From Prorocentrum cordatum (lineage: Eukaryota; Sar; Dinophyceae; Prorocentrales; Prorocentraceae): DNA of 64,000 bases. A program made the translations under genes and the position numbers. The first letter of the stretch is position 1. Every line of letters starts with the position of its first letter. The stretch covers positions 165,709 through 229,708 of the forward strand of contig CAUYUJ010017630.1 in assembly GCA_963575745.1 (NCBI GenBank), given 5' to 3'. Below are positions 1-64,000 of this stretch, piece after piece. The notes beneath the pieces were generated by a model that saw nothing but the letters and a program-made list of their open reading frames with translations, was not told where the DNA came from and ran no database searches.

Positions 1-271
1 CTCGAAATTCTGGTCAGACCGCACCCTGGGAGAGGTCCAGGGAGTGGCGGTATCGGTGCCTTTTGGCTTCCCCAAGTGAGAAGGAGAAGTCGGCCACGGG
101 CAAGGGGGGGGTACGTGGGAGGGGGGAAGGGCTTGGAAGAAGCACCCCTGCTCCTCAGAGGCGGCGGGCCTCGTCTGTGGGCGCAGGTCCCCTGCGCCTT
201 CCGAGAAGCAGCCTCCTTCTAAGAAGCCTTCGCCCCTCGCACTGCCCCCCTCTGCGCGCCGCCAGAGAAGG

Positions 272-392
272 CCCTCTCAGATGGCGGCGGAGCCCTGTCG
301 CCTTCTTAGAGGTTTTTTTGTGTCTTCGGGGAAGGCTCGGCGGGCTTCTCAGAAGGCCAGGGAACTTCCGAGCCTTCTGTCATCGCACCGTT
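272..392 (+). repeat. Dispersed repeat B (TTCTCAGAAGGC-rich), copy 1
   Basis: Rich in AGAAGGC and its complement. It matches 39,142-39,275 through the shared order GAGARGGCCYTCTCAGAWGGC, then a TCTTC-GGAAGGCT block, and finally CCAGGGRACTTCCGAGCC. The two copies differ by indels of 10-20 bp. Class unknown. Confidence 0.5.
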
Positions 393-724
393 TCGGGACT
401 CCAAAGTTCTGAGGAGGCCGCGGCGTCCGAGACGTCTTCAGAGCCGCCGGATCTCAGAGATTCCAGATTTTTTCCTCACCCGAACTTATACTCGGTGTTC
501 ACGTCGACTAGACGTAAGAGTGACCTTCCGCCGGAGTGTTCTCTGGTGAGGGCCCAACGGGGTCCCCCGATCACCAAACGCGATGCGATAGTAGCGTCTT
601 GCGCGCCTGGGTTTGGCCCCCCCGCGGCCCCTCAAAACGCTCTGCACCGAAGGCCACTCTTGCCCAGAGTCTTCCGTGCGTGTAGTCGATGTTCACCGTC
701 GGGCTGGTGTTGGGGCTGGACAGA

Positions 725-882
725 ACCCCCAACAGTGACACGTCGATTAGTGAATTGTCCGTTTTCGGTTCTCGAGAGGGCGCCGTGGCCGTTATTTTTC
801 AGGTTTGCGCCCGCCAGGTTTGGGCCTCAGGTCGTTTGCACTAAACCACGTTGTGCTAAAGGGGGGTCTGCCCATCCCCGAT
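725..882 (+). repeat. Dispersed repeat A, copy 1
   Basis: This stretch aligns with 62,530-62,690. Shared blocks include GTGAATTGTCCGTTTTCGGT, TTCTCGAGA, GCGCCCGCCAGGTTTGGGCC and the closing TCTGYCCATCCCCG, with scattered substitutions and small indels between them. The two copies are in the same orientation about 62 kb apart. I see no coding domain in it. It is an old dispersed repeat of unknown class. Confidence 0.7.
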
Positions 883-2774
883 GGTGGTCAGGGGGGTGAC
901 CTCAGCGGGGGGTGAAGAAACTTACCCCCAGGGGGCCCTCCTGTCATGGCTCCCCTCTTGCAGCCAGCAGGGGCCCCGAGGGGCCCCGCAGGGCCCCCTC
1001 GAGGGGCCTTCTCTCTTCACCCCCTGTGTGGGCCACCGCGCACGACCGCCCTGCCGGCACGGTTCGGTCGGTTCGGTCGCGTCGCAGTGCGTTGCGTTCG
1101 GTGCGATGCGGTCGGTTCTGGTGTCGTCGTGCGGCGCTGCGACCTGTTGGGCTGCTCTCGGCCTGTCGACTTCGGCCGGTTTCGGTGTCTTTGCTGTCGC
1201 CGTGCACGTTCTGGACTTGACGTCGGCATCCGAGTGAGCCAATGTGCTCCCAAGTCGGTCTCGCGAATCGACGTGCGATGTGCCATATACCGTCAGCGCG
1301 CATGCTTGAATGATGTACACCGCAACTTCATGACAGTGCACATAAGGAGAATGCTTTTCCTTGTTTCTTATCTTTCCTCCTCCCTTCTAATCTTCTCTTT
1401 CCTGCCTCTACCTCTTCTCCCTCCTATCCCTCAGCCCTTTCGTCAGAGAATTTCGGTCCGTTCGGTGGACGTCGATGAGCTGTCCCGCCTGGCCGGGTCC
1501 ACTCGCCATGTGGTGCCATGAGCGCGTGGAGTGCACGTGGCAGCTTTCACTGTAAAGGGCGCTTTGCTGAGGGCGTTCAGCCAGATTTCGAGAGTAAGCA
1601 CGGTCGTTTCGCGTAGCGTCGATGCGGCGGGCACCCGCGCCGCGACCGTTCAAGTTTGAAGGTGGAACGCTGCCGGTGGCCAAGAGTCGACCGGTAGGGG
1701 GCCACTTGCACGATCGATAGGCCGCGATCGTTCAGACTTGAACGGCCCACGCAGTGTCGGAATCCAGCGCGCAGGTCATCACCGCACAGCGCCGTGGATC
1801 AACATCGCGACCGAACGGAGCGTTCGGTCCCACCGCTCTGTGGGATGTCTTGAGCTGTCCCGACCCCGCGTGGGCGCCTGGGCACGAGGCGGGGGCGAAG
1901 TCGGCAGTCGTTTCTTGTTTACTCACGGCACAGATATGAGGCCCCCTGCAGATCCTTCGCTGATGCTGGTGCTGCTAGTGCCGCTGCCGCTTCGCCGCCG
2001 CTGCTGCTGCTACACCTGGCTGTCGTCTTCCTCTTTCTCCTCTCGACCCATCCACCCGTCCTCCTCCCGCTCCTCCTGTTCCTCCACGTACTCCTCGTTA
2101 TTTCCAGAGTGTTCTCCAGGGGCTCCTGATGTCTCCGCAAGTTCTTGGCTGGAAGCCTTCGGAGGTCTCCAGAGTCTGTCCATAGGTCGTACAGGAGTAT
2201 GGTGTAAATGGGTGTGGTGTCAGGGTTCCACCTTTCCATGTTACCCACGATGCTCGAACATGTAATGCATGATGATTTCAAACACGTTGGCTGTGGAACG
2301 ACCACGTCAAACAATGTCAGCATTCTTCATTGCAGATATCCCAAATAACCACCCTCCAACCTGAAAGACGACAGAACGCGAGATTCCAGGACGTCCGATC
2401 GCCAAACTCGTGATCCCACACATTCAGAACAGGAAGAGGGTGACTACGTAATTAAGTATCGCTGCCCTACGTATTGTACAGACAGACTAGTTCTGGGATG
2501 GTCAGAAGTTCGAACAAATAGAGTTTCAAGGCACGCCTTGGTTTCAGGACCAAAGAAAGCTACATAGTTCCATACTGTCCAACATAGCAACATACGATTC
2601 TGCACGTGCCACAATTTACACACTCACAAAACGTAGTATTGGCATTCATATACGTGCATTCCGAGATGTTCATTCCTTCGTTTGCTAATCCTCTCGTGTT
2701 GAGCCCAGTCGCGTTATCGAATGACCTTCGGCCCATCCCGCCACTGTGTCTGGGTTGTCGGTATACAGCCTATT

Positions 2775-3350
2775 AGATGTTCGTTGGGATCTCGTGGGGA
2801 GCCTCTCGGGGGCCTCTTGGAGGCAGTTTTGAGTCCTCTTGGGGGCGTTTCTGGGGCCTTTTCGGGCCTCTTTGGGACCTCTTTTGGGGCCTCTTGGAAG
2901 CCTCTTGGGGCCTCGTGGGGCAGGATGCTAGGATTTTCGGTTCGTGTTCCCTCTCTTGGGCCCCTTTGGGGGCCGTCTTTGGGCCCTCTTGGGCCGTCTT
3001 GGGCGACTCTTGGGGCGTTCTTAGGCCGTCTTCGGACCCTCTTGGAGGCCTCTTGGGCAGTCTGGGTGTGGTCTTGGGGGCATCTTGGGCCGTCTTGGAG
3101 CGTGAGAAAGCCGACAAGGCGAGAACGCCAAAATCGTTTAGTAAACTTTTGACTTTTGCCTCTCGGGTCCCTCTTGGGGGCCTCTTGGAGGCCTCTTGTG
3201 GCGTCTTGGAGGCCTCTTAGGCCGTCTTGAGGCCATCTTGAGGCCATCTCGGGCGTCTTGAAGCGATCTTGCAGCGATCTTGAAGCGACTTGGGCCCCTC
3301 TTTGAGCAATTCGGGGGCCTCTTTGGGGCCATCCTTGGCTCGATGGGGGG
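2775..3350 (-). repeat. CAAGAGGCC-family degenerate minisatellite, block 1
   Basis: A degenerate repeat with a period of roughly 12-15 nt, read here as GGGGCCTCTTGG and TTGGGCCGTCTTGG. On the minus strand it reads CCAAGAGGCCCC and CCAAGACGGCCC. Two less repetitive islands are embedded, one near 2,930-2,960 and one (CCGACAAGGCGAGAA) near 3,108-3,125. Equivalent islands recur in other blocks of this family, so the blocks are related copies and not just independent low-complexity DNA. Open frames in it (up to 177 codons) follow from the repeat period and are not called as genes. Confidence 0.8.
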
Positions 3351-3661
3351 CCCTCCTGGGCGGGGCAGGCCGACGCGAGCGACTCCAGCAGACCCCCGGG
3401 CGGGCCTGGGCGCCCGTGCCGATCCAGGCCCCGAAAGACTTACACCTTAGGCGATGCTTAAGAAAACCTAAATTTTCGGCCAGAGTCTCGATTATTCTTA
3501 ATGTTTCCATGTAAATCCCAAGATTTTGATAGAAATCGTGGGTTTTTGTTCAAGATCTGAGACTATGAATTTCTTAACCCAAGATTTCTTAAGCATTTCG
3601 CAGGGTGTACAATTCTGGCTGCAGCAGCAGGGCACCGTCCCAGTGCTGCATGAGCTGAAGA

Positions 3662-3844
3662 AGACAAACGGACATAAACAGAAGCTTTTGGCGCTCCGCG
3701 CGGATTTCCTGGATCCGCGCTGGGCTCCCCCCGGCGGCGCCTCCCGCGCCGCCCCCGGCGCGCTCCGCGCGTCAAGGAGGGGGGGCCAGCGCAGATCCAA
3801 GAAGTCCGCGCGGAGCGCCAAAAGTTTATGTTTATGTGTTTGTC
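3662..3844. repeat. Foldback element (long inverted repeat)
   Basis: Two arms of about 60 nt, at 3,662-3,725 and 3,785-3,844, are inverted copies of each other with a handful of mismatches. Both carry AGACAAAC, ATAAAC and TTTTGGCGCTCCGCGCGGA. The roughly 60-nt loop is GC-rich. Such a structure could extrude as a cruciform or be a foldback or MITE-like element. No coding potential. Confidence 0.75.
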
Positions 3845-3849
3845 TCATC

Positions 3850-5289
3850 TCCTGGTGAGCCCTGGGGCATTCCACTTCGTGCCAGAGGCACGGTGGCGGA
3901 TATGCACTGCATAATTTCGGTATCGCTAGAAAGGCGGATGCTAGTGGTGAATGCCGCGGGCGTCGATGCGCTGCGCAGTTCACAGGTCGGTTCGTATGCA
4001 CATGCGGCGTGATCTTTCCACACCTACTGACGCCACACCCTCTTGCGACCTCTACAAGAGGGTCCCCGGAGGCCGACACATTGCGCACTTTGGTCCTCGA
4101 TCTCCTCGTTCCTCCTCCGTCGCTCCCTTCTCTCGCCCTCCTCCCCTGCCCAGCGAGCGGGAACATCTACATGTCACGGCCTCGCGTTTCGAGCTCTTCT
4201 GCCGCGGCCTTATCGACACGGGTTGGACCCCACGCAGGACGTATCCATGGGATCGCGTGTCCATGCGATCGCGCCTCGGTGCCCCAGACCGCGAGCGCAT
4301 GGATATGGACATGTGTGCTGCGGTCCGACGATCCTGTCCCGCGTCCCTCCAGGCAAGCTCTTTATCCTGGACAGATTTTGAAGGCCTTGGGCCCCGAATA
4401 CGGCGCAACGAGACCCATAACATGTCGGAAAATGTCACTCCTCCTTTGCGTTTGTATCCAGACCGCGAGGGCGTGGCTACTGATGCAGACGACAGCCGTT
4501 GTTGCCGCGCCGCCGGCCCTGGATTCTCGAGCGCCTATCCCAGCCCTGCGCGGCGGCCGGACGGGCGCGGCCTTCTGGACGATGCCGAGGGGTCGTGTTG
4601 CACCCAACGGCGGCACAGCACCCCGAGTCGGAGCCGAAGCTCTGGTCGGCAGGGATTTGGATCGCGCTCTGATTCGCCGAGGGGGCGGTCAGCTTGGTGC
4701 GGCACTCGCTAGCTGCTGGCAGAAACACGCGGTATCTAGCAGCACGGGCGCCAAGGTTTGGTGAAACTGCCCGCCCCCGTCACCTGAAGGTCGGCAGGGT
4801 GGCGGGGAGGGGGGGGACCCAGAGATGGAGGGTGGAGGGCCACGTCGAGGAGAAGGATGAGGACGACGAAGTGGACGACACCGAGGAGTACGGTGGAGGG
4901 TGGATGGGAGCGGGGGACGGGGAGGGGGATGAGGAGGTAACAGAAGGTGGGACGGGGGAGGATGCGGGAGGGGGATGGACGAATGTTTGTGGTGTCTGTG
5001 GGCAGGATGATTGGAATGGGGGGAGGGGGAGGAGGAGGGGGAAGTGCGGGGACGAGAAAAGGGAGTACGGAGAGAAATATCAGTTTCGCACGCTGTCGGT
5101 GCAAAGTAACAGAGGGTGAGGCATTCTGGTGCGAAGGAAGGGAAGAGGATGAGGAGACCGAGCTTGAGGAATCAGTCAAGCTGGAAAGAGAGGATTAGGA
5201 ACATGAGAAGGGATACCTAGATGAGAGTCAGGAGAGGAGGAGACAATGCAGATGCAGCAGGAGTGGTCGAGTGGAATGGAATGTGATAC

Positions 5290-5290
<1 letters not shown>
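3850..5290. other. Intergenic, no supported gene
   Basis: GC-rich unique sequence to about 4,790, then a purine-biased GGAGGGGGA-type stretch to about 5,160. A 23-nt stretch around TGCCAGAGGCACGGTGGCGG (near 3,880-3,903) is repeated at about 29,731-29,751. ORFs of up to 253 codons overlap one another in several frames and show no domain. Confidence 0.4.
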
Positions 5291-5291
<1 letters not shown>

Positions 5292-5338
<47 letters not shown>

Positions 5339-5357
5339 AGAGAGAGAGAGAGAGAGA
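5292..5357 (+). repeat. (GA)n microsatellite
   Basis: Nearly uninterrupted GA dinucleotide repeat, broken once by a short A-run near 5,334-5,340. Confidence 0.95.
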
Positions 5358-5379
5358 AACAGACACATATAGTCAGGTT

Positions 5380-8300
5380 TTTGATCCCACTCGTCGGCCA
5401 AGGTCGCTGCGAAAGGCGCACCACCAGACCCGCATGGAGTTCAAGGCCATGCGCGAGGAGCGGCTGGGACAGGGGCGGAGGTGCCCACCAGCAAGCCTCC
5501 ACAGGCGAATGTGTGCGCCTGACGTTGAGGTGCATATGCCTCCCAGCCCATCCTGCAAGCCGGAGTCTTCTGTCAAGCCCGAGCCTTTTGTAATGGACTG
5601 CTTGCAGTGCTGCGTGTGCAGCCTGCAACGTGACGGTGTCTTGGCGCGTCGCGCTGCCTTTCTGGCCCACCACGCTTCGGCGCGACATGGTGATCACGTT
5701 CCAGTCCACGAGCGTCGACATCCCGGACCTACCTTTCCTAGCCCCCCGCCGTGTGGAGAGGAGCGACACGTTATCCGCCTGGCACGGCATAGCCATAGCG
5801 TGTCGTCGGGGCCGCCGCCGCGGCACGCCAGGCAGAAGCTCTCGACCGTATATCTCCCATCTCTCCAGGAGAGAGGGTCGTTTATGTATTCATTGTTTTG
5901 TCGATCGGCGCGGGCCCTCGCACCCCTCTCCCGAGCTTGCTGCGCACGTCCTGATATTACCACCCTGCGCGTCGGGGAGTCGCGCCCAGGGGGCCCGATG
6001 ATTGTCGACTGGCGCTTGTTTGACCATCCGTCGTTGAAGGTTTTCGGCTCGGTGTCCAGCCCAAGCAGTGAAACCATGTGGGGCGTTTCAAAAAGGGCCT
6101 TGCCTTCGCGAGTAGAAGGAGTTGTCATCTCTTCCGCGGTGGAAGGGCGGCGGAAGGTCGGCGGAAGTAAGACGAGGCCGCCTCCGCCGGCGGAAGCCGG
6201 CGGAGGGGCGGCGGAAGGTGGTGGAGGTGAAAAATGCGCCCCAAGAGATGAAAGCGTTTTGGGGTGCAGGGTTTCCGAAATCGCCCATGTGTCCTTCAGC
6301 GCCGGGCGAGCCCGATACCATAGCCACAGGTGCCGCGTGCGTTCCGCGTTCAGCCAGCGTCGTCACCGTCATCGTTATCGTCATCGTCCTCCTCCTCCTC
6401 TTCCTCCTCCTCCTCCTCCTCCATCTCCTCCTCCTCCTCCTCCTCCTTCTCCTCCTCCTCCTCCTCCTCCTGCCGCGCTCCGCGCCTGGATGAAGGGTTG
6501 CGCGAGGGGCGGGGCGACCAGGGGCAGCTGCGCGCGGGCCCGCGGCAGCCACCCCAGCACGTTGATTGTCGACGGGGAAGTGCCAGCAGCGCGCGACGAC
6601 GCCGCGGCGAGCGCGGGGCTCGCGGCTGCCATGGTTGCGCAGGCGGGCGGCGCGCAAGAGCGACCCCTCGCCAGAGGGGCGGCCCGGGCTCCGCCGGCGC
6701 TCGCTGCCGCGATGGGGCAGCGCGGGCGCCGCCCCCCCCCCCGCCGCCTTAACGCCGCGCGCCAGGGCCGCAGGATGGGCTCTGCGACCGCAACGAGCTG
6801 TCCCAGGAGAGCGCCCTGGGCCCTGGTCGCGCGTGGTCCGCGAAGGCCGCGGTCGCGTTCGCCCCCCGCGTCAATTGGCGCCATTGCCCGGTCGACGCGG
6901 CCGCCCCGCGAGCCCCGCCCGGGCCGCGCGGGATCGGGGCATGTCGGCGAGCGCCGACGCGGGGCGAGTATTGATATCGAGCCGCCGGCCGACCGGCCGC
7001 AACAGGGAGAATTGTCGTCCGAACCCCCCAGAGGAGCCAGTCGCGCCAGTTGTTCTCCGAGCGGGTCGTCGGGGCCGATGCCCCTCCTCGCCGCCCTCTC
7101 TTCCCGCGGGGGGCGATGGCCGCGGCTCGACCGGCCGCGCCTTCTCTGCGCGGGGCGGCGACTGGGGCGCCCTCGCAGACGCCGCGTGCGAGCGCCTCGG
7201 TGAGCGCAGCGACCGCGTCTTCGCGCGCGCCGCGGGCCTGCTTGCTGCGGGCGCGACGCAGGTCGCCGCGGCGCCGGCCGCGCGCGCCCCGAAGCGCTCG
7301 TCGCAAATGGCTCCCGCGACGGGCCCCCCGAGCCGCGCCGCCGCCAGGCCGTCGCCGCCGCGGCGCTGGCCCTGGAAGACGGACGCTGTGCTGAAGCCTG
7401 GCTGCGGGGATCTGCGCCGCGGGGGCGACTATCCGCGATTGGTCCGCAGCGGCCTGGAGACTGCAAGGGGCTACTTCATGGCGGCGCCGATGCGCGTGGG
7501 GGGCGAGATGCGCTGCCAGCGCTGGCCGCTGAACCTCGGCCGCGGCAGCGAGGCGGAAAATCCGGAGGACAGGCGCAGCCGCGCCGAGCTCCGGTGCCGG
7601 CCGCTGCCTGCATGAGCAGCCTATCGGATCTCCAGCGAGTGCGTCGGTTCGGTGAGCCTCCGGCGCCGTGGCCGCCCGCGCTGGGCGGCAAGAGCCAAAG
7701 ATTGCGACCCGCCCGCGCCAGGGGCATCCTTCTGCGAAGTGCGAAGCTCGAGTGTGCAGGCATGTGGTGCCCGGCTTAAATCTTCGTCGTGTCGAGGCGG
7801 TCCGGCGGACGGCGCGGCCGTCGCGGGCGGGCGTGGCGGGGGCCATGGCGCGTTAGACCGCCGACAGGAGCGCGCGCGCTCGCGCCCCCGATGCTTTCCC
7901 ACCAGGCAAGGTCCTGGGGGGATTCGCATCAGCTTCGCGGCAGCGCATCGCAGATCGGTTCGTCGTCGCCCCTGCAGGCAACGCGTTCGACGATGCGGCG
8001 CTGGGCAAAGACGTGGGCCAACGGCTGCAGCAGTGACGGGGCAATTGCTTGCCTTGCCAGACGACGCGCGCGATTTTCGCTATGCCAGCGCTGGCGCGTT
8101 CAAGTCTGATGCGCGGCTGCGCGCCCTGGGAAGCAGCGCGGAGATCCCGCGGGGGGCGGGGGGCGTGCAATCTCTTTGACGATCACCTGTTGCTCGAGGC
8201 CGAGCCGATCGTCGTGCGTGTTTGGTTGCTTGCGGACACTTCGCTCGCCCTCCTGCGGGCCGCCTTTGTGACTGCGACGCGCTTTCTATTCTTCCGCGCG

Positions 8301-9230
8301 TGATTTCCGCGTTGGCCGCTGCCGTTCCTCGGAGGGGCGGGCGTTTCCATGGCTCGGGGTGATTGCGGCCGCCTGTTTCGGTAGGCCAGCCAGCGCGCGC
8401 GCTCGACGCCCGGCGCCGCTTCGATCGCAGGGCATTCGCAGGACAGCGATGGAGAACGCCGCGAGCCCTTCCTGCCGCCGCCGGCGCAGGGCAGCGACCC
8501 TTCTGCCATGGCCCGCGACTTGCAGGCCAGAGCCACCGCGTAGTGGATACTCCTGGCTCGCAAATTGGGTTGCTTCTCGCGCAGGGATGCACGGTGGCTC
8601 GCTTCTGACAGCGCGCCGAGTGCCCTCGGCGCCGATGGGCGATCGCAGCGAAAAGCCGAAGGGGGTCCGGTTTGTGGCCGCGCGACGTCGTGACGCAGGG
8701 TTCTCGCTGCGCTCGCGGCGGGACATTGCGCGGCCGCCCAGAGGCCTTTCGGCTGCTGACGGAGGCGATTCAGACAGGGATTGGATCTTTCTTCGATGCC
8801 TCTGATGGCAACTGCTCGGGCTTCGGGCGGGCGCGCGGTGCAGCGGCGAGCGGCGAGCAGTTGCAATGGTGCCCTGCAGTGGGATCGCGCCAGAAGACAT
8901 CGCGGCGCGTCCGCAAGCCGAGAAAGAAATTTCCGCGTGCATATACAGATATATGGTTATCCATGTGTTGTAGCCTTTTATTTGGAAATACATGTATAGG
9001 CGAACGCCAGGGTTCCAGTCGCCCAGCAAGCTCCCGAATTCTGAAAACGGCCTCGCGGCGCAGTGCGCTACAGCCGCGGCGTCGCTGTTGCCGAGGCCCG
9101 CGCGACGGTGCCGTCCGTGGGCCCGCGAGAGGGCCTGCCCAATGCGTAGATAGCCTCGTGTGCTCGTGGTTGTTAGTTTTTTTGGCGCCTCGTGCCCTTG
9201 CGCGGCGTGGCAGCCTTGTTGACTGATGAT
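5380..9230. other. GC-rich block with many overlapping ORFs, no gene called
   Basis: About 3.8 kb of high-GC DNA. The longest plus-strand ORF is 589 codons (5,434-7,203). Minus-strand ORFs of 361 codons (6,381-7,466), 365 codons (6,749-7,846) and 450 codons (8,286-9,638) overlap it or each other. All are R/A/G/P-rich, as expected of stop-poor GC-rich sequence, and none has a recognisable domain. The 450-codon minus ORF runs through AT-richer DNA and part of a dispersed repeat without a stop, but its sequence suggests nothing to me. A decayed gene or retroelement could lie here; I cannot show it. Confidence 0.35.
6386..6472 (+). repeat. (CTC)n microsatellite
   Basis: Imperfect CTC/TCC trinucleotide run. 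It explains the poly-Ser, poly-Leu and poly-Arg stretches in ORFs crossing it. Confidence 0.9.
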
Positions 9231-9240
9231 ATCATACGGA

Positions 9241-9400
9241 GGGGAAGAGCACACAGACACAATTAATCGTCGATTCTCCAGAACATTGGGGAAAGTATGG
9301 GAAGTGGGGGGGAAGACAAAAACCCAGAACATATAGGAACATATAGGGGATCCTGTTATTAGTGTGTATTCATGTGTGTGTCCTTGGGCCTCTTCAGTAT
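9241..9400 (+). repeat. Dispersed repeat C, copy 1
   Basis: Aligns with 53,041-53,220. Shared blocks are ACACAGASACACAATT, GTGGGGGGGAAGACAAAA, ATRGGGR-TCCTGT and GGGCCTCTTC. Copy 2 has an expanded TG run where this copy has TGTGTATTCATGTGTGTG. Both copies are on the plus strand. Class unknown. Confidence 0.7.
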
Positions 9401-9409
9401 CATCGAGCC

Positions 9410-10080
9410 GCACGTAGTTCAGTATTGCATATGGATTTGTTACGGCTTGAACGCGTTCCAGACCTGACCAGTACTTGTTTGTCGCGGATGCGACTCCGCG
9501 GGCGCCGACGTCACCGACCCTGCTGGTCGAGATCGATCGCTGCCGATGTCTTCCTTGGCGCTCGCGGCCTCGATTTGCCCCGCGTCGAGGTGCCTTGATT
9601 CGATTTGAGCGAAAACAGGAATGCTGACGAGACAGCAAAAGGGTTCTACAGCAATTGCGGCATGTCTATGGTCTGTTACGATGACGGGTCCACAATGGAG
9701 GAAAAGCAACCGGCGAAATCAAAACAGACGAAATCCACGCGGGCAAATAAAACAAAGTATCTGATCAAAGCGCGCATGGATCACATCAGGCCCTTCTGTT
9801 TGTCCCACGCTTCCTTTTTCTCCTTCCCCCCTATGCCTCCTTCACTCCTTTTGCCCTTCCCGTCATTCCCGACCTCCCTCGTGGATCCTCCTCTCCCCCC
9901 CTCCTCCTCCTCTCTCCTCCCCCTCTCCCTCGGTTCCCGCTCTCCGTGTGGAAGTCGATTAATGGAGAGGAAGCATGCTGCCAAATCATGTCCAGATGTC
10001 TAGAAGATGTTTCAAATATGTTAGAAACATGTAAAAACCATGTTTACAACCTGTTTAGAACATTTTCCGACATTTTCGAC
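9410..10080. other. Intergenic with pyrimidine-rich stretch
   Basis: Unique sequence. A CCT/TCC-rich stretch spans about 9,800-9,940. No domain or repeat family is recognised. Confidence 0.4.
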
Positions 10081-10177
10081 ACATGTTAAATTCAAAGATC
10101 GGGCTGTTAGGGTGTCCGTCGTCGTGGAATCCACAACGCTCTCCTCCCGCCTGGGAGGTCTGCCCCCCCCCCCCCCC

Positions 10178-10340
10178 GCGGGAGGAGCTCAAGAGCGTGC
10201 GGCGGGATCTGGACGCCGCTCGCGGCGACGTGGCGGCCCTCCAGTCCTGGCGCCGCGCCGCGGAGCGGGAGACGGAGGCCGCCCGCGCCCGCCCGGAGAG
10301 GACGCCCGCTGGCGAGGGGGGGGGCAAGGGCAAGGGCTAA
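10178..10340 (+). CDS. Coding-like fragment, coiled-coil-like peptide (tentative)
   Basis: In this frame the sequence encodes a charged helix-prone peptide (EELKSVRRDLDAARGDVAAL and onward) ending in a Gly/Lys tail and TAA at 10,338-10,340. Leu and Ala spacing suggests a short coiled coil. It looks more protein-like than the neighbouring ORFs, but I cannot identify it or see a credible start. The open frame extends back to 10,083 through a poly-C run. The TAA is immediately followed by a TIR-bearing element. It may be the 3' end of a decayed gene or exon. The function is unknown. Confidence 0.2.
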
Positions 10341-10408
10341 GTCGGGCCTGTCCCTCTACAGGAGGGGTATTCAAAAATAGTTACAAAATGGTCTGGGGAC
10401 GATTTTCG

Positions 10409-10442
<34 letters not shown>

Positions 10443-10526
10443 ATATATATATATGTGTATTTGAGTGTATTTGGAACAATTTTCAATTTTTGTTGCTAAA
10501 GTCGGCCTGTAGGGGGACAGGCCCGT
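10341..10526 (+). mobile_element. Short TIR element, copy 1 (MITE- or introner-like)
   Basis: The left end reads GTCGGGCCTGTCCCTCTACA. The right end is the inverse of CGGGCCTGTCCCCCTACAGG. The ends therefore form an inverted repeat of about 20 bp, possibly extending outward to TTAAG. The interior holds a TCAAAAATAGTT block, a TGGTCTGGGGACGAT block and a (TA)n tract. Two related copies lie at 12,499-12,657 and 12,832-13,008. There is no ORF of note, so it would be non-autonomous. Confidence 0.7.
10413..10455 (+). repeat. (TA)n microsatellite inside the TIR element
   Basis: TA dinucleotide run with one C interruption, within the interior of short TIR element copy 1. Confidence 0.95.
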
Positions 10527-10786
10527 CTTAAGGCAAGGGCGGGTGTTGGGGCGACGGAGAGGGGAACAGTTCAGCGCACGCGGGGGAGGAAAGGTCCTGG
10601 GGCAAGGGACGAGCTGGACGATGCGGCAGGGCAGGGCCAGCGCGCGACAGGAGGCCGAGCCTCGTCGGCCACGCGTCGCCACCTGGAGGCCTGCGCCTCC
10701 GCAGACACACCGGCTGGATCGACCAACGCCGTGCCATTGCTTTTGACATTGTCTGGCGAAGCGTTTCCACGATTTGACAGGGCAGG

Positions 10787-10840
10787 AGGAGGAGGAGGAC
10801 GAGGAGGAGGAGGAGGAGGAGGAGGAGGAGGAGGAGGAAT
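10787..10840 (+). repeat. (GGA)n microsatellite
   Basis: GGA/GAC trinucleotide run. Confidence 0.9.
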
Positions 10841-11007
10841 GTCGCGGTGTTGGGTCCGTTTCTGGAGCCCCGTCGTGGTGGGCGCGCACGCCGCCGCGCG
10901 GGAGCGGCAGTCCTCTCGGCGACGCGCGGATGGTGTGCGCTGCGGCACGGGGCGCAGGCATCCTCGAGCGGTTCGAACAAACATGAAGTCAGAGCCCCGA
11001 ATCATCA

Positions 11008-11087
11008 GGGGTAACTCGGGTCAGGGCTAACTCGGGTTCGTTGTTTCGGGAATCCAAGCCCGAGTTACCCCGGACCCGAGTTACCCC
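11008..11087. repeat. Long hairpin (29-bp arms)
   Basis: The left arm (11,008-11,036) and right arm (11,059-11,087) are complementary at about 26 of 29 positions, with a 22-nt loop. Each arm holds two GGGTAACTCGGG-type half units, so it is a repeated motif inverted on itself. A further TAACTCGGGC half lies just downstream. Possible cruciform or small foldback. Confidence 0.75.
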
Positions 11088-11099
11088 GGATAACTCGGG

Positions 11100-12380
11100 C
11101 GCCCAATGAAGGCGGCCGTGCTTGTCCCTACCTAGGTTTTTTCTTCGTTTTCGGGCCCTCAGGGGCCCTCCATGGCCCCTCGACCATCATGAAGCAACCC
11201 CGGACGACACATTGGTGGGCCCGTTGGTTTCCAGACCTGTTTTTTTGCATACTAGTTTCAATTGAACTTGTTTCTAGAACAAGAATGTCAATTCTTTTCA
11301 GGATCACACCCAGGGAAGGCTGGGCTGTCCATGCTTTGATCGATCCTTCGGTTCGCGTCGAGTTTGCCGTGCAGACTCTTCGTGCAGACCATGCGCGTGG
11401 CATCGGCCGTTTCGATCATGCATGATGCGCCTTCACGGGTAGGCCAAGCCCGAAACGTTTGGTTTCCAGTCTAGATCTTGGGTTTCGGGGCTGAACAGTA
11501 CGATGGCGAGGAGGAAGAGCAGGTTGGAGTACCGTTCTTGGGCTAAACACCAACATATCCTGGCAGGGCTAGCCCATTGGGTCTTGTTTTCAGCAAAATT
11601 GGCCTCTCTCCTCCATCCTTCCTTTCCTCTCGATCCCCCCTCGTCCTCCCAACTTGTCTTCCTTGTCCTCTCGTCCCTATCCTTCAGTCTTCCTCCTCCC
11701 TCTTCCTCTTCGCTTTCCTCCTCCTCCTCCTTATCTTTTTCTTTCCCCCATGTCCTCCCTTCTCCTCGCTCCTCCAACTTGAGGGTGCGCCGCCGAGGAC
11801 GACGACGACGACCCCCGCCAACGACGACCACGTGAACGACGCCAAAGCCAACGACGACGCTGGCGAAGGCGACGACGACGACGAGGGGCAGAAGGGGGCG
11901 AAGGGGTATGAGGAGGACTACCGGCTGCATGTAAGCGTGACCCTTCGCTGGAGTTAGTTTTGGATTTTTGGTGCGCGATTCTCGAAGGGCGCTGTGGAGC
12001 CAAGCCCAAGCACGCATGCCGCCACTGACGCACCGCATGCGTTCATCGGCAGGTCTCCCATGTCGCCCCCGATTCTTTGGATCTTGTTGCGCGTGGTAGC
12101 GCATCGAATGGAGCAGGTGCGCTGGCGCAGTTTCAGGGGCTTGCGGCCAAGGCGCTCCTGAATTTCAACACGTTTTTACCATCTGTTCCGCCCGAGGGGC
12201 TTCCGAAGGCCTCCACGGGACACGCGGGAGACCTCCGACGGTCATCGGGGGCCGTTCTAATCGTTGTTCATCGCTCGTCTCTCATCGTGTGTGTCCGTTG
12301 GGGACCTGTTTTTGGAGCCGCGCGCCAGAGCTCACCCCTGCAATGCCATCCGCCGGAGCTGCGGATGATGTGCTGCAGAT
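11100..12380. other. Intergenic with pyrimidine tract and GAC repeats
   Basis: Unique sequence with a CT-rich tract (about 11,600-11,770) followed by GAC/GACGAC repeats (11,795-11,895). Long ORFs on both strands are driven by these tracts. No supported gene. Confidence 0.4.
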
Positions 12381-12498
12381 TCCCGAAGGTGGCCCCCGCA
12401 GGGGCGGCGGCGGCGTGCAGGACGACGAGGGGACCGCGGCGACGCCGCCCGCGCACGGCAGCGGCGCCAGACGGCGACCTCTACGACGCCACCCTTAA

Positions 12499-12657
12499 GT
12501 CCGGCGTGTCCCTCCACGGGAGGAATGTTCAAAGTAGTCAAAAGATAGTCTGAGGATGATCTTTGGAGCAGTTTTGAATATTTTTCTGTATGCTCGAATC
12601 TTTTTTGACGGCTCTTGATTTTCCGTCAAAAATCCGACTGCAGGGGGATATGCCCGA
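12499..12657 (+). mobile_element. Short TIR element, copy 2
   Basis: The left end is GTCCGGCGTGTCCCTCCACG. The right end is CTGCAGGGGGATATGCCCGA. It is diverged from copy 1 but has the same architecture. The interior carries a TTCAAAGTAGT block and an ATAGTCTGAGGATGAT block matching the other copies. It lies immediately after CTTAA. About 159 bp with no coding capacity. Confidence 0.65.
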
Positions 12658-12831
12658 CCGAAGCGCTGCCCGACGACGCCCGGCGAGCCTCCCGAGGAGC
12701 GCGCCCTCGACGCCCGGCAGCCCGCCCTCCCGCCTGCAGGGCGCGCGGCGGGTGCCGTAGGCCGCGGGGCGCTGCCCAGCCGCCGAGGCCGCGGCCGCCC
12801 TCGTCGGCGTTCGAGAGGGGGCTACTTGTGA

Positions 12832-13008
12832 GTCGGGCCTGTCCCTCTGCAGGGGGAATCTTCAAAGACAGTTTTTTGGTTGCGCTGACAAAAATAGTCT
12901 GGGAACGATATCGTTCTAATGTTTTTCTGTCTGGACTAGTTTGGAGTATTTGTTGGGGGCATGTTTCATGTTTCGTCCACATTCCGCCTGTAGGGGGGAC
13001 ACGCCCGG
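12832..13008 (+). mobile_element. Short TIR element, copy 3
   Basis: The left end is GTCGGGCCTGTCCCTCTGCA. The right end is CCTGTAGGGGGGACACGCCC. The interior carries TCTTCAAAGACAGTT and AATAGTCTGGGAACGAT, as in copies 1 and 2. About 177 bp. The three copies keep the same orientation within 2.7 kb. Confidence 0.7.
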
Positions 13009-13297
13009 CCTAAATCTACTTCAGAAACTCCTTCCTGTTTAGAAGATGGCGTTTCTCAACAGCGCGACCGTCCCCGGCGGACTCGAGCTGGACCCCAAAA
13101 TGGGCTGCGGAACCGGCAGGCAGAGACTCCGGCGAGAAAGGCCCCCATGACGTCGCAGATGCATGAAGGTTGGCGGATATACCAGCTTTTGAAGAGTTTT
13201 CACATACAGATTTTGAACGATTTCAAACAGCCGTATGTTTATTCCTATTCATATATGTATTTTTGTAGGACCGCGGACCCTGGAAAAAGCGCACGCA

Positions 13298-13480
13298 CAC
13301 ACACATTCACATTCTCATTCACATTCACATTCGCATTCACATCCACATTCACATTCGTACACATTCACATTCAGATTCACATTCAGATTCACATTCACAT
13401 TTACATTCACATTCACATTCACATTCACATTCACATTCACACACACATTCACACACATTCACACACACACACACACACGC
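13298..13480 (+). repeat. (CATTCA)n hexanucleotide microsatellite
   Basis: CACATTCACATTCACATT-type hexamer tandem repeat with occasional CAGATT, CGCATT and CACACA variants. Confidence 0.95.
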
Positions 13481-13489
13481 CCTGACCCC

Positions 13490-14640
13490 AGAAACACCGC
13501 CAGGCCTCACGGGCAACCCTCCAGACGACCCGGGAGAATCCAACGAGAGCCCGACGACGGCCCCAGACGGCCCCAGGCGTTCCGACGCGCTCCCGAAACG
13601 ACCCCAGATTGCCCCAAGACGGTCCACAACGACCCGGAAAAACCGTAAAACAAAAAAATCGTTCGAGAGCATTCCCACTACGGGTTGTTAGTTAATTTTG
13701 GGGCAAGACGGCGGTCTTCTGGGCGTCCGAAGCCTTCTGGGAGGCTCGGGCGTCGCCCCACCAACATCCGAAAGGGCCTCCAGGCAGTCCAAGAGAGCCT
13801 CAATATTGCACAACAGTGTTCCAAGATGGCGTAAGAGAGCATGACGGCCCAAGTGTAGGAAAAAGTCCCTGGCCAGGCCGGTGGGGACACCTGCAGTTGT
13901 CCTCTTCTTTCGCCTCTCTGTGCGTGACCCTCAAGTCGCACGCGTCTCTGTTGAGTGTCCTGCGGTCGGGTGCCCTGCGCAGGCTCATTCCACAGGTGGT
14001 GGGTATATGCTGACTGGCTGTCTTGCTCGCTATCAGCCAGCCGTTTTTGCTTTGCCCTCCGGGCCATGTGACCATCGGTGCGTTTTTGCGCATTCTGAGT
14101 TGTGCGTGCGCTGCGCCACGCGAAGGACTGCGCAATTGCTTCAGGTGGCGTGACGGATATCTTTGTCCGTTTTTAGCTGTGCAGCGCCAGTCGAGGGACG
14201 GCGCAATAACTTCAGATGGCGGGGCGGTCCGTTATCATAATATTGTCTGCCAGCGATCTTATCGAATGATACCGTGTATTTCACTTTCGGTTCAAGACGT
14301 TAGAGCACGACCTATGCAACACATCCTCCTCATGACTCCTATTTTGATGCCTGCGTCGCACATTTGACGCCTAATTTGATGATCACCGTGCGTTCTTGAA
14401 GCATGAGGTGGCTCACGTTATACGTTTGGCGCTATCTAGTTGACCAGTTGTTATCTCAACTTCGATCAAGATCAGACTTGAATTCGGGTCTACATTGTCC
14501 TTCGATGCGTTTCCCATTCTCAAGGTTATTTCTCTAATTCTCTCGCGTCGTCTTTCGTCGAGGGGGAGGTTTCGCTTCCCGCCTCCCCGCAGGTGCACGT
14601 CGACGCCTTCCTCTGGTCGCTCCCTGTTGCCCTTCTGCTA
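13490..14640. other. Unique intergenic sequence
   Basis: No recognisable gene. A partial duplication of about 30 nt (GGACTGCGCAATTGCTTCAG and GGACGGCGCAATAACTTCAG) sits near 14,125 and 14,197. Confidence 0.4.
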
Positions 14641-15338
14641 TGTTCGATCAATCCAGTGCTTCTCTCCCGCCATCCACGTGTCCTGTCTGCTTTTTCTTCG
14701 CCCTTCTGTTCGCGCATGCTGTCGCCATGAACGCATCACTTGTGGAACGATTGCTGGGAGCTGCGTCGCGCCGAACGGCTTTTTTGCCATACCTTGAGCC
14801 CGCGCGCATTGCTTGCGGATGGAATCTCATGACCGATTGCGCAATGCCAACGCCCTTGCAGAGTTGCATGATGCGCGGGCCCAGACCTGCAGGCTGGCGA
14901 CCCCTACTTCGGCTTGCGATTTCGCCCCCTTCGAAGCCCGACGGCCGAGGCATGGTGGGCGGCCGCGCAGGACTGGCGCTTCGCCCCCCTAATCGAGAAT
15001 GTAGCCCCGAGCTGGCGGGGGCGCCCGGTGCCCAGGCATTTGCTACAGCTCACCTCTACCAGGCTCGAGAAGGGATTCGTGGATCAGAGATGCTGAACAG
15101 ACGGGGGTTGAAGAAGTCCTTGCCCGTTCGGACCCCGCGCGAGTCGCGCGTCGCGCGTCGCGCCGCCCGAGCGGGGGCCAAGTCTATCCTGCGCGCCAAA
15201 AAATCCGAGACGTCTACGGCGCAAACCTATAAGTGCCCGCAGCCAACCCGTGACCTTCTGATCTGTTTTGCGGTCGTCGCAGGCGCGCTCGGGTCACTCT
15301 GCCTCGCGGAGCTGGCAGCGTCCACAACTGCTTGTTGA
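14640..15338 (+). CDS. Unrecognised ORF upstream of the retroelement (tentative)
   Basis: A 232-codon frame. An early hydrophobic stretch (VCFFFALLFAHAVAM, residues about 21-35) could act as a signal or membrane segment. The middle is basic, and a second hydrophobic segment (LLICFAVVAGALGSLCLAEL) lies near the C-terminus. I recognise no family. It is composed less monotonously than the GC-block ORFs, but frames on the other strand are open too. It could belong to the 5' region of the retroelement or be non-coding. Confidence 0.2.
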   Translation: MFDQSSASLPPSTCPVCFFFALLFAHAVAMNASLVERLLGAASRRTAFLPYLEPARIACGWNLMTDCAMPTPLQSCMMRGPRPAGWRPLLRLAISPPSKPDGRGMVGGRAGLALRPPNRECSPELAGAPGAQAFATAHLYQAREGIRGSEMLNRRGLKKSLPVRTPRESRVARRAARAGAKSILRAKKSETSTAQTYKCPQPTRDLLICFAVVAGALGSLCLAELAASTTAC

Positions 15339-15339
15339 G

Positions 15340-16515
15340 TTCTCGCGGTGGGCCCCGCAGCAGCTCCGCGCAGGTCCCTATCCTTTATCTCCTGCAACGT
15401 GCGGGCGCGGATGTTCGTCTTCTTCTTCTTCTTCTTATTATTCTTCTTCCTTTTCTCATATATATTTATAATCCTCCTCTCTTCCGGCCCCGCAGCCTCT
15501 GGGTGGTGCGGGAATTGCCTTCCCGCGTATCCTCGGAGTCGGGTCCGCTCCCTTCCTCTCGCGTGGGTCGCAGCCTCGCAAACAGGCACCTCTCACCGCG
15601 GTGCATTAACAGACATGCTCGAGGTGGCCGGAGACCCGCCCTCGTCGATAAGAGCAACCCATTTTGGGCGGGGCCGGCGCGCCCTTAATCGTTAAGAACC
15701 GACCGTTGCGCGCGGCGGCAATGCCCCCCCTTTATACTTTTCTTCCCTCTTGTTCCCCCTCTCTCGCGCGGTCTCGCGTCGGGGGTGCGTGGGCGGCATT
15801 GTCGGTGCCCCCGCTCCTCAGGGCAGTTGAGCTTCGAGGAATCCAGTGGTTGAGCTCGCATCGTTCGTTCTGCCCCCCCGCAGGCGTGCGTCGAGAGACG
15901 CGCGTCGACGTGCTCGAGCTTTTGCGCGCTATCGCAATCCTGCTATCTTTCCCTGTCGCTACCGTCTGGTGCGCATCTTGGGCTACGCACTGCAGAGTGG
16001 ACATCCCAATTTATACACATGCTATTTTGACGTCGTGCGCACGCGTCAGATCTCCAATCATCTCACCCAGCCAGATGTTTTGCCCCGCAGCGCAGACCGC
16101 GCATTAGCAGGTTGTTGTCTCTTGTCTCGTGCGTTCTGCCGCGCTGGCTCAGGCGACCACGCCTCGAGCAATCCCTCTCACAGCTCAGACCTTGCCCAGC
16201 CTCTCACAGGTTGCTGTCGCGTCTTTTGGCGGCGACAGCAGGTGGCGTCAGAACTGATTTTGCGAAGGGAAATCTTGGTTGAAGGCATCTTTGGAGCTGC
16301 CTGCCTGCATTTGTGAGGAATCGGAAATATGGTTGCTCGCACCGTGCCTGAGGCAAGTCCCCCTCTTTGCTTCGTCGGAAGAGAGGCCAGGTATCCACCT
16401 GTGGCGGGAGATCCTTCAGCTGTCCGCCGTAACCGTGATGGCTCAGACAAGGTGTCTGAATTGCACATTCGTGTCTTAGCACGCAGAGCAATCTGATTCT
16501 ACGCGTCGTCCGAGG
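15340..16515. other. Region upstream of retroelement, no gene called
   Basis: Contains a (TTC)n run at about 15,416-15,450 and otherwise unique sequence. This is where a 5' terminal repeat of the retroelement (A1 of a split direct repeat) would be expected. Comparing by eye with 21,990-22,451, I do not find it. Confidence 0.4.
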
Positions 16516-16519
16516 GAAG

Positions 16520-17840
16520 ATGTCTTTCTCTCCGAGTGACGTCGCGGCGATGATCGCCACCGCCGCCAGTGGAGCCTTCAACGGCGCAGGTGCCAATCAG
16601 GTGCGTGAGTGGGTGGACTTCGTCATCAAAGTCGACGTCGACCCCGCCGAGAAGCACGATCTCTTCCACTGCGTGTCTGTCGCACGGCTGCTGGCCGAGA
16701 CGGGGGGCAGCATCGCGCCAGCCGACTTCGAAGACCCTCGCATGCGGGACATGATCGAGGCGAGCATTCCCGCTCACGCCACCCCGTATGCCAGCGAACA
16801 GGACGACCCGTGGAAGAGCTGGAAAGTTTCGCCGGCACAGATTGTCTCGGCACTCAAGGTGCAGGGGGCGCGCGCGAAGAAAGCCTCGCCAGGGCCATCG
16901 GCGCCACCAGAGGTGGCCCACAACAACAAAGAGCTTTCCGGCATGGCTGAAGCAGTGAAGCAGTTTGCGGAACTTCAGTCGCAGGCGCTGCAGAAAGGGA
17001 AGCCGAAAAGGGCTCAGTTTCAAGTTGCAGGAACGGAAACTCGAGCTGGGCATGCAGCATTTCGCCAAGGATGCACTCCCGTCAGAGGAAGTCCTCGCGA
17101 AGTTCGAGGCGGCGGGGAAGATCGCGCACGACAAGGGCAGGCCTTGGGTCGGGTCCGCTGAGGGCGAGGATCTGCGCGATCACCACCGCCCAACTTGGAG
17201 CCGGACTCCTATGATCGACGCTGTCGTGGGGGACGGCTCTTACGAGGAGCGGGTGAAGCAGAGCGCTGCCGCCAAACGGAACATGGCGTGGACGGACAAA
17301 GTCGACTACGCTGGCTTTGCCACGTTCATGGGCCACCTGCACGAGTGTGGATTCAAGGTGATCCTCGCCAAGGCATGCAGCATGGCTGATTTCTTTGCGT
17401 ACGCCCACAACATCGTGCGCATCGCCGAGGAGTACGGTGGAGTCAGGACAGCTTATCAATACGATGTTCTCCAGAGGAGGGCCATGGCCAGGGCTCTGGA
17501 GGAAGACGTCGTGGATTTGGCGCCTTATTTCGCCAAGATCGATCGTGGAAACCTGGCTGACGCCAAAGACAAAGTTAACGAAAGCTTCACGGAGGCTGGC
17601 CGGGCTGCGACAGCTAAGGGGCAGCAGCCGAAGGGTCAGCCCAAAGGCTGTGCCAAGGGCGTTGCCGACAAGGGCGGCAAGGGGAGCAAGAAGAGCTCCG
17701 ACGGCACTGAGGCTGACAACCGGCCTGTCCGGTCGCCGGCCAAGCGCCCCGAGGGCGCGGCGGGCGCCGATTATCAGCGCAGGTCTCGCAGCCCCCGCTC
17801 TGGCAATCTGCAGTACAACAGTTGGGGAAACAAGTGGTGA
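16520..17840 (+). pseudogene. gag-like ORF of YR retroelement, frameshifted
   Basis: The frame opens with ATG at 16,520 (MSFSPSDVAAM) and reads to about 17,000. A shift at the AAAAGGG run near 17,000-17,006 then moves the sensible reading to the frame that ends at TGA 17,838-17,840. Removing one A from the run would join the two. The product would be about 440 residues with an alpha-helical N-terminal half. The C-terminal tail is low-complexity and basic, with KGQQPKGQPKG and SPAKRPEG stretches and an SRSP-like end. That suits a nucleic-acid-binding gag-like protein, but I see no zinc knuckle. The call rests mainly on its position before RT. The shift could be decay or an assembly error. Confidence 0.6.
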
Positions 17841-17874
17841 GTGGGCCAAGTACCACTAGTCGAGGGCGCCGGGA

Positions 17875-18573
17875 GTGATATCTCGGAGGAAGCAGCAGAC
17901 GACACGGAGGCGTCACCGTTTCCAGGTACCAGTTCAAGGTCAAGTGAATCAGCAAATTCTCCACTCGAAGCTGTCCAGGCAGCTTGCTCTGCATTTAGCG
18001 CCCGCGAGGATTTGCATAGCCTGGGTCCGAGCGACCACTTGGGCTGGGCCAGCGGCTTGCCAGCAGCCGACGATAGCCCGCGCGTGCCAACATTTTTTAA
18101 ACTGCCATTTTGCGAGATCGGTTTCAATGTCGGTTGCCGAGCTGCAAACCGCTCGCCAGTCTGCTCTTGCTTTTTGGAAGCATCGGAAACTAGTGACGGA
18201 CCCACAGTGGCAGACTATCTTTAGAAGTTTGCCAGCTCACTGTCAGTCAGTGCTGGGTCCGGAGAAGAACCTTCTGCTGCTGAGAGAGATGCTCGAGGCT
18301 ATAGCATGGCCAGATAATACATTGTTTCGCAACCTCTGCCATGGCTTCCCTTTGGTGGGGCGCCTGCCTGCTAGTGGCATCCACGCGCCCGCTGCCAAGT
18401 CTCCGGAACCAGCCGAGACTTTGCGGTCGCTTTTAGCACATCCGCGCGAGCGGAGCGAGGCGACTCTCGGTAGAATCAACGCGGAAAAGGGCAGCGATAC
18501 GAGGGTTAGGACTCAATTTTTATCGGCCTGCTCAAAAGAGGTCGAGATGGCAAGGCCCGCTTCCGTAACCTAG
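17875..18573 (+). pseudogene. N-terminal part of RT polyprotein, out of frame with RT core
   Basis: A 232-codon frame that looks coding in its second half (WKHRKLVTDPQWQTIFRSL onward), where DIRS-type RT proteins carry a linker before the catalytic domain. It ends at TAG 18,571-18,573. The RT core reads in another frame that is open from 18,510, so one frameshift near 18,500-18,515 separates the parts. The start is uncertain, because the frame overlaps the 3' end of the gag-like ORF region. Confidence 0.5.
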
Positions 18574-19991
18574 ACGTAAATTCTTGTGTTTTAACAGCTC
18601 GCTTCCCTATCGTGCAGGGGGGGAGAGACGGAATGCCAAAAATTCGCTGCATAGACGACTTCACTGCGTCTGCGGTGAATGGTGCGGTTGTACATAGTGA
18701 AAGAACATGTCCAGACACACTGGACATTTTGGTGGCGTTAGTGCGCCACACAGCAGCAGGCAAGCAACACATTGCCATGAGGTGGAGGAAAGATGACTTC
18801 CGGCATGCTTTTAAGACACTGCCGATTTGCAGCGGCCACTTGCCGCTAGCAGTGACAGCTTGGCCAGAAGCAGTGGCAGACGGTAAGGCGTTGCAGTTGC
18901 TGTGCCTACCATTTGGCTCTTCCGCCTCAGTGTCCGGTTGGGATCGTTTCGGTCTCGCCATTCAAGGCATTTTGGCAGCTCTGTTTCACTTGTTATATTT
19001 GCGTTTTGTCGACGATATGTTCGCCGGCGATTCGGCCCTGGAGGGGCGCGATATTGGCAGTGACTGCTTAATCGGCCCCGCCGGCTCTGCGCGCCTGGCA
19101 AGAGCAGTCGTGTCAGAACTGCTGGGCTGGGATCTCGACGCCGGCAAAGCCGTCACGGAGGCCACTAAGACCGTAATCCTCGGAGTCTGCGTAGAATTTG
19201 ACGACCACAACCAGCTGATCCAGTTTTCTCTCGAAGCAGAGAGATTGGAAAAATGGGCCGCAGAAATTCGGGGGGCTCTGCGGCGAAGATCGCTCTCGCC
19301 TGCGCGGGCTTCAAAATTAGCAGACAAATTGAGCTGGGGTGCGACCGCCGTCTTCGGCCGAGGCGCGCGCGTCTACCTTGCTGCCATTTACCACCGCGGC
19401 TCAGGCAACCAGGGCCGGCTGTCCCAGCGCACCGAATTGTGTCTGCATTGGTGGCTGCGGTTCTTACAGGAACCGCCATCGAGGAGCGTCCCGGTGATGC
19501 GCCCCCAGAAAGAGCGTTGCATCCTTTACACCGACGCCACAGGCCAGGGACGGATGGCATGGGTCATCCAAGCTCCCTGTTTAAAGGCTTGGGCTGCTGC
19601 TGATGTCCCAGCAGAGGCGAGGCAGTGGGTGCTTCATCGGAAGAATCAGATCGGCACTTGGGAGCTCATGGCGGCTCTCTGCGCGCTTAAGTTTTTGGTG
19701 AGTTATCTGCCTGGCGAGTTTGAAATCCTCGCCTTCGTGGATAACACAAGCGCGCTGGGTGCACTTTTTCGCGGCTGTTCCAGGCAATTTGATTGGGACG
19801 AGCTTATAGGCGAGCTTTGGTTTGCAGTCGCGCAGCGTGGCCATTATTTGCACCTCCGGCACGTGCCATCGCATTTAAACTTGGCCGACGCTCCGACCCG
19901 GCCAGAAGCCAAGTCAGAGCAGCTGCGTAAGTTAGCCGCCGACGGGTTGCAAGAAATGCCGTGGTCCTTCCCAGCCGACGTGCCCTGGTGA
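18510..19991 (+). CDS. Reverse transcriptase-RNase H of YR retroelement
   Basis: Would copy element RNA into DNA and degrade the RNA strand. The frame is open from 18,510. The first ATG is at 18,633 and numbering starts there (452 residues), but RT sequence (ARFPIVQGG) begins upstream of it, so the true N-terminus is in the shifted frame. Visible motifs: IDDF (residues 7-10), the motif A region KDDFRHAF (D54/D55), and the catalytic F-V-D-D-M box at 125-129. The RNase H set follows: D301 in LYTDAT, E344 in WELMAAL, D370 in FVDNTSA and D419 in NLADAPTR. All key acidic residues are present, so this core looks intact. The VDD box and the RNase H directly after RT fit the DIRS-type clade. The recombinase ORF starts 75 bp downstream. 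Confidence 0.88.
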   Translation, partial: DSIFIGLLKRGRDGKARFRNLDVNSCVLTARFPIVQGGRDGMPKIRCIDDFTASAVNGAVVHSERTCPDTLDILVALVRHTAAGKQHIAMRWRKDDFRHAFKTLPICSGHLPLAVTAWPEAVADGKALQLLCLPFGSSASVSGWDRFGLAIQGILAALFHLLYLRFVDDMFAGDSALEGRDIGSDCLIGPAGSARLARAVVSELLGWDLDAGKAVTEATKTVILGVCVEFDDHNQLIQFSLEAERLEKWAAEIRGALRRRSLSPARASKLADKLSWGATAVFGRGARVYLAAIYHRGSGNQGRLSQRTELCLHWWLRFLQEPPSRSVPVMRPQKERCILYTDATGQGRMAWVIQAPCLKAWAAADVPAEARQWVLHRKNQIGTWELMAALCALKFLVSYLPGEFEILAFVDNTSALGALFRGCSRQFDWDELIGELWFAVAQRGHYLHLRHVPSHLNLADAPTRPEAKSEQLRKLAADGLQEMPWSFPADVPW

Positions 19992-20066
19992 GTCAGAGCC
20001 AGTGAGTGGCGAAGGGGAAAAGCATCATCGTAATCTTGTGTTGAGGTCATATCACGTGAGAATCGG

Positions 20067-21702
20067 TTGTCCACGCAGCTACTTGTGCGCGCATTCTCTG
20101 TGTCTTCTGTTCCGGAGCTCTGGCCCAGCATGGCTTTGAGATTCATCGACAAAAGCCGTGCCGCTAAGTGCTCGCATCCGCCGGCTGCCAGCGATGAGGT
20201 CGCGGAGGTCCGCGTCGAGGTGGAAGCCTCCCCTCTGGCGGCCGTCGTCCGCGGCGTCGCGGCGCAAGCAGAGCCAGGGCACCACGTCGCGAGCTTGATC
20301 GCTGCGTTGACAGAATCGGGCTTCAAACACATGTCGGATCTGAGCGACATTGGAGCCGACGACTTCGCAGAGCTCGCGCCGGCATTCGCCGCTTGCAACA
20401 GCAGCTTCGTCAAAGCCTTCCTGTCGCACTGCCGGAGCAGCGCCAGTCGCGAGCAGGCAGCTCAAGCGCACAAGCTTGGCGGGCGAACGGAGCCCCAGCG
20501 CCCGGCATCTCTGGCAGCGGGCGTCGCTGCGCAGGCGGGCTCCGCCTCGGGCAGCGCAGGCGCTGGCTGCGCTGGCGACCAGACGCCCACTGCGAAGCGA
20601 TTGGACGCCCCCGCCGAAGAGAAGGCCCGCGCTGCCTTTCTAGTGCTTGGAGAGGCGCGGCGGGCGCGGGCCGCTCCTGCGCCTGCAGTGCTCGCAGCCG
20701 CCGCGGCAGCTGCTGCCAATTGCAGCTGCTATCCGGGAGCGGAGCCCACTGGCAGGCCACGGGGCGAGATCAAGCGGGCTCGTCGCGAAGCCAGCGGCGG
20801 CGACCATCTGAGCTTGCACACCTTGTGGGTGGAATTTGCCAGCTGGAGGAAAAGCGCCTCCCAGTATGCTTCCGCAGTACGCCTGTGGGGCGACGCTGCC
20901 GCTGCTGTCGGGGCGCCTGGGTGGCCACCAACAGAACTGATCCTTGACGCGTTCGTTGGTTTGTTTCGCAACGGCCACACCTTGCAGAGATACGTGTCGC
21001 ACGTGCGCAGTGTATTGCAGTTGGTGCAGGCTCCGCTGGGCGTCCTCGCAGACACGCATAGATTGTCGAGAGGCGCCGAAAAGATATCGAAGTATGAATT
21101 CAGAAGAGAGAAAATCCGTGCCACAGCTGAGGAGACCAGACGCATCCGCAAGTGGTGCTCGGAAGCCGGATATCCGACACTAGCGGCCTCGTGGGCAATT
21201 GCCCGCCATTTTTGCTTGAGATATTCTGAAGTATTAAGTCTGGGGACCCACGCGGTCGCATTTCGTTTTACCGGCGAGGGCCGTAAAACGTGCATCATCG
21301 TTTTGCTCACCGGCGTCGTACAATGAACCCTGCGAGACGACGAGGCGTTGCATCTGCCACCAGCAGGGTCGGCTCTTGTGCGGTGCTTGCACACTGTTCT
21401 CCTTAGGAGAAACAAGTGCTGCTCCTTTTTCAGGAATCCAATGCGCCGACGCTCTCGCTGTGCTAAAGCTGGCAGCGGCCGCCCTGCATCTGCGTAGCGC
21501 GCCTGCTTGGGGCACGCATGCGTTCGGGAGAGGGTTCGCAAACGAAGCCCTCCAACAAGGAGGGCCGACAGCATTGTTCTTTAGCGGTGGATGGAAAGGC
21601 GTGGCTGCTTTCGGCTATGCTAGCGCCCAGAGCCGAGGGGCTCTAACTGCCGCTGAGTGGCTAGTGGAACATTCTGACTCCAGCGACGGCGAGCAGGACT
21701 GA
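20067..21702 (+). pseudogene. Tyrosine recombinase of YR retroelement, broken
   Basis: Would integrate the element by site-specific strand exchange. The first frame (20,067-21,326, 419 codons) has an Ala-rich variable N-terminus and a SAM-like helical core-binding part (RLWGDAAAAV to RYVSHVRSVL). The catalytic-domain box LRYSEVLSL has the active-site Arg at codon 21,219 (residue 385). A TGA at 21,324-21,326 interrupts it. Sensible reading resumes after a frameshift near 21,400-21,500 and ends at 21,702. That part holds HAFGRG, giving the H-x-x-x-R pair (His codon 21,517, Arg codon 21,529), then GGWKG and the catalytic Tyr in FGYAS (codon 21,616). All catalytic residues survive but lie in two frames, so the gene is inactive as assembled. 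Confidence 0.8.
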
Positions 21703-21799
21703 GTTCGTATCGTTTGCATTGGGGCAAGGGAAAACACAATCACGATGTCCTCTCCTCAGGCGCTGCTGCGCGGTCCGCCGCCTCCTGGTGCATTGGGGG

Positions 21800-21985
21800 C
21801 CTCAGGACAGGGTCCAGGAGGCTCCGGCCAGGCAGCGCTTTCCTTATGCCCCTTGCTGGCGCGAAGGCGCCGGCGCCGAGCCGTGACGGGGCCCCGGGGC
21901 CCGAGAACGTGTTCCGAGGTGATTCGGGGCACCGCAGAGGCGAGGGCCTGCTTTTCCTGGGGCCAGGCTGCCAAACATGATTTTC
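21800..21985 (+). repeat. Direct repeat B, copy 1, downstream of recombinase
   Basis: 186 bp, nearly identical to 22,452-22,637 (I count about four substitutions). It begins CCTCAGGACAGGGTCCAGGA and ends TGATTTTC. The last 11 nt pair with 22,014-22,024 as an inverted repeat (ACATGATTTTC / GAAAATCATGT), giving a hairpin at the repeat end. Confidence 0.9.
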
Positions 21986-22451
21986 ATGAAGCGTAAACTC
22001 GTTTCCGGCACAGGAAAATCATGTGAAGCAGGCCCAGCGTGCTCGCCTCACCTCTTCTGCTCCCGCTCGCACGCCTCCGTGCCTGATTCGCGGGCAAGCG
22101 GTTTCTGGCGGGCCGGCTTGCATTTTCGGAGGCGGAAGTATGCTCGGTGCTAGTCTCTTGGGTCTGCCGTTCTGGTCGCCCCGCAGGAGATGCTCTCGGT
22201 CTCTGCGGGGGGCAGGGCCGAGCCAGGCCAAAGCACGAGCGACGGCCTGGCGCGCTGTGGCACTGCCCGCTCCCTCGCAGGCACGAGCCTGAGAGCTTGT
22301 CGGCAGGGGCCGCCTTCTCAAGCTCTCTGGTGACCGAGCGCTCTCCGCGTGGGGCGGCGCCCGCAGGGCGGGCGGCAGCCGCCTGGCGGCGGTTTTGCCC
22401 ACCCACATACCACCCTCGCGGCTTTCGCCGGCGCCGTGTCCTGGCAGGGAA
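21986..22451 (+). repeat. Spacer between direct repeats (candidate A2 segment)
   Basis: About 466 bp of GC-rich sequence separating the two B copies. In a split-direct-repeat element this would be A2 and should match sequence upstream of gag. I did not find such a match by eye. Alternatively the whole 652-bp unit (21,800-22,451) was tandemly duplicated and then truncated. Confidence 0.4.
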
Positions 22452-22637
22452 CCTCAGGACAGGGTCCAGGAGGCTCCGGCCAGGCAGCGCTTTCCTTATG
22501 CCCCTTGCTGGCGCGAAGGCGCCGGCGCCGAGCCGCGACGGGGCCCCGGGGCCCGAGAACGTGTTCCGAGGTGCTTCGGGGCACCGCAGAGGCGAGGGCC
22601 TGCTTTCCCTGGGGCCAGGCTGCCAAAAATGATTTTC
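22452..22637 (+). repeat. Direct repeat B, copy 2
   Basis: Partner of 21,800-21,985 at about 98% identity. It also ends in a small hairpin: GATTTTC (22,631-22,637) pairs with GAAAATC (22,645-22,651), which is a plausible right end of the element. The high identity contrasts with the broken ORFs and implies recent duplication or gene conversion. Confidence 0.9.
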
Positions 22638-22942
22638 GGGGCAGGAAAATCTTTCAGGGCGCACATGAGTGCGCTTCTCTGCCTTCATGCATCTTGGCTT
22701 CTATGCCTCGGGAAGCTATGCGTTTGGCCGCTACGTGTGTTGGTCTCACTCGCCCAGGGCTGCTTCGCGGCAGGTGGCTCCTCTTCCGCTTCCTCCCTCG
22801 GTTGGTCGGTTGGTTGGCTTGGCGCTGGTGGCGTGCGCAGTGGCTCCTCGCAGCGAACTCGTGGCTCTTTGCCGGTGCTTCTCGTTGCCACTTCGCCGCC
22901 GCTCCTCGTCGCCATTGCCTTCCCGCGGCCAGCTTCGGTGAC

Positions 22943-23165
22943 AGCGCCGCAACGGCCCTGAGGGGGGCTGCTCTGCAGGGTGCAACGCTCTGGCGCGCGT
23001 GGCCCGTGGCAGCGCCGCAACAGCCCTGAGGGGGGCTGCTCTGCAGGGCGGAACGCCCTGGCGTCAGCGGCCCGTGGCAGCGCCGCAACAGCCCTGAGGG
23101 GGGCTGCTCTGAAGGGGCGGAGCGCCCTGGCGCCCGTGGCTTGTGGCAGCCCTGCAGCGCCGCAA
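22943..23165 (+). repeat. 67-bp tandem repeat, about 3.3 copies
   Basis: Units start CAGCGCCGCAAC near 22,943, 23,010 and 23,078, and contain CCCTGAGGGGGGCTGCTCTG. A partial fourth copy ends near 23,165. Confidence 0.85.
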
Positions 23166-23885
23166 GGGCGGCTTGTTTCGCCGCAATTTCGCCGCCGCTC
23201 CTCGTCGCCACTTCGCCGCCGCTCCTCGTCGCCACTTCAGCGCTTGTTGCGCAGCGGCCGCGGCCCAGGTGCGCCCAGTTCGCTGGCGTGGCTGCCCCAG
23301 GTGTGGCGGCGTTCGGGCCCAGGTGTGCTCGTTTAGCAGCGGCTGCGGCCCAGGTGTGCCCAGTTCGTTTTCGTGGCAGCCCCAGGTGTGGCAGCGCTGC
23401 TGGCCTCCCGTCGCCACTGCCCCTTCCTGCCGGCGCTCCTCATCGCCATTTCGCCGCCGCTCCTCGTCGCCACTTCGGCGCTTGTTGCGTAGCGGCCGCG
23501 GCCCAGGTGCGCCCAGTTCGCTGGCGTAGCTGCCTCGGGTGTGGCGGCGCGTTCGGGCCCAGATGTGCTCGTTTCGCAGCGGCTGCGGCCCAGGTGTGCC
23601 CAGTTCGCTTTCGCGGCTGCCCCAGGCGTGGTGGCGCGTTCGGGCCCAGGTGTGCTCCTTTCGCAGCGGCTGCGGCCCAGGGCAGGGGCGGCCCGTGCTT
23701 GCCCCAGGTGTGGCTGTGCGCCTCCTGTCGCCGCGCTTGCCTTCTGTCCGTTCCTCTGGCTGTTTGCCGGCGCTCCTCGTCGCCACTTCGCCGCCGCTCC
23801 TCATCGCCACTTCTGCGCGTGTTTCGCAGGTGGCTGCCCCGGGCGTGGCGGCGCGTTCGGGCCCAGGCGTTTTCGTGTCGCAGCG
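23165..23885 (+). repeat. Compound minisatellite: 24-bp units plus ~85-bp units
   Basis: CCGCCGCTCCTCGTCGCCAC units (24 bp) recur singly or in pairs near 23,180-23,235, 23,450-23,480 and 23,770-23,815. Between them are longer units holding GCCCAGTTCGCTGGCGTGGC and TTCGGGCCCAGGTGTGCTCG. Confidence 0.8.
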
Positions 23886-23889
23886 GCTG

Positions 23890-24260
23890 CAGCCCAGGTG
23901 CGCAGTCCCGCAAGGCGGGAGGTGCACCCGCAGGTCGGGCGCCATCTTCACGCGCGCAGTCCCGCAGGACGGGAGGCGCACCCGCAGGTCGGGCACCAAT
24001 TGCTGTCACGCGTTCCCGCAGGTCGGGAGGTGCGCCCGCAAGTCGGGCGCCATCTTCAGGCACGCAGCCCCGCAGGACGAGAGGCGCTCCCGCACGTCGG
24101 GCACCAACTGTAATCGCGCATTCCCGCAGGTCGGGAGGCGTGCCCGCAGGTCGGGCGCCATCCTCAGGCACGCAGCCCCGCAGGACGGGAGGTGCACCCG
24201 CAGGTCGGGCATCAGCTGCTGCCATCGTTCCCGCAGGCCGGGTCGGGCACCATCTTCAAG
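23890..24260 (+). repeat. ~58-bp tandem repeat
   Basis: Six to seven units of the type CCCGCAGGWCGGGAGGCGCA ... CCCGCAGGTCGGGCRCCATC, separated by CGCGCAGTC- or CGCATTC-type ends. It is open in several frames on both strands because the unit lacks stops. ORFs here, including the 798-codon plus frame 23,141-25,537, are repeat artefacts in my view. Confidence 0.85.
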
Positions 24261-24279
24261 CACGCAGTGCGCGATGCCG

Positions 24280-25530
24280 CGTGTTCTGGCGCCGGCGCCG
24301 TCCGGAATCATATCCGGCGCGCGACTCCGCGCTCACGGATGCAAGCGCCCAGGGACGCAATCGAAGCGGGATTCCACGCTTACGCGCGCAAGCGCGCCAG
24401 GTTCGTCATCGCGATTGTGCGCGCTGGGGCGCAGCCGGGATTGCGAGCGCAATTCCGCGCGTTCGGGCGCGGGCGCGCCCGGACTTGCCATCGGAGCGCG
24501 ACGCCTGCGGGCGCAGGCGCGCCCAGAAACGCAACCAGCGCACGATTCCGCGCGCTCGCGCGCTGCGGAAGTGCGGGCGCGCCCCGAATTGCAGTCGGAT
24601 CGTGTTTTCGCGCCAGCGGGCGCAGGCGCACCCGGAGTCGCAATCGGAGCGCGTTCGGGCGCAGGCAGTGCCCGGTAAACGACGGCCGGAGCGCGATTCC
24701 GCGCTTGGGGGCGCAAGCGCTCCGAAACGCAGCGCATGGGCGCTGCGGAAATGCCGGCGCGCCATTGCGTTCTCGTTCCGGCGGGCGCAAGCGCGCCCGC
24801 GAACGCAATCGGAGCGCGATCCCGCGCTAATGGGCGCCTGCGCCCAGAAGCGCAATCGGAGCGCTATATCACACTCTCGGGCGCAGGGCGCCGCGGTTCG
24901 CCATCGGAGCGCGTTTCCGTGCATTCGGGGGCTGGTGCGTCCAGATTCGCAAATAAAAGCGCGACTCCGCGTTTGCGGAGGCAGGCGCGTCGGAAAAGCA
25001 ATCAGGCCGCGATTCCGTGCGCACGCGCGCAGAGCGTTGAAGGTTGCAGTTGGAGCGCGATGGCGCGCGTGTGAGCACAGGCGCCCTGTAGCGCAACCGG
25101 AGCGCGATTGCGCGCTCATGGGCGCAGACGCGCCCAGGTGCCCGAGTCCGCGCATTCGGGCGCAGGCAGCGCCTGGAATCGCTGTGGGAGCGCAATTCCG
25201 CGCGTACGAGCGCAGATTAGGCCAGATTCGCCATCGGAGCGCGCGTTCGGGCGCAGGCAGGCCCGGAATCGCCGTGCGTGCGCGATTGTGCGCTTGCGGG
25301 CGCAGGCGCCGGGAGCGCGGGTGCGCCCAGGTTCCCCGTCGGGCCGCGACCTCATGCGTTCGGGCGCCGCCCAGGAATGGCGATTCCCGTTCAGGCGCAG
25401 GCTCGCCCAATTTGCAATCCTTGCGCGAGTCTGTGCTGATGGGTGCAGACGCGCCCAACGCAATTGGAACGCGATCTCGCGCGGTCGGGCGCAATCGCGC
25501 CCAGACCGCAAAGATTTGTGGGGATGAAAT
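24280..25530 (+). repeat. ~60-bp degenerate tandem repeat, 1.25 kb
   Basis: Degenerate repeat built on GAGCGCGATTCCGCGC and CGGGCGCAGGCGCGCCC with CGNAATCG/GCAATCGGAGCG joins. It is older and more diverged than the adjacent 58-bp array. It runs directly into the head of modular element E1 at about 25,549. Confidence 0.8.
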
Positions 25531-25548
25531 ATGGTAGCCCGCAAAGTT

Positions 25549-26719
25549 TTTTCCCAACTATCCTGTTGTTTTGGGTCCTCGCTTTGAAGACACGTCGCCC
25601 CGCGTTCTCCTCTCCTCTTCTCCTCCCCCTCCTCCTCCCGCTACCCCCTCCTCCTCCCTCCTCCCTCCCTGCGTTTCATCCACCCAGTGCAACGTTTCGT
25701 GGCCCCATATTCGGAGGCCCCACCTACGGTCCCAGTGCTACCGTCCGCATGCGTCCCGCACACCCAGTACAGCGTTTCGTGGCCTTCCTCCCCTTCCTCC
25801 CTGCGTTTCACCCACCCAGTGCAGCGCTTCGTGGGCCCATGGGGTGCCCCGTCGAAGGTCCCAGTGCTACCGTCCGCATGCGCCCCGCGCGCCCAGTACA
25901 GCGCTTCGTGGCCCCATAGGGAATTTCACCGAAGGTCCCAGTGCTACCGTCCGCATGCCTCCCGCGCACCCAGAGCAGCGCTTCGTGGCCCCATCGGGAG
26001 TCCCACCGAAGGTCCCAGTGCTACCGTCCGCATGCCTTCCGCGCACCCAGAGCAACGCTTCGTGGCCCTCTTCCCCCTCTTCCCTGCGTTTCACGTGTTT
26101 CGCGCACCCAGTACAGCGCTTCGTGGTGCCATAGGTACTCCCCCCCCGAGTGTCCCAGTGCTACCGTCCGCGTGCGTCCCGCACACCCAGTACAGCGTTT
26201 CGTGGCCCCATAGGGAGCCCCACGGAAGGTCCCAGTGCCACCGTCCGCATGCGTCCCGTACGCCCAGTGCAGCGTTTCGTGGCCCCATCAAGGGAACTCC
26301 GCCGAAGGTCCCAGTGCTACCATCCGCATGCGTCTCGCGCGCCCAGTACAGCGTTTCGTGGCCGTCTTCCCCTTCCTCCCGGCGCTTCACCCACCCAGTA
26401 CAGCGTTTCGTGGGCCCATGGGGAGCCCCGCCGAAGGTCCCAGTGCTACCGTCCGCATGCGTCCCGCACGCCCAGTACAGCGCTTCGTGGCCCCATAAGG
26501 GAGCTCCGCGGAAGGTCCCAGTGCCACCGTCCGCGTGCGTCCCGCACACCCAGTACAGCGTTTCGTTGCCCCATAAGAGAGCTCCGCGGAAGGTCCCAGT
26601 GCTACCGTCCGCATGCGTCCCGCGCACCCAGTACAGCGTTTCGTGGCCGTTTTCCCCTTCCTCCCGGCGCTTCACCCACCCAGTACAGCGCTTCGTGGGC
26701 CCATGGGGAGCCCCGCCGA
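25549..26719 (+). repeat. Modular head-satellite element E1 (truncated by gap)
   Basis: The head is TTTTCCCAACTATCCTGTTG through TTTTGGGTCCTCGCTTTGAA (25,549-25,590), followed by a CCT-rich tract to about 25,670 and then a ~78-bp satellite to the gap. Each unit carries TTTCGTGGCCCCATAGGGAG, CCGAAGGTCCCAGTGCTACC and GTCCGCATGCGTCCCGC. The tail module is not seen because the N gap follows. Plus orientation means head to tail. Confidence 0.85.
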
Positions 26720-26819
26720 NNNNNNNNNNNNNNNNNNNNNNNNNNNNNNNNNNNNNNNNNNNNNNNNNNNNNNNNNNNNNNNNNNNNNNNNNNNNNNNNN
26801 NNNNNNNNNNNNNNNNNNN
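26720..26819. other. Assembly gap (100 N)
   Basis: Exactly 100 N, the usual placeholder for a gap of unknown size. It lies between two tandem arrays, so array collapse is likely. Confidence 1.
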
Positions 26820-27250
26820 GAGGCAGGCTGAGGCTGAGGCTGAGGCAGGCTGATGCTGAGGCAGGCTGAGGCTGAGGCTCAGGCTGATGCAGGCTGAGGC
26901 TTAGGCAGGCTGAGGCTGAGGCCGAGGCTGAAGGCAGACTGAGGCCGAGGCTGAAGCAGGCTGAGGCTGAGGCTGAGGCAGGCTGATGCTGAGGCTGAGG
27001 CAGGCTGATGCTGAGGCAGGCTGAGGCTGAGGCTGAGGCTGAGGCAGGCTGATGCTGAGGCAGGCTGAGGCTGAGGCTGAGGCTGATGCAGGCCGAGGCT
27101 GAGGCAGGCTGAGGCTGAGGCCGAGGCTGCAGGCAGACTGAGGCTGATGCAGGAGCAGGCTGAGGCTGAGGCTGAGGCAGGCTGAAGCTGAGGCTGAGGC
27201 TGATGCTGAGGCAGGCTGAGGCTGAGGCTGAGGCTGAGGCTAATGCAGGC
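26820..27250 (+). repeat. GAGGCT/GCAGGCTGAGGCT hexamer-based array
   Basis: Imperfect repeat of GAGGCT, GATGCT and GAGGCAGGCT. It runs into terminal block T (27,244-27,400). Confidence 0.95.
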
Positions 27251-27400
27251 CACTGCGACTGTCATCGCGAATGCGACTACGACTGCGAGAACAGCAGAAC
27301 TCTACAACTGGATTCTCATCTGAAACTTAAGGGGGATGCTTCCAGATATGCTCCTACACATCGCTGTTAGGTTGCTTTGCCGGGATAATTTTACCTAACA
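27244..27400 (+). repeat. Terminal block T, copy 1
   Basis: About 150 bp, around 90% identical to 28,876-29,035. Both hold GCGACTGTCATCGCGAATGC, GACTACGACTGCGAGAACAG and CACATCGCTGTTAGGTTGCT, then TTTGCCGGGATA. The last part resembles the tail of the modular family (GGTTGGGTCCTTCGCCAGGA), so block T may be a diverged tail module. Confidence 0.85.
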
Positions 27401-27499
27401 GCGAAGACTGATAGGTTTCTAGTGGTCTCAAAAGAGAGCAGCAGATCACTCCACAGGGGGGTCCGGGCAGGTGTTGGGGCGTTTCCGGGCGGCATGAGC

Positions 27500-28080
27500 C
27501 GGGCTCGTTTTTCACCAACAGTCACACACTTCGTGCTCTTCGCCTTCCCAGAACTCCATTCCCAGGCCACATTCTGGGGGCCGGATGCAACAGTCACACA
27601 CAAAGTGCTCTTCGACATCCCAGAACGCCATTCCCGGGCCACATTCTGGGGGGCCGGATGCAACAGTCACACACTTCGTGCTCATCGACATCCCAGAACG
27701 CCATTCCCGGGCCACATTTTGGATGCCCGGAGCCAACTGTAGGCCACTTCGTGCTCTTCGACTTCCCAGAACTCCATTCCCGGGCCACATTTTGGATGCC
27801 CGGAGCCAACTGTAGGCCACTTCGTGGTCTTCGAGTTCCCAGAACTCCATTCCCGGGCCACATTTTGAATGCCCGGAGCCAACTGTAGGCCACTTCGTGC
27901 TCTTCGAGTTCCCAGAACTCCATTCCCGGGCCACATTTTGAATGCCCGGAGCCAACCGTAGGCCACTTCGTGCTCTTCGAGTTCCCAGAACTCCATTCCC
28001 GGGCCACATTTTGAATGCCCGTAGCCAACTGTAGGCAACTTCGTGCTCTTCGACTTCCCAGAACTCCCATTCCTGGGCCA
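27500..28080 (+). repeat. ~72-bp tandem array, about 8 copies
   Basis: Units carry CCCAGAACTCCATTCCCGGG, CCACATTTTGAATGCCCGGA and GCCAACTGTAGGCCACTTCG. The first three units vary (GGGGGCCGGATGCAACAGTC); the later ones are more homogeneous. A purine tract follows directly. Confidence 0.9.
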
Positions 28081-28089
28081 CATTTTCAG

Positions 28090-28860
28090 CAGGGGCAAGA
28101 GCACGACGAGGAGGAGGACGAGCAAGACCAGGAGGACGAGGACGAGCAGGAGCAGGACGAGGAGCAGGAGGAGCAGGAGAAGAAGGACGAGCAGGAGGAG
28201 GAGGAGGACGAGCAGGAGGAGGAGGACGACCAGGAGGAGGAGGACGACAAGGAAGAGGAGGAGGATGGAGGAGGCGGGGAGGAGGAGGAGGAAGGGGGAG
28301 GAGGAGGAGGAGGAGGAGGAGGAGGAGGAGGAGGAGGAGGAGGAGGAGGAGGAGGAGGAGGACGAGGAGAGGAGGAGGAGGGGGGGGGAGAGCACCAGGA
28401 GGAGGAGAACGAGGACCACCAGGAGGAGGAGGAGGAGGAGGAGGAGGAGGAGGAGGAGGAGGAGGAGGAGGAGGAGAGAACACCAGGAGGAGGAGGACGA
28501 GCAAGACGAGGAGGACGAGAACGAGGACGACCAGGAAGAGGAGGAGGAGGAGGAGGAGGGGAGGGGGAGGACTACCAGGAGGAGGAGGAGGAGGAGGAGG
28601 AGGAGGAAGAGGAGGAGGAGGACGAGGAGGAGGAGGAGGAGGACGAGGAGGAGGAGGGGGGGGGAGAGCACCAGGAGGAGGAGAACGAGGACCACCAGGA
28701 GGAGGAGGAGGAGGAGGAGGAGGAGGAGGAGGAGGAGGAGCACCAGGAGGAGGAGGACGAGCAAGACGAGGAGGACGAGAACGAGGACGACCAGGAGGAA
28801 GAGGAGGAGGAGGAGGAGGAGGAGGAGCAGGAGAAAGAGGAGGAGGAGGAGGAGGCAGGC
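28090..28860 (+). repeat. (GAG/GAC)n purine-rich tract, ~770 bp
   Basis: Strand-asymmetric GAGGAGGAC/CAGGAG repeats. Internal duplications are visible; for example the AGCACCAGGAGGAGGAGAAC block recurs near 28,390 and 28,668. Long poly-Glu, poly-Arg and poly-Leu ORFs follow from the repeat. Potential triplex-forming sequence. Confidence 0.95.
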
Positions 28861-28875
28861 TGAAGCTGAGGCTGT

Positions 28876-29035
28876 GACTGCGACTGCCGTTGCCGCTGCG
28901 ACTGTCATCGCGAATGCGACTACGACTGCGAGAACAGCAGAATTCGACAACTGGATTTTCATCTGAATCTTAAGGGGAATGCTTTCAGATATGCTTCTAC
29001 ACATCGCTGTTAGGTTGCTTTGCCGGGATACTTTT
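28876..29035 (+). repeat. Terminal block T, copy 2
   Basis: Direct-repeat partner of 27,244-27,400, again placed immediately after a tandem array and ending TTTGCCGGGATA. Confidence 0.85.
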
Positions 29036-29067
29036 TTTTAGGGTTTCTTCGGAATGGGCAGTCTTAA

Positions 29068-29590
29068 TGCCTCTTGGGGAATCTAGGGGGCTGCTTGGGG
29101 ACTCTTGGGGCCTCTTCGGGGCGTCTTGGGGCCTCTTGGGGGCCTCTTGGGGCGTGCTAGGGGTCCCTGGGGGCCAAGAGCTCGAAATGTCCGTTCGAGT
29201 CCCCCATCAGGGCTCCCTCTCGGAGCCGTTCCTGCGGCCTATTGGGCCGTTTTTGGCGCCTACTGGGCCGTCTTGGCCGTTTTGGGGCCCCCTTGCAGGC
29301 CTGTTGGGCCGTCTTGGGGCAATCTTGGGGGCTTGTAAGGCCGTCTAGGAGCGCTGGGGCGCCGACAAGGCGAGAAAGCCCAAAACTCAAGAAACATCGA
29401 TGACTTTGGCATCTTGGGGCCCTCATGGGAAGCGTTTCCTCTTGGGGCGTCTTGGAGGCCTCTTGGGCCGTATGGGGGCCATTTTGAGCGTCTTGGAGCG
29501 ATCGTTCGGCGACTCGGGGCCCTCTTTGACCGTCTTCGGGGCACTTGGAGCCCTTTTGGCCCGTCTTGGGACCTTTTTGGGCCGAGAAAA
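29068..29590 (-). repeat. CAAGAGGCC-family block 2
   Basis: Same family as 2,775-3,350 and in the same orientation (plus strand reads GGGGCCTCTTGG). It has the island CGCCGACAAGGCGAGAAAGC near 29,361 that matches the CCGACAAGGCGAGAA island of block 1. Confidence 0.8.
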
Positions 29591-29599
29591 ATCACGCAC

Positions 29600-30145
29600 C
29601 ACCGCTCGCTGCGGCAAGCCCTGACGGCTTAAAGACTTCGGTTCCCGGTCCTTTTTTAAAAACTCTTCAGGGCTGAGGGCTGAGGCTCAGGGGATTGGGC
29701 AAAGGACCTGAGGACACGCCCACTCCGTGCCCAGAGGCACGGTGGCGGATAACTGTTGTTTGCTTTTTTGGGGGGGGAGGCTCTCATGCAGAAAGCGCTG
29801 AAAACGCGTCGTTGCTCTAGCGATTGTAGCGTCGTGGCTTTAGCGTTTTCTGCTTCGCCGTGACATCCATACAGGGGGTGGGGGCTGAAACCGGTTTCCG
29901 TACGCAGGTCTGAAAACGGTAATTACTTTGGCGAAGAACCCAATTCAATCGACAGGCGTGGGAACTATTAACAAGACCGCTCAAAACACAAGAACTTGTT
30001 GGCGGGTTCCGCAGTAACCCTGAAAGCTTCGCCGGTGACCGTCGGACCATGCTCGCGACCCAATTCGTACACGGGCAGGTGACGATGTATACGGGACGGA
30101 GCAAGAGGGTGGGGGCAGAGGAAGCAGGATGAGGGGTATTTTGAG
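29600..30145. other. Unique intergenic sequence
   Basis: Mostly unique. Contains CCAGAGGCACGGTGGCGGAT near 29,731, shared with 3,882. No supported gene. Confidence 0.4.
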
Positions 30146-30149
30146 AAAG

Positions 30150-30985
30150 GATTAGTGGCTCGAGGGCTTTCCGTGGAGCTCCCCATGGGGCCACGAAATG
30201 TGTAAGGGGTCTGCCCGGATGGAGCCGAGTAGCCATGCGGACTTTGCCACAGTCTCTGCTGGCGGAGCCCTCTGTGGGGCCACGAAGCGCATGTTGGGTG
30301 TACCAGACCCTGCCACGGAGGCCTTCGGATGAGCTCTCTGTGGGGCCACGAATCGTGTGAGGGGTGTGCCAGAATGGACCCGAGTAACCATGCGGACCCT
30401 GCCACAGAGGCCTGCGGCTGAGCTCCCTACAGGGCCACGAAGCGTGTGAGGGGTGTGCCAGAATTGATCCGAGTAGTCATGCGGACCCTGCAGCTGGGGC
30501 CTTCGGTGAAGCTCCCGAAAGTGCCACGAAGTTTGTGAGGGGCGTGCCTGACTGGACCCGGGTCACCATGCGAACTCTGCCACAGAGGCCTTTGGCGGAG
30601 CCCCCATGGAGCCACGACGTGTGTGATGGGTGTGCCAGAATGGGCCCGAGTAATCATGCGGACGGTGAAGCTATGGGGCCACGGAACGTGTAAGAGATGT
30701 GCCAGAATTGACCCGAGTAACCATGCGGACGTTGCCACAGAGGCCGTCGGTGGAGTCCCGATGGGGCCACGAAGCACGTGCGAGGTGTAGTGTGCGAAAC
30801 GATGGTGTGAATGATGATGGCACGAAGGCGATGATGCTGACGACGATGATGACGACGATGATGATGATGCTGATGACATGCATGACGAGGAAGATGAGAC
30901 GAGTGGGAGGAGGGCACGAAGTATATGGGGCGGGGTGCTGCGAATTCAAAACGAGGACCCAACGCATAGGAGGGCTGGGGGAAAC
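30150..30985 (-). repeat. Modular head-satellite element E2 (reverse, tail missing)
   Basis: The ~90-bp satellite (CATGCGGACCCTGCCACAGA, GGGGCCACGAAGCGTGTGAG) spans 30,150-30,780. It is followed by an ATGATG-rich stretch and the inverted head around 30,941-30,985 (CAAAACGAGGACCCAACGCA). No tail module is seen at its left end. Confidence 0.75.
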
Positions 30986-31278
30986 ACGCCCCGACCCCGG
31001 CCTGACACGCGTGTGAAAGAAAGCCTGGAAGCCCACGGCCCGTCCGCGGCAGGCTCCGATGAAGGAACGCAACAGACTTGAACAAGACCAGCGAGGCGTG
31101 TTTTTTTGGCATGTTCGGTTTTGTGGTTGATGAGTTTAAAGCACGACTTCCACGACGCCGAGCTGAACACGCAAAACACGTCCAGAACATATTTACGTTG
31201 AGCCAAGTTGCTGAATGAGCTCATATGGTGAGAAGAGCTGCTGGAGGTCCCCGCGGTTTTTTTGGAGAGGCGCTGCAT

Positions 31279-31323
31279 CTCCCTGGCGCGCTCCGCGAGC
31301 CAGGGTGATCTGGCGCCAGGGAG
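31279..31323. repeat. Small foldback (11-bp perfect arms)
   Basis: CTCCCTGGCGC (31,279-31,289) and GCGCCAGGGAG (31,313-31,323) are exact inverses around a 23-nt loop. Confidence 0.6.
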
Positions 31324-31420
31324 GGGCGGGTGGCAGCGCCGAGTCAGGTCAGGCGTGCGTGATCATGTGGTTTGTTAATTCTATCCTCGTCGTCGGTCGT
31401 CGGCGCCGAGAGCCGAGGAA

Positions 31421-31525
31421 AGAGGAGGAGGAAGAGGAGGAGGAGGACGATGACGAGGAGAAGGAGGAGGAGGAGGAGGAGGACGAGGAGGAGGAGGAAG
31501 ACGAGGAGGGCGAGGAGGACGAGGA
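31421..31525 (+). repeat. (GAG/GAC)n microsatellite
   Basis: GAGGAG/GACGAG trinucleotide tract. Confidence 0.95.
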
Positions 31526-31738
31526 TTACCAAGCGCGCTATAGGCTTGAAGGGTACCTAAACCCATCTTTACGGATGAGGCGGCCACATCCTCAAAGTTG
31601 GAGGTACTGCCGAAAGCTATCGGCCACCTGCTGATACCAAGGAGGCCAAATCTCACTTATAGCTTTCGGCCGTACCTCGGAATAGGGTGCCTATCCGTCA
31701 GTAATAGCTGCTCGAATTTCCACTCCTCATTCCCGGAC

Positions 31739-32116
31739 TCGGAAGATCCGAAATACAACAATTACGTATCATCGAGCAGCTATTCTATTCGACCGTCGGT
31801 CGAATGGCAAACTCTGGCACCATGGACCCTCCCCGATTCTATTCGACCGTCGGTCGAATGAAACGCCATGGCCCGTGGACCACCTGCCACAAATCTCGGG
31901 GAGGGTAACTGGCCCTCGGCGAGGCACTCTATTCGACCGTAGGTCGAATGACGAGCTCTGGCACCGTGGGCTCCCCCCCGATTATATTCGACCGTCGGTC
32001 GAATGACACGCCCTGGCATCATGGACCCCCTGCCACAATTCTCGGCGGGGGGGGGTCAGGCCCGGACTCGGAAGATACGAACTACGAATCTTATGTATCA
32101 TCGAGCAGTTCTCTGC
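31739..32116. repeat. Cluster of four identical palindromes between short direct repeats
   Basis: The 19-nt palindrome ATTCGACCGTCGGTCGAAT lies at 31,787-31,805, 31,841-31,859 and 31,986-32,004. A one-base variant (GTAGG) lies at 31,931-31,949. Between them are related segments (CTCTGGCACCRTGG, CACCTGCCACAAATCTCGG). The cluster is bracketed by about 45-nt direct repeats carrying CTCGGAAGATMCGAA and GTATCATCGAGCAG (31,739-31,780 and 32,068-32,107). The symmetric repeated design resembles protein-binding sites, but no function is demonstrable. Confidence 0.8.
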
Positions 32117-32216
32117 GAAGCCATGGCCAGGGGGTGACAGACACGGCACCGAAGGAGCGCTCGCGGCGGAGCCACAGCACGAGGGAGCATCATGGCACCC
32201 CGGTGCTCCCCCCTTT

Positions 32217-32240
32217 CCAAACGGACCATGGTCCGTTTGG
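32217..32240. repeat. Perfect 24-bp palindrome
   Basis: A perfect inverted repeat centred on ACGGACCATGGTCCGT with CCAA/TTGG outer ends and no loop. Confidence 0.85.
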
Positions 32241-32244
32241 CCAT

Positions 32245-34550
32245 CGTCACGACGATCGCGGGGGGAGGAGAGCGAGTGGAAGGAGAGGGGAAGGAGCTGT
32301 CATGGGGAGAGCCGGGAGAGGGAACGGGACGAGGAGGGACGTAGACGGACGGGAGGACGGTGATGGCAGCGGGGGGTGCACGGGTGAGCGAAAGAGGAAC
32401 CGGTCCGAAATCACAAGGGCCTCCGGGGGATGCGGAGGGATCTCGCGCCGCAGGAACCACCACCGAGGACTCGACGCACCAGTACGGTGAGTGCGGATGG
32501 GGGCGCGGAGAAGAATCAGGGCGGCGCCAACGGTAAGACGAGGCCGATGTTTTGTGTGCCAGAGCCAACACAATCAGGGGCCAGGTTGGGTCCGACGAGA
32601 GAAGCAATAGACAACAGCCGCAACCAGTCCCCGGCTGCGTACAAGGACGGGCGTCCCGCGCAGATACAGTTGCAGACGCAAAAGGCGTGTAGTCATTACG
32701 GGCGCGACCACGAGGAGAAGGACCGGCGATCGGTGGGGGAGGAGAGAGGGAGCAAGGCGGAAGAATCGCTGTTGAAATCCCCGCCTCTGCCTCGAAAAGG
32801 CCAGCCAAAGGAAGCAGTTCATCCAGCACCTTCGCCTCCCCTTTGGAAGGGTCTGGGTGCTTGCGCTGGAACATCCGGTTCCACTTGCTGCGATTGTGGT
32901 CGCTTGTGAACCTGTGTTTGTACGTCTTTGAGAAACCAACTGCTCTCCGCCCCTGGCAGATGCACCCGCATGAAGAGCAGACAAAAGTCAATTGGTCCTC
33001 ATCGTGGTGGCCTCGAGGATTCGCTGCGACATGGTGGCCTCGAGGATTCGCTGCGATGGCTGAGAAAGCAGCGCCGTGGCCAGGACATGCAGCAGTCTGC
33101 GGCGGGAGCTCTGACCGGCACCTCGTGTAGCACACTCTGCATGCCCACAAGGCCGGCTTCATCTACTTCCAGTTGTGGCCCCTGGCTTGGCCAGGGACTT
33201 CTGGCTGGGGGGGCTGAGTGACAGACGAAGACGGCAATGAACCCCATTTCGGGTTGCACCTGCTGGCGCAAGCGGCGGAGGAGGGGGAATGGAGGAGGGA
33301 GGAGGGGCGGGGGAAGGATGGGGTTGTGGTGGGAGGGAACTGTTGGGGGTGACAGGAAGGCCACGAAAGCGCAGCTTGAGCCGGGACGCTAACACAGGCA
33401 ACACTTCCAGACCAGAGGGGGTCTGGGATCACTCCCCACACCGTGTGTGGTTCGCGGGCCGACCCAGTTCCCTAGGTCACAAAACACAGAGGGCCCCAGG
33501 ATGCGGGGGCAATTCAGAGACCGATGCTCCCGCACACTGAGGATGCAGCCAGGGGGGGCCACAGGCTGGCCCGGGAAGACTGTGGGATTGAACCTGCTCG
33601 CACATATCATACGCACAAGTTCTCACCGGCATCTTCTCTTGCACGGCTGGTCCCAGTTCGCGCCGGCAGCTTCTGCCGCGCGAGGGAGGTCTCCAAATCA
33701 CCCCCGGGCCGACGTTGGGCCGCAGGTAGGTGGCTGGAGCGCGGGGGACAGCTCCTGCCCCCCTCCACACAAAGCACATCGGTGGCATCGGCCACGCGGC
33801 CGGGACAGAGAGGTTAACAAAGTGCCCCCCCCCGTCCCTGGTGGAAGCCCAACAACAACAACGTGTCACACATGTGAAGAACGTGCCATGCGGCACACTG
33901 GAAGCAAACACGTTCAGGAGATCTGTGATGCAGTGCGAGCGGATACGGCCGAAATTGAATTCACACACAGTAGCAATACGGCAGGGGATGACAAGAGAAG
34001 CTTCCGTCCTGTATCCCAGTTCTCGCACGCCGCTGGGACTGCAGACAAGGGGGCCTCGCAGATGAAACGGACAACGCGGGAACCGACCGAACTCAAGTCC
34101 AGAGGTGCCTTTTGTCCTGTTTCCCAGTTCCCCAATCCGCCACGCACATGAAACGGACTGCGGGAACCGACCGAACTCTCAAGTTTGCAAGCCCCCTGTC
34201 TCACCCGCACGCGTGGCATCCCATTCCTTATGGCGCGTGTGCTCGGCAGAAGCAACACGTGCGTAAGATAATGCGGATTATGGCCATTGGGAGTGTGCAG
34301 TCGTGCGCCACTATGCTCGGTGTGCTGGCCGTGGTGGGTGCGCGGGGGCGGCATCGTATTCCGCGGGTGTGTGTGTGTGTGCCCAATCGCGAACTCACAC
34401 CAGCACGCGTACATATGCATGTGTGTGGGCAATAAAAAAGGGAGCTCGCGGGCAGAACACGCATACCGCGCGCCCTTGCCGGGTGCGCGTGCACATCATG
34501 TTCACCGGACACACATGTCGAACGCACGTACTGAGCAACCGCGCCTCTCA
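32245..34550. other. Unique sequence with small duplications, no gene called
   Basis: GC-moderate sequence with many overlapping frames, the longest being 354 codons on the minus strand (32,098-33,162), and no recognised domain. A 26-bp unit with GGCCTCGAGGATTCGCTGCG is tandemly duplicated near 33,009-33,056. A ~75-bp duplication with GGAACCGACCGAACTC and TTTCCCAGTTC occurs near 34,020-34,185. TG-rich stretches lie near 34,367-34,430. Confidence 0.4.
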
Positions 34551-34553
34551 TTA

Positions 34554-35425
34554 CAGCACCAGAAAGGAGGCTAGGGGAGCTCATTCGGGCCAAGGGGACA
34601 GCCCGAGCAGCCCCGCGAAGCGGTAAGGCCCCTGTGTGGGGGGGTGTCTTCGGGCTAAGCCCGTGCACTCCCCTTTGAACTGGCGCCCTGGTGGCGCATC
34701 ACAGCACCAGAGAGGAAGCTAGGGGAGCTTCTTCGGGCCAAGGGGAAAGTCCAGGCAGCCCCGCGGGGCGGTGGGGCCCCATTGGGCGGGTGCCTTCGGG
34801 CCAAGCCCGAACAACGCCCCATGGCTTTGGCGCCCTGGCCTTTGCTTTGGCGCCCTGGTGGCGCACCGATAGCGCCAGAAAGGAGGTTAGGGGAGCTTAT
34901 TCGGGCTAAGTGGACAGCCCGAACAGCCCCGCGGGGCGGTGAAGCCCCATTTGGGGGGTGCCGCCGGGCCAAGCCCGAGCAACGCCCCCTTGCTTTGGCG
35001 CCCTGGTGGCGCACCGCAGCACCAAGGAGGAGGTTTGCGGAGCTTATTCGCGCCAAGGGGACAGCCCGAACAGCCCCGCGGGGGGGCGGTGAAGCCCCAT
35101 TTGGGGGGTGCCGTCGGGCCAAGCCCGAGCAACGCCCCCTTGCTTTGGCGCCCCAGTGGCGCACCACAGCACCAGAAAAGGAGGTTAGGGGAGCTTATTC
35201 GGGCCAAGGGGACAGCCCGAACAGCCCCGCGGGGTGGTAAAGCCCCATTTGGGGGGTGCCGTCGGGCCAAGCCCGAGCAACGCCCCCTTGCTTTGGCGCC
35301 CTGGTGGCGCACCATGGCACCAGAGAGGAGGTTAGGGGAGCTTATTCGGGCTAAGGGGAAAGCCCGAACAGCCCCGCGGGGCGGTAAGGCCCCATTTGGG
35401 GCGTCCTTCCGGCCGAACAGGGAGA
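34554..35425 (+). repeat. ~150-160-bp tandem array, six copies
   Basis: Each unit carries AGCACCAGAAAGGAGGTTAG, GGAGCTTATTCGGGCCAAGG, ACAGCCCGAACAGCCCCGCG and CTTTGGCGCCCTGGTGGCGC. Units begin near 34,554, 34,703, 34,865, 35,018, 35,168 and 35,317. The second unit contains a partial internal duplication of the CTTTGGCGCCCTGG segment. It is open in several frames, but I treat it as non-coding. Confidence 0.92.
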
Positions 35426-35799
35426 CCGGGATCGCTCCGAGATCCCTGGCGCGGAGGAAGGCCCATCTTGGGGGGTTCCTTCGGGCCGAACCCGAACACC
35501 CCCCCCCCCTGGCTTGGGGTGCCCCGGTGGGGCTCCCAGCAACAGCCCAGGTAAAAGCAATTCCACGCTTCTCTGTTGAAAGCCTGCCCGCTTTCCTGGC
35601 GGCCGGCGGGTCGCATCTCTTTGCGGAACGGCCTTGTTGTGCTGGTATCGCCCAGGCACCCTGACCCGCGGGGCGTTTGTGAGGGTTCTCGTCGGAAGTG
35701 TGAAATGTTCGCTTCCTTTCCAGCGCCCCGTGCGTCCCTCACAAACAACAGCCGCGCAGGCTACGGGTTGCCATCGGCACGGGGACGAGGAGGACGATG

Positions 35800-36745
35800 C
35801 GGAGGACGAGGAGGAGGAGGAGGCGGAGGAGGAGGAGATGTAGGAGGAGGGGGAGAAGGATGAGGAGGAGGAGGAGGGCAGGGAGGAGGAGGAGGAGGAG
35901 GAGGAGGAGAGGAGGAGGAGGAGGAGGAGGAGGAGGAGGAGGAGGAGGAGGAGGAGGAGGAGGAGGAGGAGGAGGAGGAGGAGGGCGGAGGCGGCGGCGG
36001 AGGAGGAGGACGAGGAGGGGAAGGAAGACGACGAGGTGGACGACGAGGAGGAGAAGGATGAGGAGGAAGAAGAGGAGGAGGAGGAGGAGGAGAGGAGGAG
36101 GAGGAGGGGGAGGAGAGGAGGAGGAGGAGGGAGGAGGAGGAGGAGGAGGAGGAGGAGGAGAGGGAGAAAGAGGAGGAGGAGGAGGAGGAGGAGGAGGGAG
36201 GAGGAGGAGAGGAGGAGGAGGACGAGAGGGAGGAGGAGGAGGAGGAGGAGGACGAGGAGGAGAGGACGAGGAGGAGGACAAGAGGACGAGGACGAGGAGG
36301 AGGAGGAGGAGGAGGAGGAGGTGAACAGGAGGAGAGGAGAGGAGGCAGGCGGAGGAGGAGGAGGGAGGAGGAGGCCGAGGAGTAGGAGGAATAGGCGGCG
36401 GAGGTGGAGGTAGGATGAGTAGGAGGAGGCGGAGGAGGTGGAGGACGACGGTGACGAGGAGGAGGACGAGGACGAGGACGAGGGCGAGGACGAGGAGGAG
36501 GAGGAGGAGGACGAGGAGGAGGAGGAGGCGGAGGCGGAGGCGGAGGAGGAGGAGGAGGAGGAGGAGGAGGAGGAGGAGGAGGAGGAGGAGGAGGAGACGG
36601 CGGAGGAGGAGGAGGCGGTGGAGGAGGAGGAGGAGGAGGAGGAGGAGGAGGAGGACGAGGAGGAGGAGGAGGAGGATGTCCAGGAGGTCCAGGAGGTCCA
36701 GGAGGCCCAGGAGGTCCGAGAGGTCTAGGAGGAGGAGGAATGTAG
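35800..36745 (+). repeat. (GGA)n purine-rich tract, ~940 bp
   Basis: GGAGGA/GGACGA repeats with almost no pyrimidine runs on the plus strand. It generates poly-Glu, poly-Arg and poly-Gly frames on plus and poly-Leu, poly-Pro and poly-Ser frames of up to 485 codons on minus. Ends with CCAGGAGGTCCAGGAGG repeats near 36,680-36,715. Confidence 0.95.
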
Positions 36746-36929
36746 AGGAGGAGGTCCTTCTCATCCCCTCCCTCCTCGTCCTGGAACTCCTTAGCGAGCG
36801 AAGAACGGTATAATAGACACTTTTCCGCCGTCGGGGGCGGCTGGAAAGTTGATACCCCTGCGTGGCACCGTAGGGATATAATTTTTGCCGCCGCCCAGGG
36901 TGTAAGCGTCCCCGACGGCGAAAAAGTTT

Positions 36930-38711
36930 GTTCCCGACCATCCTGTGGTGTTGGGTCCTCGTTTTGAAGAGACGGTCCCCGCGTTCCTTCCTCCTTCCTT
37001 CCTCCTCCCCCCTCCTCTCGTCTCATCATCAGCATCATCCTCCGCATCATCGTCATCATCGTCATCATCACCATTATCGCCATCATCATCGCCTTTATCG
37101 TCACCATCATCGACACCCATTTCGGCACATCGCTCACACGTTTCGTGGACCCATTTGGAGCTCCGCAGAAGGCCAGATTGCCACCGTCCACAAGCGTCCC
37201 CCACACCCATTCTGGCACACCCCTCGTGGCCCCTTAGGGAGCTCCACCGACGTCCGCAGTGGCACCGCCCGCATGCGTCTCCCAAACTCACTTCAGCACC
37301 CCCCAGTGCCGCCGTCCGCATGCGTCCAACACATCCATTTCGGCACACCCCTCACACGCTTCGTGGCTCCATAGAGAGCTCCACCGAAGGCCCCAATGCC
37401 ACCGTCCACCTGCGTCCCCCCCCCACACACCCATGTCGACACGCCCCTCACACATTCCGTGTCCCCATGGCGAGTTCCACCGAAGGCCCCAGCGCCACCG
37501 TCCACATGCGTCCGCCGCGTCAGTTTCGGCACACCCCTCACAGTTTTCGTGGACCCATAGGGATTTCCACCGAAGGCCCCAGTGCCACTGTCCACATGCG
37601 TCCGCCGCAACCATTTTGGCACACCCCTCACAGGGTTCGTGGCCCTATAGGGAGCTCCACCGAAGGCCCCAGTGTCGTCTCCCACACCGATTTCGGTACA
37701 CCTCTCACACGTTTCATGGCCCCAGAAGGAGCTCCACAGAAGGGCCCCAGTGCCACCGTCCGCATGCGTCCCCCGCACCCATTTCGGCATGCCTCTCACG
37801 CGTTTCGTGGCCCCATAGGGAGCTCCACCGAAGGCCCCAGCGCCACCGTCCACATGCGTCCCCGCACCCATGTCGGCACCCCCTCACACGTTTCGTGGCC
37901 CTTTTGGGAGCTTCACCGACGGCCCCAGTGCCACCGTCCACACGCGTCCCCCGCACCCACTTCGGCACACCCCTCACACGCTTCGTGGCTCCATAGGGAG
38001 CTCCACCGAAGGCCCCAATGCCACCGTCCACATGCGCCCCCCCCACACACTCATGTCGGCACACACCTCACACGATTTCGTGGCTCCATAGGAAGCTTCA
38101 CCGAAGGCCCCGGTGCCACCGTCCACATGCGTCCCCGCACGCACAAATCCCGGCACACTCCTCACACGCTTCGTGGCCCCATAGGAAGCTCCACCAAAGG
38201 CCACAATGCCACCGTCCAAATGCGCCCCCCGCACCCACTTCGGCACACCCCTCACACGTTTCGTGGCTCCATAGGGAGCTCCACCGAAGGCAACAGCGCC
38301 ACCGTCCACCAGCGTCCGCCGCACCAATTTCGGCACACCCCTCACAGTTTTCGTGGCCCCATAGGGAGCTCCACCACCGAAGGGCCCGAGTGCCACAGTC
38401 CACTTGCGTCTCCCAAACACCCATTTCGGTACGCCCATCACACGTTTCGTGACCCCATCGGGAGCTCCACCGAAGGCTTCAGTGCCACCGCCCGCATGCG
38501 TCCCCCATGTCAATTTCGGCACCACCCAGTACAGCGTTTCGTGGCCCCATAGGGAGCTCCACCGAAGGCCCCGGTGCCACCGTCCACATGAGTTTCCGCA
38601 CCCATTTCGGCACACCCCTCACTGGGTTCGTGGCCCCATAGGTAGCGCCACCGAAGAAGATCTTCACACTTGCGGTACTCACAACTGCATATGGTTGGGT
38701 CCTTCGCCAGG
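36930..38711 (+). repeat. Modular head-satellite-tail element E3 (complete)
   Basis: The head is GTTCCCGACCATCCTGTGGT then GTTGGGTCCTCGTTTTGAAG (36,930-36,970). A CCT-rich tract and CATCAT run extend to about 37,110. Then follow about 16-17 units of a ~90-bp satellite (TTTCGTGGCCCCATAGGGAG, CTCCACCGAAGGCCCCAGTG, CCACCGTCCACATGCGTCCC). The tail ends ATGGTTGGGTCCTTCGCCAG (38,651-38,711). Head and tail both contain TTGGGTCCT. This is one of two apparently complete copies. No convincing coding capacity. Confidence 0.9.
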
Positions 38712-38714
38712 CTA

Positions 38715-39120
38715 ATTCGATACCATCCATCGCCCCCTAACTCCCTCCTCCTCCTCTTCCTCCTCCTCCTCCTCCTCCCCATTCCCCCCTCCCCGCTTGG
38801 ATGGCTGGGCCCTGTCAAAGACTCGGGGACAGCGGGGGCGCCTCCCGTCGCTTGGGGGCCGACGGGGCGATCCGTACCGACAGATGGGCGGGGTGTGTGG
38901 ATGCACGGGCGGCCATCCCCAGGACTGGCGGATGACTGGGCCCCTCCTCCTCGTCCTCTACTCTTCCTCCTCCTCCTCCTCGTCCTGCTCCCCATCATCC
39001 CCCTCCCCCTGTCCCTGCCGCTGCCCCTGCCGCTGCCCCCTGCTGCTGCCCCCGCTGCTGCCCTTGCTGCTGCCCCTGCTGCTTCCCTCCTCCTTCCCCG
39101 CCTCGTCCCTTCCTTGGCGG
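38715..39120. other. Low-complexity CT/CTG-rich sequence
   Basis: Contains (CCT)n near 38,752-38,782 and CTGCCGCTGCCC repeats near 39,005-39,090. No gene supported. Confidence 0.5.
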
Positions 39121-39141
39121 CGAGCGAGGGGGGGGTAAGTG

Positions 39142-39275
39142 AGAAGGAGAGGGCCTTCTCAGAAGGCGGCGGGGCTTCTCGCAAGCTCTCGCGCCTTCTG
39201 GGCGGCTGCCTGCGTCTTCCTGGAAGGCTAAGCAAACTTTTCAGAATGCCAGGGGACTTCCGAGCCCTCTGAGAA
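39142..39275 (+). repeat. Dispersed repeat B, copy 2
   Basis: Partner of 272-392. Carries CCTTCTCAGAAGGCGGCGGG and ends CCAGGGGACTTCCGAGCCCT. Confidence 0.5.
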
Positions 39276-39519
39276 GGCCCGCCCTTCTCACTTCCCCCCT
39301 GGCTCGCCGACGACTTCCCTGGGGAGCCCAGTCGCTCTGTTTTTTTTTCCCAGCTCCCCGCTGGGGTCGCAGGACGGCGAGGTTTCTCTTTTGGCTGTGA
39401 TGGCGCCGAGGGCGATTGTGTTCGGTCGTGTTGCTTGCCTCTGGTGGCGCCCCGGGTTCCTCTCCTTTCTTCATCCCCCCCCCTCCTCCTCTCTCCTCCC
39501 GTCACCCCCCTCATTTTTG

Positions 39520-40527
39520 GCCCCATAGGGAGCTCCACCAAAGGCCCCAGTGCTACCGCCCGCATGCGTCATCCCGACCCAGCACAGCGTTTCGTGGCCC
39601 ATACATAGGGAGCTCCACCGAAGTCCGCAGTGGCATCTCCCGCATGCGTCACCCCCGCCCAGTGCAGCTTTTCGTGGCCTCATAGGGAGCTCCACCGAAG
39701 GGCCCCAGTGGCACCGCCCGCATGCGTCACCCCCACCCAGCACAGCGTTTCGTGGCCCCATATGGAGCTCCATGGAAGGCACCAGTGGCACCGCCCGCAT
39801 GCGTCACCACCCACCCAGCACAGCGCTTCGCGGCCCCATATGGAGCTCCACGGAAGGCCCCAGCGGCACCGCCCGCATGCGTTACCCCCCACCCGGTACA
39901 GCGCTTCGTGGCCCCATAGGGAGCCCCACCGAAGTCCCCAGTGGCAACAACCACATGCGCCACACCCGCCCAGTGCAGCGTTTCGTGGCCCCATAGCGAG
40001 CTCAACCGAAGGCCACAGTGGCACCTCCCGCATGCGCCCCACCCACACAGTACAACGTTTCGTGGCCCCACTGAGAGCTCCACCGAAGGGCCCAGTGGAT
40101 GCACTCGCGTGTGGTTCCCCCGCCCAGTGCAGCGTTACGTGTCCCCAGAGGGAGCTCCATTGAAGGCCCCAGTGGTGGTGTTCGCATGCGTTCCACCCGC
40201 CCAGCACAGCGCTACGTGGCCTCCTGGGGAGCTGCACCGAACGCCCCGGTGGCTGTACTCGCATGCGTTTCCCCACACCCATTGCACCGCTTCGTGGCCC
40301 CACAGGGAGCTCCACCGAAGGCCCCAGTGGCGGCTCCGCCCCACTGCGGCGCACCCCTCACACTTTTCGCGGCCCCGTAGTGCGTTCCGCCTACAGCTCC
40401 AGTGGCAACGCCCACATGGCGGCCCAGCCCCACATCGGCACACCCATGGCCCCATGAGGAGATCACCCGAAGGCGATACCTGCAACGAGGGTATTCACAA
40501 CTGCATATGACTGGGTCCTTCGCCAGG
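39520..40527 (+). repeat. Modular satellite-tail element E4 (head missing)
   Basis: About 11 units of a ~78-bp satellite (GGCCCCATAGGGAGCTCCAC; ACCGCCCGCATGCGTCAC), then a degenerate end. The tail contains TATTCACAACTGCATATGAC and TGGGTCCTTCGCCAGG, ending at 40,527. A CCT tract precedes it, but the head motif is absent. Confidence 0.85.
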
Positions 40528-40529
40528 AT

Positions 40530-40915
40530 AACTTGTTGTTGCTCGTGTGTGGTCTCCGGTGCCCCGTCGGTGACTGCGTTTCGACTGAATGCGGCACCCA
40601 CAGCTGCTGCCGCCCACTTGCTCATCATTTCCGTGGAAAGCCGAACCGAACCGAACCTCCCCCATTCTCCTCTTTTCGTTGCCCAGTTACAGGAACCTGG
40701 CCATGATACTACGCTCGCATCTGCAATCGCGCGCAGTATAGTGGACGGTCTTCAGGGAAAGCTCGCGAGACTGAGATGTTCAACAATATATTAATAGATA
40801 AATTTATAAGTTAGTTAGTTAAGCAATCAATTCAATAGTTATGTAGAGCATATACGCTCCCCCCCGGGGAGCGTCCCCCACCTCCGTGACATCTGGGGGG
40901 AATTCCCGGTACCGC
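40530..40915. other. Unique intergenic sequence
   Basis: Mixed-composition unique sequence with an AT-rich end near 40,780-40,850. Nothing recognised. Confidence 0.4.
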
Positions 40916-41142
40916 GCCCCTGGGCCTCCCAGGGAGGCCCCAAAACAGCCCAAGACGCTCCCAAGGAGCCCCCAGAACGGGAAAGGACTGCCCAAGACGC
41001 TCCCAAGCAGCCCAATACAGACCTCCGACGGCTCTCCAGGCTCCCAGGAGGCTTCCAAGAGGCCCACAAAGAGCTCCGAGTGGCGTCCTGGGAGCGCCCG
41101 AAGAGGCCAATCTCGTGATTTTCGTGTGTGTGTGTATGTGTG

Positions 41143-41198
<56 letters not shown>

Positions 41199-41208
41199 TG
41201 TGTGTGTG

Positions 41209-41243
<35 letters not shown>

Positions 41244-41590
41244 GTGTTTGGGGAAGCCTTCTCACGTTTTCGAGCTTCCAACGCTCGAAGACGGCTGAAA
41301 AAGGCACCCAAGGCCGCTCCAAGACCGCCCAAGAGCCCCCAAGACGGCTCCAAGACGGGCCAAGCAGACCCCAAGACGGCCCAAGAGCGCCCCAAGGCAG
41401 CCCAAGAGATCCCCAAGATGGCCGGGGAAGCCGCCCAATAGGGGGAACGCAAATCGACAATCCCAGCTTTCCGCTCCAAGAGGCCCCCAGGAGGCCCCAA
41501 GAGTCCCCCAAAGAGCCTGACGAGGCCCCGAAGAGGCCCAATAGTAGCCCCAAGAGGCCCCGAAACAGCCCCCCAGCGGCTTCCAACTTG
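40915..41590 (+). repeat. CAAGAGGCC-family block 3
   Basis: CCAAGACGGCCC/CCAAGAGGCCCC repeat interrupted by a TG/TGCG tract (41,124-41,250). The island CGAGCTTCCAACGCTCGAAG (near 41,269) recurs in blocks at 47.7 kb and 49.35 kb. Confidence 0.85.
41124..41250 (+). repeat. (TG)n/(TGCG)n microsatellite
   Basis: TG dinucleotides flank a TGCG tetranucleotide core (41,155-41,200). Alternating purine-pyrimidine sequence with Z-DNA potential. Confidence 0.95.
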
Positions 41591-41631
41591 CCACCCAAGA
41601 TTTCCCTGCACGCCTCTTAGCCCCCCCCTCG

Positions 41632-42150
41632 GTTCCTGCGTACTACACGTTTGGAGGCTCCACTTGAAACAATAGGGAATCCAGTGATTCTGTTTTTGTT
41701 CAAGTTCATCCCGAGCCCCATCAAGAGTCCGTGGTCACAATGCAAAGACTTTTCGGGAATGCTGCTGAACTCTCTGACGCTGTCTTGGCACTCTCTTGGT
41801 TCGTCTTCGTGTCCTCATGGCTGCCCCTGAAAAACATTGAAACTCCAACTCCCACGAGTTCACCTGTCCAGCCTAGCTAGACCGTCAGCGCGCGCGCGCC
41901 AAGAAAGAGACAACAGAGGGGACCTCCCAACGCCTTACGAGCGCTTTGCCCGAAGGTGGCACCGAGGTTCTGCTAGAGGTTCTCGAGGCGCCACCCAGAA
42001 GCATGCGGAGATTCCCGGGAGGCTCCCAGGAGGCACTCAGAGTTCCCCAAGAGGCCCCGAAAGACTTCCAAGACGCCGCCAAAAAAGGCCCCAAGTGCCA
42101 TCCCGACAGGCCAGACCCTGGTCCCACAGCCCAGGCATGGCAATTTGAAA
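41632..42150 (+). repeat. Dispersed repeat D, copy 1 (with hairpin remnant)
   Basis: Homologous over about 500 bp with 49,694-50,237. Shared are TCCTGCGYACTACA, CCCCGAGCCCCATCAAGA, CTGACGCTGTCT, TCGTCTTCGTGTCCTC, CAGCCTAGCTAGA, AGAGGGGACC, CCCAGGAGGCAC and the final GGCAATTTGAA. It includes a CTAGCTAGAC-CAGCGCGCGCGCGCC remnant of the hairpin family near 41,874. Homology with copy 2 stops where modular element E5 begins. Confidence 0.85.
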
Positions 42151-42156
42151 CATTAT

Positions 42157-42833
42157 CCTGGCGAAGGACCCAACCATATGAAGTTGTGGGTACCGCAATT
42201 GTGAATATCTTCTTCGGTGAAGCTCCCTATGGGGCCACGAAGCGCTGCGCTGGGCGGGGGGGAACGCATGCGGGCGGTAGCACTGGGGCCGTCGGTGAAG
42301 CTCCCTGTGAGGCCACGAAACGCTGCACTTGGTGGGTGCAAATACCAAACTAGGCGTGTGGGACGCATGAGGGCGGTCCCATTGGGGGCTTCGGTGGAGC
42401 TCCCTATGGATGGGGCCGCGAAGCGTTGTAAAGGGTGGGTGGAAATGCCAAAGTGGGTGTGGGGGACGCATGCGGGCGGCCCCACTTGGGGCTTCGGCGG
42501 GGCTCCCTATGGGGCCACGAAGCGCTGTACTGGGTCTGTGAAAATGCCAAATTGGGCATGGTGGACGCATGTGGGCGGTCCCACTCGAGGCTTCGGTGGA
42601 GCTCCCTGTGGGGGACGCATGCGGGCGGTCCCACTGGGGGCTTCGGTGGAGCTCCCTATGGGGCCACGAAGCGCTGTACTGGGCGGGTGAAAATGCCAAA
42701 TTGGGCATGGTGGACGCATGCGGGCGGTCCCATTGGGGGGGCTTCGGTGGAGCTCCCTGTTGGGCCACGGGGCGCTGTACTGGGCGGGCGACAATGCCAA
42801 ATCGGATGCGGGGGACGCCCACTGGGGGCTTCT
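42157..42833 (-). repeat. Modular satellite-tail element E5 (reverse; ends at SL relic)
   Basis: The inverted tail (CCTGGCGAAGGACCCAACCA) starts at 42,157. It is followed by GAATATCTTCTTCGGTG and six to seven units of ~78-99-bp satellite (ACGCATGCGGGCGGTCCCAC, GGAGCTCCCTATGGGGCCAC, GAAGCGCTGTACTGGG). The array stops within a unit at 42,833, directly before the spliced-leader sequence. No head is present. Confidence 0.88.
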
Positions 42834-42855
42834 TCCGTAGCCATTTTGGCTCAAG
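42834..42855 (+). other. Genomic relic of the dinoflagellate spliced leader (DinoSL)
   Basis: All 22 positions match the canonical DinoSL with T as the first base (blocks TCCGTAGCC, ATTTTGG and CTCAAG). DinoSL is normally added to mRNA 5' ends by trans-splicing. A copy fixed in genomic DNA directly upstream of a gene is the accepted sign that a mature mRNA was reverse-transcribed and reinserted. I see no SL RNA gene hallmarks here: no GT donor follows, the next bases being CCTGCC. A relic is therefore the better call. Confidence 0.93.
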
Positions 42856-44283
42856 CCTGCCTTGGGCGCTAGACTGGCGGTGCGCGCCGTGCCTCTCCCT
42901 GTAGAGTCCAGTCACCTCGGCTGGCGCGGATCGCGGCTCGGTCTCCTTCCCCCGCGCGCGCGCGTCCCGAGGCAATGGCTACGGTCGCTCCCCTGGGTGG
43001 GGACAAGCCTGCGGGTGCGAGGCTTGGCGCTGTCGCGGAGCTCGTCCGCGCCGCCGTGCGAGGTGCGGCCGAGGGAGGCGCGCCTCGGCAGGGCCTGGCG
43101 GCTGTGGCGGCGGCGGCGGTCCGCTCGGCCATGGGAGATCCCGCAGTGGTGCGTGAGGGCGACGCCGCGGAGGTCCAGGCGCGGATCTGCCTGATCGAGC
43201 CCGTCGTCGCTGAGCACTTTCGGGCTGCGAGCGAGGCGCGGCCCCCGCGCGCGGCGGGAGGTCGACGCGCCTGGGCGGAACATCGCGGAGCACAAGTTCC
43301 TCGACGAGATGGACAAGCCCTTCAGGGCCGAGGATCGGTTCGAGAAGTCAGACGCGCAGGGCAAGTGCCTCCAGCGCGGCCGGCGGTGGCCGCCGAGGTA
43401 CGGGGCAAGGCCGGGATGCGATCCGTGTCGGGGGTGCTGACGCCGAGGTTCGAGGACAAGGGCGCGGACGAAGCGTCCGCTGGCTCGGACGAGGTGCTCA
43501 CGGAGGCGACCACCTCCAGCGGGAAGTCCGAGGAGCTGGAGCAGCTCGGCGTCGCGGGCTCGGGGTCGGCGGTGGCGGACTCGGACGGCATGGTGGGCCG
43601 TGTCCAGGAGCTCATGGCGGAGCGCCAGCAGCTCCTGGCAGAACGAGACGGGCTCGTGGACGAGCTCATGAGCACCGAGGCCCTTGCCTGGGAGCGAGCA
43701 ACTGGTGGAGCAGCCCGTCGGCATGGAGGCGTCGTACAAGGAGAAGTGCGTGGGGTCAGCCTTGTCGGACAACTGTTCCCACGAGGAGGCGTCCGAGTGC
43801 CAGGCCGACGCCGAGGGGTTTGGCGGGCAGCACGGCGCCTGGGAAGATGGGCCCCCAGGCCGTCTTCCCATCCCTGGCTGGGCCTGCAGCGCCTGGGAAG
43901 ATGGGGCCCGAGGCCGTCTTTCCACTCCTGGCGGGGCCGGCGCTGCCTGGGAAGATGGGGCCCCAGGCCGTCTTCCCACCTCCGCGGAGGCCGCCCGCAC
44001 GGGGGACAGCAAGCCGAGAGCGCTGGAGCCGAGGGCGTGTGGCGCCGAGGCGCTGGTGGAGGCCCCCGAGGGGACCTCGAAGGGAGTGCGCTGGGCTGAT
44101 GACCTCGATGAGATCACCCAGCAGGTGGTGCCCGAGGTTTCGGCGGCGGCGGAGGCCCCGACGGAGGCCCAGCAGCTCATTCTCGGCGCCGCTATGCTGG
44201 CGAGGGAGGCCCTCCAGCGCGGCGGCATCGCCGAGGGCCTTCGGCTGCTGGAGGCGGCCCAGGCGAAGTGCCTGGAGAACTAG
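42856..44283 (+). pseudogene. SL-tagged retrogene, frameshifted, unknown protein
   Basis: Begins right after the SL with a ~119-nt leader, then ATG at 42,975 (MATVAPLGGDK). That frame is open to 44,099, but the protein-like reading appears to change frame. About 43,264-43,400 reads better in the next frame (HKFLDEMDKPF), which hits TGA at 43,438. From about 43,420 to 43,683 the first frame is good, with acidic/Ser-rich sequence then a short coiled coil (VQELMAERQQLLAERDGLV). After LMSTEAL the sensible frame shifts again and ends at TAG 44,281-44,283. This last part has three 18-residue repeats starting AWEDG (43,835-43,982) and a helical Ala/Glu-rich end. No family is recognised. No intron is evident, as expected of a retrocopy. 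Assembly indels are the alternative to decay. Confidence 0.65.
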
Positions 44284-44560
44284 CCAGGTAGGGTAGCGCC
44301 CTGATCATGTGTAGTATCTGTTATTATTGCACAGTGCTTGCTTGATGCAGGTGTTGCTGGTGATGAGATCGTGTGTCGTATCTGTTCCCTTCAGTGCTAC
44401 ACCTGATTTGGTTTTCTTGTAGTATATGGTCTGATCAGTGCTGCACTTGATGGATGGTCTTGTGTAGTATATGCCAGAGGTTTCGCCTTTCTGTCTGTGC
44501 TGCACTTGTTTGGGGAAGGGGCCCAACGCGGCCTCCTCGGGAGGGTCGGCCAATCCGTGG
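44284..44560 (+). other. Retrogene 3' region with imperfect TGTAGTATCTGTT repeats
   Basis: Three to four imperfect repeats share GTGTAGTATMTG, CAGTGCTGCACTTGATG and TTTC/TTGG spacers. It may be the 3' UTR of the retrogene or a separate repeat. No poly(A) stretch is visible. Confidence 0.4.
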
Positions 44561-44566
44561 CCCCGT

Positions 44567-44810
44567 CGGTTTTTATTCCCAACCCTCCTTGGTTGGGTAC
44601 TCGTTTTGAATAGAGCACTGCGGTCTCCACCTTCCTTCCTTCCCGCCTCCTCCTCCTCTCTTCCCTCTTCCTCTCCTCTCTTGCTTCCCTTCTCCGCCTC
44701 TCTTCGCTCCTCCTCTTCTCTCTTGCATCCCTTCTCCTCTCTTCGCTCTTCCTCTGTTGCTTCCATTCTCCTCCTCTCTTCGCTCCTCCTCTTCTCTCTT
44801 GCCTTTTACG
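44567..44810 (+). repeat. Modular head E6 plus pyrimidine tract
   Basis: A diverged head module, TATTCCCAACCCTCCTTGGT then TGGGTACTCGTTTTGAATAG, followed by CTTCCTTCC/CTCCTCCTCT sequence. Here the downstream array is a different satellite (44,812-45,475), showing that the head can pair with unrelated arrays. Confidence 0.7.
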
Positions 44811-44811
44811 T

Positions 44812-45475
44812 CATCCCTTTGGGGCTGCGATCTGTGAAACTGTCGCCACTTTCGAGGGCTGCTGGTGGGTCCAGCGGAGTGAGGCACCACGCAGATTCAG
44901 ATTAGACCTCGCCATCCCTGGGGGGCTGCGATCTGCGAAACTGTCACCACTTTCGAGGGCTGCTGGTGGGTCCAGCGGAGTGAGGCACCACGCAGATTCA
45001 GATTAGACCTCGCCATCCCTGGGGGGCTGCGATATGCGAAACTGTCGTCACTTTCGAGGGCTGCTGGTGGGTCCGGCGGAGTGAGGCACCACGCAGATTC
45101 ATATTAGACCTCGACTTTCGAGGGCTGCTGGTGGGTCCAGCGGAGTGAGGCACCACGCAGATTCAGATTAGACCTCGCCATCCCTGGGGGTTTGCGATCT
45201 GCGAAATTGTCGTCACTTTCGAGGGCTGCTGGTGGGTCCAGCGGAGTGAGGCACCACGCAGATTCAGATTAGACCTCGCCGTCCCTGGGGGGCTGCGATC
45301 TGCGAAACTGTCGTCACTTTCGAGGGCTGCTGGTGGGTCCAGCGGAGTGAGGCACCACGCAGATTCAGATTAGACCTCGCCATCCCTGGGGGGCTGCGAT
45401 CTGCGACGCTGACGCCACATTCGAGGGCTGCTGGTGGGTCCAGCGGAGTGAGGCACCACGCAGATTCAGATCCCG
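44812..45475 (+). repeat. ~101-bp tandem array, 6-7 copies
   Basis: Units hold CTGCGATCTGCGAAACTGTC, TTTCGAGGGCTGCTGGTGGG, CCAGCGGAGTGAGGCACCAC and GCAGATTCAGATTAGACCTC. The fourth unit (about 45,113-45,178) lacks the first third. The last unit ends in CAGATCCCGCACTGCAACATG, which is then duplicated once. Confidence 0.93.
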
Positions 45476-46008
45476 CACTGCAACATGCAGTTCAGTTCCC
45501 GCACTGCAACGTGCAGGAAGGAGGCAGAGAAGCTGGCGCGCGAGCTAGGTCTCGATCGCTTCCTGCACCAGATATAAACAGGTATGATCCTGTGGACAGG
45601 CAGCAGGCATGCGTTGACCGAGCTCCTGCAAAAACGAAACAGTCTCTTGCTTCCTCCCTCCTCTTTCATCATCGCCGCCCTAGTCCTCCTGTTACCTTAT
45701 GCATTCATGGTGCTGCTGCTGCGATGGCTCCTCGCCCCTTCCTACTGGGTTCGTCCTTCTCCTGTCCCTCGTTCCCGCCCCCGCTATTGTTTAACAAACC
45801 TTGGGACATACTCCTCGTCTTATCGATTGCTGTTCTGTGAGTCGTGCAACATTACGCATCCCATGTAGGTCGCACTACAAATCGCCGCGCCTGCGCTGTC
45901 ACGGCTCCTGCTAATGTTTCCTTATTCCGTTTGCCACTTGATGCCATTGGGTTGTGTACGTCGCAGGGTAATTTTTTCGTACCTTTAAGGCCCCGACAAT
46001 ACAATACA
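45476..46008. other. Unique intergenic sequence
   Basis: No gene or repeat recognised beyond a short GCACTGCAACRTGCAG duplication at its left edge. Confidence 0.4.
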
Positions 46009-46009
46009 A

Positions 46010-47272
46010 TCCACTGGGGGCTTCTGTGGGGCTCCCTATGAGGCCACGAAGCGCTGTATTGGGTGGGTGGCAATGCCAAGTTGGGTGTGGGTGACGCATG
46101 CGGGCGGTGCCATTGGGGGCGCCGGTGGGGCTCCTTATTGGGCCACGAAGCGCTGTACTGTGTGGGTGAGAGTGACAAAGTGGGTGTGGGGGGCGCGCGT
46201 GGGCGGTCCCACTGGGGGCTTCGGTGGAGCTCCCTATGGGCCCACGAAGCGCTGTAGTGGATATGTGAAAATGCCAAATTGGGCGTGGGGGACGCACGCG
46301 GGCGGTCCCACTGGGGGCTTCGGCGGGGCCCCTATGGGGCCACGAAACATTGTGGTGGGTGGGTGAAAATGCCAAGTTGGGTGTGGGGGACGCATGCGGG
46401 CGGTCCCACCGGGGGTTTCGGTGGGGCTCCCTATTGGGCCACGAAGCGCTGTACGGTGTGAGTGAACATATGAAATTGGGTGTGGGGGACGCATGTAGGC
46501 GGTACCACTGGGGGCTTCGGTGGAGCTCCGTATGGGGCCACGAAGCGCTGTAGTGGGTGGGTGAAAATGCCAAACTGAGCGTGGGGGACGCATGGGGGCA
46601 GTCCCATTGGGGGCTTCGGTGGAGCTCCCTGGGGGGCCACGAAACGCTGTATTGGGTGTGTAAAAATGTCCAATTGGGTGTGGGGGACGCATGCAGGCGG
46701 CCCCGCTGGGGGCTTCGGTGGAGCTCCCAATGGGGCCACGAAGCGCTGTGTTGGGTGGGTGACAATGCCAAGTTGGGTGTGGGGGACGCACGCGGGCGTC
46801 CCAGTGGGGGGTTCGGTGGGGCTCCCTATCGGGTCACGAAGCGCTGTGTTGGGTGGGTGACAGTGTCAAAGTGGGTGTGGGGGACGCATGCGGGCGGTCC
46901 CACTGGGGGCTTCGGTGGAGCTCCCTATGGGGTCACGAAGCGCTGTAGTGGGTGGGTGAACCTGCCAAGTTGGGTGTGGGGGACGCACGCGGGGGGTCCC
47001 AGTGGGGGTTTCGTTGAAGCTCCCAATGGGGCCACGGAGCGCTGTGTTGGGTGGGTGACAGTGTCAAATTGGGTGTGGGGGACGCATGCGGGCGGTCCCA
47101 CTGGGGGATTCGGTGGGGCTCCCTATGGGGCCACGAAGCGCTGTGCTGGGTGGGTGAAGCGCATGGCAGAAGGAGGAGGGGGAGAAGGAGGAGGAGGAGG
47201 AGAGGAGGAACGCGGGGCGACGTCTCTTCAAACCGAAGACCCAACACCACAGGATGGTTCGGAAAAACGAAT
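46010..47272 (-). repeat. Modular head-satellite element E7 (reverse, tail missing)
   Basis: About 11-12 units of a ~98-bp satellite (GCATGCGGGCGGTCCCACTG, GGGCTTCGGTGGAGCTCCCT, TGGGGCCACGAAGCGCTGTA, GAAAATGCCAAGTTGGGTGT) are followed by a GGAGGAGG tract. The inverted head follows (AAGACCCAACACCACAGGAT, about 47,228-47,270). The sequence left of the array lacks the tail module. Confidence 0.88.
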
Positions 47273-47439
47273 TCTCAGAGTTTTTTTTTTCAACATTCAG
47301 CCCGCCCCCCGCGCACGCTACTCTTGCACAACAGGCACGATTATGGCCCTTGTCACTGGCCAAAAAAAGACCCAAGGAAACTTTCGACGGCTCCAAAAAT
47401 ACCACAGGAGCGTCCCACAGCTCTGGAACATCTAGGGGA

Positions 47440-47985
47440 ACTCTCACTACCGCGCCCTTAGGCCTTCCCAGGAAGGCTTCAAAACGCCCCAGGACGCCCC
47501 CAAAGAGCCCCAAGTACATAACAAAAACAGCCTAAGACGCAGCCGAGCAACCCAAGAAGGAAGGCCTTCCGACGGCTTTCCAGGCTCAGGACCCCTGAAG
47601 AGTTAACCAGAAGGCCCCCGAGAGGCCCCGAGAGATCTCCGAGAGGCGTCCCGAGTTTCCAAGCTGGGTTCACTGAGTTTTTGGCCTTCTCGCGATTTCT
47701 AGCTTCCAACGCTCCAAGGCAGCCGAAGGGGCCCCCCAGACCGCCCCGGGCCGGCAGAAGAACCCTCCCAAGAGAACCCAAGACGGCCCCAGAGATCTTC
47801 AAGACTGCCCCAAAGGCGCCCAAGACGGGCCAAGAACGCCCCAGGACCGCTGGAAAGAGGCCCCAGGGCGGGAGCAGGAGGCCCCAAGAGGCCGCTGATA
47901 AGCCTCCAGGCCCCCCCAGAGGCCCCCAACAAGCCCCAGACCCTGAGAGTCCCAAGAGAGCTCCGAGTGACGTTCCGAGAGGGTC
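47440..47985 (+). repeat. CAAGAGGCC-family block 4
   Basis: CCAAGACGGCCC-type repeat with the island TCGCGATTTCTAGCTTCCAA then CGCTCCAAGGCAGCC, matching islands in blocks 3 and 5. Confidence 0.82.
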
Positions 47986-48011
47986 CGAAAAGGCCAACAT
48001 CTTTATTGTCA

Positions 48012-49312
48012 CTTGTTCCCAACCATCCTGTGGTGTTGGGTCCTCGTTTTGAAGAGGCGGTTCCGCGTTCTCCTTCTTCCTCTGTCTTTCCTTCGTTCCT
48101 TCCTTCCTTCCTTCCTCCTCCTCCCTCCTCCTCCTCCTCCTCCTCCTCCTCCTCCTCCCGCTTCTCCTTCATTTCGTGGCCCCATAGGGAGCTCCACCGA
48201 AGGCTCTAGTGGGACCGCCCGCATGCGTCTTTCACCACTCAGCACAGCACTTCCTGGCCCCATATGGGGGCTCCACCGAAGGCTCCAGAGGGACCGCCCG
48301 CATGCGTCATTCATCACTCAACACAGCATGTCGTGGCCGCATAGGGGGGATCCTCCGAAAGCCCCAGTGGGACCGCCCGCATGCGTCATCCACCACCCAG
48401 CACAGCGCTTCGTAGCCCCATAGGGGGCTCCACCGAAGCCCCCAGTGGGACCGCCCGCATGCGTAATCCACCACCCATTACAACGTTTCGTGGCCCCATA
48501 GGGGGCTCCACCGAAGGCCCCAGTGGGACCGCCCGCATGCGACATCCACCATCCAGTACAGCGCTTCGTGGCCCCATAGGGAGTTCCACCGAAGGCCCCA
48601 GTGGGACCGCCCGCATGCGTTACCCACCACCCAGTACAGCGTTTCGTGGCCCCATAGGGGGCTCCACCGAAGGCCCCAGTGGGACCGCCCGCATGCATCA
48701 TCCACCACCCAACACAGCGTTTCGTGTCTCCACAGGGAGCTCCACCTAAGGTCTCCGTGGGAGATCTCGCATGGCGGTCCAGTGGCGTTGTTCGCAAGGC
48801 GGCGACTTTCGATTTCCGGAGGTTCTTCGTCGTATTTGGCGTATTGAGGCCGCTTTCGGGCCGTGCATCCAGGCGGGAGCCAGCCTGCTCGCTCTCTGTG
48901 CTCCGCGCAGCGGACGACCCGCGCGCGTCGCCGGGACCCCTTCGGGGCGACCAGCGCGCGTCGCGGGGACTCCGTGCGGCGCCGCGCCCGCCGCCTTGGA
49001 CGTGGGCGTGCACGGGCAAAACGGGAGAAGAAGAACGGGGGAAGGAAGCGGGCGCGATCCTCGTGAGAGGCGCGCCGACATGGGCGTCGACATTGATGCA
49101 CGTAGACTCACGCGCGCGCAGACTCATCCACAACCAGACTCATTCGCTCTCAGTCTCTCGCACACAAACGTATAGTCTTCGCTCGCGTTGTGTGCCCCGC
49201 CAAGCATGTGGGCACGCCCCTCACACGGTTCGTGGCCCCATAGGGAGCGCGGGCGAAGATGAGATTCATAATTGCGGTATTCACAGCTGCATATGGTTGG
49301 GTCCTTCGCCAG
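48012..49312 (+). repeat. Modular head-satellite-tail element E8 (complete, with insert)
   Basis: The head is TTCCCAACCATCCTGTGGTG then TTGGGTCCTCGTTTTGAAGA (48,015-48,055). A CTT/CCT tract runs to 48,165, followed by about eight units of a ~77-bp satellite to 48,760. A ~440-bp GC-rich insert follows, containing duplicated CGCGCGTCGCCGGGACCCC-like units. A satellite remnant (49,205-49,250) and the tail end in ATGGTTGGGTCCTTCGCCAG (about 49,268-49,312). Confidence 0.88.
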
Positions 49313-49334
49313 GCAAATGTTTAAATCGTTTTTT

Positions 49335-49690
49335 AGTTTTCCCGCGTTGTCAAGCTTCCAACGGTCCAAAACAGCCGAAGAGGCTCCGCAAACCGCCCCA
49401 AGACGGCCCAAGAGGCCCTCAAGACGACCCAAGACGGCCCCAGGCAGCCTCAAGACTGGTCAAGAGGCGCCCAAGACGGCCAAAGAGGGCTCCAGGACAG
49501 GCCCAACATGGGCCCGAAGGCGGGAGCAGGGGGCCCCACGAGGCCCCCGAAAGACCTCCAGGACACCCAGAGGCCGCCAACAAACCCCGGACTCTTGAGA
49601 GGCCACCTTCAAAAACCCTCGGAACTCCACGAGAAAGCCCCGCAGAGGCCTCACAACTGCTTCCCAGGAGCCCCACGCAGGCCTCTTAGG
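49335..49690 (+). repeat. CAAGAGGCC-family block 5
   Basis: Island CAAGCTTCCAACGGTCCAAA at the left, then CCAAGACGGCCC/CAAGAGGCCC repeats. It leads directly into dispersed repeat D copy 2, the same order as block 3 and repeat D copy 1. Confidence 0.83.
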
Positions 49691-49693
49691 CCC

Positions 49694-50237
49694 CCTGCTT
49701 CCTGCGCACTACATGGTAGGAGGCCCGACTTGAAAAAACAACAAGGAATTCTAGCGACTTTGTTTTTTAAACTCATTAAGCATTAAAACAAACAACTTCA
49801 CCCCGAGCCCCATCAAGACTCCGGGGCCGCATGTCAGCTATTGTTCCAACGTGTTATTAAATTATCTGACGCTGTCTGGGACCACTCTTGAGTCGTCTTC
49901 GTGTCCTCTTATCTACCCCAGAACAGGCAATCAAACATCGAGATCGCATGAACTCGCCGATCCAGCCTAGCTAGAATTTCAGCTCGCGCGCCAAGAGGGA
50001 ACACAAAGAGGGGACCGCCCCAAGTTGTTTTAGCGCTTTGCCTTAAGATGGCCCCACGATTCTCTCCAAGGCTCTCGAGGCGCCCCCCAAATGCCTTCAG
50101 AGACTCCCTGGAGGCTCCCAGGAGGCACCAGGAGCCTTCCAAGAGGCCCCATGGGCGGGAACAAAAGAGACGCCACTAGCATGCATCCAGGCGACATCTC
50201 ACCCACAACCCAGGCCTGGCAATTTGAAGAACAAAGC
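49694..50237 (+). repeat. Dispersed repeat D, copy 2
   Basis: Partner of 41,632-42,150, ending CAGGCCTGGCAATTTGAAGA with no modular element after it, so it serves as an empty-site comparison for E5. It contains a CTAGCTAGAATTTCAGCTCG hairpin remnant near 49,971. Confidence 0.85.
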
Positions 50238-50239
50238 GG

Positions 50240-50990
50240 GGTTCCCACAATTAGTTTTATTTGTTTTTCAGATGCGCCCCGCCCCCTTTCAGTCTACTTT
50301 CGGAGACCCCCGGAAGTCTTGGAGGGCTCCAACTCATCGAGAAACTGAAGGACATGAATGATTCCTGCGTTTCCGAATGTCCGCCTCCTATACACATCCG
50401 AGGCTTCCGCAGGGCCTCCAAGAGAGCACTTAGATGTAAGGGGCGTCAAACATGACATCCCATGTGCCAGCCTATCCAGCCTAGCTAGAACTTGAGCGCG
50501 CGCGAAGCGCGTACGGTGGTTGTGGTAGGTATACATATAGAAGAACATGGCTAAGGACTTCCATCTCTCTTTCTTCCTCTCTCTCTCTCTGCCTCTTTTT
50601 CTGTCTTTGTGTGTCTCGGTATCGTTATATTTATCTTCGCTCTCTCTCTCTCTCTTTTCCTCTTTGCCACCCTCCCGAAAACGACCCCTCAATCATTGGA
50701 TTGCAAGCGTTGCGAATTGTTCTGACGAATGTGCTCGGCGCCAACGCAGATCTTCATATAGGAACCGACATGTGATCCCCCCTTGTATTTGTTGCAAGCT
50801 TCGAGTTTCACGCGAATAAATGGCGCGGATGTATTGTGCGAAACGCACGACCCGACCTACCGACACGTCTGGGGGCACGACAGGGAGGACTTCTTTGTTT
50901 ACACCTCGATGAGGAACAGGAACAGGGAAGGGGAAGGGGTAGGAGGAGGAGGAGGAGGAGGAGGAGGAGGAGGAGGAGGAGCTGGATGAG
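50240..50990. other. Intergenic: hairpin remnant, CT and GGA tracts
   Basis: Holds a hairpin-family member (50,484-50,520), CT-rich tracts (50,577-50,605 and 50,636-50,662) and (GGA)n at 50,941-50,983. No supported gene. Confidence 0.5.
50484..50520 (+). repeat. GCGCGC hairpin, copy H3
   Basis: GCTAGAACTTGAGCGCGCGC then GAAGCGCGTACGGTGGTTGT. The outer arms are partly degraded. It is followed by GTATACATATAG, as in the other copies. Confidence 0.6.
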
Positions 50991-51018
50991 GAAGTGAAAG
51001 GGGAGGGCACGGAGGATG

Positions 51019-51092
51019 CCCTTCCTTCTCCCGCCATTTCCCGCCCGGTCTCTCATTCACCCCTCACCACATCCGTAGCCGAATGTAGCAAG
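51019..51092 (+). promoter_or_regulatory. Candidate trans-splice acceptor region / degenerate SL-like sequence
   Basis: A pyrimidine-rich tract (CCTTCCTTCTCCC through TCATTCACCCCTCACCAC) precedes several AG dinucleotides just upstream of the transporter ATG, as expected of an SL trans-splice acceptor. Positions 51,072-51,092 start TCCGTAGCC, the first nine bases of DinoSL, and end CAAG, but the middle differs. A decayed SL relic is possible and chance is not excluded. Confidence 0.4.
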
Positions 51093-51097
51093 CCCGC

Positions 51098-52714
51098 ATG
51101 CGCGCTCCCTCCGAGAGCGGGCCCGGCCAGGGCGGGTCGAGCGCGGCAGGGGAGCTGCGCCAACGGTCGGGCGGCTCGAGCGGCTTCAAGGGGGTGCGGC
51201 AGACCTCGGGCGAGTGGCTGGATGAGGCGCACACCACAGTCGCCGCCTTCACCATGTTCCTCGGCCCCGGGATGGCGCTGAATTTCTACATCGCCTCCGT
51301 CGGCTACTACCAGTACGCGTTCGAGACCAGGCTCTTCTTTGTCGTGATGCTATTCGCTGCCTACGGGCCCTTCCCGCTGATCGTCGCGGCGCAGGCCGTC
51401 TTCGACGCGTACTTCGACAGGCGTTTCACAACGCAAGTGACGTACCCCGTCCCGATATCTGTTGGCCAGCTTTCGATTCTAGCCTTGGTGTTGATGTGGA
51501 TGTACTTGCCCGTGACGGAGGTCGTGGCGATCGGTATCGGCCTCGCCCTGGGAGCCAGCTGTTGTCTTGCACAGGCTTCGGGACACCAAATGATATCGGC
51601 CATCGACGCGACGAAGCTCACTGTCGCTGAGATGGGGGGTCAGGTGGGCTCGGTCGTGCCCATCGTGATGATCTGGATGCTCGACTTCAAGCCGAGCGCG
51701 ACCCGGGCAGAGTTCAGAGAGTTCGTAGTGGTGGTGGCCATCGTGAACTTCCTGGGCATGGCCATGCTGCTAACGCTGCACAAGCGTGGCCTTTTCGACA
51801 AGGCATACGTGCGGCTAGCGTACGGCTTGGACACAAGATGTTCGGAGTCGGACGAAGAGGAGGAGGAGGAGAAGGAGATCAAGTGGCGTCGGCAGGTGTC
51901 GAAGGAAGCTGGAGAGACAAGGCTGCAAGACGAGCCGATGGAGTCCAGTTACAGGAGAGCGTCGAAGGAGGTCACGCCCTTGCTGGCACTGCCAGGGCAG
52001 AATCACATGTCCCAGAAGCGCTCGCCGCGGGAGGGTGCGCGACGAGAACTGTCGTCACGGCAGCTCGCCATCCCCAACTGGGTGTACATTTGGCAGGCCA
52101 CAAAGTGCCTCATGACGGCGCTGATGTCGTTCATTGTGTCGCTTGCCGGCTTCTACGGGAACTCCGCGCACACACAGTTCCTGGCGTCGGTCAAGCTGGC
52201 GTCAGATTTCGTGGGGAGGGCGTCCGCCCTGCCGCTGGTCAGGTCGGAGTGCTTTGGCACGGGCCCCTGGCACCGCTTCCTCGTGTCGACGGCGGTGGCC
52301 CGGGTGGCCATGGTCGCCATTATGCTCGCCCAGCTGTGGCGCCCTGTCGTGCCGGAGCCGATCTTCGTTGCTTTGTGGTGCCTCTTCGCGGTCTTGGATC
52401 GCATGATGTCGACGCTCTCCGACGTGACGTGCGGCGCATTCGTGACGATGAAGCAGCGGAAGTTCGTGTCTCGCTTGTCGTTCTTCACCGGCTTTGGGGG
52501 CTTGATCCTTGGCCTCTCTGTCGCCGCCCTCCTCGGAACGTCGATGGCAAGCCGCATGGACAAGTCGGGCACAGCGCTGCTGGGCACTGGCAGCCAGGGT
52601 TTTCTTTGGGAGCCGTGCCCTTTGGGCTTGCACCGCTGCGGCCTGGCAGGGGACGTCGGGTGGGGCCGTTACCTTCGAGTAGCCGTGCCCCACTTCGCGA
52701 TGGATCCGAGGTGA
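51098..52714 (+). CDS. Multi-spanning transporter, ENT/SLC29-like (nucleoside transporter candidate)
   Basis: An intact, intron-less 538-codon ORF, unlike anything else in the window. Hydrophobic segments lie near residues 45-68, 79-101, 119-140, 141-160, 182-197 and 208-228. A long polar loop follows (about 229-325) with the acidic run DEEEEEE at 252-258. More segments lie near 328-352, 393-413, 421-440 and 459-481. Six spans, a large loop, then further spans matches the 11-span equilibrative nucleoside transporter plan. DFVGRAS (370-376) after the seventh span resembles the D-x-x-GR signature of that family. The substrate would be nucleosides or nucleobases at a cellular membrane; this is inference. 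An MFS-type carrier is the main alternative. The first ATG, 5 nt after an AG-rich acceptor region, is taken as start. The last ~55 residues are not ENT-like, so the true C-terminus could lie in another frame. Confidence 0.72.
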   Translation: MRAPSESGPGQGGSSAAGELRQRSGGSSGFKGVRQTSGEWLDEAHTTVAAFTMFLGPGMALNFYIASVGYYQYAFETRLFFVVMLFAAYGPFPLIVAAQAVFDAYFDRRFTTQVTYPVPISVGQLSILALVLMWMYLPVTEVVAIGIGLALGASCCLAQASGHQMISAIDATKLTVAEMGGQVGSVVPIVMIWMLDFKPSATRAEFREFVVVVAIVNFLGMAMLLTLHKRGLFDKAYVRLAYGLDTRCSESDEEEEEEKEIKWRRQVSKEAGETRLQDEPMESSYRRASKEVTPLLALPGQNHMSQKRSPREGARRELSSRQLAIPNWVYIWQATKCLMTALMSFIVSLAGFYGNSAHTQFLASVKLASDFVGRASALPLVRSECFGTGPWHRFLVSTAVARVAMVAIMLAQLWRPVVPEPIFVALWCLFAVLDRMMSTLSDVTCGAFVTMKQRKFVSRLSFFTGFGGLILGLSVAALLGTSMASRMDKSGTALLGTGSQGFLWEPCPLGLHRCGLAGDVGWGRYLRVAVPHFAMDPR

Positions 52715-53040
52715 GGTCGGCGGCTCGTGGCGACGGCCAGTCGGGTGCCCTCTCTCGGGGGCCTCGAGCACTGCAGCGTAGTCGACTTCTCTGTCTGCCT
52801 GCTGCAACAATATATCTGTCCTGAATAGCCCCATGCGATTTGAGGGTTGCTTCGCATCGGCGCCTTCAGCCTCCTGCTTCGCCCGTGACCCACCCGTGCC
52901 TGGGGCTACTCCCAGCTCTTGCAAGCAAAATTACCCATCTGTCTTGCCATCGAGCTGGGCGCGCGACAATGCCAGCGGTGCGTGGCGAGCGGTCGAGCGT
53001 CGCCCCCCCCCCCCCCCCCCCTTCGCCCCCCTTTCCCCAG
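52715..53040 (+). other. Transporter 3' flank
   Basis: Probable 3' UTR and intergenic sequence, including a poly-C run near 53,006-53,022. No signal I can define. Confidence 0.4.
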
Positions 53041-53220
53041 GAGGGAGAAAAGCACACAGAGACACAATTTTCATCGCCGATCCCCCAGGAAATGTGGGAA
53101 CACATGGGAAGAGTGGGGGGGAAGACAAAACAAAAAGGAAAACATGGAAACCTATGGGGAGTCCTGTGATTTGTGTGTGTGTGTGTGTATTTGTGTGTTC
53201 GTGGGCCTCTTCCTTTCCGC
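53041..53220 (+). repeat. Dispersed repeat C, copy 2
   Basis: Partner of 9,241-9,400, with an expanded (TG)n tract at 53,173-53,188. Confidence 0.7.
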
Positions 53221-53224
53221 GATT

Positions 53225-54035
53225 GTGCCAGGCCCAGATCGGGCGCGCTTCGGCTGCTGCGGCGGGCTTCGGAGGGCGACGGCCTCCTCCCAAGGCGGGG
53301 GCAGGGCCCCCTCTCCGCACCGATCCCTTTTTCCTCCCTGGCCACCCCCCGCTCGGAGACCCTCCCCCTCCGCCCCGCCCCTCCTCTCGTCGTCCCCCTG
53401 CCCTCCCCTGTTCTCCCCTGCCGCTCTCCGTCTTGCCTGCCTCCTCCGTTCCCTCTTTGGAGTGCCCCTCGCCCCCAAGCATCCTGGAGGGGGCGTCGAG
53501 GAGGAGGAGGAGGAGGAGGACGACGACGAGGACGTCCTTCGATGTGCTTGCCCGCGGGGCGTCTGGCGCAACCCGTGGTGCAGCCCACGGGCAGGCCCGT
53601 GGGGGCCATGGGCGACGCCGGTGTGCGTGGGCTGTCCTGCGCAGCCTGCGGCGCAGTCGACGGCAGACTGGAGCAGCGAGCGAGTCACAGGCGGACCGAG
53701 GCATAAGATCGGGTTTGACTCGGGGAGGGTGCCCCAGTGTTCTTCGTGTCTGTTGGATGGTGTTGCGTATCCTGTTTGTTTTTTGGCCGACGGAGGGTCT
53801 CATGTTCTTGAAGGATGTTTTTCTGGCTTATGTCGGACTGAAATTGGCTGCGGTACCTGGTGCAATCTGCGGAGCAACCTATTGCAGATCCAGTGGGGCA
53901 GCGAACGACTTGATAGACTGCGGCTTGGTGGACCCCAGAACGAAACCTACGCCTGTCAAATGTTGGTGCAGGCATTCTTGTGGCACGAAATACTGTAGGG
54001 TGTTCGTTCTCGTACTGAAGAACATTTGGCCCAGA
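53225..54035 (+). other. Unique sequence with an ambiguous ORF end
   Basis: A 441-codon plus frame (52,833-54,158) and a 359-codon frame (52,919-53,998) both cross this stretch. Between 53,750 and 53,990 the first encodes a hydrophobic stretch and then Cys-rich sequence (VKCWCRHSCGTKYC). The second is also protein-like. Neither is recognisable, and both run through repeat C and low-complexity DNA, so no gene is called. (GGA)/(GAC) repeats lie at 53,495-53,535. Confidence 0.35.
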
Positions 54036-54039
54036 CGCT

Positions 54040-54510
54040 CCGAATCAGCCCCAGAAACACCCAAACTCGCCCCACGACTGTGTCAGAGAGGGCGCCCACA
54101 CTGCCCAAGAGGCCCTGAAGACGCCCTCAGACACCTGAAGGACAGCCCCAAGATGTAATGAATTGCGAAAAACGAACTCCCAGAAGCTCACCCCGACGCT
54201 CCACAACAGTCCCAAATGCCCAAATGCTCGCCCCAGCACGGCCTCAGAGGCCCCCAGGAAGGTGCCAGGAGGGCCCTCGGAGACCCCCGAGACGGCCCAA
54301 GAGGCCTCCCAGATCGCCCCGAGAACTTCCCCAGAGGACCCCCAGAGGGGAAACGCTCACCGAAAGATGAAGCTTTCCGCCCCGACGAGCTTCGGGCAGC
54401 TCAAGCAGACCACCAACGAGGCCCCCAAAGAGGCCCCAAGGGGCTCCCAGGAGGCGCCCCTGTCGGGCCCGGGAGACCACGAACGGGCCCCCCAGAAGCT
54501 CCAAAGCGCG
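54040..54510 (+). repeat. CAAGAGGCC-family block 6
   Basis: CCAAGAGGCC/CCCAGAGG-type degenerate repeat, leading to hairpin H2 about 70 bp downstream. Confidence 0.75.
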
Positions 54511-54577
54511 GGGGAGCGGCGGCAGAGGACGCATAATTATGCAGGTGTACGCTCGTCGGGGATTGGTTGGGGGGTTC

Positions 54578-54612
54578 GGGAACCTAAGCGCGCGAAGCGC
54601 GTGTCTAGTTCT
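54578..54612 (+). repeat. GCGCGC hairpin, copy H2
   Basis: GGGAACCTAAGCGCGCGAAG then CGCGTGTCTAGTTCT. The central GCGCGCGAAGCGCG pairs, and the outer AACC / AGTT arms are partly kept. AT-rich sequence and (AT)n follow. Confidence 0.75.
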
Positions 54613-54639
54613 CATTTTATACATAACATATTTTTCTAG

Positions 54640-54640
<1 letters not shown>

Positions 54641-54682
<42 letters not shown>
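54641..54682 (+). repeat. (AT)n microsatellite
   Basis: Pure AT dinucleotide run of about 40 nt, 30 bp after hairpin H2. Confidence 0.97.
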
Positions 54683-54685
<3 letters not shown>

Positions 54686-54724
54686 TACCCCCCCCGCAGG
54701 GGTCTACCTTATTATGCCTCTTCA

Positions 54725-54816
54725 CTGTTCGTCCTCCTCCTCCTCCTCCCCTCCTCCTCCCTCCTCCTCCTCCTCCTCCTCCTCCTCCTCCTCCTCCTCC
54801 TCCTCCTCCTCCTCCT
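54725..54816 (+). repeat. (CCT)n microsatellite
   Basis: CCT trinucleotide run with two small interruptions. Confidence 0.95.
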
Positions 54817-54829
54817 ATGTATGTATGAG

Positions 54830-55145
54830 TAAATAGGCCCCCCCCTCCCCGGCCTGGGCCGGCCGACCCCGCAGCCATCGGCGGGCGCCCGCGGATGCCC
54901 CGCCGTTTCGCTCTCCCCAGAGGCGGCCCGGGGAGGCCAAGAGGGTGCCGAGGCGAGCCAATCGTCAAGGGCATAAAAAACGCCCCTACCCTGGTTTACG
55001 AGGCGCTGTGCGCTGAAACTCCTGTGGGCTGACAGGGTAAACCCTGCGTGATGGGCCGCGTCCTGGCGGCTCTAGGCTTTGGGGGTTTCCAGGAGGTTTA
55101 CAGACCACGCACTTGTAACCCAGGGTAGGGTCGTTTTTTCAGCCC
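54830..55145. other. Unique intergenic sequence
   Basis: GC-rich then mixed sequence with nothing recognised. Confidence 0.4.
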
Positions 55146-55149
55146 TCAA

Positions 55150-56230
55150 AATCGGGTTCCAAGAGACCCCCAAGACGTCGCGAGAAGGTCCCGAGCTGCC
55201 CAATACGGCCCAGGACGACTCCCAGAGCACTCCCAAGAGGGGCCCAAGAGGTCCAAGTCATTCCATTCTTCTATGAAAGCGTACATCTTTAGCATGTACG
55301 ACTTTTCAGCTTTCGCGGCTTTCGAGACGGCCCAAGAGGCTCCCAAGACTTCCCCAAGACAGCCGAAAACGTTCCCAAGAGGCCCCCGAGCCAGCCCAAC
55401 AGGGCGCCAAGACGGCCCAAGGGCCGCCTAAGACGGCTAAGTTGGCCCCAAGACGGCGCCCAAAACGGCCCAAGAAGGCCCCGAGTCGCCCAAGACGGCC
55501 TAAGATGGCCCCAAGACGGTCCAAGAAGGCTCCCAGGCGTTCCAAGAGGCCTCCAAGAGCACCCCCAGGAGGGCCCCAAGAAGCCACAATCGTTGAATTC
55601 CTCAGGGGGAAAGTTTATTTCTATCATATGCTACTTTTCGAGGCCCCGAAGATTTGCCCAAGAGAGCCCAAGGCATTCCCAAGAGGCCCTCAAGACAGCC
55701 CAAGAGGGGCCCAAGACGGCTCAAGCTCGCCCCAAAACGGGCCCCAAGAAGGCCCAAGAAGGCCCCGAGTCGCCCAAGACTGCCCAAGATGGCCCCAAGA
55801 AGGTCCAAGAAGGTTCCGAGGCGCCCCAAGAGGGCCTCCAAGAGCACTCCCAAGAGGATCTCAAGAGACCAATTTCGTTACATTCCTGCAGGCGAAACTC
55901 GCATTTTATGCATCTGCGATTTTGGGGCCTTCACGGCTTCGAAGACGGTCCAAGAGGCCCCCAAGCCTTCCCCAAGCGAACCGAAGACGCTCCCAAGAGG
56001 CCCCAAAGATAGCCCAAGAGGGCGCCAAGACGGCCCAAGGGCCGGCTAAGACGGGTCCAAGAGGGGTCCAAGAGGGGAGCTCCGACTCGAAAGTTACAGC
56101 CTCCCACCCAAAGAACCTCCCAGGAGGCCCCAAGAGTCCCCAAGATGCCCGAAGAGGTCCCCAAGAGACCTCCAAGAGGCCCAAACGAGGCCCCAAGATG
56201 GCTCAACACGGATAGGACGGCCTCCAGGAG
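55150..56230 (+). repeat. CAAGAGGCC-family block 7 (longest, ~1.1 kb)
   Basis: Degenerate CCAAGACGGCCC/CCAAGAGGCCCC repeat with three AT-richer islands spaced about 300 bp apart (near 55,258-55,312, 55,588-55,640 and 55,870-55,930). Each island contains a CG-AAA/TTT-ATG-like core. The block thus looks like three tandem units of about 300 bp, followed by hairpin half H4. Confidence 0.82.
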
Positions 56231-56311
56231 GTCTCCCAAAGGGGTTTGGAAAGGTCTTCCTGCGGATCGATGCCCGAGCGAGACCAGGACTGCACCGTGG
56301 CTCATCTGCAA

Positions 56312-56340
56312 AAAGAACGTAAGCGCGCGTGGTTCTAGTG
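56312..56340 (+). repeat. GCGCGC hairpin, truncated copy H4
   Basis: AAGAACGTAAGCGCGCGTGG then TTCTAGTGTATAC. The outer arms AGAAC / GTTCT remain, while the central GCGCGCGAA half is deleted. Confidence 0.65.
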
Positions 56341-56409
56341 TATACACACATACCGCATAGACCACCCTTCGGGTGATAAGGAGGTGAGGGGGGGGGAGGG
56401 ACCACCGTC

Positions 56410-56984
56410 GCACTCGATCGATATCACTATCGATATCACTATCGATCTCACTATCGATCTCATTATCGATCTCATTATCGATCTCACAGTCGATATGGCT
56501 ATCAATCTCACAACCTATCTCACAAACGATCTCACTATCGATCTCACATTCGGTCTCACTATCGATCTCACTATCGACATCACAACCGATCTCACAATCG
56601 ATCGCACATTCGGTCCCACTATCGATCTCACTATCGATATCACTATCGATCACATTCGATCGATCTCACAATCGATCTCACTATCGATCTCACAATCGAT
56701 CTCACATTCGGTCTCAGTATCGATCTTACTATCGATATCACAATCGATCTCACAATCGATCTGACTATCGATCTCACTATCGAACTCACTATCGAAGTCA
56801 TTATCGATCTCTCGTTCGGTCTCACTATCGATCTCACTATCGATATCACAATCAATCCCACAATCGATCTCACATTCGGTCTCACTATCGATCTTACTAT
56901 CGAACTCATTATCGATATCATTATCGATCTCACAATCGGTCTAACTATCGATATCACTATCGATATCACAATCGATAGTGAGAT

Positions 56985-56988
<4 letters not shown>
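56410..56988 (+). repeat. 12-bp (ATCGATCTCACT)n array, ~48 units
   Basis: Units of TATCGATCTCAC with ATATCAC, ATTCGGTCTCAC and AATCGAT variants. Nearly every unit holds ATCGAT, itself a 6-bp palindrome. The 12-nt period keeps three plus frames open, giving IDLTIDIT-type peptides that are not credible genes. Confidence 0.95.
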
Positions 56989-57277
<289 letters not shown>

Positions 57278-57500
57278 GACACCGACGGGACACCGACGAA
57301 ACACCGGCGGGACACCGCGGGCCTCAGCGGGACACCGGCGGGACACCGCGGGGCCCCGGCCGCCCGGAAGGGAATCATTTGGTCCGGCCGCGCCTCAGCC
57401 ACACGGGACACCAGCATGACACCGGCGGGACACCGCGGGGCCCCGGCCGCCCGGAAGGGAATCATTGGTCCGGCCGCGCCTCAGCCACAGGAGACTTTCT
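57278..57500 (+). repeat. GGGACACCGGC minisatellite plus 90-bp duplication
   Basis: Short units GGGACACCGRC (about 12-15 bp) are followed by two ~90-bp units sharing GGGACACCGCGGGGCCCCGG, CCGCCCGGAAGGGAATCATT and TCCGGCCGCGCCTCAGCCAC. Confidence 0.88.
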
Positions 57501-57749
57501 CTCGCCCGCCCACGCAGCTTCGCCTCGCCCGCACGGCACGCACGAACACGAAACCGAAATCGATTTCCCGGTAGGGGGGCTCTCCGTTCCACTTCGATCT
57601 CACCCCCTCATTTCCGACACATACATGGGGGATTCCGACCCCGGGGACCCGCAGGGCCCCCCCCCTTGTACATAGGTAGTGCCCCCCTCCCAGGAGCCCG
57701 CCGGGACCCGCCCCCGAGGCTCAGAGCAGCCCTAAATCTGCTCAAGATT

Positions 57750-58560
57750 GTTTACAGATGGCCCAAGAGCTCTCCAAGACGCACCAAGAGGACCGCAAGA
57801 GCGCTCCAAGACGGCCCGGGAGGCCCCCAAGGGTGCCCGAGAGGCTTCCGAAAAGGTTCTCGAGAAATTCGATCTTTCACACAACCAGCGGGAAATCTAT
57901 ATTTTTGGCCTCAGAGGCCCTCAAGACGGCCCAAGAGGCCTCCCAGAAGGTCACCAAAAGGCAAAAACAGCCAAATTCCTCTCGGACAACGTACGTTTTT
58001 AGCAGATTCGCTTCTTCGGTCCTAACAGCGCCCGAGACGGACCCAAAGGCCCCCAAGACGGCCGTAAGACGACCCGAGAGGCCCCCAAGAGGGCCCCAAG
58101 ACGGCCCAAGAGAGCTCCAACACGGCCCATGAGAGCCCCTGGACGCCCTACGACGGTCCCCCGAGGTTCCCAAAAGAGTCCCCAGGGAGCCCCAAGAGGG
58201 CCACAGACACCCTCGACGGCCCAAGAGGACCCCAAGAGGGCCCCAAGACGGCCCAAGCGCCCAAGACGGTCCAAGAGGGCCCCGGGACGGGCCAAGAGGG
58301 CCCCAAAGAGCCCCAAAGAGCCCCAAAAGAACCCCCAAGAAGGTCCCAAGAGGCCCCCAGAGACTCCCAAAACGCTCCCAAAACGGTCCCAGGAGGCTTC
58401 CCAGTAGTCACCCGTAAGCGTATGGGAGGTCTCGCTTCGACGTCCTGCACGAGGCTCCCAGAAAAGGCTTCAAGAGGCTCCCGATTCACGATCCATCTCA
58501 GGGCTTCAGAGGCCTCACAGAAACATGCCGCGTGGCCCACAGAAGCACCCAGGACGCCCC
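57750..58560 (+). repeat. CAAGAGGCC-family block 8
   Basis: CCAAGACGGCCC/CCAAGAGGGCCC repeat with two islands, near 57,868-57,910 and 57,960-58,020. The second holds TCGGACAACGTACGTTTTTAG. Confidence 0.82.
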
Positions 58561-58639
58561 GAACTCACGATCCAGGTCAGGGGTGTATTTACTGCCATGG
58601 GCGGGGCGGCGGGATGTGAACGTTGGCTCTGGAACCGTC

Positions 58640-58960
58640 GGTGGAGCTCCCTGTTGATACGATTCGTGTGAGGAGACAGTTGACGTACGCGTGGGGGGGA
58701 CGTGACGCTATGCGAATCCCCACACTAAGGCTGTACGTGAAACGACATCCCTCTGGGGCACGATTCGTGTGTTGGGTGTGCCGAGATGGGCGGAGCGACG
58801 CCGTGCGATTTTTGTCCCTGGTCCCGAAAGAGGAGCTCCCTGGGTGACAAGATCCGGGTGAGTGCCGTGCCGAAATTGACGGGGGGGCGCCATGTGAACC
58901 CCGCCTTCATCTGGGGCCGTAGGTCTCGCTTCCATCCGCATGATCGGTACTTTTTCACCT
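58640..58960 (-). repeat. Highly diverged remnant of the modular satellite
   Basis: GTCGGTGGAGCTCCCTGTTG, GGGGCACGATTCGTGTGTTG and GGAGCTCCCTGGGTGACAAG are spaced about 90 bp apart. They keep the GGAGCTCCCT / CACGA core of the E-family satellite in the orientation of E2, E5 and E7. Confidence 0.55.
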
Positions 58961-59039
58961 CGAGCTCAAGCCAGTTGTGGGTCACTGCTTCAGTGGAGCT
59001 GTGACCTTCTCAAGGGATGGGGCTGTTGAGAACGCCCTT

Positions 59040-59300
59040 CTTGGGGCTCATTGTGGGCCTCTGCGTTTTTTGTCGCGCTGAGGAGGCACTTCTTTGGACC
59101 CTCTCTTTCTGTCGTTATCTTCGGGCTTTCTTGGGGCGCCTCTTGGGGCCCTCCTGTGCTTCGTTCTGGAGCCTGCTTGGAGCTCTTTCGGGGCCACGCT
59201 TGGGCCCCCGTTAGCCTTTCTCGGAGAACTCATTGGATGTTCTTGGGTGCGCTTTAACCCTGTCTTGGGCTCCCCTTGGGGTCCTCTTGGGCTCTTCCCA
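59040..59300 (-). repeat. CAAGAGGCC-family block 9 (diverged)
   Basis: Plus strand reads CTTGGGGCTC, TCTTGGGGCGCCTCTTGGGG and CCTTGGGGTCCTCTTGGGC, the reverse orientation of blocks 3-8. Confidence 0.6.
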
Positions 59301-59304
59301 GGGT

Positions 59305-60010
59305 GGCTCGTCCCTGGGATCTCTGAGTTCCGTGACGCCTCGGACTCTCTCGGTCTTTTGTCTTATCGTGCATTGTATTGCATTGCATTCCACTGGGCTG
59401 CTTTCCGTTGCATGTGCAATTGCATTGTTTCGTGATCCACATTGCACTTATGAGCATCGCTTTCCTTTGCTTTGCATTGCATTCATAGCCTTGCATGTGT
59501 TTGGCTAAACTGGCTTGCATAGCTTCGAATTGAATACTGGAGAGGCCTTACTGCCGGTGCCGCCGACCCTGAACGACGACGGCGGCGGCGACGACGACGA
59601 CGACGACCAAGGGGGGTCGCTCCCCCCTGTGGAGGGGGGGACTGGCCCGTGGGGGGGGGGGCTCCCTCCTGGAGCATGGGACGCTTGGAAGGGGGGGCAA
59701 AGCGGGGGCGCTGGGGGGAAGGGAGGAGAGGCTCTGGATCGGTTGAGGAAGAGGGCCTGGGGAGAGGGGGAAGATGGCGAGGGTGACGACGACGACCACG
59801 ACGACGGCGACGGCGACGACGACACCGACGACGACAAACGGAAGAGCGCCTCACACACGCAGACAGGGTCGGCGGATTAAGGAGCATATGTCATTGTCGG
59901 TGCTTGGGTTCTGTTCGGCCAGCATTATGGATGTTTCTTGTACCTCATGCTTACACCATCAATGGGTAATCACTTCAGTGGATACGGGACCTCCACAAGG
60001 GATGGGGTCG
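59305..60010. other. Mixed unique and GAC-rich sequence
   Basis: TGCATTGCATT-rich unique DNA (59,370-59,500), then GACGAC/GGGGGG tracts (59,568-59,850). A 121-codon Asp-rich plus frame (59,515-59,880) follows from the GAC repeats. A segment with TTCAGTGGA and CAAGGGATGGGG near 59,970-60,007 also occurs at 58,987-59,023. Confidence 0.4.
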
Positions 60011-60052
60011 ACTAGAACCTAAGCGCGCGCGAAGCGCGCGCGTGGTTCTAGT
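60011..60052 (+). repeat. GCGCGC hairpin, best copy H1
   Basis: Outer arms ACTAGAACC and GGTTCTAGT are exact inverses. The centre is GCGCGCGCGAAGCGCGCGCG. It is followed immediately by (TA)n and GTACACATC. It is the most complete member of the family, with others at 41.9, 50.0, 50.5, 54.6 and 56.3 kb. Confidence 0.88.
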
Positions 60053-60118
60053 ATATATATATGTACACATCGTGCGAACCCCGATCCCGCGCGGGGCGCG
60101 TTTCCGTTTGACGATGGC

Positions 60119-60370
60119 TCACCCAGGAAACCGTTTCTTGTGCAGGAAGTCCTGAACGGTCGGCCCATCGGTGGCTCCTTCGGACGAGACCCGGAACCAC
60201 CGAGAAACCGTTTGCCATAGCATGTTGCCCATGTTCGGTTTCTTCGGAGTGGACCCGGAGACTTTGAAATCGATGTGTTTGCGAAAAATCTTAGGCGGTT
60301 CGCACATTTTGGGGTCGTTTGAAGTGGGCTCGAATTGTTGTTTTGGCACACGTCCTATTGATTTGGCCAC
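60119..60370 (-). CDS. Small unrecognised ORF (tentative)
   Basis: An 83-codon minus-strand frame starting MAKSIGRVPKQQFEP. It has normal amino-acid variety (MGNMLWQTVSRWFRV, VQDFLHKKRFPG) and lies in a patch of lower GC than its surroundings, without tandem repeats. It resembles protein more than the neighbouring frames do, but I recognise no family and cannot exclude chance. Confidence 0.2.
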   Translation of the reverse strand: MAKSIGRVPKQQFEPTSNDPKMCEPPKIFRKHIDFKVSGSTPKKPNMGNMLWQTVSRWFRVSSEGATDGPTVQDFLHKKRFPG

Positions 60371-60379
60371 TTTAAGATA

Positions 60380-62525
60380 GGTCGATAAACTTTTCGGGTC
60401 GTCGCATGACCGAACCCGAAAGTTTTTTTCGAGGAAGGCCTATGCCGTTTGTTCATGTTCGGTTCAGTTTACCGTTTGGGATTTAAAATTTTACATAGGG
60501 AAGGGGAACCCGATCCCGCGACCCCGGGCGGGGGTTAGGCTCTGCCCTTGCATTGTATGGGCCCTTCCGGCCAAACGGGGTGCTGGGCTGCCCATCGGCG
60601 CGCCGACTCTGCCCTCGCGACATCGCCCCCGTCCGCCCACGGGCCCCGCGAGTCTTCTCCTGCGCGCGCAATCCCAGATGGCCCCGGCGAGCGCGGTGGC
60701 GAAATTAGGGAAATTCTCGGATCGGCGCAGGTTACCTACATACGCGCATTCACAATTCATTCTTTGTGTGGGGCGAAGGCCCATTTTCCTTAGTGTGTAG
60801 ACGTGTGGCTCCAATTTCCTCCCACGCAGGAGGAGAACTGGGGAGGTGGAAGCCGAGGAGGAAGAGGTCGGCGGGGCCGACGGCCCGAAAGGAGGGAGAA
60901 ACCCGATCGAAGATCGGCGACGCGGTCCCCAGACCCCCGACACATTGTTTTTTCTCAGAGTGGACCCCCAGAGGGCTGGACCCCTCCCCCATGACCGGCT
61001 CTTCACCATGGACCGTCTCCTGATGCCCCTGGATCCTAGTGAGGGCTCCCGACAGAAGTCTCCCATAGTGATTTTGTCACGACGCGAGGATGTCAGAGCT
61101 TGGCCGTCAAAAGTTTACCCCTGGACATGTCCCTGGGGTACGTGTTCTGACCAGAATGTCGAGGCGGACCCCCCTGAAAAGGCGACAACAGGCAAACGTC
61201 ACCAACGGGCGGGGGCCAGAGCGAGGAGCGAGGGTGAGGAGCGAGCAGGAGCGAGGAGGAGGAGGATGAGGCGGAGGAGGCGGCGGAGGAGGAGGAGCGA
61301 GGAGGAGCGAGGAGGAGCTGGCAGGAACGAGCAGCGAGCAGGAGGGGGAGGAGGAGGAGGAGGAGCGAGGGGGGGAGGCCCGGACTGTCAAACGGATTGC
61401 AAAAGTGTAGGAAGGCCCCTCGGGGTTTTGACCGCCCCGCCGCGAGCGCCGCCACCCCGGAGGGCCTGTGGGCCAACGCGGCGGGGGCAGCGGGCTTGGG
61501 GCCCTCCAGGGATGCGCCTGTTGCCAGCAGGGGTGGGCCCAAACGGTGTTTGGGAGATTTCGTGGGCCGTTTTCGTTTCGATTTCGTTTTGCATTCAAGG
61601 CGGATTGAAGACAACATGAGGGAACACGAAAACAAAACGAAAACGAACAATACCGTTTAGGTTCAGCCTTGGTTGCTAGTCCAGGCCTCCCCTGTAATCC
61701 GACGCTGCAGAAATTACGACACCGCAAAATGTCAACAGCGAAGCCCCAGGCCCCGTTTCTCTGCGGCACCTTTCGAGCCGGATCGATCCGTGAGGGCCCC
61801 GAGGCCCGGGGCAGGTTGCACCTGGTGATCGTTCTTTCAATCGCTGTTTTGCCGATCAGCGCCTCCTCCTCCTCCTCCTCCTCCTCCTCCTCCTCCTCCT
61901 CCTCCTCCTCCTCCTCCTCCTCCCCCTCCCCCCCCTCCCCCCCCCTAGGTCTTGGCTGTTGTTTTCTTGGCGCCTGTTTCGAGCGGGTGGAGTCTCCCCC
62001 AGAGGACGCACGGTCCCAAACGGTCGCACTGAGCAGAGGTCCGGCGCCAGACCCCCCCCCCCCTTTCCGCCCAGTGTCGACGCGCCGAAGAATAAAACGC
62101 CCGCCTGCCCGTTGTGAAGAGGGATCGCAACGCCAGCATCTCAGAGGATGCGCCCGTTGCACGCCCGGGCCTCCCCCCGGCCCGCCCCTGGCCCGAAGAT
62201 CGCCGAGCGCGCTGCACTACTCGCAGAGTGCCTGCTCGCAAACGTCCAAAGGAGCCTGCTCGCCTCGATACAACGGAGCCTGTTTGCCCTGATGCAGCGG
62301 ATCCAGGCCATTGGCGAGTAGCTACTCTGCGAGCAGGGGAGCGCGCTCGTCTAGAAGAGCACCCGAGCGGGCCCGGCAGGCGCGTCGAGCGCCGCGCTCT
62401 CGGCGGCGGTGGAGCAGTGGCGAGGCGTCCGGGCTCGCCCGTGCATGCTAGCCAGAGAGTGTTCCGAGAGCCTTTCTTGTGCGGTCTGCACGACATGCTC
62501 TCAGAACACCTCTTCGGGGGCGGGC
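60380..62525. other. Mixed sequence with GGA and CCT tracts, no gene called
   Basis: Unique sequence with purine tracts (61,245-61,375) and a (CCT)n tract (61,860-61,925). Frames of up to 351 codons on minus (61,107-62,162) cross these tracts. Nothing recognisable. Confidence 0.4.
61860..61925 (+). repeat. (CCT)n microsatellite
   Basis: CCT/CTC trinucleotide run of about 65 nt. Confidence 0.95.
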
Positions 62526-62529
62526 AGAG

Positions 62530-62690
62530 AGCCCCCACCCTGCCACGGTCGATCCGTGAATTGTCCGTTTTCGGTTCTCGAGATGGCGCCGCGGCCGTCG
62601 TTTACTTGGCTTGCGCCCGCCAGGTTTGGGCCCGAGGTCGTTTTCACGAATCTACGTTTTACTGAAGGAAGTTCTGTCCATCCCCGGCTT
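62530..62690 (+). repeat. Dispersed repeat A, copy 2
   Basis: Partner of 725-882. A related decayed GTTCTCAGAGCATCTC / TGTTCTTAGAACATTC segment follows to about 62,810. Confidence 0.7.
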
Positions 62691-62904
62691 CTAGGCACGA
62701 GATGTTCTCAGAGCATCTCTGGCTGGGGCTGTCTTGCTGCAACACGTCGGGCTCATGCTTCAAGAGCAATGCTTCTGTTCTTAGAACATTCTGGGGTTTG
62801 AAGAACATGCCGCGGTAGGACGGTGTACCGCTCAAGCATGAGGAATGCCGGGACGGTGGAAGGTGCCGCTCAAGAATTAGGAATGCCGGAGCCGGCGAGC
62901 AGGA

Positions 62905-63040
62905 GGAGGAGGTAAGGAGACGATTTGTGGATGTCCTCCTCGCTTGCATGCCTCGGCAATCTACAAATGGGGTGCGTCGGAAGAGGAGGAGGAGGACTCG
63001 GAGGAGAAGGAGGAGGAGGAGGAGGCGGAGGAGGACCAGT
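62905..63040 (+). repeat. GGA-rich tract
   Basis: GGAGGAGG units interrupted near 62,925-62,975 by unique sequence, densest at 62,980-63,035. Confidence 0.75.
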
Positions 63041-63154
63041 GGAAACCCAAGAGGCATCAACAATGTTGGAATTAACCCTCCCTCCCAGCTCCCTCTTCAC
63101 AGGACCCTTTGACAACCGTTGGAAGACAACCGTTTGAAGATCCTGAAGCGTGCA

Positions 63155-63290
63155 AAGCATTGGTTCTCGGGATTTCAACGCCACGTATCAACCTGACTGC
63201 TGCGTCTTGACGGTCCAGAATCGTGCCATAACGCCATTTTTGGGATTTCAACACAGCGAATCAACATAACTGTTGCGCCCGCATAATCCT
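63155..63290 (+). repeat. ~75-bp duplication
   Basis: Two diverged units share GGGATTTCAAC, ATCAACMTRACTGYTGCG and a following CC(A)GAATC. Confidence 0.6.
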
Positions 63291-63340
63291 GAATCTTTCC
63301 AACACACAGTTTCTGGTACGTTGTTCATGGGAAATCATGG

Positions 63341-63815
63341 AACTCTTGCTGCTATTAAAACGAATGTGCGCGGCGCTAAAGCGAGAGCCACATTTTTTAA
63401 ACCACCCGCCCTCAATCCGTGAAACTCTTGCAACTGTTTAAACGAATGTGCGTTGCGCTGATGGGGAGAGCCACATGTTGAAAACCACCCGCCCTCAATC
63501 CGTGAAGCTCTTGCACATGTTTAAAACGAATGTGTGCGGCGCTAAAGCGAGAGCCACATTTTGAAAACCACCCGCCCTCAATCCGTGAAGCTCTTGCAAC
63601 TGTTTAAATGAATGTGCGCTGCGCTGATGGGGAGAGCCACATGTTGAAAACCACCCGCCCTCAATCCGTGAAGCTCTTGCACATGCTTAAAACGAATGTG
63701 TGCGGCGCTAAGGCGAGAGCCACATTTTGAAAACCACCCGCCTTCAAACCGTGAAGGTTTTGCATATGTTTAGAACGACTGAGCGCGGCGCTAAGGCGAG
63801 AGTCACATTTTGAAG
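63341..63815 (+). repeat. ~84-bp tandem array, 5-6 copies
   Basis: Units hold TGAAGCTCTTGCAACTGTTT, AAACGAATGTGCG, GCGAGAGCCACATTTTGAAA and CCACCCGCCCTCAATCCGTG. Two unit types alternate: GCTAAAGCGAGAGCC...TTTTGAAA and GCTGATGGGGAGAGCC...TGTTGAAA. This suggests a 168-bp higher-order repeat. The final unit is more diverged. Confidence 0.92.
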
Positions 63816-63934
63816 CTGTTGTCACTTCTTAAGCTTCCGAGTCATAACTGGTGAGGAAGCCTGACGCGAAACGCCCGGCTCGCTAAACACTGCCTTCGCG
63901 GTGCGACAGGGAAAGGTTATTTACAAGGAGAAGG

Positions 63935-64000
63935 AAATGGAAGCGGAGGCGGAGGCGGAGGCGGAGGAGGAGGAGGAAGCAGAGGCGGAGGCGGGGGTGA
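63935..64000 (+). repeat. (GCGGAG)n microsatellite at window end
   Basis: GGAGGC/GGAGGA repeat continuing to the window edge. Confidence 0.9.

Follow-up and report, generated by a model that had tools for sequence, protein, structure and literature searches.

The window analyzed here, a 64,000-nucleotide stretch of the dinoflagellate Prorocentrum cordatum (contig CAUYUJ010017630.1, positions 165,709 to 229,708, assembly GCA_963575745.1), carries copies of an element family that probably represents non-autonomous transposable elements of the HINE type, sharing the construction of Helentrons and most likely their mode of movement as well. The family has thousands of copies with fixed ends and a built-in repeat array, and it is built like the rolling-circle elements of oysters and flies. 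As a jumping element with its own repeat array, it disperses satellite DNA across a giant genome. The genomes of dinoflagellates are very large and rich in repeats, and one very abundant element family is now defined in one of them.

In the window, the common satellite forms seven arrays, and heads and tails number six and five, respectively. The head pattern occurs at 6 sites, versus at most 1 in 100 shuffles, and a head profile recovers the same six (25,551+, 30,979-, 36,931+, 44,576+, 47,264-, and 48,016+), all with E values of 2e-14 or better, the next match having an E value of 11. Four tails are found by pattern and a decayed fifth (29,987-) by profile (E value of 3.9e-13; next match, 4.7). 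With up to 3 mismatches allowed, the satellite core has 50 sites in the window and none in shuffles, and 74 monomers, spread over the seven arrays, are detected at an E value of 1e-3. Five heads lie upstream and five tails lie downstream of a same-strand array, an arrangement matched by 0 of 20,000 random placements of the 6 heads and 5 tails in the window. The copies and related loci are as follows.

Copy A, 25,549 to 26,719, plus strand: head, pyrimidine tract, and 77- to 79-bp array broken by longer spacings; tail not seen.
Copy B, 29,923 to 30,983, minus strand: complete but decayed, with head at about 30,981, array at 30,775 to 30,155 (mostly 88 to 89 bp), and tail at about 29,933.
Copy C, 36,930 to 38,715, plus strand: complete, with head at 36,930 to 36,998, tract ending near 37,112, array at 37,140 to 38,656 (mostly 88 to 96 bp), and tail to 38,715.
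Copy D, 39,518 to 40,531, plus strand: 75- to 80-bp array and tail, with a pyrimidine-rich stretch in front and no head.
Copy E, 42,153 to 42,832, minus strand: array (mostly 99 to 103 bp) and tail; 5' part absent.
Locus F, 44,575 to 45,516, plus strand: common head and pyrimidine tract, then an unrelated 101-bp satellite; no tail.
Copy G, 46,011 to 47,265, minus strand: head at about 47,263, tract, and 99-bp array, ending without a tail.
Copy H, 48,015 to 49,317, plus strand: complete, with head, tract, 78-bp array ending near 48,775, 450-bp nonsatellite stretch, partial monomer, and tail.
Lone monomer, 58,614 to 58,654, minus strand: one recognizable unit; no head or tail.

Copy A is cut off by an assembly gap (26,720 to 26,819). 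A spliced-leader sequence starts at 42,835, where copy E loses its 5' part. Near the lone monomer, two or three further decayed monomers can be made out by eye, up to about 58,900.

A preliminary description of this DNA had proposed at least eight loci sharing head, tract, and satellite, several of them with a common tail. The modules are confirmed, but copies D and E are headless and the satellite of locus F is unrelated. Where two copies with all parts had been counted, three were found (B, C, and H), the third, B, being decayed. Unit length does vary between arrays as described, whereas uniformity within an array is seen only in G (spacings of 98 to 99 bp) and H (78 to 79 bp); the monomer spacings are 77 to 138 bp in A, 66 to 155 bp in B, 77 to 137 bp in C, 75 to 80 bp in D, and 50 to 103 bp in E.

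The 5' end of the element consists of a T-run, CCC(G/A)ACCAT (the 5' subterminal repeat), a short loop, GTTGGGTCCT, and a pyrimidine microsatellite, in that order; GTTGGGTCCT is an inverted arm within the head that pairs into a hairpin with the 5' subterminal repeat. The middle is a tandem array with units of mostly 77 to 99 bp, and the element closes at its 3' end with a right flank, some 60 bp long, that contains ATGGTTGGG (the 3' subterminal repeat), followed by TCCTTCGCCAGG(C/A)TAAT. Two fixed end modules flank the microsatellite and the central tandem repeats without any change of orientation, which is the layout of HINEs. Head and tail share TTGGGTCCT, as had been claimed, because the inner arm of the head has the sequence of the 3' subterminal repeat. 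The hairpin has z scores of -2.0 to -3.5 in five of the six window heads, head B being the exception (z = -0.45), and provides an inverted copy near the 5' repeat, as in DINE-1 and Cg_HINE. A 3' palindrome or stem-loop was sought by folding the five window tails, all of which gave z scores of -0.4 to +0.4 and formed at best a 3- to 4-bp stem. The 9-base inverted match between head and tail is perfect and beyond shuffles in copy H only (5/2,000 shuffles) and within chance in B and C. In the genome sample described below, the commonest head, CCCGACCAT (25/49), is one mismatch off the complement of ATGGTTGGG, and CCCAACCAT is found in 8 of 49 heads. T occupies the two bases ahead of CCC in 47 and 45 of the 49 heads, respectively, and lies next to TAA at the 3' end in 43 of 46 tails (one of 47 could not be anchored), the end before this T being CTAA in 23 and ATAA in 19.

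Several other readings were tried and dropped. No Rfam family matched the window at its gathering score, a relaxed threshold over 36,900 to 49,400 brought up no credible candidate, and a ribozyme or retrozyme was therefore discarded. A hairpin in the monomer (TTCGTGG...CCACCGAA) showed no covariation beyond column shuffles in the 53 of 63 cores used, with 126 of 1,000 shuffles reaching its paired fraction and 461 of 1,000 its double changes. The arrays were also rejected as coding DNA, with 0 Pfam families in nine large frames, and a search for a head peptide found none among seven candidates. The tail patterns hit one viral contig each (L001 and L002), neither of which has the satellite, and these matches are therefore regarded as chance. 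The head and satellite patterns had no match in viral contigs, the satellite pattern had none in prokaryote genomes, and the satellite peptides had none in either.

Independence of head, tail, and satellite across the genome, which the preliminary description had set against a single unit, was not seen in a sample of the window plus 29 other loci of the 4.13-Gb assembly (49 heads and 47 tails), which was picked by likeness to head C and is biased toward well-kept heads. Satellite lies on the same strand within 400 bp downstream of 44 of the 49 heads and within 2 kb of 48, and a same-strand monomer lies within 600 bp upstream of 46 of the 47 tails and at 746 bp from the remaining one. For 38 of 49 heads, a tail is found within 4 kb; this count excludes two pairs farther apart, at 5,115 bp (from G to E in the window, across other sequence) and 5,970 bp. 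All 476 monomers within the 38 complete copies are on the element's strand. When tails were taken in listing order, irrespective of head or satellite, 8 of 8 were preceded by a complete or partial monomer on the same strand, these 8 tails alone forming the sample independent of heads.

Flank identity is at background level immediately outside both ends; the flanks are unrelated, and the ends are sharp. A paralogous empty site was found for 7 of 38 testable copies, all at T-runs, with no target-site duplication apart from Ts. There were 53 joint-spanning alignments, the tandem loci C14789, C13714, and C916 (whose flanks are neighboring copies) and the pyrimidine-rich C1447 being excluded. The seven loci are partly dependent: C14329 and C6892 each find the site in the other's neighborhood, and the empty sites of C18088 and C13600 both fall in one place of L046. 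In copies B, C, and H, the longest words shared by the flanks are 3 to 4 nucleotides, with no target-site duplication, and no empty site was found for them within the window. The sharp ends and the paralogous empty sites show that the unit is mobile, in agreement with the earlier view of a mobile unit carrying its own satellite and not plain tandem DNA. As in HINEs, the element inserts into T-rich or TT sites, is bordered by Ts, and leaves no target-site duplication. Five of 47 tails abut a same-strand head, and none abuts an opposite-strand head.

Cg_HINE of the Pacific oyster has a left flank with a 5' subTIR, a complementary inverted repeat 1 to 12 bp away, and an eroded microsatellite, then a variable segment, a tandem array, and an approximately 60-bp right flank carrying a 3' subTIR; the subTIRs are 11 to 12 bp and are followed by a 3' palindrome, the targets are T-rich without target-site duplication, and some elements pair related flanks with unrelated monomers (PMC7492417). 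The P. cordatum element has the identical order of parts, and locus F resembles the elements with unrelated monomers, whereas the subterminal repeats of the P. cordatum element span 9 bases and frequently contain a mismatch, and a palindrome was not found. DINE-1 and the mite and mosquito HINEs have subTIRs, a microsatellite, central repeats, and TT insertion with two to five Ts at the boundaries, DINE-1 also having an inverted repeat near the 5' subTIR (PMC4067079). The P. cordatum element shares the 5' inverted repeat, microsatellite, central repeats, and T boundaries, its terminal T-runs being as those of Culex and Drosophila Helentrons, but neither the 3' stem-loop nor the same-ended autonomous Helentron partners described there were seen (PMC4067079). 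The Helentron analogy drawn earlier stands for layout, T-run target, and absence of target duplication but is incomplete: the window tails have no 3' palindrome, the subterminal repeats are perfect in a fraction of the copies, and no Rep/helicase was seen between the ends among the Helitron loci examined.

Canonical Helitrons have 5'-TC ... CTRR-3' ends with a 3' hairpin and insert between A and T without target-site duplication. An origin of the element from such a Helitron, and not from a Helentron, is unlikely. The 5' end is TCCC, half of the copies end in CTAA (23/46, with T next in 43/46), target-site duplication is likewise absent, and the genome contains Helitron Rep genes and autonomous Helitrons; however, 47 of 49 heads have T, not A, ahead of TCCC, ATAA ends 19 of 46 tails, the empty sites fall within T-runs, and the window tails have no 3' hairpin. 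Still less probable is a derivative of a cut-and-paste DNA transposon (MITE or introner) that carries the array by chance. P. cordatum introns are reported to be rich in introner elements, and dinoflagellate introners were searched for as inverted repeats of 8 to 20 nucleotides plus direct repeats of 3 to 5 nucleotides near intron ends (PMC10666404). The present element is similarly an abundant non-autonomous mobile unit, likely in the same genome, and there is partial complementarity between its head and its 3' repeat, but it lacks the direct repeats of that account, having no target-site duplication at its ends or empty sites except Ts; the complementary stretch is just 9 bases, subterminal, and often imperfect, and the tail-head junctions are in direct orientation only. 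A retroposed unit, inserted by target-primed reverse transcription, would suit the T-run targets, and the spliced-leader sequence at 42,835 points to active retroposition in the host, yet this origin is very improbable: the 3' end has no poly(A) or other A-tail, the flanks are not duplicated, and both ends are fixed (tail within 4 kb for 38 of 49 heads, in a sample chosen by heads), meaning that most copies are not truncated at the 5' end. Local amplification of a plain satellite, in which head and tail would be copies of the DNA around it, is hardly credible, for although some copies are in tandem and arrays are locally homogenized, flank identity falls to background just beyond both ends, the paralogous empty sites contradict it, and exact tails are balanced between strands (2,816 versus 2,872).

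The assembly has 5,688 exact matches to the 26-base tail, which accounts for 7 of the 47 sampled tails, so the total scales to about 38,000 copies; with a median length near 1.6 kb, these would make up roughly 1.5% of the genome. Because the sample is small and was chosen by heads, 20,000 to 90,000 copies are possible. The family shows one route by which satellite arrays get dispersed in a giant genome and extends the HINE layout to alveolates. Rolling-circle movement can be tested from sequence through the tail-to-head junctions of the family.

Under the Helentron reading, a Rep/helicase acting in trans would copy the unit, which that putative enzyme would insert into a T-run without target duplication, the insertion itself being visible in the empty sites. 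Read-through may give rise to the tail-to-head tandem copies, whose junctions are observed. The arrays probably expand and homogenize inside each copy, as monomer similarity suggests, so that movement of the element would scatter satellite DNA. The genome has 151 matches to Helitron Rep genes and a Helitron helicase (PIF1, E value of 3.3e-42; Helraiser, 5.5e-79), with near-identical copies. Among the Helitron loci examined, no Rep/helicase was seen between the element's ends, and two Helitron families with determined 5' ends start differently and have no head, a comparison of 5' ends only. The copy designated C2 carries a helicase-like frame of 90 residues, in which a LYVLLSR stretch resembles LYVALSR of the Helitron helicase; the frame has no Pfam match and aligns weakly to Helitron helicase (E value of 0.38). 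A more speculative extension is that a dinoflagellate Helentron-like lineage might be a main source of dispersed satellite in this 4-Gb genome, moving by rolling circle, leaving tail-to-head concatemers, and doing so without a 3' palindrome; an autonomous copy might have the same ends, its helicase surviving partly in the C2 copy, and the satellite core might be kept recognizable in other contigs for a role in replication or transposition. Within the nonsatellite stretch of copy H, positions 48,891 to 49,089 are related, at 85%, to the 3' part of C2.

The heads, tails and satellite of the element are present in the window as the preliminary description had them, all far above chance. With profiles built from the window copies, exactly six heads and five tails are recovered, the next-ranking hit in each case being far weaker. 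The loci are distributed as follows.

25,549-26,719, plus strand: locus A
29,923-30,983, minus strand: locus B, complete copy
36,930-38,715, plus strand: locus C, complete copy
39,518-40,531, plus strand: locus D
42,153-42,832, minus strand: locus E, with a broken array
44,575-45,516, plus strand: locus F, with a foreign array
46,011-47,265, minus strand: locus G
48,015-49,317, plus strand: locus H, complete copy

The fifth tail (29,987-29,911, minus strand) makes copy B complete, and a third complete copy thus joins the two, C and H, that had been claimed. Locus F has a head and a pyrimidine tract, and its array is an unrelated 101-bp satellite at 44,812-45,516; the array was swapped within one end type, as is reported for group 2 of the Pacific oyster Cg_HINEs, a family of non-autonomous Helentrons (HINEs). 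The GC fraction of the window ranges from 0.53 to 0.73 across 2-kb bins; the Prorocentrum cordatum genome paper reports an assembly of 4.15 Gb with a mean G+C content of 59.7% (PMC10666404).

The linkage of the parts was examined in the assembly (4,128,499,153 bases, 21,875 contigs), where the window is G000:C16781:165,709-229,708. Searching with 81 bases from the region of head C yielded 815 first-look candidates; scores were computed for 40, and 30 loci were excised, one being the window's own. With 20 further stretches, the sample comprises 51 stretches and 303,502 bases, overlaps counted twice, in which there are 49 heads (all distinct), 47 tails and 654 monomers. A same-strand monomer follows within 400 bp in 44 of the 49 heads and at 400 to 2,000 bp in 4 more, window F being the sole head without one within 2 kb. 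In one of these four, the C698 copy (L025/L033), about 1.7 kb separates the tract from the array, and this stretch (L033, 7700-9400, minus strand) carries frames that, by their motifs, resemble a LINE terminus with RNase H and zinc finger. Upstream of the tails, a same-strand monomer lies within 600 bp in 46 of 47 and at 746 bp in the last; the distance is at most 14 bp in 27, 49 to 82 bp in 14 and greater in 6, which indicates that arrays often, though not always, end at one phase. Forty heads are paired with a tail before any further head intervenes, at a median of 1,598 bp, and when the two pairs longer than 4 kb are left out, 38 of 49 heads remain paired, over 395 to 3,239 bp, with all 476 monomers inside these copies on the element's strand. 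The nine unpaired heads comprise four with another same-strand head downstream, three with neither head nor tail further in the stretch, the head of window A, where the assembly has a gap, and that of window F.

The linkage was also tested starting from the tail. The exact tail ATGGTTGGGTCCTTCGCCAGG(A/C)TAAT occurs 2,816 and 2,872 times on the two strands (reversed control, 0). In the first eight exact tails listed, each taken with 0.9 to 1.2 kb, a monomer or partial monomer lies directly upstream on the same strand in 8/8, with at least four monomers in five, three beside an N run in one and a partial monomer alone in two; a head falls inside the short stretch in one. Extension of one of the partial-monomer loci, the C2 copy, revealed a head at 2.75 kb from the end of the tail and 15 monomers, six consecutive units being identical; its array is followed by a frame ending ...ELYVLLSRATRHEDLLLMRAP...FIREA, a partial monomer and the tail. 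L063, the second such locus, matches the C2 copy at 99% identity across 866 bp. Beyond this assembly, among proteins from ENA contigs, the satellite is present in P0001 to P0003, and two from short contigs read satellite and then tail (P0004, E = 4.9e-8; P0005, weakly, E = 0.09); the source organism of all five may be P. cordatum itself.

The consensus of the ends is TTtTTCCCgACCATCCTGTGGTGTTGGGTCCTCGT ... TATGGTTGGGTCcTTCGCCAGGcTAATTtt, with no conservation farther out, and pairwise identity is at background (0.26) past the ten-base bin adjoining either end. For 7 of the 38 copies with both flanks, a paralogue spans the joint without the element (filled sites C14329:271,736; C6892:391,801; C18088:628,092; C13600:799,768; C7205:12,510; C14961:103,094; and C17445:192,560). 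These paralogues are about 72 to 85% identical and some are interdependent, and statements at single-base precision are therefore drawn from the cleaner sites, the clearest being C17445 (filled, GGCTCTTT|TTCCAAAA; empty, GGTTCTTT|TTCCAGAA). No target duplication other than Ts is found at the empty sites of the seven copies. The empty paralogue of C7205:12,510 sits in the window at 63,245-63,627; the tandem stretch at 63,245-63,800, with a spacing of about 83 bp, is an uninterrupted paralogue of that insertion site.

A head follows a tail on the same strand within 10 bp in 5 of 47 tails (three junctions in C14789 and one each in C13714 and C916), and an opposite-strand head in 0 of 47, a small count with three of the five from one cluster. 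Rolling-circle read-through would produce such direct tail-to-head copies. Insertion of one copy in the T-run ending another is possible, but inverted pairs would then also be expected. Monomer spacing within arrays, taken as the median for each copy, is 77 to 80 bp in 8 of 38 copies, 88 to 92 bp in 22 and 99 bp in 4, with single copies at 68, 76, 109 and 113 bp and mixed lengths in several. Monomer similarity is 0.865 within copies versus 0.789 between copies, and the nearest neighbor lies in the same copy for 218 of 407 monomers (12 expected).

In the oyster study, the Cg_HINE left flank has a 5' subterminal inverted repeat (subTIR), a complementary inverted copy 1 to 12 bp away and an eroded microsatellite, followed by a variable segment, the array and a right flank of about 60 bp with the 3' subTIR and a palindrome; insertion is into T-rich targets and leaves no target-site duplication, and some elements have flanks but not monomers in common (PMC7492417). 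For DINE-1/HINE elements, TT insertion with runs of 2 to 5 Ts at the boundaries is described in another account (PMC4067079). The order of parts in the P. cordatum element is that of Cg_HINE, and TTGGGTCCT is common to head and tail because the inner arm of the head has the same sequence as the 3' subTIR. The 9-base subTIR pair is perfect in H and mismatched at one position in the form most common in the genome, its match in B and C not being beyond chance, and a 3' palindrome was not found in the window's tails. The element is therefore not filed as a HINE, although it has the construction of one and most likely works in the same way. In the open literature, we found no paper on Helentrons in dinoflagellates or Helitrons in Prorocentrum, and, judged by title, none of the papers listed on protist Helentrons deals with dinoflagellates, and none of those listed on dinoflagellate Helitrons with tandem repeats or on Symbiodinium Helitrons concerns such an element. 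The word Helitron is absent from the main text of the genome paper (PMC10666404).

Helitron Rep genes abound in the genome. Helitron_like_N gives 151 matches from 1,615 first-look candidates, those listed exceeding the cut-off and many having long open frames. One family is a Helitron helicase by its matches to PIF1 (E = 3.3e-42) and Helraiser (E = 5.5e-79); two of its copies share 99.6% identity across 3.4 kb and 99.9% across the 6 kb that follow, and two copies of a second family are 99.8% identical over 2.8 kb. Such near identity points to recent movement, and, judged from sequence, recently active Helitrons are present in a dinoflagellate (e.g., stretches L053 to L058). Among these Helitrons are 5' ends beginning ATTCCTTT. 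In both families the 5' end differs from the element head, and neither head nor satellite was found in the parts covered, which stop short of the 3' ends. The C2-copy frame is no more than suggestive: it has no Pfam match and aligns weakly with Helitron helicase around LYV-LSR (E = 0.38). Element copies in L060 (3-410) and L063 carry a frame with a helicase-like end ahead of the tail, either a captured fragment or the remnant of an autonomous partner. Window H at 48,891-49,089 is 85% identical to part of the C2-copy 3' region; a larger element may thus have given rise, by deletion, to some of the satellite copies.

Several other features lie in the window. At 42,835-42,855 (plus strand), directly adjoining the broken array of copy E, 21 bases of the dinoflagellate spliced leader occur without mismatch, and a long frame (42,873-44,099) comes next; together these have the look of a trans-spliced cDNA that was retroposed into the array. 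A decayed satellite at 58,560-58,900 (minus strand), with one recognizable monomer and no ends found, is perhaps a very old copy. A MITE-like unit of about 109 bp (36,819-36,927; terminal inverted repeats matching at 17/18, ACTTTTCCGCCGTCGGGG) ends 3 bp ahead of the copy C head region, and no second copy of its arm is found in the window. Two frames at 18,510-21,326 (plus strand), presumably DIRS-like, resemble reverse transcriptase/RNase H and tyrosine recombinase by their motifs; neither has a Pfam match, and the first also has no PDB match. Degenerate DNA of the CCCAAGAGGCCCCAAGACGGC type, with 10-, 21- and 31-bp periods, occurs in many places (2,800-3,290; 29,070-29,570; 41,290-41,560; 47,680-47,990; 49,340-49,700; and 55,320-56,200) and adjoins several element copies.
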